This document shows positions 1 through 64,000 of a stretch of DNA of 64,000 nucleotides, in pieces. The first letter of the stretch is position 1; every line of letters begins with the position of its first letter. Both the position numbers and the translations under genes were made by a program. The notes below the pieces were generated by a model, which was not told where the DNA came from, did not search any database, and saw nothing but the letters and a program-made list of their open reading frames with translations. Source of the stretch: Xanthomarina arctica (lineage in GTDB: Bacteria > Bacteroidota > Bacteroidia > Flavobacteriales > Flavobacteriaceae). The stretch is taken from positions 620,001 to 684,000 of the forward strand of contig NZ_BMFQ01000002.1 of assembly GCF_014638915.1 (NCBI RefSeq), read 5' to 3'.

Positions 1-56
1 GGTAAATGTTGAATTACTGTTAATCTCTTATAAGAGCTTAAAGACCCAAGTCCGTA

Positions 57-659
57 TTAATTATTGGTATTGTTACCATTAATGTTTTTAATTATACTTT
101 CAAAGTCTTCCATTAAAGCCACGAGCCTTTGTTTTTCCTCAAAACCTGTAGATTCTAGAGGCATATCTATATTGGGTAAAAAACAACTATAAGTTATATA
201 TTTTTTATTTTGATAGAGCCTGAAATGATAAGTTTTCCCTCCAGAGATGACTTGTTGCAAATTAGCATCCTCGAAATTAAGTCTGGGTTTATTGATGTTA
301 AATTTATCTTGGCTGATACAGGTGTTTAAAAATTTCCAAAACAGTTTATATTCACTTTTCTTAACCCCTACTCTTTTTACTTTGGTTTCTAATTGATCAT
401 TAATAGGTTCAGAGATTTTATATAATCTAACCTGTCCATTATTCATATAAACAACAAGATCGGATTCTAGTCCTCTGATAGGATAACTGGAATAACCAAT
501 TTGAATAATTAAAGCATTTTGGTCTTTCAATTTGAGCATGTTAACATACCTATTTGTTTCAGTAGTTTCTCCTTCAAATACAATTTCCTTTATTTGATTG
601 TTTTGACAACAAATAATCATGGGGCTAAAAATAAAGATACATAATATAAGTTTTTTCAT
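57..659 (-). CDS. Hypothetical lipoprotein or secreted protein (200 aa)
   Basis: I do not recognise this family. The N-terminus has a short basic stretch, a hydrophobic core and a Cys-Cys pair at residues 17-18 (MIICCQNN), which fits a lipoprotein signal or a simple Sec signal. The rest is a soluble mixed alpha/beta sequence of about 180 residues without repeats. The ATG start is the natural one because the signal peptide begins there. It is the last gene of a run of unrelated small minus-strand genes that all encode exported proteins of unknown function. No operon partner can be named, and the gap to the next gene is about 60 bp. Confidence 0.7.
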   Translation of the reverse strand: MKKLILCIFIFSPMIICCQNNQIKEIVFEGETTETNRYVNMLKLKDQNALIIQIGYSSYPIRGLESDLVVYMNNGQVRLYKISEPINDQLETKVKRVGVKKSEYKLFWKFLNTCISQDKFNINKPRLNFEDANLQQVISGGKTYHFRLYQNKKYITYSCFLPNIDMPLESTGFEEKQRLVALMEDFESIIKNINGNNTNN

Positions 660-718
660 ATAAATGGAAACCTGCTTGCCTATGGTAAGGTATTAAGAAC
701 TAAGTTAACTATGGTGTT

Positions 719-1159
719 CTATTCTTTTTCAATGGCTCTAAATTCTTCGATATCAATTGAATAAGACCAAATAATTTTTTCATAATTATCAAAATGAATT
801 CCTAAAAGTTTTTCATTTTTTTCCAGAACACTACCTGATTCTATATTTCTTCTCAGTATATAAACTAAGGAAAACCCCGTAACATTATCAGACTTAGCTT
901 TCTTGAAATTGTACGTTAAATTTACATCATCAGGCAAAGTCATTAATTCTATTACCTGCTCCATAGTCATACCTTTTTCTAACTTGTTCATGTTATTTAG
1001 AATAGTCATTTTTCTTTTTTCTGATGCCTTATAAGGGTATTTAATATTTTTTTGAAAAAGTTCTATGGTTTCAATCTTCATTATTTTATTGTTTTTTTGA
1101 CCGTAGCTTAATGTTGATATTTGAAGCAACACTATTAAAATTATGATTTGTTTAATCAT
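719..1159 (-). CDS. Hypothetical secreted protein (146 aa)
   Basis: This is an unrecognised small exported protein. I chose the ATG at 1159 because it begins directly at a Sec signal (MIKQIIILIVLLQIS...LSYGQ), whereas the longer reading frame would start at a TTG and put ten extra residues before the signal peptide. The mature part has a segment of the form GMTMEQVIELMTLPDDV, which resembles the helical start of BamE/SmpA-like or 'GMTxxEVxxLLGxP' folds common in bacterial envelope proteins. That resemblance is suggestive only. It is followed by a short beta-rich region ending in acidic residues. Confidence 0.65.
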   Translation of the reverse strand: MIKQIIILIVLLQISTLSYGQKNNKIMKIETIELFQKNIKYPYKASEKRKMTILNNMNKLEKGMTMEQVIELMTLPDDVNLTYNFKKAKSDNVTGFSLVYILRRNIESGSVLEKNEKLLGIHFDNYEKIIWSYSIDIEEFRAIEKE

Positions 1160-1204
1160 TGTTTTTTTTAAATCATATACGTTTAACAACTTACTTTGTT
1201 GCCA

Positions 1205-1753
1205 TTAGTCCTTCTCTGTCCAAATCGTTTCAAATCTTTCGCAAACGACAAGCATTTCCTCTGTAGGTTTTTCCATGGTACTTGCAAAAAAATCCCAATG
1301 TGCTTTTTTCCATTTTTCGAGTGGTTCAATTTCAGTTCCCATATCTAATGCAGCATATTCTTTGGAAACCTGATTAAATGGAATTGTGTCCACTTTTTTA
1401 GTCTCAATTATCGCTCGTGCTTTACCGTTAAAATCCGTTACAATAAGTTTTTTTCCAATTTTTGGTAAGTCGGCGTTTGCTTCTTTATACCAAATATATA
1501 ATCCAGAACTTGCTTTCTTTTTTCCATTAATAATTAATGCCGCTAACCGATTTGCGTCTTTTTCATTATCGTGAAAAAATTCTGCTTCTGGTAGTTCGTC
1601 TTTTATAAATTCGGGATTTGATTTTGTGAAATTGTTCCACATTTCGTAAACTGAATTATCAATTTTGTTCTCCGATTCTACTTGAGATTTCGTGTTATTC
1701 TTTGTCTCGGATTTACAGCTAAATAAAATTAGAATTATTATTAGATGCCTCAT
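1205..1753 (-). CDS. ASCH domain lipoprotein
   Basis: The 182 aa product has a lipoprotein signal with the lipobox LILFSC (Cys13), a polar linker to about residue 45, and then a domain matching the ASCH fold over the remaining length. Diagnostic segments are the KKASSGLYIWYKE strand-turn region, the KLIVTDFNGKARAIIE strand and the C-terminal EKWKKAHWDFFA helix. ASCH domains are usually cytoplasmic RNA- or nucleotide-binding modules, so a lipid-anchored exported version is odd. An alternative is a cytoplasmic protein with an uncleaved hydrophobic N-terminus. The neighbours are unrelated unknown genes, so there is no operon inference. Confidence 0.75.
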   Translation of the reverse strand: MRHLIIILILFSCKSETKNNTKSQVESENKIDNSVYEMWNNFTKSNPEFIKDELPEAEFFHDNEKDANRLAALIINGKKKASSGLYIWYKEANADLPKIGKKLIVTDFNGKARAIIETKKVDTIPFNQVSKEYAALDMGTEIEPLEKWKKAHWDFFASTMEKPTEEMLVVCERFETIWTEKD

Positions 1754-1802
1754 GGTTTCTTTTGTATTAATGGCAACGGATTTGAGTATGAAAAGAGCCT
1801 AC

Positions 1803-1850
1803 TTTCCACTGATTTAGCACTAAACTACGCATTTTTTATATAGAGTGTTG
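1803..1850. repeat. Intergenic repeat, copy 1
   Basis: A stretch containing GATTTAGCACTAA at 1811-1823 and a T-rich tail matches position by position the stretch at 7649-7696. By hand count there are about six mismatches in the first 40 bases. It lies directly 3' of the minus-strand gene that ends at 1858. The second copy is also just 3' of a minus-strand gene. Similar dispersed intergenic elements are common near accessory genes in Flavobacteriaceae; their nature here is unknown. Confidence 0.5.
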
Positions 1851-1857
1851 AAAAAAG

Positions 1858-2427
1858 TTATTTTCTACTTTTATATTGTAAATCACAGTTTTCCATTAGT
1901 TCTAATTTTAAATCATGATTAAATTTTTTAAACTCTAAACTATCTTTAAGATTATACTGCCCATAAATACTAACTAAATATTTTTGAATGCTTTTTTTGG
2001 TAATTGAACTAAGGATTTGCTGTGATAAATTTGGTTCTTTTTTGAGTTCTATACAAATATTATCAGCCACCATTTCGATAATGTTTTCGGAATTAACTCG
2101 TTGTGTTTTTAATGAAGAATCAATTTCTTTAAATTCAGAACATCTGTTTTTAAGCTTTTCGGATAATATTTCAGAAGAATTGTTTTCCGCGAATTCAATA
2201 GTTAGTTCAGAATTGTCATCCACATAGTCTTTTAGAATTTTTTCGACTATTTCGGGATGGTCTGAAGTTGATTTTTGTAAACAGTCTTCGGTTTGATAAA
2301 CTAGGTTACTTTGATTTGATTTGTCTTTAATTTGATTTATACAATTACAGATAGTTTCATAAAACATATCTTGTGAAGATGTTATATTAACTGTGAAAAT
2401 TAAAATCAGTATTAAAATATTTTTCAT
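1858..2427 (-). CDS. Hypothetical secreted protein (189 aa)
   Basis: The start is an ATG leading straight into a Sec signal (MKNILILILIFTVNITSSQ). The mature protein is helical and charged, with Cys residues in CNCINQ near the N-terminus and further single Cys residues that could form disulfides after export. No domain was recognised. It sits among other exported proteins of unknown function. The codon use is the same A/T-rich style as its neighbours. It could be an immunity-type or stress protein, but nothing in the sequence shows that. Confidence 0.65.
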   Translation of the reverse strand: MKNILILILIFTVNITSSQDMFYETICNCINQIKDKSNQSNLVYQTEDCLQKSTSDHPEIVEKILKDYVDDNSELTIEFAENNSSEILSEKLKNRCSEFKEIDSSLKTQRVNSENIIEMVADNICIELKKEPNLSQQILSSITKKSIQKYLVSIYGQYNLKDSLEFKKFNHDLKLELMENCDLQYKSRK

Positions 2428-2489
2428 TTATATAATTTTTGAAAACGGTTTTGGATATTAAAAGTGCTTACTTGTGTTAGCGTATTTTA

Positions 2490-3329
2490 TTATTCATAAT
2501 ATTCAATCATTCTTTCCCAAACCATACTCAAAACACCTTTAGAACTCCTTTTTTTTGTAATCCAATTTCCATTTTCGTCATAAACATATTCGAAAGAAGT
2601 CTGATGAGTTTCTTCATCTTGTTCATTAAACCAGTTCTGAACAGTAAGATTATTCATTTCATCATATTCAGATACAAATTTTATATAAGTGCCATCAGAA
2701 TTAAATTTAATTTCTACATTCTCATTTCCATCATTGTCGAAGGCATATGTCCTTCTATCTTTTAAACTGCCATCCGGTTTATATCTATATTGCTCAATTT
2801 TTTTATTATCGAAATTATAATTGTAAATATATTTCCAACCATTTTTGCTATCAGGATTTTTTAATAACATTTCTATATTATTTCCAATTTCGTCATACTT
2901 ATTAGATTGAATTTTAGTTAACTTATTTTCCGAATCATAAGTTTTGACTTCAATCATATTATTATTTGAATCGTATTCGTAAGTCCAATAACTTTTTATT
3001 TCATCCAATGAATTCTTTTTTGTTGCTTTTAGGGCATCTCCGTTTTCCTTTCTTTCATAAACAGTTTTTTCATAAAGTAAACCGTCTTGTTCGTATTGAG
3101 CATTTTCTATCAATTTCTCGTTTTTGTCAAAAACCATATAGGAACTAATGTTTGAGTCGAATAGATTTTTACGGTTTTTTAATTCACCATTTTCAACTTT
3201 ATACAAGACTTGTTTTTCCATTTTAATTTTTGGATTAAGACTGTCTATAGTTGATTGAGCGATAAGATTTGTTCCGGAAAATGAAATTAGCATTCCGATT
3301 AATAATATAAATTTCATTGGTTTGATCAT
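2490..3329 (-). CDS. Secreted YD-repeat-like protein (279 aa)
   Basis: After a Sec signal (core from Met5, ending at about residue 25, IAQ) the protein is built from tandem segments of about 20-35 residues of the form 'YEYDSNNNMIEVKTYDSENKLTKI'. These are the degenerate YD repeats of RHS/wall-associated proteins and of the Bacteroidota MORN/YD-like secreted proteins. Aromatic-Asp pairs recur to the C-terminus (EYVYDENGNW). There is no toxin domain and no RHS core-associated box, so it is a stand-alone repeat protein, probably a cell-surface beta-rich structure. ATG codons at 3329 and 3317 are both possible starts. The one at 3317 gives the tighter signal peptide. Confidence 0.7.
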   Translation of the reverse strand: MIKPMKFILLIGMLISFSGTNLIAQSTIDSLNPKIKMEKQVLYKVENGELKNRKNLFDSNISSYMVFDKNEKLIENAQYEQDGLLYEKTVYERKENGDALKATKKNSLDEIKSYWTYEYDSNNNMIEVKTYDSENKLTKIQSNKYDEIGNNIEMLLKNPDSKNGWKYIYNYNFDNKKIEQYRYKPDGSLKDRRTYAFDNDGNENVEIKFNSDGTYIKFVSEYDEMNNLTVQNWFNEQDEETHQTSFEYVYDENGNWITKKRSSKGVLSMVWERMIEYYE

Positions 3330-3769
3330 ATGATGTAAAAATCGTTATACAAGTTATAAATATAACCATTCTAAAATAACAGAGTTAACCATACTAATTT
3401 ACACTACTTTATAAAACACTGGTTACAGAAACCCCTACTCTACTATTTTTTCTTTTGTTTTCTTTGAGAATGCCAAATACCGATTTGTTTAACAAGAGAT
3501 TAAAGGTGAGCTAGTTACCAATTAAAGGATTTTACTTGTTATTGGGGTTGCTTTTTCTGTATTACGAAAGAACATTACTCCTAATAATATTAAAACTAGT
3601 ATCTTTTTTTTTATTTCCTTCTTATAGTTTCTAACCATTTTTTATAAGCTTTGTTGTGCTCGTCTTATTCCCTAAAAGGTATAAAATCAGACTTGCTTTA
3701 TTTAGTTAGTTTGTTACATTTTCCTTCTTTAATCGTTCTAATAATATACCAACCCATTAAATTTTAGAA
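3330..3769. other. Intergenic region upstream of the ABC exporter
   Basis: This 440-bp A/T-rich stretch separates the minus-strand YD-repeat gene from the plus-strand ABC operon, so it must hold both promoters. I found no clean TTG/TAnnTTTG pair, no strong hairpin and no open frame worth calling. Confidence 0.5.
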
Positions 3770-4687
3770 ATGAATCAACTTGTTGTAGAAACCAAAAATC
3801 TCAATTTTTCATATTCCAAAGACAAGAAAGATATTGAAGACTTAGAGCTTAAAGTTCCTAAAGGAAGTATTTATGGTTTTTTAGGTCCAAATGGCTCAGG
3901 GAAAAGTACCACCATTCGTCTTATTCTTGGTCTCTTGAAGAAAAACTCTGGAACTGTTGTTCTTTTTGGTGAACTCTTTAATGGCCAATCAAGACTTAAA
4001 GTTTTAAATAAAGTTGGTGCCTTGATAGAGAATCCGTCTTTATATGAGCATTTAAATGCCATTGATAATTTGAAAATATCCGCTAATTACAGGCAAAATA
4101 TTTCGTCGAGTAGAATTTTAGAAGTATTAGAGATTGTAAACCTAACCAACGCTAGAAACAAAAGGATAAAAGAATATTCACTAGGAATGAAACAACGTTT
4201 AGGATTGGCAATTGCTTTATTAAGTAATCCTGAACTCATTATTTTAGACGAGCCAACAAATGGATTAGACCCGAAAGGAATTATAGAAATGCGTACCCTT
4301 ATTAAAGACTTGAACAAAAGGTTTGGGACAACCATTTTTATTTCAAGTCACTTGTTAAGTGAAATAGAAAAAACCTGTACACATGTTGGTATTATTAGGA
4401 ATGGTAAGATGTTATATCAAGATACTGTGGCGAGTTTAAAAGAATCTAAAGGAACAAATATCAAAGTTGAAATAGAAGTAGATAATCCTATTGAAGCGTT
4501 GTCTGCACTTAAGGATTTGAAAATGGAACACATTTCGTTGCTTGATGGTTTTATACAAATTGAAGTAAAAAATAAAAATGAAATTACAGAGGTGATTGAT
4601 ATTTTAAGAGCTGAAAGCATTAATATTTATCAAGTATCGATTAAGAACAATTTAGAAGAACTCTTTTTATCATTAACCGAAAATTAA
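3770..4687 (+). CDS. ABC-2 exporter ATP-binding protein
   Basis: This 305 aa protein is the cytoplasmic ATPase of a two-gene ABC exporter. It shows the Walker A motif GPNGSGKST at residues 39-47, a signature variant YSLGMKQRLG near 138, the Walker B/D-loop LIILDEPTNGLDP near 158-170 and the switch His in ISSHLL near 193. The roughly 90-residue C-terminal extension (from about 215) is typical of BcrA/CcmA-like ABC-2 ATPases. The gene is separated from the permease gene by only 4 bp. The family handles antibiotics, lantibiotics or lipids, and the substrate cannot be assigned here. A bacitracin-type role is possible but not shown. Confidence 0.9.
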   Translation: MNQLVVETKNLNFSYSKDKKDIEDLELKVPKGSIYGFLGPNGSGKSTTIRLILGLLKKNSGTVVLFGELFNGQSRLKVLNKVGALIENPSLYEHLNAIDNLKISANYRQNISSSRILEVLEIVNLTNARNKRIKEYSLGMKQRLGLAIALLSNPELIILDEPTNGLDPKGIIEMRTLIKDLNKRFGTTIFISSHLLSEIEKTCTHVGIIRNGKMLYQDTVASLKESKGTNIKVEIEVDNPIEALSALKDLKMEHISLLDGFIQIEVKNKNEITEVIDILRAESINIYQVSIKNNLEELFLSLTEN

Positions 4688-4691
4688 TAGT

Positions 4692-5477
4692 ATGTCAGCA
4701 ATATTATATTATACCGCAAGCTTAAAAAATGAACTTATTAAGTTAAAACGAACCTTTGCTTTTTGGCTTACCATTATTAGTGCCGTCCTTTTTCCTATCT
4801 TATTTATTGTAGCTTACATTTTTGAGCGTAAAACTTTAGTGCCATTAGCAGGAATAAATCCATGGGAGAAATTTATGGTGACTCAAATTGCAAATTCTAC
4901 TCCCTTTTTCATACCCATGTTTATTGTTTTAATTACCAGTTTGATTATGCAAATAGAGCATAAATCTTTAGGAATAAAACATTTATTTGCACTACCTGTA
5001 CCCAAATGGAGCATCTATTTCGGGAAATTAAGCATTGTTATTTTAGCCATCATCATTACATATGTATACTACTATATAGCAATTCTCTTATCAGGTGTTT
5101 TATTAGGTTTTGTTTACCCAGATTTAGGGTTTTTAAATTTTCCGCCAGAACATTGGCGATACCTAAAAATGTTAATGACATCTTTTGTGGCTTCTTTTGG
5201 TATTATTGGTATTCAATTTTGGTTAAGTTTCAGGTTTAAGAACTTTGTTATTCCTTTAGGCTTTGGAATGTTCTTAGCCATTATTGGAATCATTGTTTCA
5301 CAAGCGCCACAACTATCCATTTATTTTCCATATTCGTTTAGTGTTTTATCAGTTTCTCTAGGTGATAAAATGCCCTTGATTTTTGGTGTTTCCTCTGTTA
5401 CTATATTTAGTATCATGTGCTTTTTAATAACAAGTGCTTTTGGTTATTACAACATTAAGACCTTAAATATTAAATAA
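4692..5477 (+). CDS. ABC-2 type exporter permease
   Basis: This is a 261 aa integral membrane protein with about six hydrophobic segments: near residues 22-45, 70-90, 105-140, 160-182, 187-208 and 228-255. The pattern is that of ABC-2 permeases, including the charged N-terminal amphipathic lead (LKNELIKLKRTFAFWLT) seen in lantibiotic-immunity type permeases. It follows its ATPase with 4 bp between them, so the two are co-translated. One permease with one ATPase suggests a homodimeric transporter. The transcript ends at the hairpin at 5551-5586. Confidence 0.88.
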   Translation: MSAILYYTASLKNELIKLKRTFAFWLTIISAVLFPILFIVAYIFERKTLVPLAGINPWEKFMVTQIANSTPFFIPMFIVLITSLIMQIEHKSLGIKHLFALPVPKWSIYFGKLSIVILAIIITYVYYYIAILLSGVLLGFVYPDLGFLNFPPEHWRYLKMLMTSFVASFGIIGIQFWLSFRFKNFVIPLGFGMFLAIIGIIVSQAPQLSIYFPYSFSVLSVSLGDKMPLIFGVSSVTIFSIMCFLITSAFGYYNIKTLNIK

Positions 5478-5550
5478 GCAAATAGTAAATTATTAAAGAC
5501 TTTTACTTATTTTTTAACACTGTACTTTGTTGGCAGTAGTTATTTTAAAT

Positions 5551-5586
5551 AAAAAGAGCCTTTGTATTAATACAAAGACTCTTTTT
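5551..5586. terminator. Bidirectional rho-independent terminator
   Basis: An inverted repeat with arms AAAAAGAG-CTTTGTA and TACAAAG-CTCTTTTT around a TTAA loop. It lies between the convergent ends of the ABC permease gene (plus) and the GreA/GreB-like gene (minus), and the A-run/T-run arrangement lets it work in both directions. Confidence 0.85.
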
Positions 5587-5600
5587 CTTGATTTTGAAGG

Positions 5601-5975
5601 TTAGATATTTTCAACCATTAAAATTTCTAGTTTTCTTTCTCCATCCTTAAAAGGCCAATTTATTATATCGCCTGCTTGTCTCCCAATTGTAGCGACGGCA
5701 ACATCTGATAAAATAGATAATTTCCCTTTTTTATTGTTTGTTTTCGTGGTTGCCACAAACATGTACTCTTTTTCTTTGTTGTCCGTATGATCTTTAATTT
5801 TTACACGTCTGTTTACCGTAACAACATTGTTTGGTAAGTCTCGTCTAAGTACTTGTTGGGCGTTTTTTAATTCTAGAAGTAATAATTCTTCTTCTTGTTT
5901 GGTTACTTTTTTTCTTCGAACATGATCTTTAATCATATCGTATATTCCAGTTGTTAAAATTACATTATTTGACAT
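5601..5975 (-). CDS. GreA/GreB family transcript-cleavage-like factor
   Basis: The 124 aa product carries a C-terminal GreA/GreB domain (residues about 45-122): a strand region DLPNNVVTVNRRVKI, and the conserved ISILSDVAVATIGRQAGDIINWP-like segment that matches the 'SPLGxALLGxxxGDxV' Gre signature, ending in KLEILMV. The N-terminal helix pair is much shorter than the GreA coiled coil, as in Rnk/GreB-like stand-alone proteins of Bacteroidota. Such proteins bind RNA polymerase through the C-terminal domain. The start is set at the second ATG of an ATG-ATG pair (5975) because family members begin with a segment like MSNNVILTTGIYD. A well-formed promoter lies about 300 bp upstream at 6286-6316. 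Confidence 0.8.
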   Translation of the reverse strand: MSNNVILTTGIYDMIKDHVRRKKVTKQEEELLLLELKNAQQVLRRDLPNNVVTVNRRVKIKDHTDNKEKEYMFVATTKTNNKKGKLSILSDVAVATIGRQAGDIINWPFKDGERKLEILMVENI

Positions 5976-6285
5976 CATATTTTTTTTTTGGATTCCCTTC
6001 CTAATACCATGTAGTTTTGACCCAATCATTCAAAATAGTGTGCAGTATATTGCGCTCCTGTTTTTAATGACTAATAGGCGTGTTAAGAAGAAAAAAGATT
6101 AATCTTTGAGAATAATAAAGAGGTGCCCTGTTTTGAGTCGTAACAGGGATTAATTAATGAACTCTTTTGAATTTTTTAAAAAAATATCGTCATGTAAGTA
6201 AGATAATGATGGCGCTAAACCTAACCGGTTTTTTTTAGTATATAGAAAGTAAACTGCTACCATTTGTATTAAAATTAACGAGTTA
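5976..6285 (-). other. Long 5' leader of the GreA/GreB-like gene
   Basis: About 300 bases separate the predicted promoter from the start codon. The leader holds an imperfectly flanked hairpin, CCCTGTT (6126-6132) pairing with AACAGGG (6142-6148), without a T-run. No ORF of interest was seen. The leader could be regulatory, or a second promoter could lie closer to the gene. Confidence 0.35.
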
Positions 6286-6316
6286 CAAAGCTAATCATTA
6301 TATTTAATCTTTGCAA
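6286..6316 (-). promoter_or_regulatory. Bacteroidota-type promoter for the gre-like gene
   Basis: On the minus strand TTG (6314-6316), a 20-bp spacer and TAGCTTTG (6286-6293) match the Bacteroidota consensus TTG-N19/20-TAnnTTTG. The same 20-bp spacing is seen at the nitroreductase and HxlR promoters in this window. Confidence 0.6.
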
Positions 6317-6430
6317 TATTAAAGCAACTAAGGTCCTTTAAAAACAATTATTCTTTAAATTACCTTTAAGGTGTCCAGTTTTTGAATTCGGACGATTTTT
6401 TTAATTTTTGGGTGTTGGGCGCAGTTCTTT

Positions 6431-6808
6431 TTAGTTTAATTTAATTCCTGCTTTCACAAAAATATTCTCTAGTTCTTTTTCAATTGGAAATGATTTTAAA
6501 GGTGGAACATTCGCACCTCCAGTATTTCCAACTGGAATTTTTCCAACAAAGGATTTCACACCTCCGAAAATAAGCCGTGGAATTTGTCCCATAATTTCTT
6601 TTCCGCTTTTAATTTTAATACCGAATTGCAACATTTTCCAATGAACAAAGGTATGAGCAAAAGGATATTTCTGTCCGATAATATGCGCTCTTTCCAAATG
6701 ATTCCACGCACTTTTTAAATCACCGTTTGAGTTTTTAATTCGGTATTTATCCAATTCTGCTTTATAATATGGTTTCAAACTTTCAGGTATTGACGTATAA
6801 AATTTCAT
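6431..6808 (-). CDS. DUF3703-like family protein
   Basis: This is a 125 aa cytoplasmic protein with no signal peptide. It contains a helical block DLKSAWNHLERAHIIGQ followed by YPFAHTFVHWKMLQFG and a C-terminal region with NTGGANVPPLKSFPIE. The conserved ERAHIIGQ...HTFVHWKML pattern with several His residues matches what I recall as DUF3703, a small family often found near metal-resistance genes. The His/Glu content would suit metal binding, which is inference. I chose the ATG at 6808 (MKFYTSIPESLKPYY) because the longer frame starts with a TTG in poorly conserved sequence. Confidence 0.7.
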   Translation of the reverse strand: MKFYTSIPESLKPYYKAELDKYRIKNSNGDLKSAWNHLERAHIIGQKYPFAHTFVHWKMLQFGIKIKSGKEIMGQIPRLIFGGVKSFVGKIPVGNTGGANVPPLKSFPIEKELENIFVKAGIKLN

Positions 6809-6946
6809 GTCTTTATTAAGTTTTCTAATCGTTTGTAGTTCTAAAATTCTGTTTCCGACAATTTTGGGGAACAAGTTTGGCAAAGGTTTTTTTGCATTGT
6901 TACGCCACTAAGTTAGTAAGCTTGGCGTCAAGCTAGCTTTATACTA

Positions 6947-7540
6947 TTAATTCGTAAAAATCTCTTTTCCTATCTCTATTTCCGCACCTGATTTTATCTT
7001 GATTTCGTTGTTTATCTTGTACTGTTCTTCAATTAATGCTTGTAATTTCGCGAAGTTTATTTTCAAAGAATTTGCAGAAATACTTATGGGCGAACCAAAT
7101 TTATCATAATTTGCTCTCATGGCCATTTTGCCAATTCTATTCTTTTTTAAGTCAATATAATACTCCGGATTTGATACTTCAAGCATCATAAATTTTTGCG
7201 AGTGGACTTGCTCCATTCGTATTCCAATTATATCGTTCCATTTTACTAATCCGATACTTGTACCACCTGAGTTATCTGTAATTCCTTGTTTGTTAATAAT
7301 TAAACCAGCTTTTTTGTCAAATAATTTTTTGAAAGCGAATATGCTGCATATTCCAAAAAAAGCTACTCCGACTATTCCCAAAATCTGCATAAATTCAGAA
7401 CTTCTTGGGAGACGAAAGCCATTTGCAAATTTTTCTGGCTCCATTAGAAACCAAATTCCGCAACCCACGAATATTAAAGCACCAAGAAATATCAAAAAGA
7501 TTTTGTTTCGGTTTAATGGAATTATTATTTCTTCATTCAT
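6947..7540 (-). CDS. STM3941-like membrane protein
   Basis: The 197 aa product starts MNEEIIIPLNRNKIF and has two adjacent transmembrane segments (about residues 14-34 and 50-70), then a cytoplasmic PH-like domain with the features GLIINKQGITDNSGG, VKWNDIIGI and YYIDLKK. This layout (two TM helices plus a bacterial PH-type strand domain) matches the STM3941-like family. The function is unknown. The ATG at 7540 is preferred: the longer frame begins at a TTG that falls inside a TACATTTG element (7556-7563), which looks like the -7 promoter box of this gene. Confidence 0.7.
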   Translation of the reverse strand: MNEEIIIPLNRNKIFLIFLGALIFVGCGIWFLMEPEKFANGFRLPRSSEFMQILGIVGVAFFGICSIFAFKKLFDKKAGLIINKQGITDNSGGTSIGLVKWNDIIGIRMEQVHSQKFMMLEVSNPEYYIDLKKNRIGKMAMRANYDKFGSPISISANSLKINFAKLQALIEEQYKINNEIKIKSGAEIEIGKEIFTN

Positions 7541-7648
7541 AAGCTTATTTTTTCTCAAATGTACCTAAGGGTTTTATATGTGAACCGAACCGTTCTTGCT
7601 TGTTTTAGAGGGTTTTAGATTAAAAATTAGATGAAAGCAAGTATGCCC

Positions 7649-7696
7649 TTTCCTTTGATTTAGCACTAAGCTATGTGTTTTTTATATATGGCATAA
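7649..7696. repeat. Intergenic repeat, copy 2
   Basis: This is the partner of the stretch at 1803-1850. It shares GATTTAGCACTAA (7657-7669) and the following T-rich block at the same spacing. It lies 36 bp 3' of the minus-strand gene ending at 7732. Confidence 0.5.
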
Positions 7697-7731
7697 GTTT
7701 GTAGCAATTATTTATTAACTTGGAATAATTT

Positions 7732-9249
7732 TCATCTTACAGTAGTCATTCTCGAAATTTTACCGTTTATTATTTCATAAATGGCAATCGCATTGTAATT
7801 GTCGCCATTAACAGTCAGGTATTCTTCGTCGATAACTACACTTCCAATTATTATACGATTCGTAATTTCACAATGTAAATCAGGTGTTTGCGAAAAGAAA
7901 TCACTAAAAGTTGTACGTAACTGTTTTTCGCCTTGTATATAAAGTCTATTCGGAAAATCATAGGCTTTTACTTCGCTATCGAAGGTCTTAACAAAAGCAT
8001 CAATATTCTTTGAATTAAATGCTTCTAATTGTTGCTCTACAATAGCTTCTGCTTCTGGAAGTTCTTCTTTTTGTTGAATAAAAGTCTTACTGTTTATCTT
8101 CCCGTTTTGTATTACATACAGTACAGCACGATGATAGACTTTACCGTTTATATTTAAACGTTCTTCATCTATAACTACCTTTCCTTTATGAATGCGTTTT
8201 AAAATTTCAATACTGGCTTTGGGATTATTTGATAAGAGCGCTCTGAAATCTGAATCTAGTTTAGAGTAGCCTTCATAAAGGGTATCATTGGGGAAATTTT
8301 GAACAATTACATTATCGGCATAAAAGGATGTCAAACTTTCTAAATCATTATTGTTAAATGCTTGAACATGTTTTTGGATTACAGTAACTGGTGATTCTTC
8401 TGAAACCAGAGCTAATCGCTTACCGTCTGGACTAATGGAAACTCTAGAAATCTCATTTATTTCGTCTTCTTTGAAATGCTGTAATATATTCATACTATCA
8501 TTAGAAGTATTGAATTGGGCAATTAATTTCCCATCGGGAATCAAAATTATATTTTCTGAGAACCAGCATATATCGGCAATTGGAATGGGTAAGGATTTTA
8601 TGGTTTTTATATCACCTGTTGTAGGATTAAGTGATTTTATTGTAGATGAATTGTTTTCATAACTTATAAAACTAATTAAATTTGAATTTGGAATTTTATG
8701 CAAGGAGCACCCAACATTATTATGTACCGTTAGATTGGAATTATCCTTTAAATTAGAGATAACTAAGTCCATCTTATCTCCTACTAAAACTGATGAAACC
8801 AAAATGTCTTGATTGTACCAAACATGATAGCCTACTTTTAAATCTTTTAGAATTATTTCGGGTTTTCCAGTTGCTAAGTTGTATTGGTATAATCGTTGTA
8901 CTCCATTATCATCCAAACGCACAGCGGAAACAGATTCTTTGTTTGGAATTCTTAATGGGGAATACTCACTTCCTAAAGAAGTGTTGGTTATCCAAAAATG
9001 CTCACCTGTACTTATATTGTAACTTTTAATATCGGTTTGATTGTTTCTTGTAGAGGAGAATAGAACCGTATTATTGTCGTAAAACGAGGGTTGGTTATCA
9101 TACCCGGCACTATTTGAAATATTTTTAAGGTTTTTCAGTTCTATTACATCCTTGGTGCTTGTTATATCCAATAAAAAAACCTCCGTATTGGATTGAGCCA
9201 TAAGATTTACAGAAATTGCAAATAAGGTTAGATATATTATTTTTTTCAT
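7732..9249 (-). CDS. Secreted TolB-like beta-propeller with two NTF2/SnoaL-like domains
   Basis: This 505 aa protein has a Sec signal (to about residue 18) and then a TolB/PD40-type propeller (about 35-275). Propeller blades are visible as NQPSFYDNNTVLFSSTR, GSEYSPLRIPNKESVSAVR and ISRVSISPDGKRLALVSEE. It ends with two tandem NTF2/SnoaL-like domains (about 285-395 and 400-505), each starting with VIQKHVQAFNNNDLESLTSFY or VEQQLEAFNSKNIDAFVKTF and ending in a paired VVIDEE strand. Such small cone-shaped domains often bind small ligands or mediate association. The combination in one exported polypeptide is unusual. No enzyme residues can be assigned. It stands alone between unrelated genes. Confidence 0.75.
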   Translation of the reverse strand: MKKIIYLTLFAISVNLMAQSNTEVFLLDITSTKDVIELKNLKNISNSAGYDNQPSFYDNNTVLFSSTRNNQTDIKSYNISTGEHFWITNTSLGSEYSPLRIPNKESVSAVRLDDNGVQRLYQYNLATGKPEIILKDLKVGYHVWYNQDILVSSVLVGDKMDLVISNLKDNSNLTVHNNVGCSLHKIPNSNLISFISYENNSSTIKSLNPTTGDIKTIKSLPIPIADICWFSENIILIPDGKLIAQFNTSNDSMNILQHFKEDEINEISRVSISPDGKRLALVSEESPVTVIQKHVQAFNNNDLESLTSFYADNVIVQNFPNDTLYEGYSKLDSDFRALLSNNPKASIEILKRIHKGKVVIDEERLNINGKVYHRAVLYVIQNGKINSKTFIQQKEELPEAEAIVEQQLEAFNSKNIDAFVKTFDSEVKAYDFPNRLYIQGEKQLRTTFSDFFSQTPDLHCEITNRIIIGSVVIDEEYLTVNGDNYNAIAIYEIINGKISRMTTVR

Positions 9250-9319
9250 TTGCTATTCCTATTGGTTGGTTACCTGGTTAAACCACTAATTTAGGAAATA
9301 TAAACGGAATAGGAAATTT

Positions 9320-9333
9320 CTGTCGGTAGACAG
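9320..9333. repeat. Short REP-like palindrome
   Basis: CTGTC-GGTA-GACAG forms a 5-bp stem with a GGTA loop. It resembles the core of the dispersed CTGTCGGCAGG-type palindromes found between genes in Bacteroidota. There is only one copy in the window, so this is tentative. Confidence 0.3.
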
Positions 9334-9449
9334 GCATTCTCAAAAATTTCGGAAGTAGGTTGCGACTAGCAATTAATTATTTACGGAATTAGTAAATCAG
9401 TTTTTAACCGAACTATAATTTCGCACGTTCATTTCCATTTTTATTCAAT

Positions 9450-10115
9450 TCACCCCTCAATCAGGTTTCTAGCTCCTTTGTAAAATAATACTGAAGCCAT
9501 CATCATGAACACATGACTGATGTCTATATGGTTAAACCATTTATCTAAGCCAATTTTGAAAACAAAAAAGAATGCTCCAATAGAACTGACTAGCACACCA
9601 ATTAATATTTGCTTGCTTCCTTTGTTTTTTACCTTGTAGTAAACAAAACCAGTAAATCCTGTTACTATAATGGCCATTCCATATCCTGCATGAAAAAGTA
9701 CAAATTGGAAGTTTAATGTTACGAGTGATAGAATTAAAAAAACAAGTAATTCTATAATGTTCAATTTTGAAAAGAAGGCCCCTATTTTGGGATCAATCCA
9801 CTTTCTCGAATATTGTATCACAGCACGTTCAAGTAATGCGATAGATAACATGCTTGTTATCCATCCTGGAAGCTTCATATAAAATGGCAAATAATGTATG
9901 AGTGCATGACCTAATACGCCACCTAAAAAGGTAGCCAAACTCATTGAAAGAAAATAATACTTAAACAACTTTTGGACCTCAGAATTTTGAGGTAATGCAT
10001 TCAATTTTATATAAGCCACGAAACAAATGATGGAAACAAAAACATCTGTTAATGTATTTACTGGCTCGTATAACACAAGTCCAAATAACTCAATGGATGG
10101 TTGTGGGTCTAACAA
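9450..10115 (-). CDS. Seven-helix integral membrane protein, DUF6962/CREST-like
   Basis: The 221 aa protein has seven hydrophobic segments covering almost its whole length. Polar residues inside the membrane include His in GHALIHYL, His in LFHAGYG and a final DISHVFMMMA helix. A 7-TM protein with buried His in the third and last helices resembles the CREST superfamily (ceramidase/PAQR-like hydrolases), and I also recall DUF6962 with this layout. The catalytic set is not clear enough to claim hydrolase activity. The start codon is TTG, preceded closely by an AGGAAG ribosome-binding sequence. No upstream in-frame ATG fits better. Confidence 0.6.
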   Translation of the reverse strand: MLDPQPSIELFGLVLYEPVNTLTDVFVSIICFVAYIKLNALPQNSEVQKLFKYYFLSMSLATFLGGVLGHALIHYLPFYMKLPGWITSMLSIALLERAVIQYSRKWIDPKIGAFFSKLNIIELLVFLILSLVTLNFQFVLFHAGYGMAIIVTGFTGFVYYKVKNKGSKQILIGVLVSSIGAFFFVFKIGLDKWFNHIDISHVFMMMASVLFYKGARNLIEG

Positions 10116-10569
10116 TTTCTTCCTTTTGTTTTAAACGGTTTTTAATGAGGTATACTAATTGAATATTTTCAATTGTCTTTTTTCAGCTTATAAAGCTAAG
10201 ATACTAAATCTTTGATTTCTAAAAACAATCTGAAATAAAGGTTAAAAAACTTAGCAGCTTGTAAGCCATAATCTATATTGTTTTTAAGTACACCTATGTC
10301 ATTCAATTCAACTATGGGCTGATATGGAATACAGCATCAACACCTATTGTTATTAAAGATTAGTAACTGTATTAAATGTTCTCTGTAAGCTGTTTTTCAT
10401 TTAATCATTCGGAGTATTCAACACCAACATTTTTTTATTAGCTGTTGTATGTAAATGGAATCATAATAATATATTTCTTGATTGCATACTTGTAGCCCTT
10501 CAAGAAAAATCATCTGCTAAGTAACCTATTGGATTTGTTTTTTTAATACCTTTAAAAATTATTTAACCC
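10116..10569. other. Intergenic region between divergent genes
   Basis: This 450-bp A/T-rich region holds the start regions of the minus-strand 7-TM gene and the plus-strand TPR-AraC gene. I saw no complete promoter consensus, no strong hairpin and no coding frame. Confidence 0.5.
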
Positions 10570-12150
10570 ATGCAGAGCTTTTACTTTAATCGATACATTT
10601 TTTTTGGCTTCCTACTCATTTCCAACCTGGTTATGGCGCAAATTGAGCAAAATGAGCTCGATAGTTTAGAGCAGAAGCTGTATGGGAAGTCTAAACCAAC
10701 AACAGACAGTATCATTCTCTTGGGAACTCGTATCCTATCTCTTAGCAATTCTGATGAACAAAAAGCAAGAATCTTAGGGAAAATGGCCATCACTTATTTT
10801 GAAAAAAATGATCTGAACCGCTCTACCGAATTGTTTTTTGAAGCAAAAAATATGGCCGAAAAGTCTGGTAACCATGAATTGATTGTCAAAATATACGGAT
10901 CGCTTGCTCACCAATACGTACATTTAAAGTTAAAGGATAAAGCCTCTTATTATCTAAACAAGGCCATTGAGGAAATTGAAGAGTTGCCCGTGGGTGACAA
11001 AAAAGACTTTCTAAAAGGGCTTTCTTATTTAGAACTTGGAAATTTAGAATATGACAATAAGAATTACCTGTTGGCTAAGGAAAACTACAAGCAATCGCTC
11101 AAGGAATTCCAAAATATAAGCACCCGAGATGAAAAGATGAACTACCATTATAGGAGATCATTTTATAATATAGGTAACTCTTTTGTGTATTTGAATGAAC
11201 CAGATTCTGCAAAGTGGTATTTGGAAAATGCATTACAGATACAGAATGACAATGTAGACTTAAATTTTTTTATAAAAAATGCCATGGCAAGGGTTTATAA
11301 ACAAAAAGGCTTGCACCAACAGGCAATTGATTCTCTCGAAATAATGTTGCAGGATGAAGCATTTACGGATATCAGGCTTAAATCCGAAATGTATCAGGAA
11401 CTTTCACAGAACTATAAAAAACTGGAAAATAACGAGCAATATTATAACTACAATGAGAAATTTATTAAGCTTCGAGACTCTCTTCAGTTAAGTGGCTTAA
11501 GTGCTATCGATTCTGCTATAAATACAGAACAAAAAGAATATATTTTGGCGCTTTCTGAATCCGATAGAACTAACAAAAACCTTATTATTGCCAGCTTAAC
11601 TTTTTTAATACTGCTAACTTTGACCATACTGTATCTGGCAAATAAGAAAAAGAAAGAACGTCTTATTTTTGAGGATATTATTGGCAATTTAAACTATAAG
11701 TTGCATCCTTTGGTTGAAGATGAGAAGAAAATCACCATTAAAGGAGGAGGCAATAATATCCCAAATCCAGTAGAACAGGATCTTCTCTTCAAACTAGAGA
11801 AATTTGAAAAATCAGGAAGGTTTACTAATCCTAAATTAACTATAGCGACATTAGCGGTGCAATTAAAAACGAATACCTCCTATCTTTCTGAAATTATCAA
11901 TAATCACAAGGAGAAAAACTTTAATGCTTATATCAATGAATTACGCATTAAATACATTTGCGAAAAAATCTACACACATCCAGAATATTTGAATTATAAA
12001 ATTAGCTATTTGGCGGAAGAAAGCGGATTTGCTTCTCATAGTTCCTTTTCTACGGTTTTTAAAACAGTGACTGGCCTATCTCCTTCCACGTTTTTACGCG
12101 AAACCAATAAAACAAGTTCTAACACTACTAAAACAGAACTAACAAGCTAA
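10570..12150 (+). CDS. Membrane-bound TPR/AraC-type transcriptional regulator
   Basis: This 526 aa protein has an N-terminal signal (to about residue 20), five or six TPR-type helix pairs (about 55-305, for example LSYLELGNLEYDNKNYLLAK), one transmembrane helix (about 335-355, IIASLTFLILLTLTILYL) and a C-terminal AraC-type double helix-turn-helix domain (about 425-515). In the last domain TIATLAVQLKTNTSYLSEII is the first HTH and ISYLAEESGFASHSSFSTVF the second. This one-component layout is common in Flavobacteriia: a periplasmic TPR sensor linked through the membrane to a cytoplasmic DNA-binding domain. The gene just downstream, encoding a T9SS-secreted protein, is a candidate target. Confidence 0.88.
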   Translation: MQSFYFNRYIFFGFLLISNLVMAQIEQNELDSLEQKLYGKSKPTTDSIILLGTRILSLSNSDEQKARILGKMAITYFEKNDLNRSTELFFEAKNMAEKSGNHELIVKIYGSLAHQYVHLKLKDKASYYLNKAIEEIEELPVGDKKDFLKGLSYLELGNLEYDNKNYLLAKENYKQSLKEFQNISTRDEKMNYHYRRSFYNIGNSFVYLNEPDSAKWYLENALQIQNDNVDLNFFIKNAMARVYKQKGLHQQAIDSLEIMLQDEAFTDIRLKSEMYQELSQNYKKLENNEQYYNYNEKFIKLRDSLQLSGLSAIDSAINTEQKEYILALSESDRTNKNLIIASLTFLILLTLTILYLANKKKKERLIFEDIIGNLNYKLHPLVEDEKKITIKGGGNNIPNPVEQDLLFKLEKFEKSGRFTNPKLTIATLAVQLKTNTSYLSEIINNHKEKNFNAYINELRIKYICEKIYTHPEYLNYKISYLAEESGFASHSSFSTVFKTVTGLSPSTFLRETNKTSSNTTKTELTS

Positions 12151-12261
12151 TATATAGCTGTTTAAAAACTAATCACAGCTATTAAAATCCTTGATTTTGA
12201 AAGGTCTTTTTTAGGTTAGCCTTGATACTGGCATTATATTTAGCAAAAACTAAATAACAAT

Positions 12262-13632
12262 ATGAATAAAATTTTATTTACAGCATGTTTGCTGACAGGT
12301 TGGATTTCAATGGGACAAGATTGTTCTTATGGGACAATGTCTGAAAACTCCATAAATGGTAGTAACATTTCAACAGGTGGTGCCTATGAATATTCGGGAG
12401 CCACAGATTTCGACATTCCTTTTGGAACCCTATTTTCAGTTGAACAAGTGTCGATTAATGTATTAAAAGGAACAGAGGATCTTACCTATGTAAATGTGTA
12501 TTTCTTAGAAGATTTACAAGGAAAACCTGGAGAGGCCTTCCAGACATTTGAAAATGTAGTTCCAGTAAATCAAGAATTAATTTTCACGGTTGAAAATGAA
12601 TCATTTGATGGGTATACCATTACACTTGATATTCCGGTGCCTTTTGATGTACCAAAAGGAAAATATTACTTACAAGTTAGAGCAGCAACCTCGGATGGAT
12701 CCAATGTGTTTTGGGAGATTACTGATGAAAACACGACCAGTTTAGGGCGTTTTGATTATGCTAATTTTGGTGATGAACCTTGGTTTGGAGGTTTTTCTTA
12801 TTATGATTACGTATTTCAGGTTAGTGGCACTTGTTCCGATACCGGTGAAGAACAACCAGATTATGGAGATGCTTGTGCTCAAGAACATACTGCGAATAAT
12901 CACGAAACTGGTTTAAACTTAAGGACGGGAAGCTTGGCCGATGATTTTTTTGTAGCTGAAAACACCACCTTTCACTTAAATCATTTAAAAATTTCCACAC
13001 TTCAAATTGGTAATGTTGTGAATGCGAGTATCAAAATTAGAAATTCAGTGAATGATGCACCAGGAGACATTGTTTATTCTGTGGAAAATAAAGCACCCAT
13101 TACAGAAAACTTTTTTGGTTATTGGCCATATAATGGTTTTCCTTTAGATGTCGTAGCGGTAGACTTGGAGTTTGAGTTCGAACCTATAGAACTTGCTGAA
13201 GGTCATTATTTTGTGGAAGTAAGCGATGTGGTATACTTTCAATATACCGATTTTTTAGCTTGGGAGGCTAAAACAACTTCTGGTATTGGTGGTAGCGCTT
13301 ATGAATCATATGATGGTGAAACTTGGACGGAAGTTTCAGGTTTTAACTTGGTTTTTGATGTATCAGGCTACTGCGAGGAAACTCTTGGAGTGGAAGATTT
13401 TGCATCTGTTAATGTGAGCGTATATCCAAACCCAGTAACGGATCGATTACACATTAACACTCTAGAAAATATCCAAAAAATAACTTTAGTGAATGCACTT
13501 GGCCAAAGCATACGGAGCTTACCATCCCACGCTGAAGACATTGCAATGGCATCTTTACCAAATGGACTTTATATCTTGACAGTAGAGCTAGCTAACGGCA
13601 AAAAACAAACCTTTAAAATTGTGAAGCACTAA
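12262..13632 (+). CDS. Secreted protein with T9SS type A sorting domain
   Basis: The 456 aa product has a signal peptide (to about residue 19), two related beta-sandwich regions (about 20-190 and 205-370) and a C-terminal sorting domain. Each sandwich begins with a Cys-containing segment (ENSINGSN... and HTANNHETGLN...) and ends GTCSDTG or GYCEETLG. The sorting domain is clear from VYPNPVTDRLHI, an ALGQ turn, LPNGLYILTVELANG and a terminal KIVKH. It is therefore exported through the outer membrane by type IX secretion and probably anchored or released at the surface. No catalytic motif was seen, so the sandwiches may bind carbohydrate or protein. Confidence 0.88.
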   Translation: MNKILFTACLLTGWISMGQDCSYGTMSENSINGSNISTGGAYEYSGATDFDIPFGTLFSVEQVSINVLKGTEDLTYVNVYFLEDLQGKPGEAFQTFENVVPVNQELIFTVENESFDGYTITLDIPVPFDVPKGKYYLQVRAATSDGSNVFWEITDENTTSLGRFDYANFGDEPWFGGFSYYDYVFQVSGTCSDTGEEQPDYGDACAQEHTANNHETGLNLRTGSLADDFFVAENTTFHLNHLKISTLQIGNVVNASIKIRNSVNDAPGDIVYSVENKAPITENFFGYWPYNGFPLDVVAVDLEFEFEPIELAEGHYFVEVSDVVYFQYTDFLAWEAKTTSGIGGSAYESYDGETWTEVSGFNLVFDVSGYCEETLGVEDFASVNVSVYPNPVTDRLHINTLENIQKITLVNALGQSIRSLPSHAEDIAMASLPNGLYILTVELANGKKQTFKIVKH

Positions 13633-13652
13633 TATTCAGCTTTATGTAATTA

Positions 13653-13684
13653 AAAATCCGTCTCATACCAGTGAGACGGATTTT
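13653..13684 (+). terminator. Rho-independent terminator
   Basis: A perfect 13-bp stem AAAATCCGTCTCA / TGAGACGGATTTT around a six-base loop, 20 bp after the stop codon of the T9SS-sorted protein gene. Confidence 0.88.
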
Positions 13685-14029
13685 ATATTTTATTGAGATA
13701 GGAAACTTCTTAGTAGCATCCACAAACTATCTTTCAGTCTGATAAGGTTTATTAGTTCGAAACTTTTAAACCCATTCCTTTCAATCCTTTAATTATCTAT
13801 TTCATAAAACCATAATTCAATAGGTCTTAATTCAAGTTGAGGGATTAGCTCCTGACTCCTTTTTTTACTTGATCTCTCCTAACTAAACCTCTAAGATACT
13901 CACTATCATTACTATATTCTCCAGTTATAATTCATGACTTTATCCACCTATCTTGTTTTTCTATCTGTAGACATTTATTTCGTGTTTAAATATTCAAATT
14001 ATTGATTCAATTTCACAAAACTTATGCAA
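13685..14029. other. Intergenic region between convergent genes
   Basis: About 345 bp of A/T-rich sequence between the T9SS gene terminator and the 3' end of the response-regulator gene. I see no gene or structured element in it. Confidence 0.5.
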
Positions 14030-14779
14030 TCATCGATGCATCTTATCCAAAACCTCAATAATCTCTGCTTTCTTACGTACAGAAACTGGGACATTTTCGC
14101 CGTTTTTAAGCATGAGATAGCCACCATCCGTTTTAATAAATTCACTGACGTAATCTAAGTTAACCAAATGACTTTGGTGGATGCGGATAAAATCGTAGCT
14201 CTTTAGCATGTCGGCAAAATATTTCAAGGTTTTGGTAACGAATATTTTACGTTTGTCTTGAAGATAAAAAATGGTGTTATTGCTGTCTGATTCGCAGCGG
14301 ATAATATCGTTTAAACTCACAATAATAATCTTGTCGAGTGTATGCAAGGAAATTTTATCTGGTTTTTGCTCTGGTGCAGACAAGGTTTCCTTTAAAATGT
14401 TTAAGCGCTCTTTATTAGGTTGAATTTGTTGTTTAGCACGGGTTACAGCTAGATCCAACTCTTCATAAGAATAAGGCTTTAAAACATAATCTATAGCGGC
14501 AAATTTAAAGGCTCTAATAGCAAACTCATCACTTGCAGTAACAAAGATGATTTTGGATTTTAAATCTGGAAAAATTTCCAAAATATCAAAGCCTGTCCCA
14601 TCACCTAACATGATATCTAAAAACAAGATATCGGGTTGTTTTTTACGTAGTAACTTGGCCGCTTCTACCACACTTTGAGCGGTATCGATGACTTCAATTT
14701 CTGGATGCCTCGTTTCTAAATCGCTTTTTAAAAGTTGTAAAGCATCAATCATGTCTTCTACTATAATAGCTGTAAGCAT
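14030..14779 (-). CDS. LytTR-family response regulator
   Basis: This 249 aa protein has a receiver domain (1-120) with the acidic pair Glu8/Asp9, the phosphoacceptor Asp55 in ILFLDIML and the conserved Lys in YVLKPYSYEEL. A LytTR DNA-binding domain follows (about 145-245), recognisable from DKIIIVSLNDIIRCESDSNN, the FIRIHQSHLVNLDYV motif and VPVSVRKK at the end. It lies 6 bp after the histidine kinase gene and shares its transcript. LytTR proteins bind pairs of direct repeats one per monomer about two helical turns apart. Just such pairs occur at 20977-21009 and 23396-23428 upstream of neighbouring genes, which makes those the likely targets. Confidence 0.92.
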   Translation of the reverse strand: MLTAIIVEDMIDALQLLKSDLETRHPEIEVIDTAQSVVEAAKLLRKKQPDILFLDIMLGDGTGFDILEIFPDLKSKIIFVTASDEFAIRAFKFAAIDYVLKPYSYEELDLAVTRAKQQIQPNKERLNILKETLSAPEQKPDKISLHTLDKIIIVSLNDIIRCESDSNNTIFYLQDKRKIFVTKTLKYFADMLKSYDFIRIHQSHLVNLDYVSEFIKTDGGYLMLKNGENVPVSVRKKAEIIEVLDKMHR

Positions 14780-14785
14780 AGGTCT

Positions 14786-17700
14786 CTAATAATCTGTTAA
14801 TAAAGGAATTTTAAAGGTAATTTGTGTGCCACCAATACTACCATCGGCATTTTTAATTTCTGTAATCTGAAGCGCATTTTCTCCAGAAATAGATGCTAGG
14901 CGTTCTTTTGTAACGGTAAGCGCCATGGATTGGTGATCAGTTTTTTCTTTTGTTTGCTGAGATTTAAAAATACCAATCCCATTGTCTATGACTTTACAAT
15001 GTAAATAGTGCTCGGTGGTGCTAAATTCTATTTGAAGGTCTCCTGCTTTGTCACCTTTTAAAATACCATGACGGATGGCATTTTCTACAAAGGGCTGCAT
15101 GAGCATGGGTGGCAACAGAATTTCCTCTGGATCTAATTGGCTCTTATTTGTAATAGAAAAGGTAAAAGGCTTTGCCGCCATTAACTGCTCTACGGTAATA
15201 TAGTGTTCTAGGGTTTTAATTTCCTGTGCTAAGGTAATTTGATCTTTTCTAGAATTGTTTAAGGTTTCTCTAAGTAATGTCGCAAAACTATTGATGGTAG
15301 CATTCATCTTATCGGGTTTGTTGATGGCCATACCTTTAATGCCGTTTAAGACATTAAAAATAAAATGCGGATTCATTTGTAATTGGAGGGCTTTATGTTC
15401 CAGAGTCAGCAAATGATTTTGCATTTGTAATTGGGCTTTATCTGTTTTGTTTTTTAATCGGATTCTTCTAATATACAACCAACCGAAAAACCCTAAAAGT
15501 AACAGAGCTAAACCTATAACTGTCCATTGAAAGGCTGCTTTTTTGTAAAGCGGACTTTCAATAAAAAAGTTGAATGTTATGGGCGTGCTTTCCTCCCATC
15601 TATAATTTCTCGATTGTGCCGAAAACTGATGCTCCCCATAAGCCAGCCCTGCAAAGTTTTGTTTGTTTTCTTTAGACCAAGGACTCCAGGCATTTTTGTT
15701 TAATCTGGATCTGTATTCAATTTGATTGGGATGATCGATGTCCACAGATCTGTAAGCAAAACTTACTTGGGTTTGGTCTGGAGTTAACTTGAGAACTTTG
15801 TTGGAATTGGTCCAGGTTTTTAGATTTATAGAATCGACACTTTTATAAGCGACTTGCACATCATTAAAATAGATTTCAGGCTTGATAGTACTTTTACTAT
15901 CTACACTAGGAATGTATTCAGTTAAACCATAAAGGGCGCCAAACCAAAGGTGGCCATTAGCATCTTTATCCACGGCATTTAAACAGGTTTCGATTCCCAG
16001 AAAGCCATCGTTTCGTCCAAAATGATAAATGTCTTCTATGATATTGGTTTGGTCTAATTGTATTTTATCCACGCCTCGTTCTGTACCTGCCCACAAATAG
16101 CCTTGATTGTCGAAGATTAGTTGGTAGATGTTTTCTGAAGACATTTTTTTAGCCCCATTTAAGGGTTTGAAATTTAATGGATTTTCATCTGTTTTTGAGA
16201 CCCAAATCCCTTTCCCTGCAGTTCCTAGAAATAAATTATCTTGATGAAACAAGAGGGTTCTTATAGCTGTTTTCTGATTTAAAACAGCCCCTAAAGCTGT
16301 ATGTTCTCCATTTTTAAGATAGCCTAGTTTTCCAGATTGTGTGGCGTACCAAAGTCTGTTTTGGGAATCTAATGCCAGGTCGTTGATGTATAAATCTGTG
16401 ATGCCAGATTTTGTTCCATATAGGTTATTAATAACCAAACTATCTTTATCCGAATTATAATGAAACTCCACAATCCCACTAGAATAAGTTGCTGCCCACA
16501 TGGTATTTTGGCCTTTAACCAGTTTCCGAATCCAATCGAAGGGAAAGCCATTTTCTGTGTTGTACACCTTATATTTAATGACTGTTTTTGGGGAAATTTT
16601 TGTGATAATGTTTAAAGAATCTGTATCATCTACAACCAAACTATCAACTGTTTTTGTGGTTCTTAGAAGTACCCCATTTCCATCTGATCCTGCCCAAATA
16701 GTACCATAATTATCGCTTGCTATGGTTTTAATTTTGACGTTTGAAAAGCCTTTTATTTTAGGAATATCGTGAATTCCTAAAGAATCTATTTTTGTTAAAC
16801 CAGCCTCAGAACTAGAGATCCAAATACTATTATTTACATGATGTACCGCATAAATACGATTCCCTTTCAAACCAGAACTAGCATCAAAATGCTGAAAATT
16901 GTTTTGGAAATATTTATAAAAACCACCCCCAGATGTTGCTATCCAAATATTCGATTGTCTGTCTGTAAATGTTTTTCTAATATGAGAAACCGAAAGGCCA
17001 GTTGTTTTATCTATGCTTCTTTTTTCTGAATAATTCTCGGAATCTATAATGGTAATCCCATCATTATCAGTAGCAACCCATATTTCATTTTTATTATGAA
17101 GCGACATGCTATTAATTCCAAGAGGTTCTTTTAATAAAAGAGGTACTTCTTTTTGTTTTGAGTCTAAGATTAAAATACCATCTCTATATGTTGCGGCAAA
17201 AATTTTATCGTGGCTGAAAACAAGGGATCTAAAATTGTTTGCTTCTATTTTTTCTATTTTAGGCGTATTGCCATCTAGTAAATTTGCTTTATATAAACCT
17301 ATATTAGTTGCTAACCAGTAGTGAGTTCCGTCAAAAACAAACCCATTTACGATGCTGGAATCTATCTCTGCATTTAGACTTAGTTTTTTAAGTTTATCTG
17401 AATTAGAATAGCTGTAAACTCCTTTTTTTGTTGCTAGATAAAGTTTGTTTCCTGACTTGAAAAATTGGTTTATCTGAGGACATTCAAAATTTGAAAAGCT
17501 ATTTTTTGTTTTGATGGATAGCCCTAGATTGGTTCCAATATAAAGGCTGTCCTTAGTTGAATATAAAGCTTGAATGTAATTTGAAAGCAACCCATCATTC
17601 TCATTCCAAACCGTAAAATCTGTGCCGTCAAAATTAGAAAGGCCGCCACCTTGAGTCCCTAACCATAAATAACCAATTTCATCTTGAATAATATCGTATA

Positions 17701-17818
17701 CCTGAGATTGTGGTAACCCATCTTCTATACCATAGGCCCTTAACTGGCTATTTTGAGCCCTGACAAAAGAGCTTATAAAAAGCAGGCATAAAAGAGAGTA
17801 TGTTGTGAGGTTTTTCAA
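14786..17818 (-). CDS. Propeller-type sensor histidine kinase (LytS/YpdA-like kinase core)
   Basis: This 1010 aa membrane sensor has a signal peptide (1-21) and two-component-regulator propeller repeats (about 25-640). Typical blades are GLPQSQVYDIIQDEIGYLWLGT and GNGLWIATSGGGFY-like segments. A Y_Y_Y domain (about 690-760), one transmembrane helix (about 768-788) and a His_kinase/HATPase core follow. The phosphoacceptor His is in LQMNPHFIFNVLNGIK, the N box is PFVENAIRHGI and the G box is VIDNGIGI. The periplasmic propellers sense an unknown, often carbohydrate-related, signal. The start codon is a TTG in frame with a good signal peptide, since no ATG is nearby. It is co-transcribed with the LytTR regulator. 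Confidence 0.92.
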   Translation of the reverse strand: MKNLTTYSLLCLLFISSFVRAQNSQLRAYGIEDGLPQSQVYDIIQDEIGYLWLGTQGGGLSNFDGTDFTVWNENDGLLSNYIQALYSTKDSLYIGTNLGLSIKTKNSFSNFECPQINQFFKSGNKLYLATKKGVYSYSNSDKLKKLSLNAEIDSSIVNGFVFDGTHYWLATNIGLYKANLLDGNTPKIEKIEANNFRSLVFSHDKIFAATYRDGILILDSKQKEVPLLLKEPLGINSMSLHNKNEIWVATDNDGITIIDSENYSEKRSIDKTTGLSVSHIRKTFTDRQSNIWIATSGGGFYKYFQNNFQHFDASSGLKGNRIYAVHHVNNSIWISSSEAGLTKIDSLGIHDIPKIKGFSNVKIKTIASDNYGTIWAGSDGNGVLLRTTKTVDSLVVDDTDSLNIITKISPKTVIKYKVYNTENGFPFDWIRKLVKGQNTMWAATYSSGIVEFHYNSDKDSLVINNLYGTKSGITDLYINDLALDSQNRLWYATQSGKLGYLKNGEHTALGAVLNQKTAIRTLLFHQDNLFLGTAGKGIWVSKTDENPLNFKPLNGAKKMSSENIYQLIFDNQGYLWAGTERGVDKIQLDQTNIIEDIYHFGRNDGFLGIETCLNAVDKDANGHLWFGALYGLTEYIPSVDSKSTIKPEIYFNDVQVAYKSVDSINLKTWTNSNKVLKLTPDQTQVSFAYRSVDIDHPNQIEYRSRLNKNAWSPWSKENKQNFAGLAYGEHQFSAQSRNYRWEESTPITFNFFIESPLYKKAAFQWTVIGLALLLLGFFGWLYIRRIRLKNKTDKAQLQMQNHLLTLEHKALQLQMNPHFIFNVLNGIKGMAINKPDKMNATINSFATLLRETLNNSRKDQITLAQEIKTLEHYITVEQLMAAKPFTFSITNKSQLDPEEILLPPMLMQPFVENAIRHGILKGDKAGDLQIEFSTTEHYLHCKVIDNGIGIFKSQQTKEKTDHQSMALTVTKERLASISGENALQITEIKNADGSIGGTQITFKIPLLTDY

Positions 17819-17856
17819 ATGGGGATTTTGTTTTAATTAGATAATAATCCTTTGCT

Positions 17857-18264
17857 TTATAATAAATTCAATTTTGATGGATATTTTTTCAACTGATAAA
17901 TTGAAAACAACCCAAGAGCAACTTCCGCTATGACTCCAAAAATATAGCCACCTGTTGGTAAACCATCTGCAATCATGCTTAATATTCTCCCAATGGCAAG
18001 ACTCAGCATAAACAGTATATTTAGTTGGGTTGCACTTTTCCAATATTTGGTTTTAAAAATTCCAAGAAGCCAAATAACAGAAACTCCTAAATATAAACAC
18101 ATAATAGCTTTCAACATATTTGAAAGATCTATCGTGTTCACTTGAATATCTAAACGCTCTGGCAAGATTGATGGGGAACTATAAATTATTGCTGTTGGTA
18201 TTATAATCGATAATGAAATAAGAAGATGCAAGTTTTTTAAAACCCAATTTGTTTTTTCTGTCAT
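17857..18264 (-). CDS. DUF4345-like membrane protein
   Basis: The 135 aa protein has four transmembrane segments. The conserved middle part (AIMCLYLGVSVIWLLGIF, then SATQLNILFMLSLAIGRILSM and GGYIFGVIAEVALG) matches the DUF4345 family of small four-helix membrane proteins. The function is unknown. It sits between the kinase gene and the secreted-protein operon on the same strand. A TATATTTG element (18320-18327) about 55 bp upstream of the start is a plausible -7 box. Confidence 0.78.
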   Translation of the reverse strand: MTEKTNWVLKNLHLLISLSIIIPTAIIYSSPSILPERLDIQVNTIDLSNMLKAIMCLYLGVSVIWLLGIFKTKYWKSATQLNILFMLSLAIGRILSMIADGLPTGGYIFGVIAEVALGLFSIYQLKKYPSKLNLL

Positions 18265-18360
18265 AGTCTTTACTTCTACGTTTCGGTTTTAGAGTTATTA
18301 TTTTTCAACTTGCTTGTAACAAATATAAACAAACACAGCTTAAAAAATTATGGCATTCCT

Positions 18361-19395
18361 TTATAATATGTGATATAAACTAGCATCGCTAAATTCGGGG
18401 CTTCTATATTCAGTAGCATCATTTTCTTGCAAAATAGGTTCTAAAACACAAAGCACAGTTGTTTTTCCTTTAATACTAAGTTTGTTACCATGGATGTCGC
18501 TTTTCCAACGGTATTTTTCAATAGGAATATTTAGCTTTAAGATTACGCTGGCCATTTCTGGAGATTCGGAAACCCAATCCATAATAGCCTCTCTATCTGT
18601 AAGCTCAGGGATTTCTGTAGGATCATTAAAGGTAAACTCCCATACTACTGGAATATTAAATTTATAACTATACACTTGGCCTAGGTTTGTTTCTTCTCTT
18701 GTTTTTAAGGCTGTAAACCAATCGATGTTTGTGTTGGGATAAGAAGCTTCAAATTCTTTAGAAAGGGCTAATGGTCCAGGAGATCCTGCCGTTGGATAAT
18801 AGCCGTAATAGGGTTTTGCTAAATAGTGACCGGCGTATTTACCTCCAAAGACATTAAAAAAAGAAGAAGCTATTATTTTAGGAGTTTGTGAGCTGTTTTG
18901 GGTTACAAAAAGGCGTTTTAAAGCTTCTAATAACTCTTTATTTTCTCCTAACCCACAGGAATGAAAAACAATTTGTGCATCAGAATTAAAATCATCTTTT
19001 AGAAGAGGCATGTTATTTTTAGCATGAGATAAGCTTTCTACAGTGATACGTTCGCCATTTTTAATGGTTTTTAAAGACATTCCCAACCAAGAATTACTAT
19101 GACTTACTATATGAATATTCTTGAATGTTTTATTAGAGTTTTTATTCAGGAAGCTTATAATTTCAGCTATAGAAAATAAACTATCTACAACCTGTATGTT
19201 TTTTGCTTGAAAATAATTTTTGGCATTATCATAATACCTGTTGTCATCTTCATCGAAGCCAGCAATAAAGGCGATAGATTCTTCTGCTTTTGTATCTTCT
19301 ATAGGGAAAGCAAGTGCCGTTTCCGGAGTTTGCGAAAACGGCTTCTTGCAACCTAACATTAGAATAAATAGCACTATGAGGTGATATATTTTCAT
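18361..19395 (-). CDS. Lipoprotein with caspase-like His/Cys dyad
   Basis: This 344 aa protein has a lipobox LMLGC (Cys16). Counting from the ATG at 19395, it shows HIVSHSN with His99 and VFHSCGLG with Cys147, each at the end of a hydrophobic strand and about 48 residues apart. This is the arrangement of the caspase/CHAT/gingipain-type cysteine-peptidase fold (clan CD) or of DUF4347-like relatives. The region YGYYPTAGSPGPLALS follows the Cys. The peptidase role is inference, since the full active site cannot be proved by eye. The upstream frame extension starts at GTG and would overlap the previous gene, so the ATG is preferred. It is the third gene of an operon (20903 to 18361). Confidence 0.6.
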   Translation of the reverse strand: MKIYHLIVLFILMLGCKKPFSQTPETALAFPIEDTKAEESIAFIAGFDEDDNRYYDNAKNYFQAKNIQVVDSLFSIAEIISFLNKNSNKTFKNIHIVSHSNSWLGMSLKTIKNGERITVESLSHAKNNMPLLKDDFNSDAQIVFHSCGLGENKELLEALKRLFVTQNSSQTPKIIASSFFNVFGGKYAGHYLAKPYYGYYPTAGSPGPLALSKEFEASYPNTNIDWFTALKTREETNLGQVYSYKFNIPVVWEFTFNDPTEIPELTDREAIMDWVSESPEMASVILKLNIPIEKYRWKSDIHGNKLSIKGKTTVLCVLEPILQENDATEYRSPEFSDASLYHIL

Positions 19396-19405
19396 TACTA
19401 CTTTT

Positions 19406-20308
19406 TTAGAAGTTATCAGTGATTCTATTTTCACTAGTTTCCATATTTCCAGCGAGCTCTAAGGAATCTTCCACTTTTACTAATTTGTAACCATTCCATT
19501 TGTATTGGCTGATAATTAGTTTCTTGTCTTCTTTAGCAACATCATTTTTAGCTGTGGCATAATGATCTGTGATAAAGGTTTCTAAAACCAATCTACTTTT
19601 GACACCTTCCATATCTGAAGGAAAAATAAAGGATTCTGTTTTTGTATAAGAAGCATCCGAATGATCTATTAAACTAGCGACATTAGCGAATCTGCCATTG
19701 TTCCAAAAAATATACATTTTACCTTTTAGATCAGTTCCTTTAGCACCTGGAATATCCAAAGCGATAATGTCTTCTACATTAAACAAACCTTTGTTCCCAA
19801 TGTTTTTCATTTCTAAGGCCGTAGCTTGGTGTCCGTCGAAAACAATTTTATCAATTTGAACTCCGTTTTTAAAAGCTCTTAGCTGGTGTTTTTGTTCTAA
19901 AACCCCGTCTTCATTTACTGTAGCGCTTTCAAAACCATAGGCAAATTTGATGTTGTGACTAGCTTCGCTACCAAAGGTTTTTTGTGCAATTAAACCGCCC
20001 CAAACCCAGCCAGAATCGTTACCAATACTCACGCGATACCAATTGCTTTTGATACCATCTATGGTCTCTTCATTTTTACTTTTCTCTTGAATGACTAATT
20101 TGGTGCCAATAGGTAATAAGGCTACTGCTTCACCTTTTATCGACGGATTTTCACGTAAGTACACATGGTCTGCCAATAGGTATTGATACGAGACTTTGTT
20201 GACGTTGGTACTTGAGGTTTCGAAATTTACTTCTGGTGTTGTTTGTGCAAACACTGTGGACATGGCTACTAGGCATAATCCTAGGATACTGTTTTTTACA
20301 TTTTTCAT
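19406..20308 (-). CDS. Secreted SH3-domain protein
   Basis: The 300 aa product has a Sec signal (to about residue 22) and then a bacterial SH3 domain (about 43-107), with ADHVYLRENPSIKGEAVALL, PIGTKLVIQEK, NWYRVSIGND and GWVWGGLIA as its strands. The remaining 190 residues form an unrecognised beta-rich region. Bacterial SH3 domains bind cell-wall peptides or proteins. The gene lies 22 bp after one unknown secreted protein gene and 10 bp before the caspase-like lipoprotein gene, so the three act as one operon. Their common promoter has LytTR-type direct repeats. Confidence 0.82.
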   Translation of the reverse strand: MKNVKNSILGLCLVAMSTVFAQTTPEVNFETSSTNVNKVSYQYLLADHVYLRENPSIKGEAVALLPIGTKLVIQEKSKNEETIDGIKSNWYRVSIGNDSGWVWGGLIAQKTFGSEASHNIKFAYGFESATVNEDGVLEQKHQLRAFKNGVQIDKIVFDGHQATALEMKNIGNKGLFNVEDIIALDIPGAKGTDLKGKMYIFWNNGRFANVASLIDHSDASYTKTESFIFPSDMEGVKSRLVLETFITDHYATAKNDVAKEDKKLIISQYKWNGYKLVKVEDSLELAGNMETSENRITDNF

Positions 20309-20330
20309 TTTGATTATTATTTAAGGGTTA

Positions 20331-20903
20331 TTAATTATTGTCAATACCTGTATAGGCTATTGATTCGTTGTTATTAAAGTGATCCTCATTCCACGCAAAA
20401 CTTTGTAGAATTTGATGGTCTTTAATGGTATGTTTTTCGGTAAAACTGACTTCTGTTTTTAGTATGATGGCATTTTTACCAAGCTCTTGAGCCGGAAATA
20501 TGTATTGAATTTCGGAGGTTGCATTTTCGCAATACGCATTTTCAATTGCTGGTAATGAAATAGATTCGTTGGTCTCTGTTACCATAAAATAATGGGTTTC
20601 TACTTGGTTACAACATGAATTATAATTGATTTCTACTTTGATAATTTCGTTAATGTTGTCCAGGTTTGGTTTTTTAAGAGAACTGATAGTGATATCTTCA
20701 AAAAAATCCAGATCTAGGATGCTTAAGGTTGCTATTTTTAAAGAGGCATCTTCTGAAGCCACGATATCAAAACGAACTGAAGCATAAGCGTCTTGCTTGG
20801 TTTCTAATCTATTTGCTACTTCATAGGTATTAGTTGGGATAAATTCTTGGGCGTGTAGTTGTAAACTGAAAGCGGTAATTAAAAGAAGGATAAACTGTTT
20901 CAT
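20331..20903 (-). CDS. Hypothetical secreted protein (190 aa), first gene of operon
   Basis: This is an unrecognised exported protein with a Sec signal (MKQFILLLITAFSLQLHAQ) and a beta-rich mature part. It contains a CC pair (NSCCNQVETHYF) and one more Cys (YCENATSE), which may form disulfides in the periplasm. It heads the operon with the SH3 protein and the caspase-like lipoprotein. A TAACTTTG -7 box lies 34 bp before the start codon, with direct repeats further upstream. Confidence 0.72.
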   Translation of the reverse strand: MKQFILLLITAFSLQLHAQEFIPTNTYEVANRLETKQDAYASVRFDIVASEDASLKIATLSILDLDFFEDITISSLKKPNLDNINEIIKVEINYNSCCNQVETHYFMVTETNESISLPAIENAYCENATSEIQYIFPAQELGKNAIILKTEVSFTEKHTIKDHQILQSFAWNEDHFNNNESIAYTGIDNN

Positions 20904-20937
20904 GGTATTTTATTTAGGTTGTTGTGTTTCTATACCT

Positions 20938-21009
20938 CAAAGTTAAGAGAGAACGAAAGGGTTATTTGGACGCTTTTAGTATTCGTAGGCTATTATCTAG
21001 TATTCGTAG
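20938..21009 (-). promoter_or_regulatory. LytTR-type regulated promoter of the SH3 operon
   Basis: On the plus strand the repeat TAGTATTCGTAG occurs at 20977-20988 and again at 20998-21009, exactly 21 bp apart. The -7 box TAACTTTG (minus strand) is at 20938-20945, 31 bp away from the near repeat. No TTG -33 box is present, as expected for an activator-dependent promoter. The geometry is the same as at 23357-23428. Confidence 0.68.
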
Positions 21010-21077
21010 CATATACTGTTATTAGACTGTTTAAGACCTTCTTTACAGGCTGTTTTATTGGATATATAACAAAAGAA

Positions 21078-21109
21078 AAACCTGTAAATTTTTTAAGATT
21101 TACAGGTTT
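21078..21109 (-). terminator. Terminator of the VIT/VWA gene
   Basis: The 12-bp inverted repeat AAACCTGTAAAT / ATTTACAGGTTT is about 60 bp after the stop codon of the minus-strand VIT/VWA gene and is flanked by A-runs. Confidence 0.75.
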
Positions 21110-21167
21110 CATAAACTTCCTATTTTTAGAAAGCCTCAAAACAACCTATTGTTTTATTTCTTGTAGC

Positions 21168-23321
21168 TTAACGGTTTAAGGTTAATGTGATAGCACTATT
21201 TACTGAGAATGCTTTTGTGGGAATCCTATGAAACTCTATAAGTAGATCTTGGGCATAGACCCATTGTCCATTTTCAAGAGTTTCAAGTGATGTGATTTGA
21301 CCTTCTGCATTAAATTTAATGCGTAAGCTTTTGTAATGCTGTAAATGTTTTGTGACTAAGGTGGCGTATTGGGCATTAAATTCCATTTTAATTTTGCGTT
21401 TATCGGTTGATACTAACTTTTCAGTGATTGTTGTGGTGTAAGACTTTTTATAAGCTGCTTTTTTAAAAAATTCGGCCTCTGCTCCTACAGCCGCATTGTT
21501 GACGTTCTCAGGCATGGGAAGTGGTTGTTTTACACTTTTTATAACGCCATCTTTATTTACTATGGTTTCATCTACAGCCACAAAAGAGGTGTACTTACTT
21601 AGCAGGTTGTATTTTAAACCTAGAGCAATTACTTCATCCTTTACATCGTTATAAAACAAGACATTATAATCGTCCAATTCTTCTATTTTTTTTCTGGCCC
21701 ATAAATAAGGTAAAGCCTTGTTTTTATCACTTAAGTTACTAGCAGATACTTTAAATTCTTGCTTAAACTTTTTCTTGCCCTGGTAACCGGTAATTAAAAT
21801 GGTTCCTTCGGGTTTGCCATGGTATTTTCCATAGACAAGCACTGGTCTGGCAGCAAAGACATCGGGAATACTGCTTGGCGCCATATCGTAAATTTCAAAG
21901 CCTTTGGTTTTGAGTTTCACTTGAGTCAGTAAAGGGGTTTCTATATAGTTTTTAAAGGCCTTGGCTACTTCCACAGCCTCGGCAGGTGAAGTGGCTATAA
22001 AAGATTCGCTTTGAGACACTTTTGCCATACCTTCAATTAAATATCTATTAACGCTAGAGCCAATTCCAAACGTAAAGACATTGGCTTGATCTAAGTTGCT
22101 GTTGATAAGCTGAAAAGCTTCCTTTTCTATGTTTACATAGCCATCGGTTACTACCACCATGGAACGTGCGCTGTTTGGATCTTTTCTCGGTAATTTATAG
22201 GCTTCCTTTAAAGCACTGAGTAATTCTGTGCCACCGCCACCTTGGCCTTCAGACAAAAAACGAATGGCAGCCTCAATGTTTTGCTCGTTAGATTCTACAG
22301 CGTTTGGGCTAAAAATAGTAGAGCTGGACGCAAATAGTTGCACGTTGAAGGTATCTGTAGCTCTAAGATCGCATAGTAAGTTTCTCATGAGTTCTTTTGA
22401 AACTTCTAGCGGATAGCCATTCATAGAACCCGACACATCCACAATAAAAAGGTATTCTCTTGCAGGGATGTCTTTATAGTTAATGTTTTTAGTTGGCTCC
22501 ATTTGAAGGGCAAAGAAATTCTCACCCTCATGTTCATATAACAACAAACCCGATTGTATTTTATTTCCTCTCAAATTATAGTCTAAAATAAAATCTCTAT
22601 TCCCAGGATTTACATTACTTTTTGATAAAAAAATATTGGCTGTTTTAGGGTTGGGATATTTAACATTAATTTGATGGCTTGGACTGTTTATATTTTGGAT
22701 AATCATACCAGCATTTAGTGATACTTTCAAGTCGTATTTAAAAGAATCGGCAGACCCTTTTGGCATATATGGCATGTTAAAAGCCTCTTCTTTTTGGGCA
22801 CTTTCTCCAATAAATCTTGGGCCAACTACTGCTGGTGCTACAAACTGATAGCTGCCATGAGTTGGCACTAATAATTCGGTATAAAAGATGGTGATAGTAA
22901 TTTCATCGTCAGCCATGATATTCCCTACATTCATTTGAAAAACATTAGGTCTGTTTTGGTCTAGCTTGGCGGCCCGTTTGCCTTCTTTTACTGCTGTTTC
23001 ATACACTTTTTTAGCTTCTTGCTTTTCGAATATTTTAGCCTTAATAATTCGATCTCCAATTTTCATTTGCATGTTATGGACAGCGGCTTGCGTAGAAAGA
23101 GGAAAAACATAGGTAGCTTCCAAAGGCAAATTCCCTTTGTTTTGATAGACTTGAGTGAGTTTTACATGGGCAATAGTTCCTGAAATTTCTACCTCTGTAA
23201 AAGAAGATTTTAAAGGAATTACAGCATCTTTAGTAGATACTGATAAATAAGGGCCATCCGTTTTTTGGGCAAAGCCAATGGAGATGGAACAAAGAAGTAA
23301 GAGCGTTGCAAGATATTTCAT
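21168..23321 (-). CDS. VIT and VWA domain-containing secreted protein
   Basis: This 717 aa protein has a signal peptide (1-18), a VIT domain (about 25-150) and a VWA domain (about 285-450), plus a C-terminal region of about 250 residues. The VIT domain shows SFTEVEISGTIAHVKLTQ, NLPLEATYVFPL, KKVYETAVKEGKRAA and NVFQMNVGNI. In the VWA domain the MIDAS motif DVSGSMNG is preceded by a hydrophobic strand (YLFIV), with a later VVVTDGYVN strand. The layout equals inter-alpha-trypsin-inhibitor heavy-chain-like proteins and other exported VIT/VWA proteins, which bind metal-dependently to partner proteins. Its promoter (23357-23428) has the same repeat arrangement as the SH3 operon, pointing to joint control by the LytTR system. 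Confidence 0.9.
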   Translation of the reverse strand: MKYLATLLLLCSISIGFAQKTDGPYLSVSTKDAVIPLKSSFTEVEISGTIAHVKLTQVYQNKGNLPLEATYVFPLSTQAAVHNMQMKIGDRIIKAKIFEKQEAKKVYETAVKEGKRAAKLDQNRPNVFQMNVGNIMADDEITITIFYTELLVPTHGSYQFVAPAVVGPRFIGESAQKEEAFNMPYMPKGSADSFKYDLKVSLNAGMIIQNINSPSHQINVKYPNPKTANIFLSKSNVNPGNRDFILDYNLRGNKIQSGLLLYEHEGENFFALQMEPTKNINYKDIPAREYLFIVDVSGSMNGYPLEVSKELMRNLLCDLRATDTFNVQLFASSSTIFSPNAVESNEQNIEAAIRFLSEGQGGGGTELLSALKEAYKLPRKDPNSARSMVVVTDGYVNIEKEAFQLINSNLDQANVFTFGIGSSVNRYLIEGMAKVSQSESFIATSPAEAVEVAKAFKNYIETPLLTQVKLKTKGFEIYDMAPSSIPDVFAARPVLVYGKYHGKPEGTILITGYQGKKKFKQEFKVSASNLSDKNKALPYLWARKKIEELDDYNVLFYNDVKDEVIALGLKYNLLSKYTSFVAVDETIVNKDGVIKSVKQPLPMPENVNNAAVGAEAEFFKKAAYKKSYTTTITEKLVSTDKRKIKMEFNAQYATLVTKHLQHYKSLRIKFNAEGQITSLETLENGQWVYAQDLLIEFHRIPTKAFSVNSAITLTLNR

Positions 23322-23356
23322 GGTTTTTAAGTTTTAGATTGTTGTTATTGATACAT

Positions 23357-23428
23357 CAAATCTAAAAGAGAAACCGAGCTATATTTGGTGGGTTCTAGAA
23401 TTCGTCGCTGTTAAACTAGAATTCGTTG
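23357..23428 (-). promoter_or_regulatory. LytTR-type regulated promoter of the VIT/VWA gene
   Basis: The direct repeats TAGAATTCGTCG (23396-23407) and TAGAATTCGTTG (23417-23428) lie 21 bp apart, 31 bp from the -7 box TAGATTTG (23357-23364, minus strand). No TTG -33 box was found. The spacing is identical to the arrangement at 20938-21009. Confidence 0.68.
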
Positions 23429-23472
23429 TTATGTGATATTACTTAGGATTGCAAATAAAAAAAAATGAAAGA

Positions 23473-24327
23473 TTAGTCCAGAGTTTCCTTAAACACTTTC
23501 ATCATGTCTATGGTAGATATATGAGCTCTGCCTGTAGCAACTTTATAATCTGAAGATACATCATTTGCTCCTTCTTTAATGCCTTCATAAATTCCAGCAA
23601 TAACGGTTCCTATAAAATCGCCTAAAGCTGCTACTCTTTCAGCTTTATAATCTGCTACAGAAACTGAATGATAAATAAGACTTGTATGAAATACTTGATT
23701 CATGTAACCAGTTAACTGACTTTGAGTAACAGGCTCTCCCACAAGATTATAAACTTGACCATGATGCTTGTCTTCAGTTAACATTTTAGCATACCCATAG
23801 CCTAACTCTTCTCGGCTGGTATAGGTACATTTGCCATTAGCTGCACAGTTGCGTATTTCTCCTTCTTTTATATAAGTCTCTAAGTATTCTAAATCTGGTT
23901 CTATGTAAATACCATTTCTACCAATAACCCATTCTAAACCAGAATTTTGAAGGTCTTTTTCTGTTTGTCTGTTAGTTTGTACTATGGGACTAAACGCATT
24001 ACCTTCTTCTGCTCCAACAATGCTGGTGTACACTATTTTCTTAACCCCATTCTGTATTGCAGCCTCAATGACGTTTCTGTGCTGAATGATTCTTTTATCG
24101 GGTGCATCCATACCTGAAACCAGAAGAACAGCATCTACGCCTTTTAAGGCTGCATTAAACTGTTCTCTACTATTATAATCTCCTTTTCTAATTTCAACGC
24201 CCAAGTATGCTGCTTTCTCAGGGGTACGCGCCACGCCAATAACATTGTCTTTTCCTACTAAATTAATTAAGTGTTTTACTATTGAAGCACCTAATTTTCC
24301 GCTTGCTGATGTGACTGCTATTTTCAT
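23473..24327 (-). CDS. NmrA-like SDR, quinone oxidoreductase (QorB/YtfG-like)
   Basis: This 284 aa cytoplasmic enzyme has a Rossmann fold beginning with TSASGKLGASIVKHL (the GxxGxxG-type NAD(P) loop) and an atypical-SDR core: KGDYN, VDAVLLVSG, GVKKIVYTSIV and a GLEWVIGRNGIY strand. The length and motifs match E. coli YtfG (QorB), an NADPH:quinone oxidoreductase of the NmrA group. Its neighbours are a nitroreductase and an HxlR regulator, the same partnership as ytfG with the HxlR gene ytfH. A TACTTTTA element (24372-24379) is a possible -7 box in a context (AAAAGTATGT) shared with the nitroreductase promoter. Confidence 0.85.
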   Translation of the reverse strand: MKIAVTSASGKLGASIVKHLINLVGKDNVIGVARTPEKAAYLGVEIRKGDYNSREQFNAALKGVDAVLLVSGMDAPDKRIIQHRNVIEAAIQNGVKKIVYTSIVGAEEGNAFSPIVQTNRQTEKDLQNSGLEWVIGRNGIYIEPDLEYLETYIKEGEIRNCAANGKCTYTSREELGYGYAKMLTEDKHHGQVYNLVGEPVTQSQLTGYMNQVFHTSLIYHSVSVADYKAERVAALGDFIGTVIAGIYEGIKEGANDVSSDYKVATGRAHISTIDMMKVFKETLD

Positions 24328-24490
24328 AATCGTGATTTTTTAGAATTGATAATCCAATTGATTTATAACCATAAAAGTATGTCAAATTCTTAGAAACGTT
24401 AAGATAAACCTTAGACATCGAATGGTAAATTATGCCTTGTAAAAGCATACGTTTATTACTTCTTAGTTGATTTTTTCATAATTAAAGAAT

Positions 24491-25156
24491 TTATACCACT
24501 GTAATTATCTCACTTTGTGGTAATCTAGATTTTGGCGTTTTGTCAGTCGAATTAAAATCAGATGCGGTTCTATACCCTAAAGACACAGCTACTAATGACG
24601 TAAACCCTTTTTCTCTTAAACTGAATTCTTCATCTAAAGCTTTTACATCAATACCTTCCATTGGTGTTGCATCGATACCTAAACTAGCAACTCCTAATAA
24701 AAAGTTACCCATATTAAGATATACTTGTTTTTCCATCCAATGTTGATAATCCTTTAAATCATATTTATGAATGTCAGCAAAAGCGTTCATTCCTCCATAC
24801 ATCCCATTCTTTACATCTTCATTAGGAAACCTTCCGTCTTTATCCTGAACTTCTAAAAGGTGTTTAAAAAAAGTATCGTCTGCACCTGCACTTGTTTTTG
24901 AACAAAACAATACAACCGCTGAAGCATTCGTTATTTTTGGTTCATTAAAATGAAAAAAGCCTTGGGTTCCTTTTGCCATACGTGCTTTTCCTTCTGTAGT
25001 TTCTGCTATAATAAAATGCCATGGTTGCAAGTTTACGCTTGAAGGACTCATTCTTAATAAGTTTTTAACTTGTGCCATATCTTCTTCAGATATTTTTTTG
25101 GTGGTATCAAATTCTTTCGTCGTGTATCTCCAGTTTAATGTTTCTTGTAAATTCAT
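24491..25156 (-). CDS. NAD(P)H-dependent nitroreductase (NfsB-like)
   Basis: The 221 aa product is a flavin-dependent nitroreductase. It has the N-terminal LNWRYTTKEFD motif (the Arg/phosphate contact for FMN), the SPSSVNLQPWHFIIAE strand-loop, the central NMGNFLLGVASLGIDATPMEGID segment and the C-terminal LVAVSLGYR. The length equals NfsB/DrgA-type enzymes (about 217 aa), which form dimers with one FMN each and reduce quinones, flavins or nitroaromatics. It is transcribed divergently from the HxlR regulator gene, and both promoters carry an identical ACTAT-N7-ATAGT dyad. Confidence 0.9.
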   Translation of the reverse strand: MNLQETLNWRYTTKEFDTTKKISEEDMAQVKNLLRMSPSSVNLQPWHFIIAETTEGKARMAKGTQGFFHFNEPKITNASAVVLFCSKTSAGADDTFFKHLLEVQDKDGRFPNEDVKNGMYGGMNAFADIHKYDLKDYQHWMEKQVYLNMGNFLLGVASLGIDATPMEGIDVKALDEEFSLREKGFTSLVAVSLGYRTASDFNSTDKTPKSRLPQSEIITVV

Positions 25157-25176
25157 TTTTTATATTAAATAATTAT

Positions 25177-25193
25177 ACTATCATTTTTATAGT
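25177..25193. promoter_or_regulatory. HxlR operator candidate 1
   Basis: The inverted repeat ACTAT-N7-ATAGT is directly downstream of the nitroreductase -7 box, in the position expected for repression. The same half-sites and spacing recur at 25314-25330. Confidence 0.6.
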
Positions 25194-25195
25194 GA

Positions 25196-25226
25196 CAAAA
25201 GTATGTAACCTATTTAAAACTCGCAA
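25196..25226 (-). promoter_or_regulatory. Nitroreductase promoter
   Basis: Minus strand TTG (25224-25226), a 20-bp spacer and TACTTTTG (25196-25203) agree with the Bacteroidota consensus. The operator at 25177-25193 follows 2 bp later. Confidence 0.65.
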
Positions 25227-25313
25227 TAACGGTCAAAAATGATAGTACGTGTTAAATTTAACCATCAACTCGTAAAACACTAACTAACAACACAATAAAC
25301 GCGTGTTAAATAA

Positions 25314-25330
25314 ACTATAAAAAGTATAGT
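25314..25330. promoter_or_regulatory. HxlR operator candidate 2
   Basis: ACTAT-N7-ATAGT touches the -33 TTG of the HxlR promoter. A compact palindrome ACTATAGT at 25341-25348 lies inside the spacer of that promoter and may be a third contact point. Confidence 0.58.
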
Positions 25331-25360
25331 TGTATAATTTACTATAGTACTTTATCTTTG
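25330..25360 (+). promoter_or_regulatory. HxlR gene promoter
   Basis: TTG (25330-25332), a 20-bp spacer and TATCTTTG (25353-25360) match the consensus. The start codon is 31 bp further on. Confidence 0.65.
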
Positions 25361-25391
25361 CATAAACAATAGAACTAGTAATTACTTGATT

Positions 25392-25736
25392 ATGTACCAA
25401 TTTAAAGGGAAAGAATATCCATGTTGCGCCAGTTTAACCATGGGAATGATTGGTGGTAAATGGAAGACCGTTATCCTATTTCATTTAATAAATAAAACAC
25501 TTCGATATAATGAATTAAGAAAAGAAATGCCAACAGTTACTGAACGAACGCTGAGTTTACAATTAAAAACATTAGAGGATGATGGCATCATAAAAAGAAA
25601 AGTTTACACTTCTAAACCGCCATTAAAGGTGGAATATTCTTTAACTAATTTTGGTAAAACTTTAATTCCGGTTGTGCAATCTATTGCTGAATGGGGTGTT
25701 TTTGCTATTAAAGAAGAAGGGGAAGTGGTAGTTTAA
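25392..25736 (+). CDS. HxlR-family redox/quinone-sensing regulator
   Basis: This 114 aa winged-helix protein has typical HxlR motifs: the helix MGMIGGKWKTVILFHL, the recognition region LRYNELRKEMPTVTERTLSLQLKTLEDDGII and a wing ending PPLKVEYSLTNFGKTL. A Cys-Cys pair at residues 11-12 (YPCCAS) sits where YodB, HypR and QorR carry their redox-active Cys, so quinone or electrophile sensing is likely. The true start is the ATG at 25392; a TTG six bases upstream is also in frame. It is divergent from the nitroreductase gene, and shared dyads suggest control of that gene and of itself. Confidence 0.9.
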   Translation: MYQFKGKEYPCCASLTMGMIGGKWKTVILFHLINKTLRYNELRKEMPTVTERTLSLQLKTLEDDGIIKRKVYTSKPPLKVEYSLTNFGKTLIPVVQSIAEWGVFAIKEEGEVVV

Positions 25737-25741
25737 GAGCT

Positions 25742-25870
25742 CATATTTTTTATACTTATTCTCAATTTAAATCTATTGTAGCTACTCAAAATGAGTATTT
25801 ATTTAAAACTTTTATTTCTTACCAAGATATACCTATTGGAGGAAGTCCAAGCAATGATGATTCCAGTTAA
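25742..25870 (+). pseudogene. Possible coding remnant after the HxlR gene
   Basis: In one plus-strand frame this stretch reads as coherent protein tail sequence ending KTFISYQDIPIGGSPSNDDS and then TAA (25868-25870). It has no start codon of its own and no recognised family. It may be the 3' end of a gene lost by deletion, close to the ohr relic. This is weak evidence. Confidence 0.25.
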
Positions 25871-25971
25871 TAGATGATGAGACTTTATCTTAATCAAAAA
25901 CCCCAGAATATTTTTTGTAAAATTAATTATCCTGAGGTTATCTTTATATTTACTTTAAGGTTTTACGCCTT

Positions 25972-26153
25972 TTATTCGTCTAATAACAGATTTAAATTCA
26001 CTGTAATATTATCGCGTGTGGCTTTACTAAACGGACATACCTTATGGGCTTTTTCAACTAAATCTTCTCCAGTTTCCAAATCTACTCCTGGAATGAAACA
26101 ATCTAAAGTAGCTTCTAGAAAAAAGCCATCTTCATCTTTACAAAATCCAATAA
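25972..26153 (-). pseudogene. Truncated ohr (organic hydroperoxide resistance) relic
   Basis: This 182-bp stretch aligns without gaps to the last 60 codons of the intact ohr gene at 29953-30381. By hand count there are about nine base differences, and all but one (Glu to Lys beside the resolving Cys motif VCPFS) keep the amino acid. Similarity stops sharply at 26153, and the first 80 or so codons, including the catalytic Cys segment, are missing. The mostly silent differences show that the fragment comes from a once-functional second ohr copy. Confidence 0.88.
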
Positions 26154-26379
26154 CGAGAATAAATTTCGGAAAACTATTTCTAGGCTATTGTACTCCTAAT
26201 TTATTTACGCTTTTCAGAATATAAAGGATGTTAAGCGTATTAGAGTATTTAAAATTTAATATTAGGTCATGATGACATTCTTGGTTACATACATGTAACT
26301 TCCCTCCTAGGTCGTTATATAAAATGTGTTCCGTAAACATTTAAAAAGCAACTTTTTACAATATATTTTTAATACCAAA
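26154..26379. other. Intergenic, no gene seen
   Basis: About 225 bp of A/T-rich sequence lies between the ohr relic and the 3' end of the S24 repressor gene. The missing 5' part of the ohr relic is not here, and no hairpin or promoter stood out. Confidence 0.4.
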
Positions 26380-26979
26380 CTACATCTTAATAACATGTGC
26401 CACAACACCCTGAACTTTAAAATCGGTGGTTAATATAATAGGCTGATGTTTTAAATTTGTAGAATGTGGCTTTAACACAATGGTACTTCCGTTATGTCTA
26501 AACTCTTTAACCGTGGCTTCGTCGTCTAGTAAAGCGAGAACTAAATCTCCAGTGTTGGCAGTCTGTTGTCGTTTAATGAGTAGTAAATCGCCACTATCAA
26601 TCCCTTTCGTATTCATAGAATCTCCACTAGCTCTCAATAAAAAATAATCAGTTGGGGTTTTAACCAGTTTTGTAGAAATTGGGATATGGGCTTCGATATG
26701 CTCTTCTGCAAAAACAGGTAATCCACACGCTACAGATCCGATTAATGGGATGTTTACTGTATCACTTTCAACGGTGTTATTAAAGACAGCTTGGTTGATA
26801 TCTAACAAATCTCTAGCTTCTACTTGCAGGATATTAGCAATCTCATACAACATTTCTAAACTGGGTTGCCTCCTATTTTGGACATAAGAATTCACCATGT
26901 TGTAACTCTTATTTAGCTTTTCGGCCAACCAAGTTTGCTTAATGCCTTTGTCTTCCAAAATGTCTTTAATGCGATTCAT
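26380..26979 (-). CDS. XRE/S24 repressor, LexA-UmuD-like autocleaving type
   Basis: This 199 aa protein has an N-terminal XRE helix-turn-helix (about 1-60, KQTWLAEKLNKSYNMVNSYV) and a C-terminal S24 peptidase domain (about 85-198). The catalytic Ser is in RASGDSMNT and the general-base Lys in DDEATVKEFR. The cleavage site is in the segment SVACGLPVFAEE. A Cys-Gly pair there corresponds to the UmuD type rather than the Ala-Gly of LexA. Such proteins are DNA-damage-controlled repressors that cleave themselves with RecA filaments. It is divergent from a DNA-repair radical-SAM operon, with palindromes in the shared 161-bp gap. Confidence 0.9.
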   Translation of the reverse strand: MNRIKDILEDKGIKQTWLAEKLNKSYNMVNSYVQNRRQPSLEMLYEIANILQVEARDLLDINQAVFNNTVESDTVNIPLIGSVACGLPVFAEEHIEAHIPISTKLVKTPTDYFLLRASGDSMNTKGIDSGDLLLIKRQQTANTGDLVLALLDDEATVKEFRHNGSTIVLKPHSTNLKHQPIILTTDFKVQGVVAHVIKM

Positions 26980-27004
26980 AATTCAATGGGTTGGTTTTCA
27001 GTAG

Positions 27005-27012
27005 CAAATATA
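27005..27012 (-). promoter_or_regulatory. -7 box of the S24 repressor gene
   Basis: TATATTTG on the minus strand fits TAnnTTTG and lies 26 bp before the start codon. The operator half-site at 27021-27032 is just upstream of it, which suits autorepression. Confidence 0.5.
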
Positions 27013-27020
27013 ATAAATTA

Positions 27021-27065
27021 CATAATAGTATATCATATTATGAGATAGTTATTTATACTATTATG
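27021..27065. promoter_or_regulatory. Operator of the S24 repressor
   Basis: A perfect 12-bp inverted repeat, CATAATAGTATA (27021-27032) and TATACTATTATG (27054-27065), with a third half-site ATATTATG at 27035-27042 in between. It lies between divergent repressor and repair genes, where a damage-responsive operator is expected. Confidence 0.62.
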
Positions 27066-27140
27066 ATATTATTTTCAAATACAACGCATTTTTAATTAGA
27101 TTAAGTTGTAGCTTTACGCCTTAAAATTAAATGCTTAAGT

Positions 27141-28403
27141 ATGTCTTTTGAACGTGTACAAGAAAAGTTAAATATCCTAGCAGATGCAGCTAAATACGAT
27201 GTGTCTTGCTCTTCTAGCGGAAGCAATAGAACCAATACCAACAAGGGATTGGGTAATGCATCGAATTCTGGTATTTGCCATACCTATACAGAAGATGGCC
27301 GTTGCGTGTCCTTATTAAAAATACTGCTTACCAACCATTGTATATTCGATTGTGCGTATTGTGTGACGCGCAAAAGCAACGATATAAAACGGGCGGCATT
27401 TCAGGTGCAAGAGGTAGTCGATTTAACTATAAACTTTTACAGACGGAATTATATTGAAGGTTTGTTTTTAAGTTCAGGCATTTTTAAAAGCGCCGATTAT
27501 ACCATGGAACGCTTAGTATCTGTGGCCAAAAAATTAAGATTAGAGGAAAACTTTAATGGTTATATTCATTTAAAATCTATTCCTGGTGCTAGTGACGAAC
27601 TTATGCGGGAAGCAGGTTTATATGCCGACCGGTTGAGTGTAAATATTGAAATTCCGACAGAAGAAGGCTTAAAACTTCTAGCTCCAGATAAAAACAGAGC
27701 GGATTTTATTAAGCCTATGGAAAAAGTTAAAAATGAAATCATTCAATATAAAAGTGAAAAGAAACTGATTAAAAGCACGCCAAAATATGCACCTGCTGGA
27801 CAAAGTACACAAATGATTGTAGGCGCGAGTGGCGAAAATGATATGCAAATCATGTACACTTCCAATTACTTTTACAAGAATTTTAATTTAAAGCGCGTGT
27901 ACTATTCGGGCTATGTGCCTATTAGTTACGATACGCGTTTACCGCAAATTGGCACGCCTGTACCCATGTTACGTGAAAACAGACTGTATCAAACCGATTG
28001 GTTATTGCGGTTTTACGGCTTTCATATTGAAGAAATTTTAAACAAAGACAATCAGTATTTAGATTTAGATATCGATCCGAAATTGGGATGGGCGTTACGG
28101 AATTTACACGAATTCCCTGTAGATGTTAATAAAGCCGATAAGCGCATGCTGGCAAGAATTCCGGGTTTAGGGATGAAATCGGTATTTAAAATATTAAGTG
28201 CCAGACGTTATAGACAACTTAATTGGGACCATTTAAAAGCAATTGGTATCTCTTTTAATCGTGCGCAATATTTTTTGATTTGTGCCTCCAACCAATTTGA
28301 AACTCGAGATCTGACACCCGAAAAAATTAAAGGGTTAATCTTACAAAACTCCAAGAGTAAATATACCAGCATGCTTAGTAACCAATTAAATCTTTTTGGG
28401 TAG
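27141..28403 (+). CDS. Putative DNA modification/repair radical SAM protein
   Basis: The 420 aa product has a radical-SAM cluster motif CX3CX2C in NHCIFDCAYC (about residue 71-80), which holds a 4Fe-4S cluster and SAM. A TIM-barrel core follows with LSSGIF, GYIHLKSIPGA and RLSVNIE. The C-terminal helix-hairpin-helix (NKADKRMLARIPGLGMKSVFKIL) is a DNA-binding element. This is the family annotated as 'putative DNA modification/repair radical SAM protein' (TIGR03916 as I recall), usually next to the TIGR03915 protein and sometimes linked to uracil-DNA glycosylase. The partner gene starts 9 bp downstream. The S24 repressor is divergent and probably controls the pair. Confidence 0.9.
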   Translation: MSFERVQEKLNILADAAKYDVSCSSSGSNRTNTNKGLGNASNSGICHTYTEDGRCVSLLKILLTNHCIFDCAYCVTRKSNDIKRAAFQVQEVVDLTINFYRRNYIEGLFLSSGIFKSADYTMERLVSVAKKLRLEENFNGYIHLKSIPGASDELMREAGLYADRLSVNIEIPTEEGLKLLAPDKNRADFIKPMEKVKNEIIQYKSEKKLIKSTPKYAPAGQSTQMIVGASGENDMQIMYTSNYFYKNFNLKRVYYSGYVPISYDTRLPQIGTPVPMLRENRLYQTDWLLRFYGFHIEEILNKDNQYLDLDIDPKLGWALRNLHEFPVDVNKADKRMLARIPGLGMKSVFKILSARRYRQLNWDHLKAIGISFNRAQYFLICASNQFETRDLTPEKIKGLILQNSKSKYTSMLSNQLNLFG

Positions 28404-28412
28404 TCCCCTGTT

Positions 28413-29177
28413 ATGGAAACCACTCTAATTTACGACGGCACATTCGACGGGTTCTTAACAGCCGTGTTTACAGCTTTTGATATGAAATTAAAAGCAGTGA
28501 CCATAGTAACTACAGAACGCTTTCAACAACCTTTATTTGGGAGTTACGAAACGGTGCATACGGATGCTGAGAAAGCAAATCGGGTTTGGACGGGCTTAAA
28601 AAAGAAACTATCTGCTAATGACTTACGCCGTTTTTATTATGCGTTTCTGAGTGAAAAACCCACTGTAGAAGACAGCTTGTTCCAAGCCATGGTTTATGTG
28701 TTTACCGCCAAAACCAATGTGGGATCTGATTATACCAATGTGCATATTTTGGAAATCTCTAAACTGACAAAAAACGTAGGACGAGAAAAACACAGAATGG
28801 AAGCTTTTGTGCGGTTTAAACTGACAAAAGATGGCGTTTATTTTGCAAATATAGAACCTGACTTTAATGTGTTACCACTTATAAAAAATCATTTTAAAAG
28901 ACGTTATGCCGACCAAAAATGGCTGATTTACGACTTAAAACGGAAGTATGGAATTTATTACGATTTAGAACAGGTAGATATCATTACCCTTGAATTTGAT
29001 GCTGATTTTGATCCGTCCAAAACATCGACAGATATTTTTGCTGCAATTGAATTAGAATTTCAGCAGTTATGGAACGATTATTTTAAAAGTACAAACATCG
29101 CGTCTCGGAAAAACATGAAACTGCATATACAACATGTACCGAAACGGTATTGGAAATATTTAAGTGAGAAACAGTAG
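28413..29177 (+). CDS. TIGR03915-family putative DNA repair protein
   Basis: The 254 aa protein begins TLIYDGTFDGFLTAVFTAF, the signature opening of the TIGR03915 family, followed by a helical region and DFNVLPLIKNHFKRRYADQKWLIYDLKRKYGIYYD. Family members accompany or are fused to uracil-DNA-glycosylase-like domains. This copy is the short stand-alone form without a glycosylase domain. It follows the radical-SAM gene by 9 bp, so it belongs to the same damage-inducible operon. Its exact chemistry is unknown. Confidence 0.88.
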   Translation: METTLIYDGTFDGFLTAVFTAFDMKLKAVTIVTTERFQQPLFGSYETVHTDAEKANRVWTGLKKKLSANDLRRFYYAFLSEKPTVEDSLFQAMVYVFTAKTNVGSDYTNVHILEISKLTKNVGREKHRMEAFVRFKLTKDGVYFANIEPDFNVLPLIKNHFKRRYADQKWLIYDLKRKYGIYYDLEQVDIITLEFDADFDPSKTSTDIFAAIELEFQQLWNDYFKSTNIASRKNMKLHIQHVPKRYWKYLSEKQ

Positions 29178-29196
29178 ATACTGTGCGTATATTGGT

Positions 29197-29814
29197 TCAA
29201 TAATACAATCTGAAATCGAGTAATTTACAGACATTGTAATGCCTTTGGTGCAACTCTTCAACCACATCAAACATATTATCATCTTCTTTAAATAAGTTAA
29301 AGAATGCTTTATCAAGGTTAGAACTACTTATACCATTATATGCATTACCATAGCCAGAAACTGCTTTTGCGCCTGTGATATCTAAAAAATATTGTGCCTC
29401 TTCTTCGTCTAAATCTAGAATTTTTGCATTTGAAAAATGTAAAATTTTTCCGCTTAAGCGACCTTCAAAAAGTTCAGCAATTTCCTGAAAACTATAATAA
29501 TAATCATTTAAACAAATGCTATTGGCTTCACCCTCCATAACCAAGTAGATTATTTCATAGTCTTTAAAATTATGATCATCTAAGATCAGTGTATTTAAGC
29601 TCTCTTCAAGACCTTCAATAGTGTCGCATGTTTTATGTATACTCGCTATTTCGTAGGTCAAAGCCAAGTGTTCCAAGCTTTCTTGGGCTTCGGTAACCTT
29701 CACCGTATCTATGTCTTGAACGCCTTCCAAACAATAAATAAAATAATCTGAATCTATAGCGTTTTCTTGGGGTAATTGGGGTCTTTTTTCTAACAAGTTT
29801 CTATATTTATGCAA
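29197..29814 (-). CDS. DUF6642-like cytoplasmic protein
   Basis: The 205 aa protein resembles what I recall as DUF6642: a FIYCLEGV strand near residue 30, an YEIIYLVMEGE strand and LSGKILHFSNAKILDL followed by FLDITGAKAVSGYG. The same positions in relatives read IHFSSC, similar to the Cys strand of caspase-like folds. Here the Cys is replaced by Asn-Ala, so a peptidase function is unlikely in this copy. The start is a TTG at 29814 because there is no usable ATG upstream or near, and another TTG is in frame 18 bases upstream. It converges with the repair operon, with only 19 bp between the two stop codons. Confidence 0.6.
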   Translation of the reverse strand: MHKYRNLLEKRPQLPQENAIDSDYFIYCLEGVQDIDTVKVTEAQESLEHLALTYEIASIHKTCDTIEGLEESLNTLILDDHNFKDYEIIYLVMEGEANSICLNDYYYSFQEIAELFEGRLSGKILHFSNAKILDLDEEEAQYFLDITGAKAVSGYGNAYNGISSSNLDKAFFNLFKEDDNMFDVVEELHQRHYNVCKLLDFRLYY

Positions 29815-29894
29815 CGTATTTGAAACGCAAAATTAAAACAACACTTTTAAACTTTTTAGCACTTTATAATAAAATTATTTTATAAACTTATTTA

Positions 29895-29924
29895 AAAAAA
29901 GCTCACCAGATGGTAAGCTTTTTT
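29895..29924 (-). terminator. Terminator of ohr
   Basis: The inverted repeat AAAAAAGCTCACCA / TGGTAAGCTTTTTT with a two-base loop and one mismatch lies 28 bp after the ohr stop codon and just before the DUF6642-like gene start. Confidence 0.8.
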
Positions 29925-29952
29925 ATATTTTTTTTTAAGTAGTAAACGTCTC

Positions 29953-30381
29953 TTATTCGTCTAATAATAAATTTAAATTCACTGTAATATTATCGCGTGT
30001 GGCTTTACTAAACGGACATACTTCATGGGCTTTTTCAACTAAATCTTCTCCAGTTTCCAAATCTACTCCTGGAATAAAACAATCTAGGGTTGCCTCTAGA
30101 AAAAAGCCATCTTCATCTTTACAAAATCCAATAATAGCCGTAACGCTTAACTCATCTTCATCAATTTCAATTCCTTCACTTTTAGCTACTGCTTGAATTG
30201 CTCCTCCAAAGCATGCTGCATAAGCTGCACCGAATAGTTGTTCTGGATTGGCACCATTACCTCCATCTCCACCCATAGATTTAGGAACTGATAAATCAAA
30301 ATCTATTGGACTATTTTCTGATGCGACCTGACCTTTTCTACCGCCTGTTGCAACTGTGGTTGCTTCATATAATGTTTTCAT
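29953..30381 (-). CDS. ohr: Organic hydroperoxide resistance protein (Ohr)
   Basis: This is a 142 aa OsmC/Ohr-superfamily thiol peroxidase. The family length is 140-145 aa. Key residues are the catalytic Cys in AAYAACFGGAI (about residue 55), the resolving Cys in EVCPFSKATR (about 122) and the Arg/Glu region near MGGDGGNGANPEQL. It reduces organic hydroperoxides and fatty-acid peroxides in the cytoplasm using lipoylated proteins in known members. A truncated second copy is at 25972-26153. The usual OhrR MarR-type regulator gene is not adjacent. No clear promoter element was seen. Confidence 0.95.
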   Translation of the reverse strand: MKTLYEATTVATGGRKGQVASENSPIDFDLSVPKSMGGDGGNGANPEQLFGAAYAACFGGAIQAVAKSEGIEIDEDELSVTAIIGFCKDEDGFFLEATLDCFIPGVDLETGEDLVEKAHEVCPFSKATRDNITVNLNLLLDE

Positions 30382-30497
30382 CTTTTTCGTTTTTATAATT
30401 TAGATATGTAAGATAACACCATAAATATATTTAATAAAACGAAATTTCATAAAGTTCTCTTAAAATACAATAGATGTTTTCAGCGGATTGAAAGCAT

Positions 30498-31022
30498 CTA
30501 GAAACCCTTATTTTTAAAATATTCTATTAGAATATCACTCTTAGTTTTATCTAATTTGCGCGGGTTAGAATCCAAAACATAATAAGAACCATTATAACCA
30601 AATCTGTTATTAAACCCATATTCACAGATGACTTTTTCTGGAGCAAAGAGCGTATGCATGGTATAATCTGTATTGTATTCGTGTACCGTGTTTTCATCGA
30701 TACCATCTCCATAGTTGAAGAAAGTCAAGGACCAATTCACATTTTTATTTTTGTGTAAAAAGGAATCCTTTTCTATATATCTTACTATAAAGCTATCGAT
30801 AGTTATTTTGTGTTGCTCTTTTTTTTGGTCAAAATTCTTTACCACGAAAAAGTCGTTTCGGGTTTTTGAGTACCAACCATAAGTTTCTAAGGTGTCTTTG
30901 TTTATTATTATTTCATCTGGCGCTAAGTGAACTATTTTGAAGGTGTTATCCTCTGGTTTTTTCTTACAAGAGAGGATCAACAAAAACGATATCGAAAAAA
31001 TAAGCACTCTAATAATTGTCAT
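30498..31022 (-). CDS. Hypothetical lipoprotein (174 aa)
   Basis: This is an unrecognised lipoprotein with a lipobox ILSC (LLILSCKKK, Cys19). The mature part is beta-rich, with no repeats or known motif. It starts 46 bp before the 3' end of the FtsX-like permease gene and may be transcribed in the same unit (ybbA-ybbP-lipoprotein). No function can be assigned. Confidence 0.68.
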   Translation of the reverse strand: MTIIRVLIFSISFLLILSCKKKPEDNTFKIVHLAPDEIIINKDTLETYGWYSKTRNDFFVVKNFDQKKEQHKITIDSFIVRYIEKDSFLHKNKNVNWSLTFFNYGDGIDENTVHEYNTDYTMHTLFAPEKVICEYGFNNRFGYNGSYYVLDSNPRKLDKTKSDILIEYFKNKGF

Positions 31023-31068
31023 AACAGAAATAGATATACGTCATTGATTAATATTAATGGCTTGTAGC

Positions 31069-33615
31069 CTAACTCTCCCTGCGCAACACTTCTAAAGGCG
31101 AACTTCTCAATACCGTTTGAATGTTGCTCAATCCAATAATTAACACCAAGAGCGTGATTCCTGGCATAAAAATTAAAAAAGGAATTCCAGATGGAATAAA
31201 TGGCTCTTTAAAAACAAATAAAGCTAAACACAGACTACTAACTAAAGCCAATAGCAAGCCTACCAAACTTCCTAAAAGCCCTAAAAAGAGGTATTCGAAA
31301 GCTGAAATTTGTAAGATCTGTTTGTTTTTAGCTCCAAGGGTTCGCAACAACACACTTTCTTTAATTCGCTGATATTTACTGGTTCTTACAGAACCAATCA
31401 ATACAATAATTCCTGTGAAAATACTGAAAAATGCCATAAAATTAATCACCCATGACACCTTATCAAGAATATCTTCTACAAGTGTAAATATTTGTCGTAA
31501 ATCGATAATAGAAACATTCGGGAATTTAGATACCAAATCTTGTTGCAAAGCAGCAGAGCTTACTTCATCTGGCACCATCGTGGTAAAAACGTTAAATTGA
31601 GGAGCATCTTCTAAAACACCTGTTGGAAAAACAATGGTGAAATTGAGTTGGATTTGAGACCAATCCACTTTTCGAATACTTCCTACAGTTGTTTCCATTA
31701 AAACCCCTTGCACATTAAAAACCACCGCATCTCCAACAGTTAACTGGGAATCGTTGGCCAGATTATCTGAAATAGAAATTACTATAGGCTCTCCTGGTTT
31801 GATGTATGGTACCCACTCGCCTGCCATTAATTCTTCTGAAGCTATTAGTGAATCTCGATAAGTTGTTCTAAACTCATGATTTAAAAGCCAACCCTTTATT
31901 TGTCTGGTTGTATCCTGACGGATCTCATTTACCAAACGGCCATTTAGGCTTTCCATGCGCATGGTAACCAGAGGCATGTTATTAAGTACTGCTAAGTTTT
32001 TTGATGTAATACTTTCTGCAACAGCATCTTTTTGATCTGGTTGCACATCCAATATAATAATGTTGGCATTTTCTGTGGTTTGTCCGACTTCTGTTTTAGC
32101 TAATAAAATATCCTTAGTAAAATATAAGGTACTTATTAGAAACGTCCCTAAACCTATGGCAACTACTAATACAACAGTTTGATTATTGGGTCTAAAGAGA
32201 TTTAACAAACTTTGTCTGGCAGTAAAGCTCCAATGTTTTGGAAAAAAACGCTTAATTGTTTTTATAAAACCTAAAGCGACAGCGGCCAACAAGGTAAAAG
32301 TAATGACAGTTGCACCTACAAAACCCAAGGCATAAAGAGGATCTTTTAGCAGCCAAAGTGAAAATAGAAATAGGAATACTAAAATGATTCCGAAGACCAA
32401 AAACCGTACGTTTCTAGGTTCTTGAGAGCCATTTTCATCTACCCGTAAGACATCTAAAGGCGACACATACCAAGTACGAAGTAATGGTAAGAGCGCAAAT
32501 AACACCGACATGAAGAGCCCTAAGAATATTCCTATTAAAATAGGTTGAGCGGAAATGGTTATTTCCAAGGTAAAGGGTAAAAAATCTTTTAAGAGATATG
32601 GAAATACGGTTTGCAGGGCAACGCCTATCAGGGATCCTATAGCACCACCCACAATTCCAATGCCCGCAATTTGAATTAAGAAAATCAGAAAACTCTGAAG
32701 TCTGGAAGCTCCCATGCATTTTAAGATAGCAATCGCTTTTAATTTTTCTTTAATATATATATGAACTGAACTCGCAATTCCGATACAGCCTAATAATAAG
32801 GCGATAAAGGCTGCTAAATTCAAGAATTTACCCACATTGTCATAACGTTTCCCTAAGCGTTCTGTGGTGCTGGTATGCGTATCTAAATCGGCATTTTCTA
32901 AATCGAGGGCCGGCTCTATTTTAGCTTCTAAGCGCTCTAAATTAAAGGTGTCCGATACTTTATAGAAATATTGATATTCTTTTCTACTTCCAAACTGCAA
33001 TAATTCTGTGCTTTCTACAAATCGATATGGAATTACTACTGGAGGTGCCACCGAACTTGAAACAGCAGAATTACCTGGCATGGATTTTAAAGCTCCTGCA
33101 ATAGGCAATGTCAGTTGTCCTATTTTAATAGAATCTCCTGGTTTCATGTTGAATTGCAACATCAAAGTCGCATCAACCAATGCTCCACCTGACTGTTGAT
33201 AACTATTTGATGCAGAAGATGGTTCCGTATTTATTTTACCATAAAAAGGAAAATCCCCTTTCATCCCTTGAACCTTAACTAATTTGGTGCCTCCGTTTTT
33301 TGGAAACGCAATCATGGATACAAAATTAACCTCTGAAGCATCCGGTTTTAAAGAGTCGATAATGGCTTGAGCCCGCTCTGTTGGTAATTGCCTGGAATCT
33401 ATAATATAATCAGCTCCCATCAAAGTTTTCGACTGACTTTGGATATTATCCTTTAAATTGGAGCTAAACAGTTGTATAGAAACCACAGCCGCGATTCCTA
33501 ATATGATGGACGCCATAAATAACAGCAGGCGCACTTTGCTGGCTTTGGCATCGCGCCATGCCATTTTAAACAACCAGCCTATTTGTAGTTTATTTGTTTC
33601 GTTGGGATGCTTCAC
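31069..33615 (-). CDS. ybbP: ABC transporter permease of the FtsX/YbbP type
   Basis: This 848 aa membrane protein has one N-terminal TM helix (about 30-50, after WLFKMAWRDAKASKVRLLLF) and a large periplasmic domain. A first FtsX block of TM helices (about 265-375) is followed by a central pair (about 405-450), a second periplasmic domain and a final FtsX block (about 715-845). These match E. coli YbbP, the permease that partners YbbA. The frame overlaps the ybbA 3' end by 26 bp. An internal Met at 33564 is an alternative start, but the segment before it is conserved in the family. The physiological substrate is unknown; lipid or lipoprotein handling is usual for the FtsX group. Confidence 0.88.
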   Translation of the reverse strand: MKHPNETNKLQIGWLFKMAWRDAKASKVRLLLFMASIILGIAAVVSIQLFSSNLKDNIQSQSKTLMGADYIIDSRQLPTERAQAIIDSLKPDASEVNFVSMIAFPKNGGTKLVKVQGMKGDFPFYGKINTEPSSASNSYQQSGGALVDATLMLQFNMKPGDSIKIGQLTLPIAGALKSMPGNSAVSSSVAPPVVIPYRFVESTELLQFGSRKEYQYFYKVSDTFNLERLEAKIEPALDLENADLDTHTSTTERLGKRYDNVGKFLNLAAFIALLLGCIGIASSVHIYIKEKLKAIAILKCMGASRLQSFLIFLIQIAGIGIVGGAIGSLIGVALQTVFPYLLKDFLPFTLEITISAQPILIGIFLGLFMSVLFALLPLLRTWYVSPLDVLRVDENGSQEPRNVRFLVFGIILVFLFLFSLWLLKDPLYALGFVGATVITFTLLAAVALGFIKTIKRFFPKHWSFTARQSLLNLFRPNNQTVVLVVAIGLGTFLISTLYFTKDILLAKTEVGQTTENANIIILDVQPDQKDAVAESITSKNLAVLNNMPLVTMRMESLNGRLVNEIRQDTTRQIKGWLLNHEFRTTYRDSLIASEELMAGEWVPYIKPGEPIVISISDNLANDSQLTVGDAVVFNVQGVLMETTVGSIRKVDWSQIQLNFTIVFPTGVLEDAPQFNVFTTMVPDEVSSAALQQDLVSKFPNVSIIDLRQIFTLVEDILDKVSWVINFMAFFSIFTGIIVLIGSVRTSKYQRIKESVLLRTLGAKNKQILQISAFEYLFLGLLGSLVGLLLALVSSLCLALFVFKEPFIPSGIPFLIFMPGITLLVLIIGLSNIQTVLRSSPLEVLRRES

Positions 33616-34300
33616 GGGACGGGGTAGGTTGATTTGTTACTATTTTACCACCTTTTAGTTTCAAGATGTGCTGTGTTCTATTGGCTAACTCTAAATCGTG
33701 CGTAATAATCACTAAAGTCGTTCCGTTTTCCTTATTTAATTCTAAAAGTAATTGGATCACTTTTTCTCCAGTTTCATCATCTAAATTCCCCGTAGGTTCA
33801 TCAGCAAACAATATTGATGGCGAGTTTGCAAAAGCTCGGGCTAAGGCCACACGCTGTTGTTCACCACCAGAGAGTTGCGATGGGTAATGGTGCATTCGGT
33901 CTCCTAATCCCACTTTTTCTAACAAGCTTTTACTTTTTGAGGTCGCATTTTTTGCGCCTTGTAATTCTAAAGGCACGCTCACATTCTCAAGAGCCGTTAA
34001 TGTTGGAAGCAGTTGAAAATTCTGAAATATAAAACCCACTTCCTTATTTCTTAATTGGGCACGTTGGTCTTCGTTTAAGATATTCAAATTCTGTCCGCAG
34101 AGCTCTACAGTTCCTGAATTAGGTTGATCTAGCCCAGCACAAAGCCCTAATAAAGTAGTCTTTCCACTTCCCGAAGGTCCAACAATGGAAAAGGTTTGTC
34201 CTTGTTCCACATCAAACGAAATATCATGTAATACCGTTAATTGTTTGTTACCACTGGAATATGTCTTTTCCAACCCAGTAATCTTTAATATCTTTGACAT
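33590..34300 (-). CDS. ybbA: ABC transporter ATP-binding protein YbbA
   Basis: This is a 236 aa ATPase of the LolD/MacB group. Walker A is GPSGSGKTTLLG (about 40-50), the Q-loop is FIFQNFQLLPTLTALENV, the signature is QLSGGEQQRVALARA and Walker B is ILFADEPTGNLDDETG; the switch His is in VIITHD. The length and the 'EPTGNLD' D-loop are typical of the YbbA/LolD family. It overlaps the permease gene and is divergent from the tesA-like gene with only 26 bp between start codons, the same gene order as tesA/ybbA/ybbP in proteobacteria. The promoter must lie within or overlap the neighbouring gene. Confidence 0.93.
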   Translation of the reverse strand: MSKILKITGLEKTYSSGNKQLTVLHDISFDVEQGQTFSIVGPSGSGKTTLLGLCAGLDQPNSGTVELCGQNLNILNEDQRAQLRNKEVGFIFQNFQLLPTLTALENVSVPLELQGAKNATSKSKSLLEKVGLGDRMHHYPSQLSGGEQQRVALARAFANSPSILFADEPTGNLDDETGEKVIQLLLELNKENGTTLVIITHDLELANRTQHILKLKGGKIVTNQPTPSREASQRNK

Positions 34301-34326
34301 CTAAATTCTAATTTAAATACAGACTT

Positions 34327-35070
34327 ATGTCCGAGGCTCAAAATACTCAATTGCATTCATATTTACCAAACTTAACAAGCTCTAAACTCATAAAGTTTTG
34401 TTATTTTATTTTGGTTGCTCTCCTCTATTCTTGTGGCGATTCGAAAACAGAGAATACAACAGAAGTTTTACAAACAGAAACTCAAATAGAAACCACTGTG
34501 ACGTCCCTTAGTAAAAGCAAAACCATTTTGTGCTTTGGAGATAGCATTACAGCTGGTTATGGTTTAGACGACACCAACGATGCCTATCCGGCTATATTAC
34601 AACAAACCATAGACTCCTTGAACTTAGATTACACTGTGATTAATTCTGGAGTTAGTGGGGAAACAAGTGCTGGAGGAAAAAGTAGGATTGATTGGGTAAT
34701 CAAGCAGAATCCTACCATCTTTTTATTGGAATTAGGTGCAAATGATGGTTTACGTGGGGTTCCGTTAACTGAAACCAAAGCCAATTTGCAGGCTATTATA
34801 GATGTGGTAAAGGATAAAAGTCCTGAAACCATGATTGTTCTTGCGGGGATGGAATTACCCCCAAATATGGGACTAGAATACACTACAGAATTCAGACAGT
34901 TATTTGCCGATCTAGCAATGGTAAACAATATCACTTTTATTCCTTTTATTTTGGAAGAAGTTGGAGGCATTGCTGCTCTAAATCAGAGTGATGGGATTCA
35001 CCCAAATGTGGAAGGTCATAAATTAGTGGCAGGCACGGTTTGGGATGTGTTATCCCCTTTAGTAAAGTGA
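34327..35070 (+). CDS. tesA: SGNH arylesterase/lysophospholipase TesA, lipoprotein form
   Basis: The 247 aa product has a long N-region, a hydrophobic core and a lipobox LLYSCG (Cys38), and then an SGNH/GDSL hydrolase domain. Block I is CFGDSITAGYG with the nucleophile Ser, block II has SGVSGETSAGG with the oxyanion Gly, block III is LELGANDGLRG with the Asn, and block V is DGIHPNVEGH with the catalytic Asp and His. TesA-type enzymes hydrolyse thioesters, esters and lysophospholipids in the periplasm. The lipobox suggests anchoring to the membrane instead of a soluble enzyme. It pairs divergently with ybbA/ybbP. Confidence 0.92.
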   Translation: MSEAQNTQLHSYLPNLTSSKLIKFCYFILVALLYSCGDSKTENTTEVLQTETQIETTVTSLSKSKTILCFGDSITAGYGLDDTNDAYPAILQQTIDSLNLDYTVINSGVSGETSAGGKSRIDWVIKQNPTIFLLELGANDGLRGVPLTETKANLQAIIDVVKDKSPETMIVLAGMELPPNMGLEYTTEFRQLFADLAMVNNITFIPFILEEVGGIAALNQSDGIHPNVEGHKLVAGTVWDVLSPLVK

Positions 35071-35104
35071 TATTCAATTAACGAAAGAAACTTTATAATC
35101 TTAA

Positions 35105-35353
35105 ACGTTAAATATATTAGAATTAAATTCTGGAGCACTAAGAAGCTCTTTCAATGGACTCAACATTGTATGGATCGCTTTTTTTGTAATTGCTTTCTTA
35201 GAACGAGTAATTTTTGTGGTATGTGTCATAGCGTTTTGTTTCTTGTGGTTCAAGAGATCTTCTGTTTTATCTCTGGGACAAATTTCGGAAGAAAAACACT
35301 ATGAAAACGTTACAAAATTATCATATTTATATGCTATTTTAACCATATTCTGA
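35105..35353 (+). pseudogene. Hydrophobic open frame without start, possible membrane-protein remnant
   Basis: The frame reads as a two-segment membrane protein (LNIVWIAFFVIAFLERVIFV, then VCVIAFCFLWFKRS) with a hydrophilic tail ending YLYAILTIF and stop (35351-35353). There is no in-frame ATG, and the frame opens only after a stop at 35102-35104. It may be a truncated gene or chance. Confidence 0.25.
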
Positions 35354-35428
35354 ATACCAGAAAGTTACATGTTAATATCGCCTACTTTTATGATAATTTG
35401 CCCAATAATTAGAACTTAAGGATTCAAA
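35354..35428. other. Short intergenic gap, no gene seen
   Basis: About 75 bp between the hydrophobic open frame and the convergent minus-strand cytochrome gene; no hairpin was recognised here. Confidence 0.4.
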
Positions 35429-36553
35429 TTAATTTTTCAACGAAGTAATCCAAGCATCAATAAGAGCTACTCCTTCAACATGCACCAAGTTTTTGCCAAT
35501 TTCGGGCATCACAATTTCAGGTTCTAAATGTTGCATTCTGTAAAGTAAAATGGATTCCTCTGGCTTTCCTGCCACCACATCAAAATCTAGATCTCCAGAA
35601 CCTGCACCTGCAGCAACTGGTGGTTTGTTTAAACCTAGTTTATAGGGGGTTTGTTCTTGATAGACCAAATGCAAACCGGATGTTTTTGCCGAACCGCCAT
35701 CTTGATGGCAATGGGCACAATTAACATCTAAATAAGCTCTCGCCCTATTATTCACACTTTCAGAAACATCAGAATAATCAGGGAATTTATGAATATCTGC
35801 TAATTCTGGTAAATCCTTAAGTTTATTATTGTCTTGTAGGTAGCTTAACTGATTTTCAGAAATCCCGTTATACACATTAGTTTTGTTTAATTGTCTTGGG
35901 GTTGGTCCTAACGGCACTAATTCCTGCCCTTTAACATGACAATTTTTACACATGTTTAGGTTTGGAACCGAATAGCTAAACGTCATTTTTTCAGTTCTTC
36001 CGTCATTGACCTCTAAAACCAAGTCTATATCTTTTCCTAGTATATATAAATAGGCTTCTGTTTGTTCTTCATTCCATATGTAAGGTAAGGTGATCCACTC
36101 GCTTGACTCATCTTTTAATAACAAGCGTGTTTCGATAATCACATCCGTAGTAGTTGTTTTTAAATCGTTGTTGGTATAATAAAAGTTTTTAATAAGAATG
36201 GTTCCTATTGGAAAATCTAAAACCTGAGCATCAGAAATATAGCTAGCTTCAGTTCCATCTGGAAAAGCAATAAAACGTTTTTTTGAAGCATAGTCGGTAA
36301 ACAAAGGGGAATTCAAATCGTAAGGCACCACTTGTTTGTTTGCAGGGATTAATTGATTCAAGGGTTGCAGGAAAAAGCCATAATCAGAGAGTTTCTTTAA
36401 ACCTAAATCCTCATAGTTCATTAGTGTGTCTTGACTTGTTAATAAGCCCGAAATACTCACGTAATCTTTAAGCTCAACGACGCTTTCTTTTTTCTTACAA
36501 CTAATAAATAAAGCAAAAACAAGTAAACTACTTACAACTAAATTTCGATACAT
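35429..36553 (-). CDS. SO2930-family diheme c-type cytochrome, lipoprotein
   Basis: The 374 aa product (start chosen at the ATG at 36553, where a lipobox LFISC, Cys17 follows a short signal) has two heme-c attachment sites, CKNCH and CAHCH, in the C-terminal half. The distal end has HLEPEIVMPEIG with a Met that may serve as a heme ligand. It matches the SO2930-type diheme cytochrome family, regularly found beside a parallel-beta-helix protein, as here. It overlaps that gene by 26 bp, so the two are translationally linked. It probably carries electrons in the periplasm or at the outer membrane, but the electron donor is unknown. Confidence 0.9.
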   Translation of the reverse strand: MYRNLVVSSLLVFALFISCKKKESVVELKDYVSISGLLTSQDTLMNYEDLGLKKLSDYGFFLQPLNQLIPANKQVVPYDLNSPLFTDYASKKRFIAFPDGTEASYISDAQVLDFPIGTILIKNFYYTNNDLKTTTTDVIIETRLLLKDESSEWITLPYIWNEEQTEAYLYILGKDIDLVLEVNDGRTEKMTFSYSVPNLNMCKNCHVKGQELVPLGPTPRQLNKTNVYNGISENQLSYLQDNNKLKDLPELADIHKFPDYSDVSESVNNRARAYLDVNCAHCHQDGGSAKTSGLHLVYQEQTPYKLGLNKPPVAAGAGSGDLDFDVVAGKPEESILLYRMQHLEPEIVMPEIGKNLVHVEGVALIDAWITSLKN

Positions 36554-37796
36554 CACTGGTCGCATTTTTAAAATCATGTAAAACATCCAAGCCAAAGAAA
36601 GAAACAGTTTCTGTTCCATCTTCAAAACAAATCGTATAATCTGATTCGGAATCTTCCAAACCATCCCAAAGAACATCCACTGTTTGAAAAGGTTTCTTAA
36701 ATATCAGGATCTTTCCAAAATCGTTATTAATTGTAGGGAAAATATAGGAATTGGCATAAGAATTCTCACCAATTCTAATGTTTCTAGGATATGGATTGTA
36801 GTTCTTATCTGCAGTATACTTATCATTAATTACACGTACCGAACCTACCACGCCTTCTGCTTCCACTTGTTTTTCTTTAGAGCGTTTTCCCAATTCATAA
36901 ATTAACTCATAACTTGCAATGGCAATAGATGTTGTTTTATTATTTAAAAAGGTATTGTCATGAAAATAAACATCTTTAGTACTTAAAACCAAACTACCTG
37001 TTCCACTAGGTACTTGGCCTACAATAGCTCCTTGTTTCGCGAAATTCTTGGTATTGTTTTCATAAACCGTATTATTATAAACCTCAATGTTAGATCCATA
37101 TTGCGTTAATCCAGGCAAATCAAACACTAAAATACCACCTGTATTTTCATAAGCTTTATTACCAAATATCTTAACATTAATAGAGTTTTCACTTTCTATT
37201 CCAGCTACATTGTAAAAGGCTTCATTATTACTAATGACCACATTAACAGATTGTCCCACGTAAATACCAGCATCTGCCGATCCAATAGCTCTACAATTAT
37301 CTATCAATACATTTTTACAAAGAACTGGGTAAAAAGCGTAGGCGCCATTGGCTTCACTTACTTCTCCTGTCCAGGAACTCTCTACATTTTTAAAGGTAAT
37401 GCCATCGGTGTCCATTACTTTAATGTTATCTCCCTTGGCGTTTTCAACCGTTAAATCTTGTACTGTAATAGCAGTACTATTGGTTATTCGTATTCCTTCG
37501 GCCCCTTTTGTTTGTCCTTTAAAGTTTAGAACCGTATTATCCATTCCTTGTCCCTTAATGGTTACATGGTTCACACCATCTAATAATAAAGACTGGGTTA
37601 TAGTAAAATGACCTTCTCCTAATTCGATAACCGTACTGTCTTTGGCTAATAAAAATTGAGAAAGAATGGCATTTTCTTGCCCTTCGGTATAATGTCTTTC
37701 AGGGGCATAAGTTGGCGTAGGCTCACTTTTTAAAACAAAAAACAAGATCACTAAACCTGTAATGACAAAGAGAACTAAATAAAGCAGTTTTTTCAT
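36528..37796 (-). CDS. Parallel beta-helix repeat protein (TIGR03805-type)
   Basis: This 422 aa exported protein starts with one N-terminal hydrophobic segment (signal/anchor) and then a right-handed beta-helix of about ten rungs from residue 45 to 300. Typical rungs read VTIKGQGMDNTVLNF, NVVISNNEAFYNVAGIESE and NVKIFGNKAYENTGGIL. It ends in a Cys-rich C-terminal tail (TICFEDG, SKFSCK). This is the partner regularly found next to the SO2930-type diheme cytochrome. The helix resembles pectin-lyase-type folds, but no catalytic residues are evident. It is the first gene of the two-gene unit. Confidence 0.85.
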   Translation of the reverse strand: MKKLLYLVLFVITGLVILFFVLKSEPTPTYAPERHYTEGQENAILSQFLLAKDSTVIELGEGHFTITQSLLLDGVNHVTIKGQGMDNTVLNFKGQTKGAEGIRITNSTAITVQDLTVENAKGDNIKVMDTDGITFKNVESSWTGEVSEANGAYAFYPVLCKNVLIDNCRAIGSADAGIYVGQSVNVVISNNEAFYNVAGIESENSINVKIFGNKAYENTGGILVFDLPGLTQYGSNIEVYNNTVYENNTKNFAKQGAIVGQVPSGTGSLVLSTKDVYFHDNTFLNNKTTSIAIASYELIYELGKRSKEKQVEAEGVVGSVRVINDKYTADKNYNPYPRNIRIGENSYANSYIFPTINNDFGKILIFKKPFQTVDVLWDGLEDSESDYTICFEDGTETVSFFGLDVLHDFKNATSDVSKFSCK

Positions 37797-38199
37797 GTTG
37801 GATCAGATTGAAATAGAAGCTACAATTTAGAAAAAATATCAGATAAGGGCGCTGTTATTGAAAAAAATAAAGTTGAAACGGGTTTTGGTTAGTAGATATG
37901 GCACTCAATTCTACATTTCTTTAATACTAATGAAAAGATATCCGCAGATTTTACTGTAAAAAACAAATCTAAAAACGTATTTCTAAGTAAGATTTCTAAG
38001 ATTGATGTTGGTTTTTTTACAATTCTAAAAAAATATAGTTTTTTAAATGGGACTAATTTTTCACAATTAAATTTGCAAGTTTCATGTTCTCATATATTTA
38101 CAAAAAAACCTTTTAAACAAAGGGCTACTTTCAAAATGAATGTCCTTTAAAATCAGGAATTTTAACACCCAAACCCCTAAACAACTTTATTAAAAAAAG
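37797..38199. other. Intergenic region upstream of the OMP gene, nothing recognised
   Basis: About 400 bp A/T-rich between the divergent beta-helix gene (minus) and the OMP gene promoter (plus). I saw no hairpin or open frame of note. Confidence 0.45.
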
Positions 38200-38207
38200 T
38201 ATCTTTG
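38200..38207 (+). promoter_or_regulatory. -7 box of the outer-membrane protein gene
   Basis: TATCTTTG matches TAnnTTTG, about 95 bp before the start codon of the outer-membrane protein gene. No clear TTG is at the -33 position. Confidence 0.5.
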
Positions 38208-38302
38208 CCGTCCATTGTGTTATTATCATTATTAGACCCTAGATCAAATAATAATATAATATAAGGATCTAAAAAAAAATCATTAATATAAAATTATCAA
38301 TT

Positions 38303-39175
38303 ATGAAACAAGTAATCACATTATTTGCCGCCGTTTTAATCAGCACCCTATCTTATGGTCAATTCGAGGTATCTCTTAGTTCTGGGTATGCCATAGGTAG
38401 TGCTACCATGAAATTAGGCGAAACAGTTAGTAGTACAGAAATTGAAAATAACTATGGTAGTTATGGAGAGGGAGCTAACTTCCAATTAAGAGGTACCTAT
38501 TTCTTTAATGAATCTTTTGGTGTCGATTTAGGAGTTGGTTATCTATTAGGTACAGACCAAACAATTTCTGAAGTTAATTTACCTGGATATGAAGTAGATG
38601 CTAAAGCTAGAGCACGAGCTTATGGAGCTTCAGCTTCTTTAGTTTATAAATTTACCAATAATGTTTACGGGCGTTTTGGTGCCTTAATAAAAATAGCTGG
38701 AAAAACAGAAGCTATTGTTTCTCAAAAAGAAACATTTTCTTCTGCAACAGCTCAAGCATTAGGTTTACCTGAAGGATCTTATTCTCAAACTAATTATACA
38801 GAAGACTTTCACGGAAAATTTCCTTTAGGTTTTGTTGGTGCACTTGGTTATAAGTATGCTTTAAACGACAATTTCAGTCTTTTTATTGAAGCAGAATATT
38901 ACGGAATCAGTTTAAAAAGAAAAGATTCTGAACTTACAGAATTCAACACCGACTTCGTATTACCTGATGGTACTGTAGCCGCCGCTGGTGTATATTCTTT
39001 AGACAACTTACCAGCTGGATACAATAAAGAAACAACTTATGTAGATTCTATTTCTACAACTAATACAGATTCATCTCAAAAATTATCTGAAAAAGTACCT
39101 TATTCTTCTTTCGGACTTAATTTTGGTGTGACTTATAAATTCAAGAGTACAGCTAAAAGTACCTCTAGTCTATAA
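38303..39175 (+). CDS. Outer-membrane beta-barrel protein
   Basis: The 290 aa protein has a signal peptide (1-19, ending SYGQ). Alternating amphipathic strands follow over the whole length: FEVSLSSGYAIG, ANFQLRGTYFFN, GVDLGVGYLLG, GASASLVYKF, YGRFGALIKI and the C-terminal SFGLNFGVTYKFKS. The C-terminal aromatic-containing strand is typical of a barrel. The size suits an eight-strand OmpA/PorT-like barrel of the 'outer membrane beta-barrel' families. It is an orphan gene ending at the terminator at 39231-39264. The substrate or partner is unknown. Confidence 0.85.
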   Translation: MKQVITLFAAVLISTLSYGQFEVSLSSGYAIGSATMKLGETVSSTEIENNYGSYGEGANFQLRGTYFFNESFGVDLGVGYLLGTDQTISEVNLPGYEVDAKARARAYGASASLVYKFTNNVYGRFGALIKIAGKTEAIVSQKETFSSATAQALGLPEGSYSQTNYTEDFHGKFPLGFVGALGYKYALNDNFSLFIEAEYYGISLKRKDSELTEFNTDFVLPDGTVAAAGVYSLDNLPAGYNKETTYVDSISTTNTDSSQKLSEKVPYSSFGLNFGVTYKFKSTAKSTSSL

Positions 39176-39230
39176 TTGTAAGTAAGTGTCAAGGTTGGTT
39201 TAGAAATAAACAATCAGTGATTAAAAATAT

Positions 39231-39264
39231 AAACCCTCTTAAACATATGTTTTAAGAGGGTTTT
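39231..39264 (+). terminator. Rho-independent terminator
   Basis: AAACCCTCTTAAA with loop CATATG and TTTTAAGAGGGTTTT lies about 55 bp after the outer-membrane protein gene. Confidence 0.85.
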
Positions 39265-39506
39265 ATTTTTATAAAGAATAACAGCTGTCTACCATCATTA
39301 TATAAGCCGTTTAAAGAATCACTTCTATGCATGGGCTTGACAAAACTCCCAAAAGATGTAGAAAATAAATAAGACGCTTAAATAGCTTGTAACGCCTCCT
39401 AATTTTTAATTACATGATCCTGAAGTTCTGACAACAAAGGAAATCTCTTATTTGGACTATCGCTTGTTCTGTTTTTCATTTTTAAATGCAACTTTCAAAG
39501 TTTCGA
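39265..39506. other. Intergenic, no gene seen
   Basis: About 240 bp between convergent genes. I see no further hairpin or open frame. Confidence 0.45.
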
Positions 39507-40457
39507 TTAATCCAGGGTAATCACTTCGCTTAACAGAACCCACTTCCCATTAACTTCAGCACTGCGAGTTACAGTAATCTTATTAGGACCTGTTTTTTTA
39601 AATACATCAATAAGCTTGAGGTTTTTATGTATGGCCGTGTTAATTACAATTGGATCGCAAAGCAACATGCCATTGGTAGGGTTAAAAACATAGAGGCTTT
39701 TGGTTGTAGGTTTTATATCCCAATATCCAATTTCATCAGCCCCATCTCCATTAAGGTCTTTCAAGTTTTCTAATTCCGATTGGTAAGATTCTTCAATCTT
39801 TATGTCTTCTAATTCTTTATTACTGAATTTGATGATGCTGTTGCAACCGCCTTCACAGTCTATGGCATCGTTGTATTGAGTTCCCTTTGTTAAAATAACG
39901 TTTAGTTCTGGAGAGATTACCGTGGCATAATCTGATAAACCGTCCCCATTAAAATCTCCATACACTTGTCTGTTATTGGAAAAGAAAATAATATCTTCTC
40001 GAGCACTAGGAAAAATGGGAGCATCCAGATTATTCCCATCTTCAACAACACCTTCTCTTTGTATTTTGAAAGCACCATTTTTAATAGTCAATGAAAGGTA
40101 AGACGCATAGTCTGCTTCTATCCCACCGTAGCTAACATGATTGGTAAACGTTACTAAATAGCTTCCAGCCTCTTTTGTAATATCAAATTGATCGTCCAAA
40201 ACACGTTGTGTATAGTTTGGAAATTGTTGAAACAGTAAGTTTTTATCTTGTTGCACTTGCGATTTGGTACGTTCTCCTCCGTAATAACTCACTAAAGACA
40301 TATAGTCCCTTTCCAAGTAAGCTACCTTCAATTGTGTATGGGCTTGGTTCCATTCTTTTACAAAGGCACGCACCTCTTTATCTCCTTTAGGTTTAACCTT
40401 ATTGCAACCAGAAAATAGTACAATTAACAAGCAAGATAAAAGTGAAGCGTATTTCAT
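39507..40457 (-). CDS. Hypothetical lipoprotein with FG-GAP-like segment
   Basis: The 316 aa product has a lipobox LFSGC (Cys18). The region RQVYGDFNGDGLSDYATVI and LKDLNGDGADEIGYWD are FG-GAP/calcium-binding-like DxNxDG loops typical of VCBS/FG-GAP repeats. The N-terminal part carries a NTF2-like region (FVKEWNQAHTQLKVAYLERDYMS). A surface-anchored calcium-binding protein is likely. Ligand and partners are unknown, and neighbours give no clue. Confidence 0.7.
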   Translation of the reverse strand: MKYASLLSCLLIVLFSGCNKVKPKGDKEVRAFVKEWNQAHTQLKVAYLERDYMSLVSYYGGERTKSQVQQDKNLLFQQFPNYTQRVLDDQFDITKEAGSYLVTFTNHVSYGGIEADYASYLSLTIKNGAFKIQREGVVEDGNNLDAPIFPSAREDIIFFSNNRQVYGDFNGDGLSDYATVISPELNVILTKGTQYNDAIDCEGGCNSIIKFSNKELEDIKIEESYQSELENLKDLNGDGADEIGYWDIKPTTKSLYVFNPTNGMLLCDPIVINTAIHKNLKLIDVFKKTGPNKITVTRSAEVNGKWVLLSEVITLD

Positions 40458-40690
40458 AAATTTAAACGGATATTAATTTTAAATATAAATGATAAAGGTA
40501 CAAGATTTTAAACGACTTCAGTTGCCTACGATGTTACCATATTTTTTTAGAACAAAAAATATTGAGATAAAATCTCTAATAACATGAAACTTACTAGGCA
40601 TAAAAACAGAAATCAAAAGAACCAAAATGCAAAGCGAATACATATTAGGCCGTTTTGTATTATCAACTTCAAACTATTTTCAATCTAGGA

Positions 40691-41428
40691 TCATTTATTC
40701 GAGGCATTCAAAAAAGCATCCAAAGGCACTAAGAGATTGCTAGCTTGACTCGTTTTTGTAGAAAGAGCTTGTGCTTCTGTAACCATTGCAGTAGTTAATC
40801 CACGAATGGCTGAAATATTTTTACTAGCATTATTTTCGGGAGACTTGTCTATAGTTGCTGACACCATAAGAAGTGCAACACCTGCTTTCTTATTTTCTTT
40901 CACACCTTGGCCACGTATATACAACCTACCCAGATTCCCAATAGCCAGCCCATCGCCTTGAACAGAAGCCTTACGATACCAATCATTCGCTTTTAAGAAG
41001 TCAATGTCAGTGCCAATCCCATTCTCATAAAACACACCAAGATTGAATTGAGCGCCCATATTTCCTTGAGAGGCGGCATTTTCATACCAAAAAAGAGCTT
41101 CTCTTTCATTCTTACTAACTCCAAGGCCTTGCTCATACATAAGCGCAACATTAAACTGAGAATCGGCATGTCCTTCTTTAGCAGCCGCTAAGAAATCCTG
41201 GAATGCTTGTGGCATGTTGTTGGATTCTACTGCCTGAACCCCACTCTCGAAAAGAGCTATACCGTTAGCTTTATCTTGCTCTATATTTACGTTTTGAGTG
41301 TTCTCTTTATTTGGGGTTTTGGATTGCGTTTGCTTAAAATTTCCTTGCTTGCATGATAATATTACATTAAGACATAGACAGAGCAAAAGAATTTTAATTG
41401 TGAAAGATTTGATATTCGATAGTTTCAT
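40691..41428 (-). CDS. Sel1-repeat lipoprotein
   Basis: This 245 aa protein has a lipobox VILSC (Cys22) and three to four Sel1-like repeats (about 70-180). Examples are AAAKEGHADSQFNVALMYEQGLGV, ENAASQGNMGAQFNLGVFYENG and RKASVQGDGLAIGNLGRLYIRGQGV. Sel1 repeats form a TPR-like solenoid for protein contacts in the periplasm or at the membrane. A C-terminal helix follows. The ATG at 41428 was chosen because a signal peptide begins there; the longer frame adds 16 residues not typical of a signal. It is an orphan gene. Confidence 0.85.
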   Translation of the reverse strand: MKLSNIKSFTIKILLLCLCLNVILSCKQGNFKQTQSKTPNKENTQNVNIEQDKANGIALFESGVQAVESNNMPQAFQDFLAAAKEGHADSQFNVALMYEQGLGVSKNEREALFWYENAASQGNMGAQFNLGVFYENGIGTDIDFLKANDWYRKASVQGDGLAIGNLGRLYIRGQGVKENKKAGVALLMVSATIDKSPENNASKNISAIRGLTTAMVTEAQALSTKTSQASNLLVPLDAFLNASNK

Positions 41429-41580
41429 TTTTTGTTTCTTTTTTAATGATGCATTGGGATAGCTAAAAAAATCCATTTCCAGTTTACGTGGTTTTTTTCC
41501 AATGCGTTAAAAATATTGTTTTTATAATAGATTTAAAACCAAAAGCAACTTAAATAAACTTTCAATTTACTTTTTTTTAA

Positions 41581-42624
41581 TCAATCAAAAAGCGCGGCAA
41601 TCTCTTTGGCTGTTTGACGTGCCGTCTTACCTACTCCATAAATGGTAGCAGATGCAAACCCAGTCCAACTACCATAACCAACAAGCCATAAATTTGGTTC
41701 TATTACAGAACGCGTATAGGTGGTTTCTATTCGATTATTTACAACAATGCCTAAAGGAGCTAAGTATTTTAAATTTGCTCGAAAACCAGTACACCAAATA
41801 ACCATATCGTAGGTGCTTTTAGTTCCATCTTCCCAAATAACTCCTTTTTCATAAAAAGAATGAAACATTCGTTTCGCGTGTAACACACCTCTACCTCTAG
41901 CCTCTTTAACGCTTTCAATCATGACAATATCACTTAAAGTAGCTTTAGTTCCGGCATTAGTAGTTCCAGTTTTACCATGAAATGTATCTGTAGCATCGTT
42001 AAACAAATATCTTCCATCAATATCGTCCGGTAAAAAACTAGGCTCCTTGAGTGTTACCCATTGAGTTTGGGCTACTTTCGAAACTTCTGCTAAAACTTGT
42101 GCTCCGGAGTTTCCACCCCCAACAATTAACACGTTTTTACCTGTAAAATTACCTGGGCTTCTATATTCTGAAGAATGCATTTGGGTTCCTAAAAAAACCT
42201 CTCGGTTTGGGTAATCTGGAACAAATGGAGCTTGGGCCGTTCCTGTAGCGCTAACTACGGTTTTACTATAAAAAACCCCTTTATTCGTCTCTACTTTAAA
42301 AATAGTATTTTCCTTTACTATAGAAAGCACTTTAACTGGTCTTTTAACAGGTATTTTGTAACGCAATTCATACTGTTCTAGATAAGAAATAAACTCGGCT
42401 TTATCTGGATATTCATTAATTCCCTTGGGCATGCCCCATCCTGAAAGTGAACTAAACTCTGTAGGCGAAAACAATTTTAAGCTATCCCAGGTTTCCAACC
42501 AAGATCCACCTGCTTTTTGGTGATCGTCCAAGACTAGGTAATTTAGTTTGTACCTTCTTAAAAAATAAGCAACAGATAAGCCTGCTTGTCCGCCACCTAT
42601 AATAAGTGTATCATAGAGTTTCAT
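41581..42624 (-). CDS. Flavin monooxygenase, ArsO-like
   Basis: This 347 aa soluble enzyme has an N-terminal FAD Rossmann motif GGGQAGLSVAYFLRR (residues 10-24) and a second NAD(P) motif VGGGNSGAQVLAEVSK near 168. The FMO-type linker around WDSLKLFSPTEFSSL and the C-terminal GYGSWTGFASATIYGVG complete the picture. The combination and length match FMO-like oxidoreductases, and the LFSPTEFSSL segment is particularly like ArsO, a flavin monooxygenase found with arsenic-resistance genes. No ars genes are in the window, so the assignment to arsenic is inference. The start is ATG and the gene stands alone. Confidence 0.8.
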   Translation of the reverse strand: MKLYDTLIIGGGQAGLSVAYFLRRYKLNYLVLDDHQKAGGSWLETWDSLKLFSPTEFSSLSGWGMPKGINEYPDKAEFISYLEQYELRYKIPVKRPVKVLSIVKENTIFKVETNKGVFYSKTVVSATGTAQAPFVPDYPNREVFLGTQMHSSEYRSPGNFTGKNVLIVGGGNSGAQVLAEVSKVAQTQWVTLKEPSFLPDDIDGRYLFNDATDTFHGKTGTTNAGTKATLSDIVMIESVKEARGRGVLHAKRMFHSFYEKGVIWEDGTKSTYDMVIWCTGFRANLKYLAPLGIVVNNRIETTYTRSVIEPNLWLVGYGSWTGFASATIYGVGKTARQTAKEIAALFD

Positions 42625-42765
42625 ATCATCTATTTTTTATTAAAAAAAGGAGGTCTTTAGCTTGAATAGTTTTAAATTACAAATACTCTTCTAATAAAAG
42701 AAATTCCCAAATTACTTATTTCAAAGTTAGAAACTAATTTATTTAAACTGCCAACCAGTACAAAC

Positions 42766-42802
42766 AAAAAGGGGAATAGTTTTAAAAACCATTCCCCTTT
42801 TC
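42766..42802 (-). terminator. Terminator between DUF6515-type and FMO genes
   Basis: GGGGAATAGTTTT / AAAACCATTCCCC with A-runs and T-runs on the ends and one mismatch. It lies about 40 bp after the DUF6515-like stop codon and upstream of the FMO gene. Confidence 0.8.
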
Positions 42803-42842
42803 TACTATTAACCAACTTTACTAATTAAAATTTTTATACTTT

Positions 42843-43451
42843 TTATTCCATATCTATAATTCCAACCACTTCATAAGCTCGCTTATCATTAACCTTTACT
42901 CTTTCATATAAAATGTTTGCGTATTCATAATACCTTTCACCATCTATAACAACTTTCTCAGAATCATCAGGGAGTTCATAAACTAAGGTTCCTATTTCTG
43001 GATCTACAACCTCGTAAACATTATTTGTTTGAACATAAAACACCCCCTGCGCATTATAATAGTTATAGGTGTTATAATTTACTCTCACATAATTTGAAGG
43101 CAAGGTCTTTATTTTAAATCCAACCTTTGGAGCAATTACAATGTAACTCCCTCTAGATTGGGTATAATATCTATTATTTGCATAATAGTAATTTTGACCT
43201 TGATAACTGATTTTTGTTTTGTTTGGAACATTTCTTACAGAGGCTACTTTTTTCTGTTTAGTTTTATAAGTTACCTTTGAACTAGGCACTTTTTTACTAA
43301 ACGTTTGCACCTTTTTATTAGTCTGGGTGTTACTTTTTGCAACTGACTTTGTTGTCGTTTTAACATTTGTATTACGTATTGTTTGTGCCGAAACTTGAAG
43401 ACAAATTAAAAATAATACAGGCAATAAATATACTTTTATATGTGCTTTCAT
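42843..43451 (-). CDS. DUF6515-like secreted protein
   Basis: This 202 aa exported protein has a signal peptide (MKAHIKVYLLPVLFLICLQVSA) and a Thr/Lys-rich basic linker. A Tyr/Asn-rich tandem part then reads YYYANNRYYTQSRG, YNYYNAQGVFYVQ and RYYEYANILYERV with conserved VGxxxxxLP turns. This pattern of short YY..NN..YY strands matches the DUF6515 family of periplasmic proteins. The function is unknown. The start is the ATG at 43451 because the longer frame begins with a basic stretch that does not belong to a signal peptide. Confidence 0.78.
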   Translation of the reverse strand: MKAHIKVYLLPVLFLICLQVSAQTIRNTNVKTTTKSVAKSNTQTNKKVQTFSKKVPSSKVTYKTKQKKVASVRNVPNKTKISYQGQNYYYANNRYYTQSRGSYIVIAPKVGFKIKTLPSNYVRVNYNTYNYYNAQGVFYVQTNNVYEVVDPEIGTLVYELPDDSEKVVIDGERYYEYANILYERVKVNDKRAYEVVGIIDME

Positions 43452-43631
43452 AGTTTTTCTGTTTTTGGGTCTTTGTTTCATTAGAAGGCTTTACAATTTC
43501 TTATTTCTTCTATTTCTATGGTGTAAAGATATTTTAATTAGTCCTTGAAAAAAACACAAATAGACCAATACCCAGATTGTATCTACCAACTTTTGAAATT
43601 TATAGAAATAGAATAATAGATAGCAAATAAA

Positions 43632-43665
43632 AAAAGCGATTTGAATTACTATTCAAATCGCTTTT
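43632..43665 (-). terminator. Terminator after the first DUF1254 gene (repeat type 1)
   Basis: AAAAGCGATTTGAAT / ATTCAAATCGCTTTT around TACT is a perfect 15-bp stem, 24 bp after the stop codon at 43689. It is one of four copies of the same hairpin family in the DUF1254 array. Confidence 0.9.
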
Positions 43666-43688
43666 AAAACTGTTATTAAAAAGTATGC

Positions 43689-45128
43689 TTATTTTACAAG
43701 CTGTATTTCTGGTTGTTTCCAAGTACCATTATAAGCTTCTGGTTTTGGCCAGTATTCTCTAAGAACCACTCTAAATGGTCCATTAGGTGCTGGTAACCAA
43801 TTAGATTCTAAATTTTTCCCAGGAGATTCTTTCTGAAAATATATTGTGATTCCTCCATCTGCATTTTTTTTCAATTCAGATAACATAGGAGAATTAATTA
43901 AATAACGGTTGATTGGATTGGCAACCATTAAGCTTTCTGGTGAGGTATACATCGTTAAAGACCAAAAGGCATTTACAGGAGGTAAATCACCACCTTTAAA
44001 AGTTAAAGTGTAGTTGTTTGTAGCTGCATCCAATGGTTTTTTGTCTGCATCTACAGTATAAAGTGGATAGAAAGCTTCCTCTTTAGAGTTACCATAAAGA
44101 CCTAAGACATCGCCAGCCATTCTGTATAAATAATTACCAGCTATATAGTCTCTTGTTCCAAATACGTTAGCAGATGTTACTTCACCAGCTTCAACCTTTT
44201 TCATTAAACCTGCAAAAGTTACGCCCCATGCTTCTTTTATACCAGCTTCCATGGCTGCTTTAACATCCGGAGAAAGTGTTGAAACATCAATTGTTTTTCC
44301 AGCTCCTACACCTATTTTAGCAAAACGCTCCATCAATGCAACTTCAGATGGTACTGTTGGACAAAAGTTCATTACAAAATTCATCACATTAAAAAACTCT
44401 AAAGAAGTCTTTTGCTCAGCTGGCGTTAAAGGTATCATCCAGTTAACAGATGCTGAAGCAGCGGCTACAGGAGCCTTACCCAAATATTCAGATAAACCTT
44501 GTACTTTGTATTTGGCTTGTACAGCCTTTACATTATCAATATCTGCTGGGTTGAAAAGTTGTGTTCTAAAAACGACTACTCCAATTTGAGTTTCTGTTTT
44601 TATCACCTTATCAATGCCTTCAGGAGTTTCTCCTTTCCAGTTTGGTCCAACAAGCATGTATGTACCTGCTTTGTTACCTGTAGTTCTTGACCCTAGGTAA
44701 GCGAAATTATACGTGTAACTGTCTACGAATTGCACATCATAATAACGACTTTCTTCAATTTCTGGAAGGCCAATAATTAAAGGTTCGTTTGTTACATCAT
44801 ATCCAATCCATGAGTAAGGTGTGTCTGAATTTGCTGTTTGTACAGCAGTATCCGCAGCTGTATATACCTGCGCGATATTTGTAATTTGATTCCAAGGCGC
44901 TTTAAATTCCGTCCCTGTTTTGTCTACATAATAGGCATATTCCACACGGTAGTTATCTACCATTGGATACCCATAAATATAAGCATCATGAGCTATAGCT
45001 TTTATAGAATCCAGAGGTAATGTTGCAGGAGATTCCTTTGCAGGTTCTGCTGGCTTGTCTTTACAAGCATTCATTGTTACAACTAGTACCATAACAGATG
45101 CTAGTTTCATAAGATTTTTTAAATTCAT
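43689..45128 (-). CDS. DUF1254/DUF1214 lipoprotein, subtype I (copy 1)
   Basis: This 479 aa product has a signal ending in a lipobox VTMNAC (Cys22) and two domains: DUF1254 (about 45-190) with HDAYIYGYPMVDNYR and TANSDTPYSWIGYDV, and DUF1214 (about 330-475) with YRMAGDVLGLYG, LPPVNAFWSLTMYTS and NWLPAPNGPFRVVLREYWP. Both are beta-sandwich-type domains of unknown function. It is the terminal gene of module A on the minus strand. I chose the ATG at 45128 because the longer frame runs into the terminator hairpin at 45180-45212. The -7 box TACATTTG is at 45152-45159. Confidence 0.9.
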   Translation of the reverse strand: MNLKNLMKLASVMVLVVTMNACKDKPAEPAKESPATLPLDSIKAIAHDAYIYGYPMVDNYRVEYAYYVDKTGTEFKAPWNQITNIAQVYTAADTAVQTANSDTPYSWIGYDVTNEPLIIGLPEIEESRYYDVQFVDSYTYNFAYLGSRTTGNKAGTYMLVGPNWKGETPEGIDKVIKTETQIGVVVFRTQLFNPADIDNVKAVQAKYKVQGLSEYLGKAPVAAASASVNWMIPLTPAEQKTSLEFFNVMNFVMNFCPTVPSEVALMERFAKIGVGAGKTIDVSTLSPDVKAAMEAGIKEAWGVTFAGLMKKVEAGEVTSANVFGTRDYIAGNYLYRMAGDVLGLYGNSKEEAFYPLYTVDADKKPLDAATNNYTLTFKGGDLPPVNAFWSLTMYTSPESLMVANPINRYLINSPMLSELKKNADGGITIYFQKESPGKNLESNWLPAPNGPFRVVLREYWPKPEAYNGTWKQPEIQLVK

Positions 45129-45151
45129 TGTTTGTTGGTTTTTAATTAGTA

Positions 45152-45159
45152 CAAATGTA
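45152..45159 (-). promoter_or_regulatory. -7 box of DUF1254 subtype I copy 1
   Basis: TACATTTG, 23 bp before the start codon. The terminator hairpin of the preceding gene occupies the position of a -33 box. Confidence 0.48.
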
Positions 45160-45179
45160 TAGTAAAAAAAATAAAATTT

Positions 45180-45212
45180 AAAGCGACTTAAATTTAAATT
45201 CAAATCGCTTTT
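45180..45212 (-). terminator. Terminator between DUF1254 genes (repeat type 1)
   Basis: The hairpin AAAGCGACTTAAATT / AAATTCAAATCGCTTT has two mismatches. It lies 16 bp after the stop codon at 45229 and upstream of the next DUF1254 promoter. Confidence 0.75.
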
Positions 45213-45228
45213 TAAGATTTAAATAAGT

Positions 45229-46746
45229 TTATTTAACTTCTATAAACTCACCTGGCTTCCAGGTCTTGTTGAACCAACTTTCCTCGGGACCATATAAGCG
45301 AAACAGCACAGCCCATCCTCTACCTGGAATGGTTTGCACCCAATTCTTTTCATGCCCTTTTGGAGCCGTTGGGCTAAACCAAATATCAATAGTTCCATCA
45401 GCATTGGTAACAATGCCTTTGCTGGCGGTTCCTACACTTGGAAATGCTTGATCTGTCTGCAACATGGAACGCGTTTGACTGTCGTACGCCACTAAAGACC
45501 AGAAATCCTTGGCTGGAACGTTCGCCGGAAGCTGTATTTTGTAAGTTTTGGAACCATCAAGGGACATGCCTTTGGAATCTGTAGTAGCCATGACATACTG
45601 TGAACCGAGTCCTACCATTTTGAATGCCATCGCTGGGGTGATTCCTGTGTAACTGTAGTGGAATAGGTCGCGTGCAGCCAAATTGCGCACGCCTGGTTGT
45701 GATAGGAACTGGTAGCTACCGCCAACAAATGTGAAGAACCATGAGCTACCTGGTGACAAGTAGGCATCATCCATTCGAGGTTGAAACGCAATAGTTCTTG
45801 CTGCGGCATTTCCAACAGCCACGGCCTCTGTAAGCGTCTTCTTAAGTTTGTCATCAGGTGCAAAAGTTTTACCTTTTTCGATACCGATAGCAGCAAGCAT
45901 ACCTAAAATTTCTGGGCTGTAGGCCTCGTTTGGTTCTGCTTGAATAATCTCGTTAATGTCTGTATAGAAGCTATAATCGTTGCTACCAATGGTATTGAAA
46001 TCTTTGTCAGATACATCGATATACTTCATCTCTGGCTGGTTGTTGATTGCGTTTAGAGGATAAACTTTTGCGAACTTCTTTGTGTTTGCTACCGCTGTTG
46101 CTGTGCTACCATCTTTGATGAATCCACGCCAGAAATACAGGTTCTGATACGTTTGAGAGCGCAATACAAAATATCCTTGAGGCACGTCTCCCTTATAATC
46201 AGGTGGCAATAATAAATACTTGCCTCCTTTGCCTTTATCTGGTCCAGCGTTTCCGATATCACCTACATAGCGGAACCAGTGATCGTTGACGATACCCAAT
46301 ACATCAGGTGGCGTTTCTAACACTAACGGTCCGTCTTTCAGGTCCAACCACATCATACTGTAAATACTTTGCGTGTTGGCCGTTAAAAAAAGTGACCTCG
46401 CATTCATCAATTCTTCCATTATTAAAACCGTCTGGTTGTCGCCTCCCATGCTCTTGATGCCTCGACCAGCCGCGTGGACTGACGCACCAGGTAAAGCGTA
46501 AAGGAAGGCTTCCACTCCATGCATGAAGTCAAGATAATCATAAATCTTGTCGGCAGTGTCTTGGGTCGGAGAGCCTTGTGGAAATTCTAGCGTACCGATT
46601 CGAGATTCAATCTTTGCGGGTGTCGTGATAGACTCCGGGATAGGGGTCGTCATTTTCATCTTCGACGACTTTTGGGCATGACTTACATTTACTACAAATG
46701 CACCAATAAGTACTGCAGCAAGAATGTGAATTGATTTTTGTTTCAT
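45229..46746 (-). CDS. DUF1254/DUF1214 secreted protein, subtype II (copy A)
   Basis: This 505 aa protein has a Sec signal (to about residue 25, VSHAQ) and no lipobox. DUF1254 (about 55-200) shows DKIYDYLDFMHGVEAFL, IGNAGPDKGKGGKYLLLP and YFVLRSQTYQ. The DUF1214 part (about 385-505) shows NVPAKDFWSLVAYDSQTRSMLQTDQ-type sequence, split into shorter stretches, and ends WFNKTWKPGEFIEVK. It is the closest to a soluble periplasmic member in module A. The base use is less A/T-rich than that of its neighbours, which may mark a separate history. It follows the OMP gene by 42 bp. Confidence 0.9.
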   Translation of the reverse strand: MKQKSIHILAAVLIGAFVVNVSHAQKSSKMKMTTPIPESITTPAKIESRIGTLEFPQGSPTQDTADKIYDYLDFMHGVEAFLYALPGASVHAAGRGIKSMGGDNQTVLIMEELMNARSLFLTANTQSIYSMMWLDLKDGPLVLETPPDVLGIVNDHWFRYVGDIGNAGPDKGKGGKYLLLPPDYKGDVPQGYFVLRSQTYQNLYFWRGFIKDGSTATAVANTKKFAKVYPLNAINNQPEMKYIDVSDKDFNTIGSNDYSFYTDINEIIQAEPNEAYSPEILGMLAAIGIEKGKTFAPDDKLKKTLTEAVAVGNAAARTIAFQPRMDDAYLSPGSSWFFTFVGGSYQFLSQPGVRNLAARDLFHYSYTGITPAMAFKMVGLGSQYVMATTDSKGMSLDGSKTYKIQLPANVPAKDFWSLVAYDSQTRSMLQTDQAFPSVGTASKGIVTNADGTIDIWFSPTAPKGHEKNWVQTIPGRGWAVLFRLYGPEESWFNKTWKPGEFIEVK

Positions 46747-46788
46747 GATCTGTGTATTTATATAATAATTGATTTAGTATTATGTGTT

Positions 46789-47601
46789 TTATTTAGTAGC
46801 TCCCGATTTCTTCAAAAGAGACGTAGGTAACATGACTGTTGCTTGCACCCTTAATTGAGATTCTGGCCCAAAATCTGGTGAAATTACATTGTAATAATAT
46901 CCTGCTTGAAAATTGATAGGAAGTTTGCCACCTAGTTTTACAATTTTACCAATACCAGCTCCAATTGGAACGGTCCATTGTTGTCCACTTTCTGCTTCCC
47001 AATTGGCCGTGATGATTGGAGACGTATTTATATACAACCCTTTTGGTAAATTATAATTAGCAAAAACTTGAGCATAAAAATTATTTACATCTTGTACATC
47101 TGAAGGGCCTGCTACAGAAAAAGTGTTGTTAATAACACCTCCATATACCCATTTTTTACCCATTTTTAATACCACTATTGAGGGACCTACACTTAATTTT
47201 TTAGAACCAAAATCAGCATTTCCTGCAGGGAAGGCAATAATAGGCCCAAACCCCCAAACAATTCCTTTAGATTTTGGTACATAAAATGCTGTAAAATTAA
47301 TATTACTTACCCCTGTAACTGAACCAGAAGCTTCTGTAAAATCAGGTTGCCATAAAATTGGAATAATAGTTCTAGTAATAAGTTTGCCATCAAAAAAAGG
47401 CAATACAGGTTGAATGTTTAAGATATTTTGTGTTCTATCATTATTAGGACCGTATCCAAAATTAGTATTGTTTTGAAACGGAAAACTCATAATGTTGGCT
47501 AAAGGGTTTTGTGCTGCTTTCGCCAATTCTTCTTGAGTTTCTTGAGCATTCATAGTAGCAATGAATAGCATAAAGCATAATAAAGTAATTTTGTTTTTCA
47601 T
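46789..47601 (-). CDS. Outer-membrane channel-like protein, 'neuromedin U'-type (copy A)
   Basis: This 270 aa product has a signal peptide (1-19, MNAQ). The mature part consists of amphipathic strands with tell-tale turns: NIMSFPFQNNTNFGYGP, NILNIQPVLPF, LITRTIIPILWQPDF, VGPSIVVLKMGKKW and QAGYYYNVISPDFGPESQLRVQATVMLP. The N-terminal SxPFQNNxNF...NILNIQPVLPF motif is that of a family annotated as 'neuromedin U' or porin-like in Proteobacteria, usually next to DUF1254 genes. A beta-barrel in the outer membrane is the likely structure. The paralogue is at 57092-57901. It is co-transcribed with the following OMP gene. Confidence 0.8.
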   Translation of the reverse strand: MKNKITLLCFMLFIATMNAQETQEELAKAAQNPLANIMSFPFQNNTNFGYGPNNDRTQNILNIQPVLPFFDGKLITRTIIPILWQPDFTEASGSVTGVSNINFTAFYVPKSKGIVWGFGPIIAFPAGNADFGSKKLSVGPSIVVLKMGKKWVYGGVINNTFSVAGPSDVQDVNNFYAQVFANYNLPKGLYINTSPIITANWEAESGQQWTVPIGAGIGKIVKLGGKLPINFQAGYYYNVISPDFGPESQLRVQATVMLPTSLLKKSGATK

Positions 47602-47641
47602 GATTTTTATTTGAATTTTATTAATTAATCTGTGTAAATAA

Positions 47642-48697
47642 TTATTTTTTAGCAGCTTTATTTCCTGTTAAAGCATTGGTAATAAACGTTAGGTTGATTT
47701 GAAAATAATTTTGTTTTAAACGTTGCTTACTGCCATATGTAGAACCATATTTACCAACCGCTTGTAATCTGTTTGCCCAAAGCCAATAACCCACTTGTGC
47801 ACCTACAATACCATTCTTATCTTTTACAGAACCATCCCAGTAAACTCCAGAACCTTTATCGTCTCCAACTTGCCAGTTATTACCGCCATAGATACCAACC
47901 GATAGTTTGTCGGTAAAATACATATCTATCCCATAGTCTAATGATAAACGGTTCCCCGGTGTTACTTCTACATCTTTGATTTTTCCAATAATTTCATAGG
48001 TAGGTGCGAACATTACAGCTAATGCTTTAGAGGTTTCTCCTTTAATTTTCATTGGATAATAGTAGGTAAAGACTTGAAATATATTGCTCCAATAGCCTAA
48101 TCCTGTATTGTTATTGCCTCCTGGAGTATATTCTCCTGTAGGCGCATAAAACATATAGCCTGCAGTAATGTCAAACTCTTTCAAACCCCAAGATAAATAC
48201 ACTGGCATGACATTAAAATCTGAAAATCCAGAAACATTACTAATACTACTTCCTTCTTGGTTGGAACCTTCAATAATACCACTTCTATTATATGCAATAT
48301 CTGCATTTACCGTATTATAAGCAATAGAGATACCAGTAAGAAAAGTGGCACCTAAAACTTTTTGTTTTGCAACCCACATTAATACTGGATTATTAATGTA
48401 TCCGCTAACATCGGTATTTAATGCAAAATCGGCTCCTGTTGGACTTTCAAATTCAGTCACTTCTTCGCCATTTTTATTAAAATACTTATTACCCGAAAGA
48501 AATATATTATAATCTAGTAGAACCAAGCCACTTGCTGGTGCTGGATCTGCAAAATCACGAATACTTATAATTCCAGGTAAATAATGACCAGTTTGTAAAG
48601 GAGATGCTAATTTAGGTTTCTCTTGTGCTTGTATTTTAAAAGTTGAACAGGTGATAAACACCAATAAAACCATTGCTTTTGTAATTGTTATTTTCAT
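47642..48697 (-). CDS. SphA/phenol-MetA-type outer-membrane protein (copy A)
   Basis: This 351 aa protein has a signal peptide (to about residue 25, IQAQ) and a beta-barrel of the PF13557 'phenol MetA degradation / transporter' type. Motifs are GHYLPGIISIRDFADPAPASG, LLDYNIFLSG, VSGFSDFNVMPVYLSWG, FDITAGYMFYAPTGEY and LSLDYGIDMYFTDKLSVG. Such barrels let hydrophobic compounds cross the outer membrane. The start ATG overlaps the stop TGA of the small protein gene by four bases (ATGA), so translation is coupled. A central stretch of about 350 bp is nearly identical to its paralogue at 56010-57077. Confidence 0.85.
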   Translation of the reverse strand: MKITITKAMVLLVFITCSTFKIQAQEKPKLASPLQTGHYLPGIISIRDFADPAPASGLVLLDYNIFLSGNKYFNKNGEEVTEFESPTGADFALNTDVSGYINNPVLMWVAKQKVLGATFLTGISIAYNTVNADIAYNRSGIIEGSNQEGSSISNVSGFSDFNVMPVYLSWGLKEFDITAGYMFYAPTGEYTPGGNNNTGLGYWSNIFQVFTYYYPMKIKGETSKALAVMFAPTYEIIGKIKDVEVTPGNRLSLDYGIDMYFTDKLSVGIYGGNNWQVGDDKGSGVYWDGSVKDKNGIVGAQVGYWLWANRLQAVGKYGSTYGSKQRLKQNYFQINLTFITNALTGNKAAKK

Positions 48698-48933
48698 TTT
48701 TTTATATTTAACTGAACTCTTATCTCCTCTTCCAGACTCCGCTGCAACACTTCCATATCGGCAAACTCCTCCCTATTTATATTCCTGTCATTTTTTCTTT
48801 CCAGGACCATAGACCTACATAGCATGTAGTCTGAACACATATCCCGGAAGTTCTCATCGATTTGAAACAAGTCATCAATCTCCTCTTCTAAATCCGGAAA
48901 TAGTTGAATAATAGAATCGACTTCTTTACGCAT
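48694..48933 (-). CDS. Small helical cytoplasmic protein of the DUF1254 cluster (copy A)
   Basis: This 79 aa protein is without signal. An N-terminal half VDSIIQLFPDLEEEIDDLF is followed by IDENFRDMCSDYMLCRSMV and a charged helical end. The pattern 'FPD.EE.ID.LF..DENFRD.CSDY..C' is shared with the copy at 61172-61402 and, as I recall, with unannotated small proteins of Proteobacteria. It is almost certainly all-alpha and forms a two-helix coil. The stop codon overlaps the OMP start by four bases. A TACATTTA-like -7 box is at 48962-48969. The function is unknown; a regulator partner is plausible. Confidence 0.75.
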   Translation of the reverse strand: MRKEVDSIIQLFPDLEEEIDDLFQIDENFRDMCSDYMLCRSMVLERKNDRNINREEFADMEVLQRSLEEEIRVQLNIKK

Positions 48934-48994
48934 GTGAGGTTGTTAATTTAAAATAGCCGTGTAAATGTAAGAAAACTTATAAAAAACAGTAAGA

Positions 48995-49020
48995 ATGGAA
49001 CGGTTATGAAACGGTTCCAT
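48995..49020 (-). terminator. Hairpin between regulator A and small gene
   Basis: ATGGAAC...GTTCCAT with inner GTT/AAC pairing and a C-C mismatch. It has no clear T-run, so it could end the regulator transcript or act as an operator. Confidence 0.45.
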
Positions 49021-49110
49021 TTAGAATTTAATGTCTTAATAATTAGCGTGTTGTATCTTGAGAATAAGGGTTGATACTCATTTGGACCACAGAGAACTAT
49101 TTCTACTAAG

Positions 49111-50748
49111 TTATGTTATATTAACACCTGTCTTTTTAGCGCTAAAAATAATATTGTCAACTAAAGTTTCATCTAATAGAAACGAACTTAGGTAAAGTTT
49201 AAGATTTGCGAGTATTTCTGGGAATTTTTCATTTAATAGAGCTACTTCAGGTTTCGAATCAAGGATTAAACCCAATTGTCCTTTGGCTGCAGCTATGAGC
49301 AATGGTATTATGTAAACATCTTCTGACGCTTTCATCTTTTGAGTATAATGCAATGCTTCTTCGTATTCACCATTTTGATAATAAGCGAAGTAAAAACCTA
49401 AATAACACCACCAAGGGCAGTATGGGTTGAGATTTAATGCCTCCTTTAGTAAAACTAATCCACGTTTATATTCTCCGATACAATTATAAGCAAAACCAAG
49501 AGTACTTTTTATAGATGGAGAAAGTGGGCCGAGTTGCATACTATAGTCAAGCGCTTCAATAGCTTCGTTTTTCTTACCCAAATAAACATTCGCCCACCCC
49601 CGGGTGATATTTCCAAATTGAGATGCAGGTGCTATGCTCAAGGCTTTATCTAATAGCTTTAAAGCTTCAGCTATGGGATCTTCAACAGTTTTATACCCAA
49701 GTGAATAAGTAAAAAGATTTAAATCGCCCAAAATGATTAGGCACATCACATTATTTGGATCTTTAAGTAAAGCTTTTTCAAGAGCCTTTCTACACAATAT
49801 ACAATCTGCTTCTGAATGTGTTATTTGCGTAAGATTAAACCACAATATAGCATCAAATGTTTGCAAATCTTGCTTCATTTCACCCCCTACCAAACGTACT
49901 GTGTCATTTATAATCAGTCCATATTGACCACTTAATAAGGCAAATACATCATCATTTATCTGGTCTTGAATGTCTATAGTTTTGTCTTTTTGTAAATCGT
50001 GCGAATAATCTTTGGACCAGATTTGCATGCCATTCATGGTTTCGACTAAACCGACATTCACTCTAATCTTCGTAGCAGAGCGTTTAACAGAACCCACTAT
50101 AACATAATGAACTCCTAAGTCGGCTCCTACTATTCGGATATCTTCAATATGAGTCGCGTATTTTAATGTTGAAAAATGGGCCACGACAGCAATTTCTTCA
50201 GAATTGCTAAAGATTCGCGTCAGTTCCTCTCCAAAACCATCCACAAAAAATTGATACTCATCACTTGGCAATAAGTTGCGAAAGGGCAATATGGCAAGCG
50301 TGAGTTTTGATCTGGAATAGGTATTTGCTTTGGTGTTACTTGGTGAATCTGATTTACCTTGTATGTCTGCCTTTGACGTTATAATATGAGATCGAAATAC
50401 GGGAACATAAGATCCTTTAATTACTTCAATTTTAATAGGATCGGTCATTCCTGCCTCTAGATAATATGTATGTAATAACCGTCTAAGTCTTCCTGCGTTA
50501 ATTCTAATGGTTGCGTTGGTTTGCGGGTTAAAATTTGCCGATTTCCCCAAGCCATTGACAGCTATAATATATTCCTTTAAGCTATCAGTACGGCTAGCCA
50601 GTGTTTCTTCTACAATAAATTTTAAAAAATTACTTAACACGGAAGAACGAGAAAATAGGTCGCTGCTTAGAATGCGATCCAATTCCTCCAAAATTTCCTG
50701 CTTCGAATAATTAGGTAAGATGTGTTTTCCTGCTACGTTCTCTGGCAT
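49111..50748 (-). CDS. Winged-helix-like/TolB-N/TPR regulator (copy A)
   Basis: This 545 aa cytoplasmic protein has an N-terminal region (about 10-120), with SVLSNFLKFIVEETLASR, SLKEYIIAVNGLG and NATIRINAGRLRRLLHTYY, resembling the DNA-binding-like part of 'adenylate cyclase/TPR' proteins of Proteobacteria. A TolB-N/FlgO-like domain follows (about 145-255, LAILPFRNLLPSDEYQFFVDGFGEELTRI and VGSVKRSATKIRVNVGLVE). Then come TPR repeats (about 290-520, for example AIEALDYSMQLGPLSPSIKSTLGFAY). It has no transmembrane helix. It lies at the head of module A and is paralogous to 61572-63212. It is probably the dedicated regulator of the DUF1254 module. Confidence 0.75.
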   Translation of the reverse strand: MPENVAGKHILPNYSKQEILEELDRILSSDLFSRSSVLSNFLKFIVEETLASRTDSLKEYIIAVNGLGKSANFNPQTNATIRINAGRLRRLLHTYYLEAGMTDPIKIEVIKGSYVPVFRSHIITSKADIQGKSDSPSNTKANTYSRSKLTLAILPFRNLLPSDEYQFFVDGFGEELTRIFSNSEEIAVVAHFSTLKYATHIEDIRIVGADLGVHYVIVGSVKRSATKIRVNVGLVETMNGMQIWSKDYSHDLQKDKTIDIQDQINDDVFALLSGQYGLIINDTVRLVGGEMKQDLQTFDAILWFNLTQITHSEADCILCRKALEKALLKDPNNVMCLIILGDLNLFTYSLGYKTVEDPIAEALKLLDKALSIAPASQFGNITRGWANVYLGKKNEAIEALDYSMQLGPLSPSIKSTLGFAYNCIGEYKRGLVLLKEALNLNPYCPWWCYLGFYFAYYQNGEYEEALHYTQKMKASEDVYIIPLLIAAAKGQLGLILDSKPEVALLNEKFPEILANLKLYLSSFLLDETLVDNIIFSAKKTGVNIT

Positions 50749-50798
50749 TGAAATGTCCTATATAAGTTGTATAACTTTGAATTTTTTATTTAATAAAT

Positions 50799-50806
50799 CA
50801 AATGTA
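50799..50806 (-). promoter_or_regulatory. -7 box of regulator A
   Basis: TACATTTG, 51 bp before the start codon. The following sequence upstream (on the minus strand) is conserved with the regulator B promoter at 63268-63275. Confidence 0.5.
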
Positions 50807-50840
50807 GTTTTTTTATTTTAAACTCGTGTTTCTAATAAAA

Positions 50841-50874
50841 AAAAAGCGATTTGAATAAATCCAAATCGCTTTTT
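50841..50874 (-). terminator. Terminator after DUF1254 copy at 50895 (repeat type 1)
   Basis: AAAAAGCGATTTG / CAAATCGCTTTTT around AATAAATC, 21 bp after the stop codon. Confidence 0.9.
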
Positions 50875-50894
50875 ATAATCTTAATTAAAATATG

Positions 50895-52484
50895 TTATTT
50901 AACTTCAATAACCTCACTTGGTCTCCAAGTTTTGTCTAACCAAGGTTCTAGTGGGCCATACATTCTTAAGATAATATACCAACTTTTTCCAGGAATAGTT
51001 TGTAACCAGTTGCCTTCAAATCCTTCAGGAGCTTTAGGTGCAAAATACACATCCATTGAACCGTCTGCATTTTCCTTAAACCCTTTGGTTTGAGAACCAA
51101 CACTTGGTCTAGGCTGATCTGTTTGTAACATAGAGCGTGTTTGCGTGTCATAAATCGTGAATGCCCAAAAGTTATTTACTGGTACGTTTGGAGGTAAAGT
51201 TACTTTATAGGTTTTAGAACCATCCATTGGTTTTTTATTGGAATCGACAAATGCCATCCCATAATCCGAACCTTTACCCGGAATAGATACCGCCATAGCA
51301 GGAGTAACAATAGTATAACCATAGTAGTACCATGCTCTGGCATCTGTATTCATGGTGTGACCATCTTTACCATTAAAGAACACATTCTTGTCTAAGAAAG
51401 CCATCACCCAAGCACTGTTGGTATCAGGGTAAATTTGAATCCCTTTCATAGTACCTGCAGTGCCCGTTGTTCTTGGATACCATATGGTAGAACGTATTGT
51501 AGCGTTACCAATGGCAACAGCATCTGTTAGAATTTTTTTCATTCTAGCGTCTGGAGCAAAAGGTTTCCCTTTTTCAATACCAATAGAAGCAAACAACCCT
51601 CTAGTTTCAGGATCTAGCATTTCTAATGGTTCATACTGAATCACTTCATTAATTTCTTCATAGAAAGAATAATCGTTATGGTGAACTGTATTAAATGATT
51701 TATCAGATGCATTTACAAAATTCATTTCAGGAATATTGTCTGCCATAGTCAATGGATAAACTTTCACATTGTCCTCTGCTATTTTCGCTGCTTTTTCTAA
51801 ACCTTCAGCAATAGATAGACGCATAAAATTCCATGTAATGTTCGTATTAGATTTTACAACGAAGTAACCTTTAGGAATTTCACCTTCGTAATTCGGAGGC
51901 AATACTAGGAATTTTCCACCTTTACCTTTGTCCGGTCCAAAAACACCAATATTTTCAACAAATTCAAACCAAGCATTGTCGAATCCACCAAGTAATCCTG
52001 GAGGTGCTTCAACGACCATTGGTCCATGTTTTTTTAGATCTAACACGGCAGCAACATATAATGTAGAGGTGTTTCCTGTTAGAAATATTCCTTTTGAATC
52101 CAACAACCCTGAAAAGATCATGATGTCATTGAACTTTACACCAGCACCGATCGTTTTAGGTCCTTCAATCAATCCTCTAAGTGATGCGCCTTGAATACCT
52201 TTTAAAAAGGCATCAATACCACGTGAACGATCTAAGTTATCATAAACTAACTGAACAGTTTCTTGAGTTGGTGTACCATCGAAAAAGTTTAAGGTTCCAA
52301 TAGATGTTTCTACCACAGCTGGCGTTAATATTCCTTTAGGAATATCTGTTGTTTGTGTATAAGTGCCAATTGCAGGCTCTTCCATGACTACTTCTGCTTT
52401 TGCAGGTACCTCTTCTTTTTTTGTTTCTTGGCAATTAAATAAAGTTGAGAAGACAACTCCGGCCATTAGTAATTTGTATTTCAT
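50895..52484 (-). CDS. DUF1254/DUF1214 lipoprotein, subtype II (copy B1)
   Basis: This 529 aa protein has a lipobox TLFNC (Cys18) and a Lys/Glu/Ala-rich linker to residue 45. DUF1254 (about 60-215) shows TIGTYTQTTDIPKGI, VYDNLDRSRGIDAFLKGIQG and GPDKGKGGKFLVLPP. The DUF1214 region (about 410-529) shows VTPAMAVSIPGKG, FWAFTIYDTQTRSMLQTDQP and MYGPLEPWLDKTWRPSEVIEVK in parts. It is about 80 percent identical by eye to the copy at 54299-55888, so the two arose by a recent duplication that left a subtype I gene between them. The -7 box TACATTTG is at 52509-52516. Confidence 0.92.
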   Translation of the reverse strand: MKYKLLMAGVVFSTLFNCQETKKEEVPAKAEVVMEEPAIGTYTQTTDIPKGILTPAVVETSIGTLNFFDGTPTQETVQLVYDNLDRSRGIDAFLKGIQGASLRGLIEGPKTIGAGVKFNDIMIFSGLLDSKGIFLTGNTSTLYVAAVLDLKKHGPMVVEAPPGLLGGFDNAWFEFVENIGVFGPDKGKGGKFLVLPPNYEGEIPKGYFVVKSNTNITWNFMRLSIAEGLEKAAKIAEDNVKVYPLTMADNIPEMNFVNASDKSFNTVHHNDYSFYEEINEVIQYEPLEMLDPETRGLFASIGIEKGKPFAPDARMKKILTDAVAIGNATIRSTIWYPRTTGTAGTMKGIQIYPDTNSAWVMAFLDKNVFFNGKDGHTMNTDARAWYYYGYTIVTPAMAVSIPGKGSDYGMAFVDSNKKPMDGSKTYKVTLPPNVPVNNFWAFTIYDTQTRSMLQTDQPRPSVGSQTKGFKENADGSMDVYFAPKAPEGFEGNWLQTIPGKSWYIILRMYGPLEPWLDKTWRPSEVIEVK

Positions 52485-52508
52485 GAGTTTGTTAGTTTAA
52501 TATTAGAT

Positions 52509-52516
52509 CAAATGTA
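52509..52516 (-). promoter_or_regulatory. -7 box of DUF1254 copy B1
   Basis: TACATTTG, 25 bp before the start codon. The hairpin at 52535-52570 sits where a -33 box would be. Confidence 0.5.
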
Positions 52517-52534
52517 AAAAAAACTTTTAGAATG

Positions 52535-52570
52535 AAAAAGCGACTTGAATATATATTCAAATCGCTTTTT
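52535..52570 (-). terminator. Terminator of the DUF1254 relic (repeat type 1)
   Basis: AAAAAGCGACTTGAATATA / TATTCAAATCGCTTTTT, with one mismatch. It lies 23 bp after the relic's stop codon (52594), the same distance as at the intact genes, and therefore was its terminator. Confidence 0.82.
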
Positions 52571-52593
52571 AAATGTTTACTTATAGTATTCTA

Positions 52594-52644
52594 TTATTTA
52601 ACCAATTCAACTTCGCTTGGTCTCCATGTTTTATCTATCCAAAT
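52594..52644 (-). pseudogene. 3' relic of an eighth DUF1254 gene
   Basis: Read on the minus strand this 51-bp stretch encodes WIDKTWRPSEVELVK (after one Ile) and a stop, the exact C-terminal end of subtype II DUF1254 proteins (compare LDKTWRPSEIMLVK and IDKSWKPGEIELVK). Upstream of the Trp the frame loses similarity and holds stops. The relic keeps its terminator hairpin. It shows that a DUF1254 gene was lost or overwritten here. Confidence 0.85.
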
Positions 52645-52679
52645 TAAATAGTCTAATTCAAAGAAACTGTAACAAAAAA

Positions 52680-52705
52680 ACATGGTGTATTTTAGTACAC
52701 CATGT
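52680..52705 (-). terminator. Terminator of the DUF1254 subtype I copy 2 gene
   Basis: CATGGTGTA-TTTTAG-TACACCATG is a perfect 9-bp stem, 16 bp after the stop codon (52721). Confidence 0.82.
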
Positions 52706-52720
52706 CATTTACTTATTGTA

Positions 52721-54229
52721 TTACTTAACTGGCACTACTTTAGGCATGTTATAAGAACCGTTTACAAGCGGTGCATATGGACCATAGTATCTAGAAGTAA
52801 ATCGGAAACCTTCTTTTGGTGCTGGTAACCAGTTTTTAGCTTGATCTGGATCTGTTGGCTTATCTTTCTGTATATAAATAACAAGTTTGCCGTCTTTAGC
52901 TACTAAATCACCCGCTTTTAACATAAAACTGTTAATGGTATATCTGTTTATTTCATTCGCAACAAAATAACCATTCGCATCATAAATTGGAATTGACCAG
53001 AACTGAGTTACAGGAGGTAAATCGTTCATATCGAAAGTCATTGTGTATTTATTCTCTCCACTAAAAGGCTTACCATCTGAATCTGTAAATAAAAATGCTC
53101 CAGCATGAGAGACATTCTTGTCTGGCGCACCCCAAGCTGCATCAGCAATTATTGCACGATCCATCCAATGTGTTTCAAATCCACCATCATTACGTACTAC
53201 ACCCCAACCATTCATATTAATCATATTGGTTTTTAACGTTTTACGAACATTTTCAAATCCAGCTTTAAAACCAGTTGTTAATGCATTTTGCTGTGCTTCT
53301 GTAAGTTTGCTCCAATCGAAAGTTAAGCCTTTACCAATACTGAATTGCTCAAGTTCTTTAAGCATTTTCGCCTCCATCATAGAATCCTCAATAGTTGGCA
53401 TAGTTACATCGTTTAAAATGACACTAAGCAGTGTGAAATATTGTTCAGGTGTCTGTTTGTCAACTTGTCCGAACTGATATTCAGGTAACCCTTTTGGAAT
53501 TAAGAAGTCTCCTTTTACAATCTTTCTATCTGCTTCAGGAATTCCCTTATTACCATTAGCTAACCAATCTGCCAAAGGCGTCATTGTTAATTCGTCTTGA
53601 TACCCATTGATCTCCTTGATCTCGGCATCAGATCCTGTTTCAACTGCCATACGCGCAACTGCAGAAGCAGTTAAAGCTGGCCATTGAAAAATATCGGTAG
53701 TAGCGAAATCTGCAGGAAGATCCTTAGTGTATCCTGGTGGTACTAATATGTATTTACGTGCAGCGGTACCGTTGAAAGGCGAACCAACAATGATGCGGAA
53801 AATCCCATATTGGTCCATAATTTGAACGCTAAAATAGCGATCAGTAATCTCAGGTACTTCAACAACAACTGGTCCTTCTCTTAAATCAATAAAACCCAGT
53901 CCGTAAAGTGTCGTTGCGTTTGGTGTAACCACCGGATAATCTGGAGTTATTTGCTTACGTACCCATGCAAACCTATTAAGACCTGTATAGACCTGATTGT
54001 CTTTTACATCATTTTGGGTATAAGTCCAGCGCTGTCCATAATAAATGGCTTGTTGTAGTCCGTAAAGATAAGCACGTGCTGCAACGTCTTCCATACTTGA
54101 AGCTACTTCAGTTGATTCTTTTTCAGTTTTCTTTTCTGTTTTATTTTCTGCTTTCTCACAACTTGTCAATACTGTTGTAGCAGCAATACATGTCATAGCA
54201 AAGGTGCGTAGTAAATATTTTTTCATCAT
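52721..54229 (-). CDS. DUF1254/DUF1214 lipoprotein, subtype I (copy 2)
   Basis: This 502 aa protein has a lipobox VLTSC (Cys24) followed by a charged linker (KTEKKTEKE). DUF1254 (about 45-215) shows RAYLYGLQQAIYYGQRW, TPNATTLYGLGFIDL and YFSVQIMDQYGIFRII. The DUF1214 part (about 360-502) shows WAPDK-like turns, MTFDMNDLPPVTQFWSIPIYD, NWLPAPKEGFRFTSRYYGPYAPL and ends MPKVVPVK. It belongs to the same subtype as 43689-45128 but is inserted between the two nearly identical subtype II genes. ATG codons at 54229 and 54226 are adjacent and either can serve. No clear -7 box was seen. Confidence 0.9.
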   Translation of the reverse strand: MMKKYLLRTFAMTCIAATTVLTSCEKAENKTEKKTEKESTEVASSMEDVAARAYLYGLQQAIYYGQRWTYTQNDVKDNQVYTGLNRFAWVRKQITPDYPVVTPNATTLYGLGFIDLREGPVVVEVPEITDRYFSVQIMDQYGIFRIIVGSPFNGTAARKYILVPPGYTKDLPADFATTDIFQWPALTASAVARMAVETGSDAEIKEINGYQDELTMTPLADWLANGNKGIPEADRKIVKGDFLIPKGLPEYQFGQVDKQTPEQYFTLLSVILNDVTMPTIEDSMMEAKMLKELEQFSIGKGLTFDWSKLTEAQQNALTTGFKAGFENVRKTLKTNMINMNGWGVVRNDGGFETHWMDRAIIADAAWGAPDKNVSHAGAFLFTDSDGKPFSGENKYTMTFDMNDLPPVTQFWSIPIYDANGYFVANEINRYTINSFMLKAGDLVAKDGKLVIYIQKDKPTDPDQAKNWLPAPKEGFRFTSRYYGPYAPLVNGSYNMPKVVPVK

Positions 54230-54256
54230 TATTTATTTAAAATTTTATTTGAAATA

Positions 54257-54286
54257 GAAGATAGCGCTTTTTTGAGCGCTATCTTC
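54257..54286 (-). terminator. Terminator after the DUF1254 gene at 54299
   Basis: GAAGATAGCGCT / AGCGCTATCTTC around TTTTTG is a 12-bp perfect stem 13 bp after the stop codon. Confidence 0.82.
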
Positions 54287-54298
54287 TTAATATTATTA

Positions 54299-55888
54299 TT
54301 ATTTCACCAACATAATCTCACTTGGTCTCCACGTTTTATCTAACCATGGCTCAAGTGGTCCATACATTCTTAAAACTGTAAACCAGCTTTTTCCAGGAAT
54401 GGTTTGTAACCAGTTATTTTCAAATCCTTTAGGAGCTTCAGGAGCAAAGTACACATCCATAGAACCATCAGCATTTAATTTAAATCCTTCAGTTTGGCTG
54501 CCTACACTAGGTCTAGCTTGATCTGTTTGTAATTGAGATCTTGTTTGAGTATCATATAAAGTAAATGCCCAGAAGTTATTTACGGGTACATTTGGAGGTA
54601 AGGTTACTTTATAGGTTTTGGCTCCATCCATAGCTTTTTTATCAGCATCTACAAAAGCAACTCCGTAATCAGATCCTTTTCCAGGGAATGAAACAGCCAT
54701 GGCAGGTGTTACAACCGTATAGCAATAGTAGAAGAAATCTCTAGCATCACTATTCATAGTCATTTTGTCTTTACCATTAAAGAACACGTTTTTATCCAAG
54801 AATCCCATCATCCAAGAACTATTAGTATCTGGATAAATTTGAATACCTTTCATATTATCAACACTTCCACTTGTTCTTGGGTACCACACGATAGAGCGTA
54901 TAGTAGCGTTTCCAATAGCAACAGCATCTGTTAGAATTTTTTTCATTCTAGCATCTGGAGCAAAAGGTTTCCCTTTTTCAATACCAATAGAAGCAAATAA
55001 ACCTCTTGTTTCAGGGTCTAACATAGCTAATGGCTCTTCTTGAATGGTTTTATTCACTTCTTCGTAGAAAGAATAGTCGTTATGATGAATGGTATTGAAT
55101 GCTTTATTAGATCCATTTACAAAATTCATTGCAGGAGGATTATCAGCCATGGACAACGGATATACTTTTACCGTTTCTTTTGCCATTTTCACTGCTTTCT
55201 CTAAACCATCAGCAATACCTACACGCATAAAATTCCACACTTTGTAAGTAGGTGAATGTACCACGAAATACCCTGAAGGAATATCACCTTCGTAACCTGG
55301 AGGCAATACAAGCCATTTACCACCTTTACCTTTATCTGGTCCAAAAACACCAATATCACTAATATACTCAAACCATGCAGAATTAAATCCACCTAATAAT
55401 CCAGGAGGCGCTTCAACAACCATAGGGCCATTTTCTTTTAAATCTAACGTAGGAATAACGTATAAAGTAGACGTGTTTCCAGTAAGGAATGTTTGTTTAG
55501 AATCCATTAACTGTTCAAAGATTAAAATATCATTGAATTTTACGTCTGCACCAATCGTTTTTGGTCCTTCAATTAATTCTCTAACAGATGCCCCTTGAAT
55601 ACCTTTTAAAAAGGCATCAATACCTCTTGAACGGTCTAAATTGTCATAAACTAATTGTACTGTTTCCTCTGTTGGTGTACCATCGAAAAAGTTTAAGGTT
55701 CCAATAGATGTATCTACTACATCTGGTGTTAATATCCCTTTTGGAATATCTGTTGTTTGCGTGTAAGTGCCTACAGCAGGCTCTTCCATGGATGCTTCTG
55801 CTTTAGCAGGTGCGTCTTCTTTTTTAGTTTCCTGACAACTAAAAAAAGTAGAAAGGACAACTCCAGTAATTAGTAATTTGTAATTCAT
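54299..55888 (-). CDS. DUF1254/DUF1214 lipoprotein, subtype II (copy B2)
   Basis: The 529 aa product has a lipobox STFFSC (Cys18) and the same linker and domain order as 50895-52484. It differs mainly in the middle part (about 175-250, for example PTYKVWNFMRVGIADG). Conserved motifs include GPDKGKGGKWLVLPP, IGIEKGKPFAPDARMKK, FFNGKDKMTMNSDARDFFYY and the C-terminal YGPLEPWLDKTWRP. It is lipid-anchored to the periplasmic side of a membrane. It lies 122 bp after the OMP gene of module B and may be in the same transcript or have its own promoter, not recognised. Confidence 0.92.
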   Translation of the reverse strand: MNYKLLITGVVLSTFFSCQETKKEDAPAKAEASMEEPAVGTYTQTTDIPKGILTPDVVDTSIGTLNFFDGTPTEETVQLVYDNLDRSRGIDAFLKGIQGASVRELIEGPKTIGADVKFNDILIFEQLMDSKQTFLTGNTSTLYVIPTLDLKENGPMVVEAPPGLLGGFNSAWFEYISDIGVFGPDKGKGGKWLVLPPGYEGDIPSGYFVVHSPTYKVWNFMRVGIADGLEKAVKMAKETVKVYPLSMADNPPAMNFVNGSNKAFNTIHHNDYSFYEEVNKTIQEEPLAMLDPETRGLFASIGIEKGKPFAPDARMKKILTDAVAIGNATIRSIVWYPRTSGSVDNMKGIQIYPDTNSSWMMGFLDKNVFFNGKDKMTMNSDARDFFYYCYTVVTPAMAVSFPGKGSDYGVAFVDADKKAMDGAKTYKVTLPPNVPVNNFWAFTLYDTQTRSQLQTDQARPSVGSQTEGFKLNADGSMDVYFAPEAPKGFENNWLQTIPGKSWFTVLRMYGPLEPWLDKTWRPSEIMLVK

Positions 55889-56009
55889 AATTTTAACCTA
55901 TTTTTAATTTTTTACTAAATGATTATATTTTTAACTCATTCAATTTTACTTGATTTTAATTGTTATCTAATTAGGGTTCAAGTTACGCATTTTTAAGAAT
56001 ATTCTAAAT

Positions 56010-57077
56010 CTATTTACTAGATGACGTTTTGGCTGCTTTATTTCCAGTTAAAGCATTGGTCATAAAAGTTAAGTTAATCTGAAAGTAATTTTGCTTTAAG
56101 CGTTGCTTACTACCATAAGTGGAGCCAAATTTACCAATAGCTTGGAGTCTATTCGTCCAAAGCCAATATCCTACTTGTCCACCTACAATACCATTCTTGT
56201 CTTTAATAGAGCCATCCCAGTAAACACCAGAACCTGTGTCGTTACCAACTTGCCAGTTATTACCACCAAAGACGCCCACAGATAATTTTTCTGTAAAATA
56301 CATATCTACGCCATAGTCTAATGATAAACGATTTCCTGGTACCACTTCCACATCCTTAATTTTTCCTATAATTTCATAAGTAGGCGCAAACATAACAGCC
56401 AATGCTTTTGAAGTTTCTCCTTTAACTTTCATTGGATAATAATAAGTAAAGACTTGAAAAATATTACTCCAGTAGCCTAATCCTGTATTATTATTCCCTC
56501 CTGGAGTATATTCTCCTGTAGGTGCATAAAACATGTAGCCTGCGGTAATGTCAAACTCTTTTAAACCCCAAGATAAATACACGGGCATGACATTAAAATC
56601 TGAAAATCCAGAAACATTACTATTACTACTTCCTTCTTGGTTGGAACCTTCAATAATACCACTTCTATTATATGCAATATCTGCATTTACCGTATTATAA
56701 GCAATAGAGATACCAGTAAGAAAAGTGGCACCTAAAACTTTTTGTTTTGCAACCCACATTAATACTGGATTATTAATGTATCCGCTAACATCGGGGTTTA
56801 ATGCTATATCGGCTCCTGTTGGACTTTCAAATTCAGTCACTTCTTCGCCATTTTTATTAAAATACTTATCACCCGAAAGAAATATATTATAATCTAGTAG
56901 AACCAAGCCACTTGCTGGTGCTGGATCTGCGAAATCTCGAATACTTATAATACCAGGAATATAATGTCCTGTTTGTAATGGTGATGCAAATTTAGGAGTT
57001 TCTTGGGCCTGTACTTGAAAAGTAAAACCAATCATCAACACACTTAGAACTAATGCTTTTGTAATTGATATTTTCAT
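56010..57077 (-). CDS. SphA/phenol-MetA-type outer-membrane protein (copy B)
   Basis: This is the paralogue (355 aa) of the protein at 47642-48697 with the same signal peptide, barrel motifs and length (four residues more at the C-terminus). From about 56584 to 56930 the DNA is nearly identical to 48204-48550 of copy A (six mismatches in 347 bp by hand count). The flanking parts of the gene differ far more, including the 5' end and the last third, so the copies have exchanged sequence by gene conversion. The signal is cleaved at about residue 25 (QVQAQ). It is followed by DUF1254 subtype II copy B2 and preceded by the other barrel gene with 14 bp between. Confidence 0.88.
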   Translation of the reverse strand: MKISITKALVLSVLMIGFTFQVQAQETPKFASPLQTGHYIPGIISIRDFADPAPASGLVLLDYNIFLSGDKYFNKNGEEVTEFESPTGADIALNPDVSGYINNPVLMWVAKQKVLGATFLTGISIAYNTVNADIAYNRSGIIEGSNQEGSSNSNVSGFSDFNVMPVYLSWGLKEFDITAGYMFYAPTGEYTPGGNNNTGLGYWSNIFQVFTYYYPMKVKGETSKALAVMFAPTYEIIGKIKDVEVVPGNRLSLDYGVDMYFTEKLSVGVFGGNNWQVGNDTGSGVYWDGSIKDKNGIVGGQVGYWLWTNRLQAIGKFGSTYGSKQRLKQNYFQINLTFMTNALTGNKAAKTSSSK

Positions 57078-57091
57078 AATCAGAACTTATT

Positions 57092-57901
57092 TTAGTTTGG
57101 AAATAAAAAGGCTACTTGAATTCTTAATTGAGATTCTGGTCCATTATCAGGTCTTACAACATTGTAATAGTAACCGGCTTGTGCATTAATAGGAAGTTTT
57201 CCTACACGTACTAATTTACCAAATCCAGCTCCTAAGGGCACTGTCCATTGATTCCCTGATGTAGCTTCCCAATTAGCAGTTATAATAGGCGCAGTATTGA
57301 TGTACCATTTTTTTGGTAAATTCTTCACCGCAAAAATTTGTGAGTAAAAATAATTTACATCAGCAGCATTTTCAGATCCTGCAAACGACCAAGTATTTTG
57401 AAGGATACCACCAATTGTCCATCCTTTTGGTTGAACTAATAAAACAACAGAAGGTCCTGCAGACCATTTATCTGTTCCTAAATAATCGCTAGTTGCAGTA
57501 GGAATACCTACAGCTACACCTCCACCATAAATAAGTTTAGTCGCTTTTTTAGGAGTCAAAAATAAGCTTAAACTAATATCTCCCAATCCGTATTCACTAT
57601 CGTGTTCTCCTACAGGTTGAGAGATTAATGGAATAATTGTTCTGGAAATTAAATTAAATTTATCATTAATTGAAATTGGAATTACCGGTTGAATATTCGT
57701 AGTATTCTGCGTACGGTTATATGGTCCTACTCCAAAATTTACATTGTTTTGTATTGGAACACTTATCATACTTGCGATAGGGTTCTGAATTTTTTTCTCA
57801 AGATCGGAAGCTGAATCTGTAGCAGCTGGTTTTTCCTCCTGAGCAAAAATACTAACACTACTTAGAAGAAGTAAGCACAATAAATAATTAAGTTTTTTCA
57901 T
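57092..57901 (-). CDS. Outer-membrane channel-like protein, 'neuromedin U'-type (copy B)
   Basis: The 269 aa product has a signal peptide (1-20, SIFAQ), an Ala/Ser/Asp-rich linker, and the family motif MISVPIQNNVNFGVGP...NTTNIQPVIPI (about 45-70). Amphipathic strands follow, such as FNLISRTIIPLISQPV and GAGFGKLVRVG, with the C-terminal QAGYYYNVVRPDNGPESQLRIQVAF. It is a paralogue of 46789-47601, about half-identical by eye, and shows no gene-conversion tract. It probably forms an outer-membrane barrel and is co-transcribed with the SphA-type barrel gene (14 bp apart). The 140 bp upstream separate it from the DUF1254 gene. Confidence 0.82.
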   Translation of the reverse strand: MKKLNYLLCLLLLSSVSIFAQEEKPAATDSASDLEKKIQNPIASMISVPIQNNVNFGVGPYNRTQNTTNIQPVIPISINDKFNLISRTIIPLISQPVGEHDSEYGLGDISLSLFLTPKKATKLIYGGGVAVGIPTATSDYLGTDKWSAGPSVVLLVQPKGWTIGGILQNTWSFAGSENAADVNYFYSQIFAVKNLPKKWYINTAPIITANWEATSGNQWTVPLGAGFGKLVRVGKLPINAQAGYYYNVVRPDNGPESQLRIQVAFLFPN

Positions 57902-57989
57902 TAGTTTTAAAGTTTGTTACTGTCCATTTGCTTTTATAGCATAATGCAGATAATTATTTGTGAATATAAATTTAGGAATCCGTAAAAAA

Positions 57990-58028
57990 ATAAGGGAATG
58001 GCTCATTTAAGCAGGTCATTCCCTATTC
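57990..58028 (-). terminator. Terminator after DUF1254 copy B3
   Basis: AGGGAATG...CATTCCCT stem flanked by A-run and T-run, 12 bp after the stop codon at 58041; the loop is 16 bases. Confidence 0.6.
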
Positions 58029-58040
58029 TATAATATCGTA

Positions 58041-59546
58041 TTATTTCACCAATTCAATTTCACCTGGTCTCCATGATTTGTTTATCCATGGTTCTAGAGG
58101 TCCATACATTCTTAGTATACTAAACCAACTTTTTCCAGGAAGTGTTTGTAACCAGTTATTTTCTTTTCCTGCTGGTGCTTTTGGTCCAAAATACAGATCG
58201 TAAGATCCGTCTTTATTTTTCTCAAAACCTTTAGATTGACTTCCTGCTGTAGGGAATGGTTGATCTGTTTGTAATAACGAGCGTGTTTGTGTATCGTAAA
58301 TCGTTACTGCCCAAAAATCGTTTACAGGAACATTTGGAGGCAAATGCAACTTGTATGTTTTAGAACCATCAAAAGTTTTCTTATCTGCATCTAAATACGC
58401 AATGGCATAATCAGATCCAGCTCCTGCATGTGTTACTGCCATAGCTGGTGTTACTCCTGTTGCATTATAGTAAAAAATTACACGAGCATCTAAATTCATA
58501 GCACCATTGTCTTCAAACGACGTGTTTTTATTGGCATAACCCATTGTCCAAGAACTATTTGTATCTGGATAAATATATACACCTTCAATACGTGGCTTGT
58601 AAGTAATTGCTCTTGCTGAAGCCGCGCCTATTACGGCCGCTTCATTAAGTATTTTAGTCATTCTAGCGTCCGGAGCAAAAGGCTTACCTTTCACTATTCC
58701 GATAGATGCTAATAAACCTCTAGCTTCAGAGTCTATAGCATCGATAGGTTCTACTTGCACTAAAGTATTAAGGTCTTCATAGAAACTAACATCGTTATGA
58801 ACAAGGGTACTATATTTTTTTCCTGAAAAGTCAACAAACTTGGTTGCTGGTGGATTATCGGCCTTAGATAACGGATAAATCTTAAGATTTGACTTTATAT
58901 TTCCAACTGCTTTAGGCAATCCATCTTTAATAGAGGCACGTAAAAACATTAAATTATTATAGGTATCAGTCTTAATTACAAAATAACCTTCAGGAACCGT
59001 ACCTGTATATCCTGGTGGTAACCATAAATATTTTCCACCTTTTCCTTTGTCTGGACCTATCGCTCCCATATTGCTTATAAATCTAAACCAAGCATCATCA
59101 ATAAAGCCTAACATTCCAGGTGGTAATTCAACCACTAATGGACCTTCTTTAAGATCGATATATGTAAGCGCATACATTGTAGATGTATTTCCTGTTAAAT
59201 ATAAAGACTCCGATTTAAGTAATTGTTCGGTAATAGACACCGTATTACTCGTTGCTCCTATGCTAGCATTCCCTTTACGCATAGCGTTAAGCGACCCAGA
59301 ACCTTGATTATCAAGAAAAACTTGGACTGCACGCATACGATCTAGATTATCATACACCGTTTCTACTGTTGCATCTGTTGGTACACCATCGAAAAATTCT
59401 AATTTCCCAATAGGAGTTTCTACCTCATTAGCAATACCAATTACTTTCAAATCTATATCTGAAGGTGATTGCGCATAACTTGGCAATGTAACTACAGCAC
59501 CAATAAGCACAATTGCTAAATAATTTAATGGTTTTTTAATCATCAT
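58041..59546 (-). CDS. DUF1254/DUF1214 secreted protein, subtype II (copy B3)
   Basis: The 501 aa protein has a Sec signal (to about residue 25, PSYAQ) and no lipobox. DUF1254 (about 50-190) shows VETVYDNLDRMRAVQVFLDNQG, YFVIKTDTYNNLMFLRASIKDG and GPDKGKGGKYLWLPP. The DUF1214 part (about 380-501) shows VTPAMAVTHAGAG, KLHLPPNVPVNDFWAVTIYD and MYGPLEPWINKSWRPGEIELVK in pieces. It is close to its neighbour 59570-61093, from which it is separated by 23 bp; the two form one transcript. The start can be either of two adjacent ATG codons (59546 or 59543). Confidence 0.92.
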   Translation of the reverse strand: MMIKKPLNYLAIVLIGAVVTLPSYAQSPSDIDLKVIGIANEVETPIGKLEFFDGVPTDATVETVYDNLDRMRAVQVFLDNQGSGSLNAMRKGNASIGATSNTVSITEQLLKSESLYLTGNTSTMYALTYIDLKEGPLVVELPPGMLGFIDDAWFRFISNMGAIGPDKGKGGKYLWLPPGYTGTVPEGYFVIKTDTYNNLMFLRASIKDGLPKAVGNIKSNLKIYPLSKADNPPATKFVDFSGKKYSTLVHNDVSFYEDLNTLVQVEPIDAIDSEARGLLASIGIVKGKPFAPDARMTKILNEAAVIGAASARAITYKPRIEGVYIYPDTNSSWTMGYANKNTSFEDNGAMNLDARVIFYYNATGVTPAMAVTHAGAGSDYAIAYLDADKKTFDGSKTYKLHLPPNVPVNDFWAVTIYDTQTRSLLQTDQPFPTAGSQSKGFEKNKDGSYDLYFGPKAPAGKENNWLQTLPGKSWFSILRMYGPLEPWINKSWRPGEIELVK

Positions 59547-59569
59547 TATTATTTTAAATTATTATTTTA

Positions 59570-61093
59570 TTATTTAACTAATTCAATTTCTCCTGGTTTC
59601 CAAGATTTGTCAATCCAAGGCTCTAATGGTCCGTACATACGTAAAATACTAAACCAACTTTTACCCGGTACAGTTTCTAACCAATTATTTTCTTTTCCCT
59701 TTGGAGCCTTTGGTCCGAAATACAGATCGTAAGATCCATCTTTATTTTTTTCAAAACCTTTAGTCTGACTTCCTTTTGTTGGGAATAACTGACTTGTTTG
59801 TAACTGGCAACGTGTTTGAGTATCGTAAATCGTAACAGCCCAGAAATCGTTTACAGGTACATTTGGAGGTAAATGCAATTTATAGGTTTTAGATCCATCA
59901 AAAGGTTTATCGTTATTATCTAATGTTCCAATCGCATAATCAGATCCAGCACCTGCATGAGTTACCGCCATTGCTGGTGTTACACCACCTGCATTGAAGT
60001 AGAAAAATGTACGGGCATCTAAATCCATAATACCATCTGCTTCAAACGACGTGTTCTTGTTAGCATAACCCATATCCCAATTCATACCAGAACCTGGATA
60101 GATTTCTACACCTTCAATACGTGGTGCATAGGTAATTGCACGACCTGCGGCATTACCTAGGGTTGCTGCTTCTGTAAGTAGTTTTTGCATTCTTGCATCA
60201 GGAGCAAATGGTTTTCCATTTACAATACCAATGGCCGCTAATTCTCCACGAATTTCAGCATCGATAGCGTCTTCTGGTTCACCTTGAACAATTGTGTTTA
60301 ACATATTGTAGTACTCTAAAGTACTTGGGAAAATAGTTTGGAAAGATCGACCAGACATATTTACCAATTCAGTAGGTGCTGGATTCGCATTATCTTTTAA
60401 AGGATACACTCTTAATCCTTGTTTAAAATTATCTGTTGCAGCTTCTAAACCTTTAGCAATTGAACCTCTCAAGAAAATAAAGTTTCTGTTTGTTTTTGGT
60501 TTTAAAATAAAATAACCTTCAGGAATTTCACCAGTATACCCTGGAGGGATCACAAGATATTTTCCACCTTTACCTTTATCTGGACCTACAACACCCATAT
60601 TGCCTACAAAACGTTGCCAAGCATCGTCCATAAAACCAAGCATACCTGGAGGAAGTTGGATAACTGTTGGACCATCTTTTGCTAAATCTGTCCAGAAATA
60701 AGCATACATGGTAGAGGTATTAGAAGTAATCACTGGTGTGCGTGAATCCATTAACTGCTCCCAAATAGCAATTTTGTTAGGTGCATCGGCACCTTGTTGT
60801 GCTAATGCATATTGAAGACTGTAAATTGAAACAGCTCCAACATTATCAAGAAAAACATCTACGCCACGAGCACGGTCAAGATAATCGTATACTAAGTCAC
60901 TTGTATTTCCAACAGGTACACCATCGAAAAATTCTAAGTCACCTGCAGCAGTTTTTACTTTGTTTGCTATGGATGCCGCTTCTGTTTTCTCTGCTTCACT
61001 TAACTTACTATAATCAGTTTGTGCGTAAGTTGGCAGTGTAGTAAAAGCCCCAATAAGCGTTATTGCAAGATAGTTTAATGGTTTTTTAATCAT
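59570..61093 (-). CDS. DUF1254/DUF1214 secreted protein, subtype II (copy B4)
   Basis: The 507 aa product starts at the ATG at 61093 (MIKKPLNYLAITLIGAF), where the signal peptide of the sister gene also starts; the longer frame begins at a TTG. The signal ends at about residue 24 (PTYAQ). DUF1254 (about 55-195) shows SDLVYDYLDRARGVDVFLDN, DPTVIQLPPGMLGFMDDAW and GPDKGKGGKYLVIPP. The DUF1214 part (about 385-507) shows NVPVNDFWAVTIYDTQTRC and ends IDKSWKPGEIELVK. It is the first DUF1254 gene of module B, placed 78 bp after the small protein gene. Confidence 0.92.
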   Translation of the reverse strand: MIKKPLNYLAITLIGAFTTLPTYAQTDYSKLSEAEKTEAASIANKVKTAAGDLEFFDGVPVGNTSDLVYDYLDRARGVDVFLDNVGAVSIYSLQYALAQQGADAPNKIAIWEQLMDSRTPVITSNTSTMYAYFWTDLAKDGPTVIQLPPGMLGFMDDAWQRFVGNMGVVGPDKGKGGKYLVIPPGYTGEIPEGYFILKPKTNRNFIFLRGSIAKGLEAATDNFKQGLRVYPLKDNANPAPTELVNMSGRSFQTIFPSTLEYYNMLNTIVQGEPEDAIDAEIRGELAAIGIVNGKPFAPDARMQKLLTEAATLGNAAGRAITYAPRIEGVEIYPGSGMNWDMGYANKNTSFEADGIMDLDARTFFYFNAGGVTPAMAVTHAGAGSDYAIGTLDNNDKPFDGSKTYKLHLPPNVPVNDFWAVTIYDTQTRCQLQTSQLFPTKGSQTKGFEKNKDGSYDLYFGPKAPKGKENNWLETVPGKSWFSILRMYGPLEPWIDKSWKPGEIELVK

Positions 61094-61171
61094 AATTTCA
61101 ATTATTAACAATGGTTTTGTTTATTAAATTTTATTTGTAAATCGCTCAACTTTACCCGAATGAACGTGCAA

Positions 61172-61402
61172 TTAAGTTTGAGATTGAAGGACCTTTATAA
61201 TGTCTTCTTTTAAAATGAGTTGTAATGTTTCGTACTCATTAATCTCCGCTTTATTTTTATGTTCTGCTATTTTTCTTTGTAATATCATACTTGTGCACAG
61301 GTCATAATCGGAACATAAGTCCCGGAAATTTTCATCGTTTTGAAAAAGAAAATCAATTCTCTCTTCAAAATCTGGAAATTGTTGCACAATTTTTAAACGC
61401 AT
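61172..61402 (-). CDS. Small helical cytoplasmic protein of the DUF1254 cluster (copy B)
   Basis: The 76 aa product is the paralogue of 48694-48933. Conserved are IVQQFPDFEERIDFLF and NDENFRDLCSDYDLCTSMILQRK, followed by a charged helical tail. I start at the ATG at 61402, since the longer frame begins at a TTG. In copy A the gene is coupled to an OMP gene by overlap; here the next gene is a DUF1254 gene 78 bp away. A near-consensus -7 box TACCTTTA is at 61433-61440. The function is unknown; it is conserved alongside the regulator and the DUF1254 genes. Confidence 0.75.
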   Translation of the reverse strand: MRLKIVQQFPDFEERIDFLFQNDENFRDLCSDYDLCTSMILQRKIAEHKNKAEINEYETLQLILKEDIIKVLQSQT

Positions 61403-61466
61403 TTTAAGTCTTGTAAATTTCAATTAATACAGTAAAGGTACAACGTTGAACGAAAATTATAATGAT

Positions 61467-61499
61467 TAAAAATCCATTTAACTGTTAAATGGGTTTTTA
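61467..61499 (-). terminator. Terminator of regulator B
   Basis: A stem CCATTTAAC / GTTAAATGG centred on one T with A-run and T-run extensions, about 75 bp after the regulator stop codon (61572). Confidence 0.75.
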
Positions 61500-61571
61500 A
61501 CATACTAAAAACAAGTTAGTTATATATATGTTTGATGTTTTCTTACTCTAATTCGAGTACTGGAAATAGAT

Positions 61572-63212
61572 TTAGTGGAGTTGAAGCCCTGCCTTTTTAA
61601 GTCCAAGAATAATTTCCTCAACCAAAGAACGGTCGAGTATAAATGAGTTGAGATACATTCCAAGATTCGCTAAAATCTCTGGAAATTTTTTATTTAAGAT
61701 GTTTATTTCTACTCGCGCTTCCAATACCATTCCTAATTGCCCTTTAACAGCCACCATTAGCAAAGGTATTACGTAAACATCTTCTGAGGCATTCATTTTT
61801 TGTGCATATTTGAAAGCTTCTTCATATTGTCCGTTATGATAAAAACCAAAGAAAAGTCCCACATAATACCACCACGGACAATAGGGGTTGAGATTTAAAG
61901 CTGCCTGCAACAAGGCATGACTACATTTATACTCACCTACACAGGAATATGCAAAACCAAGCCCTCCCATAGTTGAGGGAGAAAAAGATGGAGAAGCAAG
62001 TTGCTCACTGTACTTTAATGATTCAATAGCTTCTTTTTTCTTACCTAAATGAATGTGTGCCCAACCGCGTTCCATGTGTGCATATTGCGATAAAGGTGCT
62101 ATTCGGATTGCTTTTTCTATGTATAGATTGGCTTTATTGATAGGATCTTCTACAGTATAACCCATGGAATAGGAAGAAAGATATAGATCTCCCAATATTG
62201 ACAAACACATCACATTATTCGGATCATTTTCTAAGGTTTTTTCTAAACCTTTTATCGCCTCTAAGAAGTTCTCTTCAGAATGCGTTAATTGCGCATGATG
62301 AAACCATAAAACAGCATCGAAAGCTTGTAAATCTTGCTTCATATTACCTTCAACCAAACGCATGGTATCCTTAATAATAAAACCATAATGGCCACTTAAT
62401 AAAGCAAAGACATCGTTATTAATCTGGTCTTGAATATCCATTATTTCATCATCTTCCAAACTATGGATATAATCTTTAGTCCAAATTTGCATGCCATTAA
62501 CGGTTTCTCCCAGGCCTACACTCACTTTAATTTGCTTTGCTGAGCGTTTAACAGCACCAGCTATTACATAGTGAACCCCTAACTCAGATCCTACAACACG
62601 AATGTCTTTAGGATTAGCAACGTACTTGAGCGTAGAAAAATGAGCAATTACATCTAAATCTTCAGAAGTACTAAAAACTCGGGTAAGCTCTTCGCCAAAT
62701 CCATCTACAAAAAATTGATAGTCCTTGTTTGGTAATAAGTTACGAAAAGGAAGCACGGCAAGAGTGAGTCTTGATCGCGAATATACAACTGTATCATTAA
62801 CTACTGTCGTTGTCTTTTCCCTTAAATCCTCTGTTGATTTTTCTATAACTTGTGTTCGAAATACGGGTACATAGGTCCCTTTAATAACCTCAATTTTTAT
62901 ACTATCTGTAATGCCAGGTTGTAAATAATATTCGTTTAATAATCTTCTAAGTCTTCCAGCATGAATGCGAACAACAGCATCTGTTTGTGGGTTAAAATCC
63001 ACAGATTTACCCAAGGCACTCACAGCAATGGTGTATTCCTTTAAGCTATGTGTATGGCCTTCTAAAGTTTCCTCTACAATGAATTTTAGAAAATTACACA
63101 ATACGGCCGTGCGAGAAAAGAGTTCACTGTTTAGAATACAATCCAATTCCTTGAGAATATCCTGTTTCGAATAATTGAGTAAAATGTGATTTTCTGCGGC
63201 GTTATCTGGCAT
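61572..63212 (-). CDS. Winged-helix-like/TolB-N/TPR regulator (copy B)
   Basis: The 546 aa protein has the same order as its paralogue at 49111-50748. First is an N-terminal DNA-binding-like region (about 10-120, AVLCNFLKFIVEETLEGH, SLKEYTIAVSALGK and DAVVRIHAGRLRRLLNEYY). Then a TolB-N/FlgO-like domain (about 145-260, LAVLPFRNLLPNKDYQFFVDGFGEELTRV) and TPR units to the end (for example AIRIAPLSQYAHMERGWAHIHLG). No transmembrane helix is seen, so it acts in the cytoplasm. It heads module B and has its own promoter (63268-63275). A sensor of the module's transported or degraded compound is a reasonable guess only. Confidence 0.78.
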   Translation of the reverse strand: MPDNAAENHILLNYSKQDILKELDCILNSELFSRTAVLCNFLKFIVEETLEGHTHSLKEYTIAVSALGKSVDFNPQTDAVVRIHAGRLRRLLNEYYLQPGITDSIKIEVIKGTYVPVFRTQVIEKSTEDLREKTTTVVNDTVVYSRSRLTLAVLPFRNLLPNKDYQFFVDGFGEELTRVFSTSEDLDVIAHFSTLKYVANPKDIRVVGSELGVHYVIAGAVKRSAKQIKVSVGLGETVNGMQIWTKDYIHSLEDDEIMDIQDQINNDVFALLSGHYGFIIKDTMRLVEGNMKQDLQAFDAVLWFHHAQLTHSEENFLEAIKGLEKTLENDPNNVMCLSILGDLYLSSYSMGYTVEDPINKANLYIEKAIRIAPLSQYAHMERGWAHIHLGKKKEAIESLKYSEQLASPSFSPSTMGGLGFAYSCVGEYKCSHALLQAALNLNPYCPWWYYVGLFFGFYHNGQYEEAFKYAQKMNASEDVYVIPLLMVAVKGQLGMVLEARVEINILNKKFPEILANLGMYLNSFILDRSLVEEIILGLKKAGLQLH

Positions 63213-63267
63213 GGATTTCGACTATATTCTACTAATGTGTAGTTTAATGGTTCTTTATTAGATCATT

Positions 63268-63275
63268 CAAAAGTA
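63268..63275 (-). promoter_or_regulatory. -7 box of regulator B
   Basis: TACTTTTG, 56 bp before the start codon. The adjoining upstream sequence (GTAGT-T-run-AT..TAAACT) matches that at regulator A. The TTG -33 is absent. Confidence 0.5.
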
Positions 63276-63323
63276 GTATTTTTATAGTAAACTAGAGGTT
63301 CTAAAAAAGAAAAAAAAGCGTTT

Positions 63324-63485
63324 TTAATAGCCATCCATATCAACACGGCTAAAAGACTTATCATGCTTTTTCATGCTAAAATTCACAACCACTTCCCTCC
63401 TTTTACTTCCGTTGGTTTGCGAATAATAAAAATTTCTCGAAAGTACTGCAAAAGTGACCATGTTCCTTCTTAATGAATATTTCAT
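63324..63485 (-). CDS. Possible small protein (53 aa)
   Basis: An ATG-to-TAA frame of 53 codons encodes a basic polypeptide with alternating strands and two positive clusters (GSKRREVVV and MKKHDKSFSRVD). The composition is less random than in chance frames. No homologue is recognised. It lies in the gap upstream of regulator B, on the same strand. This is a tentative call. Confidence 0.35.
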   Translation of the reverse strand: MKYSLRRNMVTFAVLSRNFYYSQTNGSKRREVVVNFSMKKHDKSFSRVDMDGY

Positions 63486-63923
63486 ATTGGGTTTAATTTA
63501 TTGTTGCTTACGTTCTTGTAAAAAGCTATTAGTGTGTAAGTTATAAAATTACTTTCAAATTATGAAAGAGCCAAATTTAAAAATTTTGGCATGCACTCAA
63601 ATATACAGCAACGTCGTTTAAGTAGCTAATAGCTCTAAATTCCCTTATACAAAATTCTTCAGTCCAATTATTATAAGAACTAAATATAATCAACTCTAAA
63701 ATGGTAGACCGTTACAAAAGCATTTAGATCACATATGGCATATATAATAACAGATTTATTATAAGGCTTCATGTCTTGTTTAAATCTGCTACCATATTTT
63801 AGGCCATGAAACCATAAGCTGTCTAAAAGGCATTTTATAAAAAACTATTTTTTTAAGATGCTTGGTGTTTGCGAGTTAAACCAATTAAGTTTAGATTCGT
63901 GAATCTTACTAAGATTTCCATTT
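63486..63923. other. Intergenic, no gene seen
   Basis: About 440 bp of A/T-rich sequence before the terminal lipoprotein gene. A TATATTTG element on the minus strand (63598-63605) is a possible -7 box for the 53 aa frame; nothing else stood out. Confidence 0.4.
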
Positions 63924-64000
63924 ATGAAAAAACAGTTTACATTTGTCGCCTTTTCAATATTGATACTTTTTGCAGCAACCTCATGTGCAAAACAATTTAT
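63924..64000 (+). CDS. Lipoprotein, 5' part only
   Basis: The window ends 25 codons into a plus-strand gene. The visible start MKKQFTFVAFSILILFAATSC is a lipoprotein signal with lipobox ATSC (Cys21), then AKQF. The product cannot be identified from this fragment. Confidence 0.75.
   Translation, partial: MKKQFTFVAFSILILFAATSCAKQF

Follow-up and report, generated by a model that had tools for sequence, protein, structure and literature searches.

Two regulator-led blocks of DUF1254 genes

The window, a stretch of 64,000 nucleotides from the genome of the marine flavobacterium Xanthomarina arctica, carries on its minus strand (43689-63212) an array of 15 genes that encode two regulators (REG), two small proteins (SM), four barrels, and seven intact DUF1254/DUF1214 proteins. 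A previous, sequence-only reading of this DNA had claimed 15 genes on one strand, and the coordinates of all the open reading frames bear this out. Block 2 opens with REG2 (61572..63212), which comprises an N-domain (approximately residues 14-123), a middle region, and a C-terminal TPR part, with no transmembrane (TM) helix. An inverted repeat with 17-nt arms (61466..61500) occupies the gap between REG2 and SM2 (61172..61402; 76 aa counted from its ATG), at the place that aligns with the operator-like element of relatives. These are followed by DUFb5 (59570..61093) and DUFb4 (58041..59546), both with Sec-type leaders, the barrels NMU2 (57092..57901) and SPHA2 (56010..57077), and DUFb3 (54299..55888), the divergent DUFc (52721..54229), and DUFb2 (50895..52484), all three with lipoprotein-type leaders. 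Block 1 opens with REG1 (49111..50748; 64% identical to REG2), followed by an operator-like near-palindrome (48994..49021; 12-nt arms, 92%) in which AACCGT is repeated 11 bp apart, and SM1 (48694..48933; 79 aa), which overlaps the start of SPHA1 (47642..48697) by 4 bp. It continues with NMU1 (46789..47601), DUFb1 (45229..46746; Sec-type leader), which clusters with rhizobial DUF1254 proteins, and the a-type DUFa1 (43689..45128; lipoprotein-type leader). For this last gene of 504 aa, the ATG at 45128 is a more plausible start than the TTG at 45203 because it yields a lipobox-like leader.

The sequence-only reading described the blocks as two copies of one module. This holds for the list of parts and for the REG and SM opening but not for the remainder, as the order of the barrels is inverted and the DUF1254 content is unequal. 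Identities between paired genes range from 91% (SphA) and 81% (DUFb2/b3) to 63-64% (REG) and 52% (NMU). Terminator-like hairpins with nearly identical stems close the blocks at 50874-50841 and 43665-43632. Same-strand hairpins also occur inside them, after DUFc (52706-52679) and after DUFb1 (45211-45180), and each block may therefore be expressed as several transcripts; a terminator scan returned 18 sites versus 11.7 (sd 4.3) in shuffled sequences. None of the 15 genes has a Pfam match to SusC or SusD, which rules out a SusC/SusD polysaccharide utilisation locus. SPHA1 and SPHA2 match Phenol_MetA_deg (PF13557) above the cut-off; no Pfam family matches NMU1 or NMU2 at that level, and the 'neuromedin U' label is therefore that of the sequence-only reading itself.

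All seven intact DUF1254 genes encode both DUF1254 and DUF1214 above the Pfam curated cut-offs. The relic of an eighth that had been proposed amounts to a scrap of 15 codons (52597..52641) that matches the C-terminus of b-type DUF1254 proteins (E 0.004-0.034 in a search within the window). Two further DUF1254/DUF1214 genes lie on another contig of the genome (C1:1189027-1191109), with a patatin-like phospholipase gene 5' of the pair. The resulting total of nine is the highest among the 296 genomes of the phylum that were searched, of which 14 have any copy and the next two have six each. Recent duplication gave rise to DUFb2/b3 and to the SphA pair. The window DUF1254 proteins as a whole are spread over several subclades that are interleaved with alphaproteobacterial ones, and the array is thus not a simple tandem amplification; b-type members are up to 66% identical to those of rhizobial plasmids.

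DUFb1 and DUFa1 match VPA0735 (E 1e-69) and VPA0106 (E 3e-43), respectively. A structure model was made of one of the seven proteins, DUFb1 (pLDDT 75.5), and it has the fold of VPA0735 (2p3y; E 5e-41, TM-score 0.72 by query length); further Foldseek matches include 3vb9, 3u07, and 6ans, the last an uncharacterised Burkholderia protein. VPA0735 (PDB 2p3y, 3vb9) and VPA0106 (3u07) thus share the two-domain family and the fold with the window proteins. Their entries are titled uncharacterised or hypothetical, all strong fold matches are to uncharacterised proteins, and the window differs in that seven paralogues lie beside dedicated regulators. Kinship to Cry proteins (E 1e-5 to 7e-4) was set aside given a TM-score of 0.14. 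The remaining matches are weaker; carbohydrate-module-like and other beta-sandwich folds are among them (E 0.01 or worse).

The regulator, its small neighbor, and the element between them

In a low-confidence model, the conserved REG N-domain consists of helices followed by a helix with the motif VRIxAxRLRxxLxxYY and a beta hairpin, a pair that weakly resembles the recognition helix and the wing of winged-helix proteins. The pLDDT of this domain is mostly below 50, too poor for a fold search, and neither a Pfam match nor a PDB match or relative was found for it. When aligned with an OmpR/PhoB-type winged helix using hhalign, the N-domain was in register over the helix and wing (P 0.007, probability 5%) while the global alignment was nil. 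TolB_N and FlgO have no Pfam match in the window REGs; below cut-off, FlgO was detected in REG relatives of L103, L111, L136, and L140 and TolB_N in L103, and the NCBIfam TolB match to REG is weak (E 0.024). REG was matched at E 0.001 in 164 of the 296 phylum genomes, mostly from residue ~145 onward among the matches listed, where only G222 and G025, besides the window's own genome, cover residues 17 to 542. Hydropathy indicates no TM segment in the window REGs or in those of L100, L101, L069, and L070, and a TM-like segment in those of L103, L106, and L108-L111 and in the shorter L072 and L073.

Rhizobial relatives of REG are annotated as 'adenylate cyclase'. Pfam detected no cyclase catalytic domain in either window REG, in any of the seven 'adenylate cyclase' relatives scanned (L103, L106, L110, L136, L140, L141, and L143), or in the REG relatives of L111, L142, and L158. 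This rules out a class III adenylate or guanylate cyclase. The rhizobial proteins beside SM look like regulators of the REG family (24-30% identical to the window REGs), and because none of the seven scanned carries the domain, their annotation deserves checking.

An 18-bp operator-like element, TAACSGTTAAGTAACSGT, occurs exactly at five places in genomes G300, G301, and G515, each adjoining REG, and has no exact copy in four congeners that lack a full-length REG. Because the REG-SM gaps of L100 and L101, and later that of L158, supplied the pattern, the matches at three of these sites hold by construction; independent support is limited to the two sites that precede REG and the absence of exact copies at other places. 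In the window's own genome the element is present only in diverged versions, with no match at up to two mismatches. Within the window, the full 18-mer at up to three mismatches gave no match without S and one with S, and AACCGTTNNNTAACCGT at the same tolerance gave six matches versus 5.15 expected, one of them exact (49000-49016). A reversed-pattern control returned 11 matches at up to two mismatches versus nine for the real pattern, where the control count pools exact and inexact matches. Palindromes are present in both window REG-SM gaps, although the REG2-SM2 repeat (61466..61500) may be a terminator instead of an operator. At the site of the element in relatives, palindromes are within chance (p 0.19 in L158 and 0.63 in L100); the L101 gap has one with p 0.05, but away from that site. 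The direct 11-bp repeat, taken alone, is not significant in a single gap (p 0.31-0.50).

Recurrence of the REG-SM pair in two phyla

REG, SM, and DUF1254 genes occur together in five flavobacterial copies, namely the two in the window and those of L100, L101, and L158, extending the arrangement to two more Xanthomarina species and to another flavobacterial genus (G515). In all five, which are the clear Bacteroidota copies of SM found, this gene directly follows REG and precedes DUF1254 genes. Searches with one or two SM sequences matched one of the 296 phylum genomes, two loci in named genomes, and no plasmid or viral contig. A profile of four copies matched L108 (E 3e-6), L109 (E 2e-5), and L111 (E 4e-3), and restriction of SM to the genus was therefore dropped; the alphaproteobacterial SM proteins are divergent and invisible to single-sequence searches. 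Weak profile matches in G420 (E 0.009) and G226 (E 0.007) lie outside any module, resemble insertion-sequence OrfA proteins, and were rejected; a match in G025 (3e-4) also lies outside a module, and further weak matches occur in G352, G566, and G590.

On alphaproteobacterial plasmids, SM was found at nine of the ten loci with a REG N-domain and at none of the 15 without, although these loci are related (25 of 26 fetched loci were counted, since L104 overlaps L138). Plasmid loci with SM and REG often also carry DUF1254 and an NMU barrel. Among 60 listed SM records, many of them from S. medicae or S. meliloti strains, 20 had a listed REG, which lay within 10 kb in 17, and 19 had a listed DUF1254, which did so in 13; REG and DUF1254 were at most 10 kb apart in 15 of the 20 records with both listed. 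NMU barrels often adjoin DUF1254 elsewhere: in a sample centred on them (156 records, 40 rows listed, 18 of these used), DUF1254 was found by profile in 10 of 18 (an eleventh is annotated at the edge of L136) and REG in 9 of 18. Linkage of REG and SM is thus common to Bacteroidota and Alphaproteobacteria, and the expectation that both would neighbor DUF1254 genes elsewhere was confirmed in its main part, in other genera and on plasmids.

The broader proposal that regulator, SM, DUF1254, and barrels are co-conserved is supported for REG-SM-DUF1254 and, in plasmid loci, for NMU, but not for the SphA-type barrel. The latter is absent from L100, L101, L158, and the plasmid DUF1254 loci examined, which rules it out as a core part; a 33% match adjoins NMU and two DUF1254 genes in L075, a Bacteroidota locus without REG, and SphA is an optional part. 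Nor is the association exclusive. SM adjoins REG without any DUF1254 found in L111, L140, and L142, five Bacteroidota N-domain proteins lack SM, and two congeners have DUF1254 without REG. Of 17 Bacteroidota DUF1254 loci, three have a REG or N-domain match and none has SM. That most such loci have neither REG nor SM nearby, together with the recent duplications noted above, would fit tandem-duplicated DUF1254 genes that came to lie beside an unrelated regulator with no functional module. Such passive clustering is nevertheless very improbable, given that the association recurs in Alphaproteobacteria and a second flavobacterial genus, that the DUF1254 subclades are interleaved, and that a conserved element adjoins REG.

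A probable regulated envelope operon and what it may handle

The reading favored here, at a probability of roughly 60%, is that each block is led by its own one-component regulator and that the REG-SM pair controls an envelope operon. REG would be a soluble transcription factor whose N-domain binds an 18-bp operator adjacent to the REG gene, whose TolB-N/FlgO-like and TPR part senses a ligand or partner, and which controls itself along with the SM, DUF1254, and barrel genes 3' of it. SM would serve REG as a dedicated small partner, most likely in feedback or as an adaptor. The envelope cargo would consist of DUF1254/DUF1214 proteins, both lipoproteins and periplasmic ones, and of outer-membrane barrels, which would act jointly on a small hydrophobic or amphipathic compound by binding, processing, or moving it; the identity of that compound and the activity of DUF1254 are largely conjecture. 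The uptake or modification of a hydrophobic compound that the sequence-only reading suggested is likewise read from gene neighborhoods.

It is possible, if doubtful, that the blocks are catabolic operons that take up one particular compound, whether hydrophobic, sulfated, or esterified, in which case DUF1254 proteins would be periplasmic enzymes and the barrels porins. The Phenol_MetA_deg barrels, alphaproteobacterial neighbors that encode an alpha/beta hydrolase (DUF900 where scanned, in L110) and arylsulfatase/HAD proteins, the formylglycine-generating enzyme that adjoins REG-SM in Azospirillum, and the weak beta-sandwich matches are consistent with this; yet by Pfam the 15 genes encode neither a catabolic enzyme of the cytoplasm nor an inner-membrane importer, and the strong fold matches point only to uncharacterised proteins. 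Similarly unlikely is a module for envelope stress or lipid homeostasis, with REG as a sensor of envelope damage and DUF1254 proteins that would remodel or protect lipids instead of importing a nutrient. Other alphaproteobacterial neighbors encode mechanosensitive channels, OmpA, DUF2092, DUF2147, and HlyD efflux parts, REGs with a TM-like segment could report on the periplasm, the patatin-like phospholipase gene lies beside the genome's other DUF1254 pair, and the Listeria DUF1254 gene lmo1241 is tabulated among those that respond to garvicin KS, a bacteriocin (PMC12791056). However, the window REGs would sense something cytoplasmic because they have no TM segment, and seven paralogues seem many for a stress function.

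The regulated-envelope reading has partial parallels in known systems. CadC/ToxR-type one-component regulators have an N-terminal DNA-binding domain, a TM helix, and a C-terminal sensor. REG likewise has a putative N-terminal DNA-binding domain and a C-terminal sensor, with a TM-like segment between them in Alphaproteobacteria; the window REGs differ in lacking this helix and in a sensor that is TolB-N/FlgO-like plus TPR, and their N-domain is at most a putative winged helix. The middle and C-terminal architecture is that of TolB-N plus TPR proteins (COG5616), but most of their listed matches to REG start near residue 145, beyond the REG N-domain. Also close are the rhizobial plasmid clusters of 'adenylate cyclase', DUF1254, and transporter genes (such as S. 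meliloti L110 and R. leguminosarum L106), which hold REG, SM, DUF1254, and NMU within ~11 kb. They differ from the window in the TM-like segment of REG, in cargo that adds the DUF900 hydrolase, DUF2092, and DUF2147, and in that REG is far less conserved than the b-type DUF1254 proteins. A bolder and less probable view, put below even odds, is that REG and SM form a portable two-gene signaling unit placed before interchangeable envelope cargo in both phyla. REG would then join a DNA-binding N-domain of a new class to a TolB-N/TPR sensor and be soluble in one phylum but membrane-anchored in the other, SM would be its dedicated partner or antagonist, and DUF1254 proteins, with a hydrophobic or sulfated compound as their target, would be a frequent kind of cargo.

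No description of the REG-SM-DUF1254 module was found in the open-access literature searched, which includes passages of PMC3751524, PMC6710368, PMC2744874, PMC10734457, and PMC12791056; that literature also yielded no paper joining two of DUF2092, DUF900, DUF2147, DUF1254, neuromedin U, and DUF1214, and no reaction for DUF1254/DUF1214. The 18-bp operator-like element and the missing cyclase domain in all seven scanned relatives are new here. DUF1254/DUF1214 is a structural-genomics orphan, with solved folds and no reaction found in the literature searched, and REG, its SM partner, and the candidate operator provide handles on it. Because the REG-SM partnership recurs in distant soil bacteria, the regulation of DUF1254, and through it the function, becomes testable; once an inducer is found, the substrate may follow.

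Gene content and possible origin of the array

The array consists of two blocks of minus-strand genes. Block 2 runs from 63212 downwards through the TPR regulator REG2, the small protein SM2, the DUF1254/DUF1214 genes DUFb5 and DUFb4 (a, b and c denoting subtypes), the 'neuromedin U'-type barrel NMU2, the SphA-type barrel SPHA2, DUFb3, DUFc, a 15-codon DUF1254 scrap and DUFb2, ending at a terminator-like hairpin with a GCGATTTGAA-like stem (50841-50874, minus strand). Block 1, below it on the same strand, comprises REG1, SM1, SPHA1, NMU1, DUFb1 and DUFa1 and ends at a hairpin (43632-43665) whose GCGATTTGAA-like stem is nearly that of the DUFb2 hairpin. The count of seven intact DUF1254 genes in the sequence-only reading was borne out, as all seven carry both DUF1254 and DUF1214 (Pfam); the relic of an eighth is present but extends over 15 codons only. 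By eye, DUFa1, DUFb2, DUFb3 and DUFc have lipoprotein-type leaders and DUFb1, DUFb4 and DUFb5 have Sec-type leaders. Within the blocks, the minus strand has further terminator-like sites downstream of DUFc (52706-52679) and of DUFb1 (45211-45180, with a GCGATTTGAA-like stem), such that each block may be more than one transcript. A degraded fourth related hairpin seemingly lies upstream of REG2, near 63330. Past the last hairpin, the same strand encodes a DUF6515 protein and a flavin monooxygenase-like protein (41581-43481).

DUF1254 is encoded by 14 of the 296 phylum genomes searched, and this genome, with nine genes, has the highest number. The other two (locus L068, 7772-11902; G000:C1, ~1187771-1191901) are downstream of a patatin-like phospholipase gene, and one of them is 81% identical to DUFb5.

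The blocks had been read as two copies of one module, and parts common to both agree with this, but order, content and age differ. Identity between blocks is 91% for the SphA pair, 63-64% for REG, 53-58% for SM and 52% for NMU; DUFb2 and DUFb3 are 81% identical. The window's seven DUF1254 proteins were placed in a tree with those of 31 loci, 59 proteins in all, in which the window's b-type genes split over several groups: DUFb1 clusters with genes of rhizobia (support 100/97), DUFb4 and DUFb5 fall beside Martelella (100/99), and DUFb2 and DUFb3 beside Flammeovirga (97/88). DUFc forms a long branch of unsure placement, and two DUF1254 genes from loci of other Xanthomarina species (L100 and L101) cluster with S. 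meliloti (100/100). Additionally, the regions upstream of REG1 and REG2 appear similar by eye over ~80 bp, terminator remnant included. It looks as though tandem copying of units with a common start and end had been followed by recombination.

Linkage of REG, SM and DUF1254 in other genomes

Full-length REG is encoded by three and DUF1254 by five of eight Xanthomarina genomes (one genome being 75% complete). The order is REG-SM-158 aa protein-DUF1254-DUF1254-NMU in L100 and REG-SM followed by three DUF1254 genes in L101; the SM loci of Xanthomarina sp. F1114 and F2636L match those of congeners G301 and G300 in their coordinates and were counted once. Of 349 family genomes searched with an SM profile, eight matched at E <=0.01, strongly only the window's own and G515, a genome of another genus with the order REG-SM-157 aa protein-DUF1254-DUF1254-NMU (locus L158). 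The 157-158 aa protein encoded after SM and before the DUF1254 genes (L100, 10299-10775; L158, 9725-10198) has a leader and no Pfam match in either locus, and none is found at the matching place in the window. The expectation that regulator and small protein adjoin DUF1254 in Bacteroidota held for all five clear SM copies, the window's two included, each preceded by REG at 169-189 bp, but not for 17 surveyed DUF1254 loci, of which three had a match to REG or its N-domain and none had SM. REG relatives in G222 and G025 have DUF1254 genes 8-10 kb away and no SM, which is absent also at three further N-domain proteins (G222, G051 and G062).

Outside Bacteroidota, the survey covered plasmid records, with matches in 566 for REG relatives, 156 for the NMU barrel, 7 for the SphA barrel and 245 or 258, depending on the query, for b-type DUF1254. 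Co-occurrence of regulator and small protein was upheld in 25 plasmid loci around NMU, DUF1254 or SphA matches (a 26th, L104, was omitted because it overlaps L138): SM is present in nine of the 10 loci with the REG N-domain versus none of the 15 others, counts that are non-independent events since the loci are related. The SM profile used here included L108 and L111; an earlier one, built from four Xanthomarina-type copies alone, had already detected L108, L109 and L111. Among 60 of 138 SM records listed, REG is within 10 kb of SM in 17 of the 20 with REG listed and DUF1254 in 13 of the 19 with DUF1254 listed, each at its best place per record, so that a distant partner need not mean absence nearby. 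Four additional SM-centred loci all encode REG, two of them with DUF1254. Conversely, in 22 loci selected for having REG, SM is found in the locus of 17 of the 23 REG genes; the REG-SM gap is 155-314 bp in L103, L111, L140 and L142 and 2-7 kb in others. In an NMU-centred sample (18 of 40 matches listed), five have neither REG nor DUF1254.

The two SM-centred loci in which no DUF1254 was found are L140, whose cargo is efflux-like, and Azospirillum locus L142 (9882-22296), in which the genes downstream of the REG-SM pair comprise a formylglycine-generating enzyme, a HAD hydrolase, MoxR/DUF58/VWA/BatD and an arylsulfatase. In R. rhizogenes (L107, 9980-21491), DUF1254 genes adjoin an arylsulfatase-MoxR-VWA set resembling that of L142. 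S. medicae pSMED02 (L129, 812-5755) has several whole and partial DUF1254 frames ~9-14 kb from an NMU barrel, and neither REG nor SM was found at that locus.

The regulator and an operator-like element

REG has an N-domain whose conservation extends from Flavobacteriaceae to Rhizobiaceae, with 12 sequences being 36-75% identical to that of REG2. This domain has no match in Pfam or PDB; its predicted helices, terminal hairpin and VRIxAxRLRxxL motif hint at a possible winged helix. It is followed by a TolB-N/FlgO-like region, matched below cut-off and in relatives only, and then by TPR. Window-type REGs have no TM segment; alphaproteobacterial REGs have one after the N-domain. An adenylate cyclase identity was rejected, as Pfam gave no cyclase domain in the seven relatives so annotated or in three others. 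An S. meliloti protein annotated 'adenylate cyclase' (L103, 5881-8109) carries the N-domain twice in tandem and by Pfam lacks a cyclase domain.

In alignments, REG-SM gaps are 65-69% alike; those of L100, L101 and L158 have TTTAACSGTTAAGTAACCGTRTAA in common, and the window's REG1-SM1 gap contains a variant of it. Across eight whole genomes, exact TAACSGTTAAGTAACSGT occurs in five places, all adjoining REG: G300 and G515 each have two copies, an inverted one before REG and another in the REG-SM gap, and G301 has a single copy. None was found in four congeners lacking full-length REG. Since the pattern was derived from the REG-SM gaps of L100, L101 and L158, three of the five sites were bound to match it; the two sites preceding REG, and the lack of exact copies elsewhere, are independent of that choice. 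At <=2 mismatches the reversed pattern has 11 matches, exact and inexact ones pooled, versus 9 for the real one, and matches at that level are therefore attributed to chance. Shuffles of single loci reached the observed element count in 1/100 (L100), 0/100 (L101) and 1/200 (L158). The window's genome has no TAACSGTTAAGTAACSGT match at <=2 mismatches; its REG1-SM1 gap contains a palindrome at 48994-49021 (p 0.015) and its REG2-SM2 gap one at 61466-61500 (reached by 0/200 random chains) that may be a terminator instead. Our guess is that two diverged REGs in one genome may have drifted to different sites.

DUF1254 and a putative envelope operon

The structure model of DUFb1 has strong matches only to the uncharacterised proteins 2p3y, 3vb9, 3u07 and 6ans; weaker matches, mostly to beta-sandwich proteins, have poor TM-scores. 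Passages of published iron, NnrR and bacteriocin-response transcriptomes list DUF1254 genes, there without a tested function, and label one phosphatidylserine decarboxylase (PMC3751524, PMC6710368, PMC12791056). Genes neighbouring DUF1254 or REG include those for alpha/beta hydrolase, DUF2092 and arylsulfatase, and a patatin gene lies by the other DUF1254 pair of the genome; these neighbours point to chemistry of envelope lipids or esters. We propose that the envelope operon may handle a hydrophobic or amphipathic compound, which is conjecture as to the substrate, and that it would be inducible and controlled by the REG-SM pair, a regulatory role that is reasonably supported.
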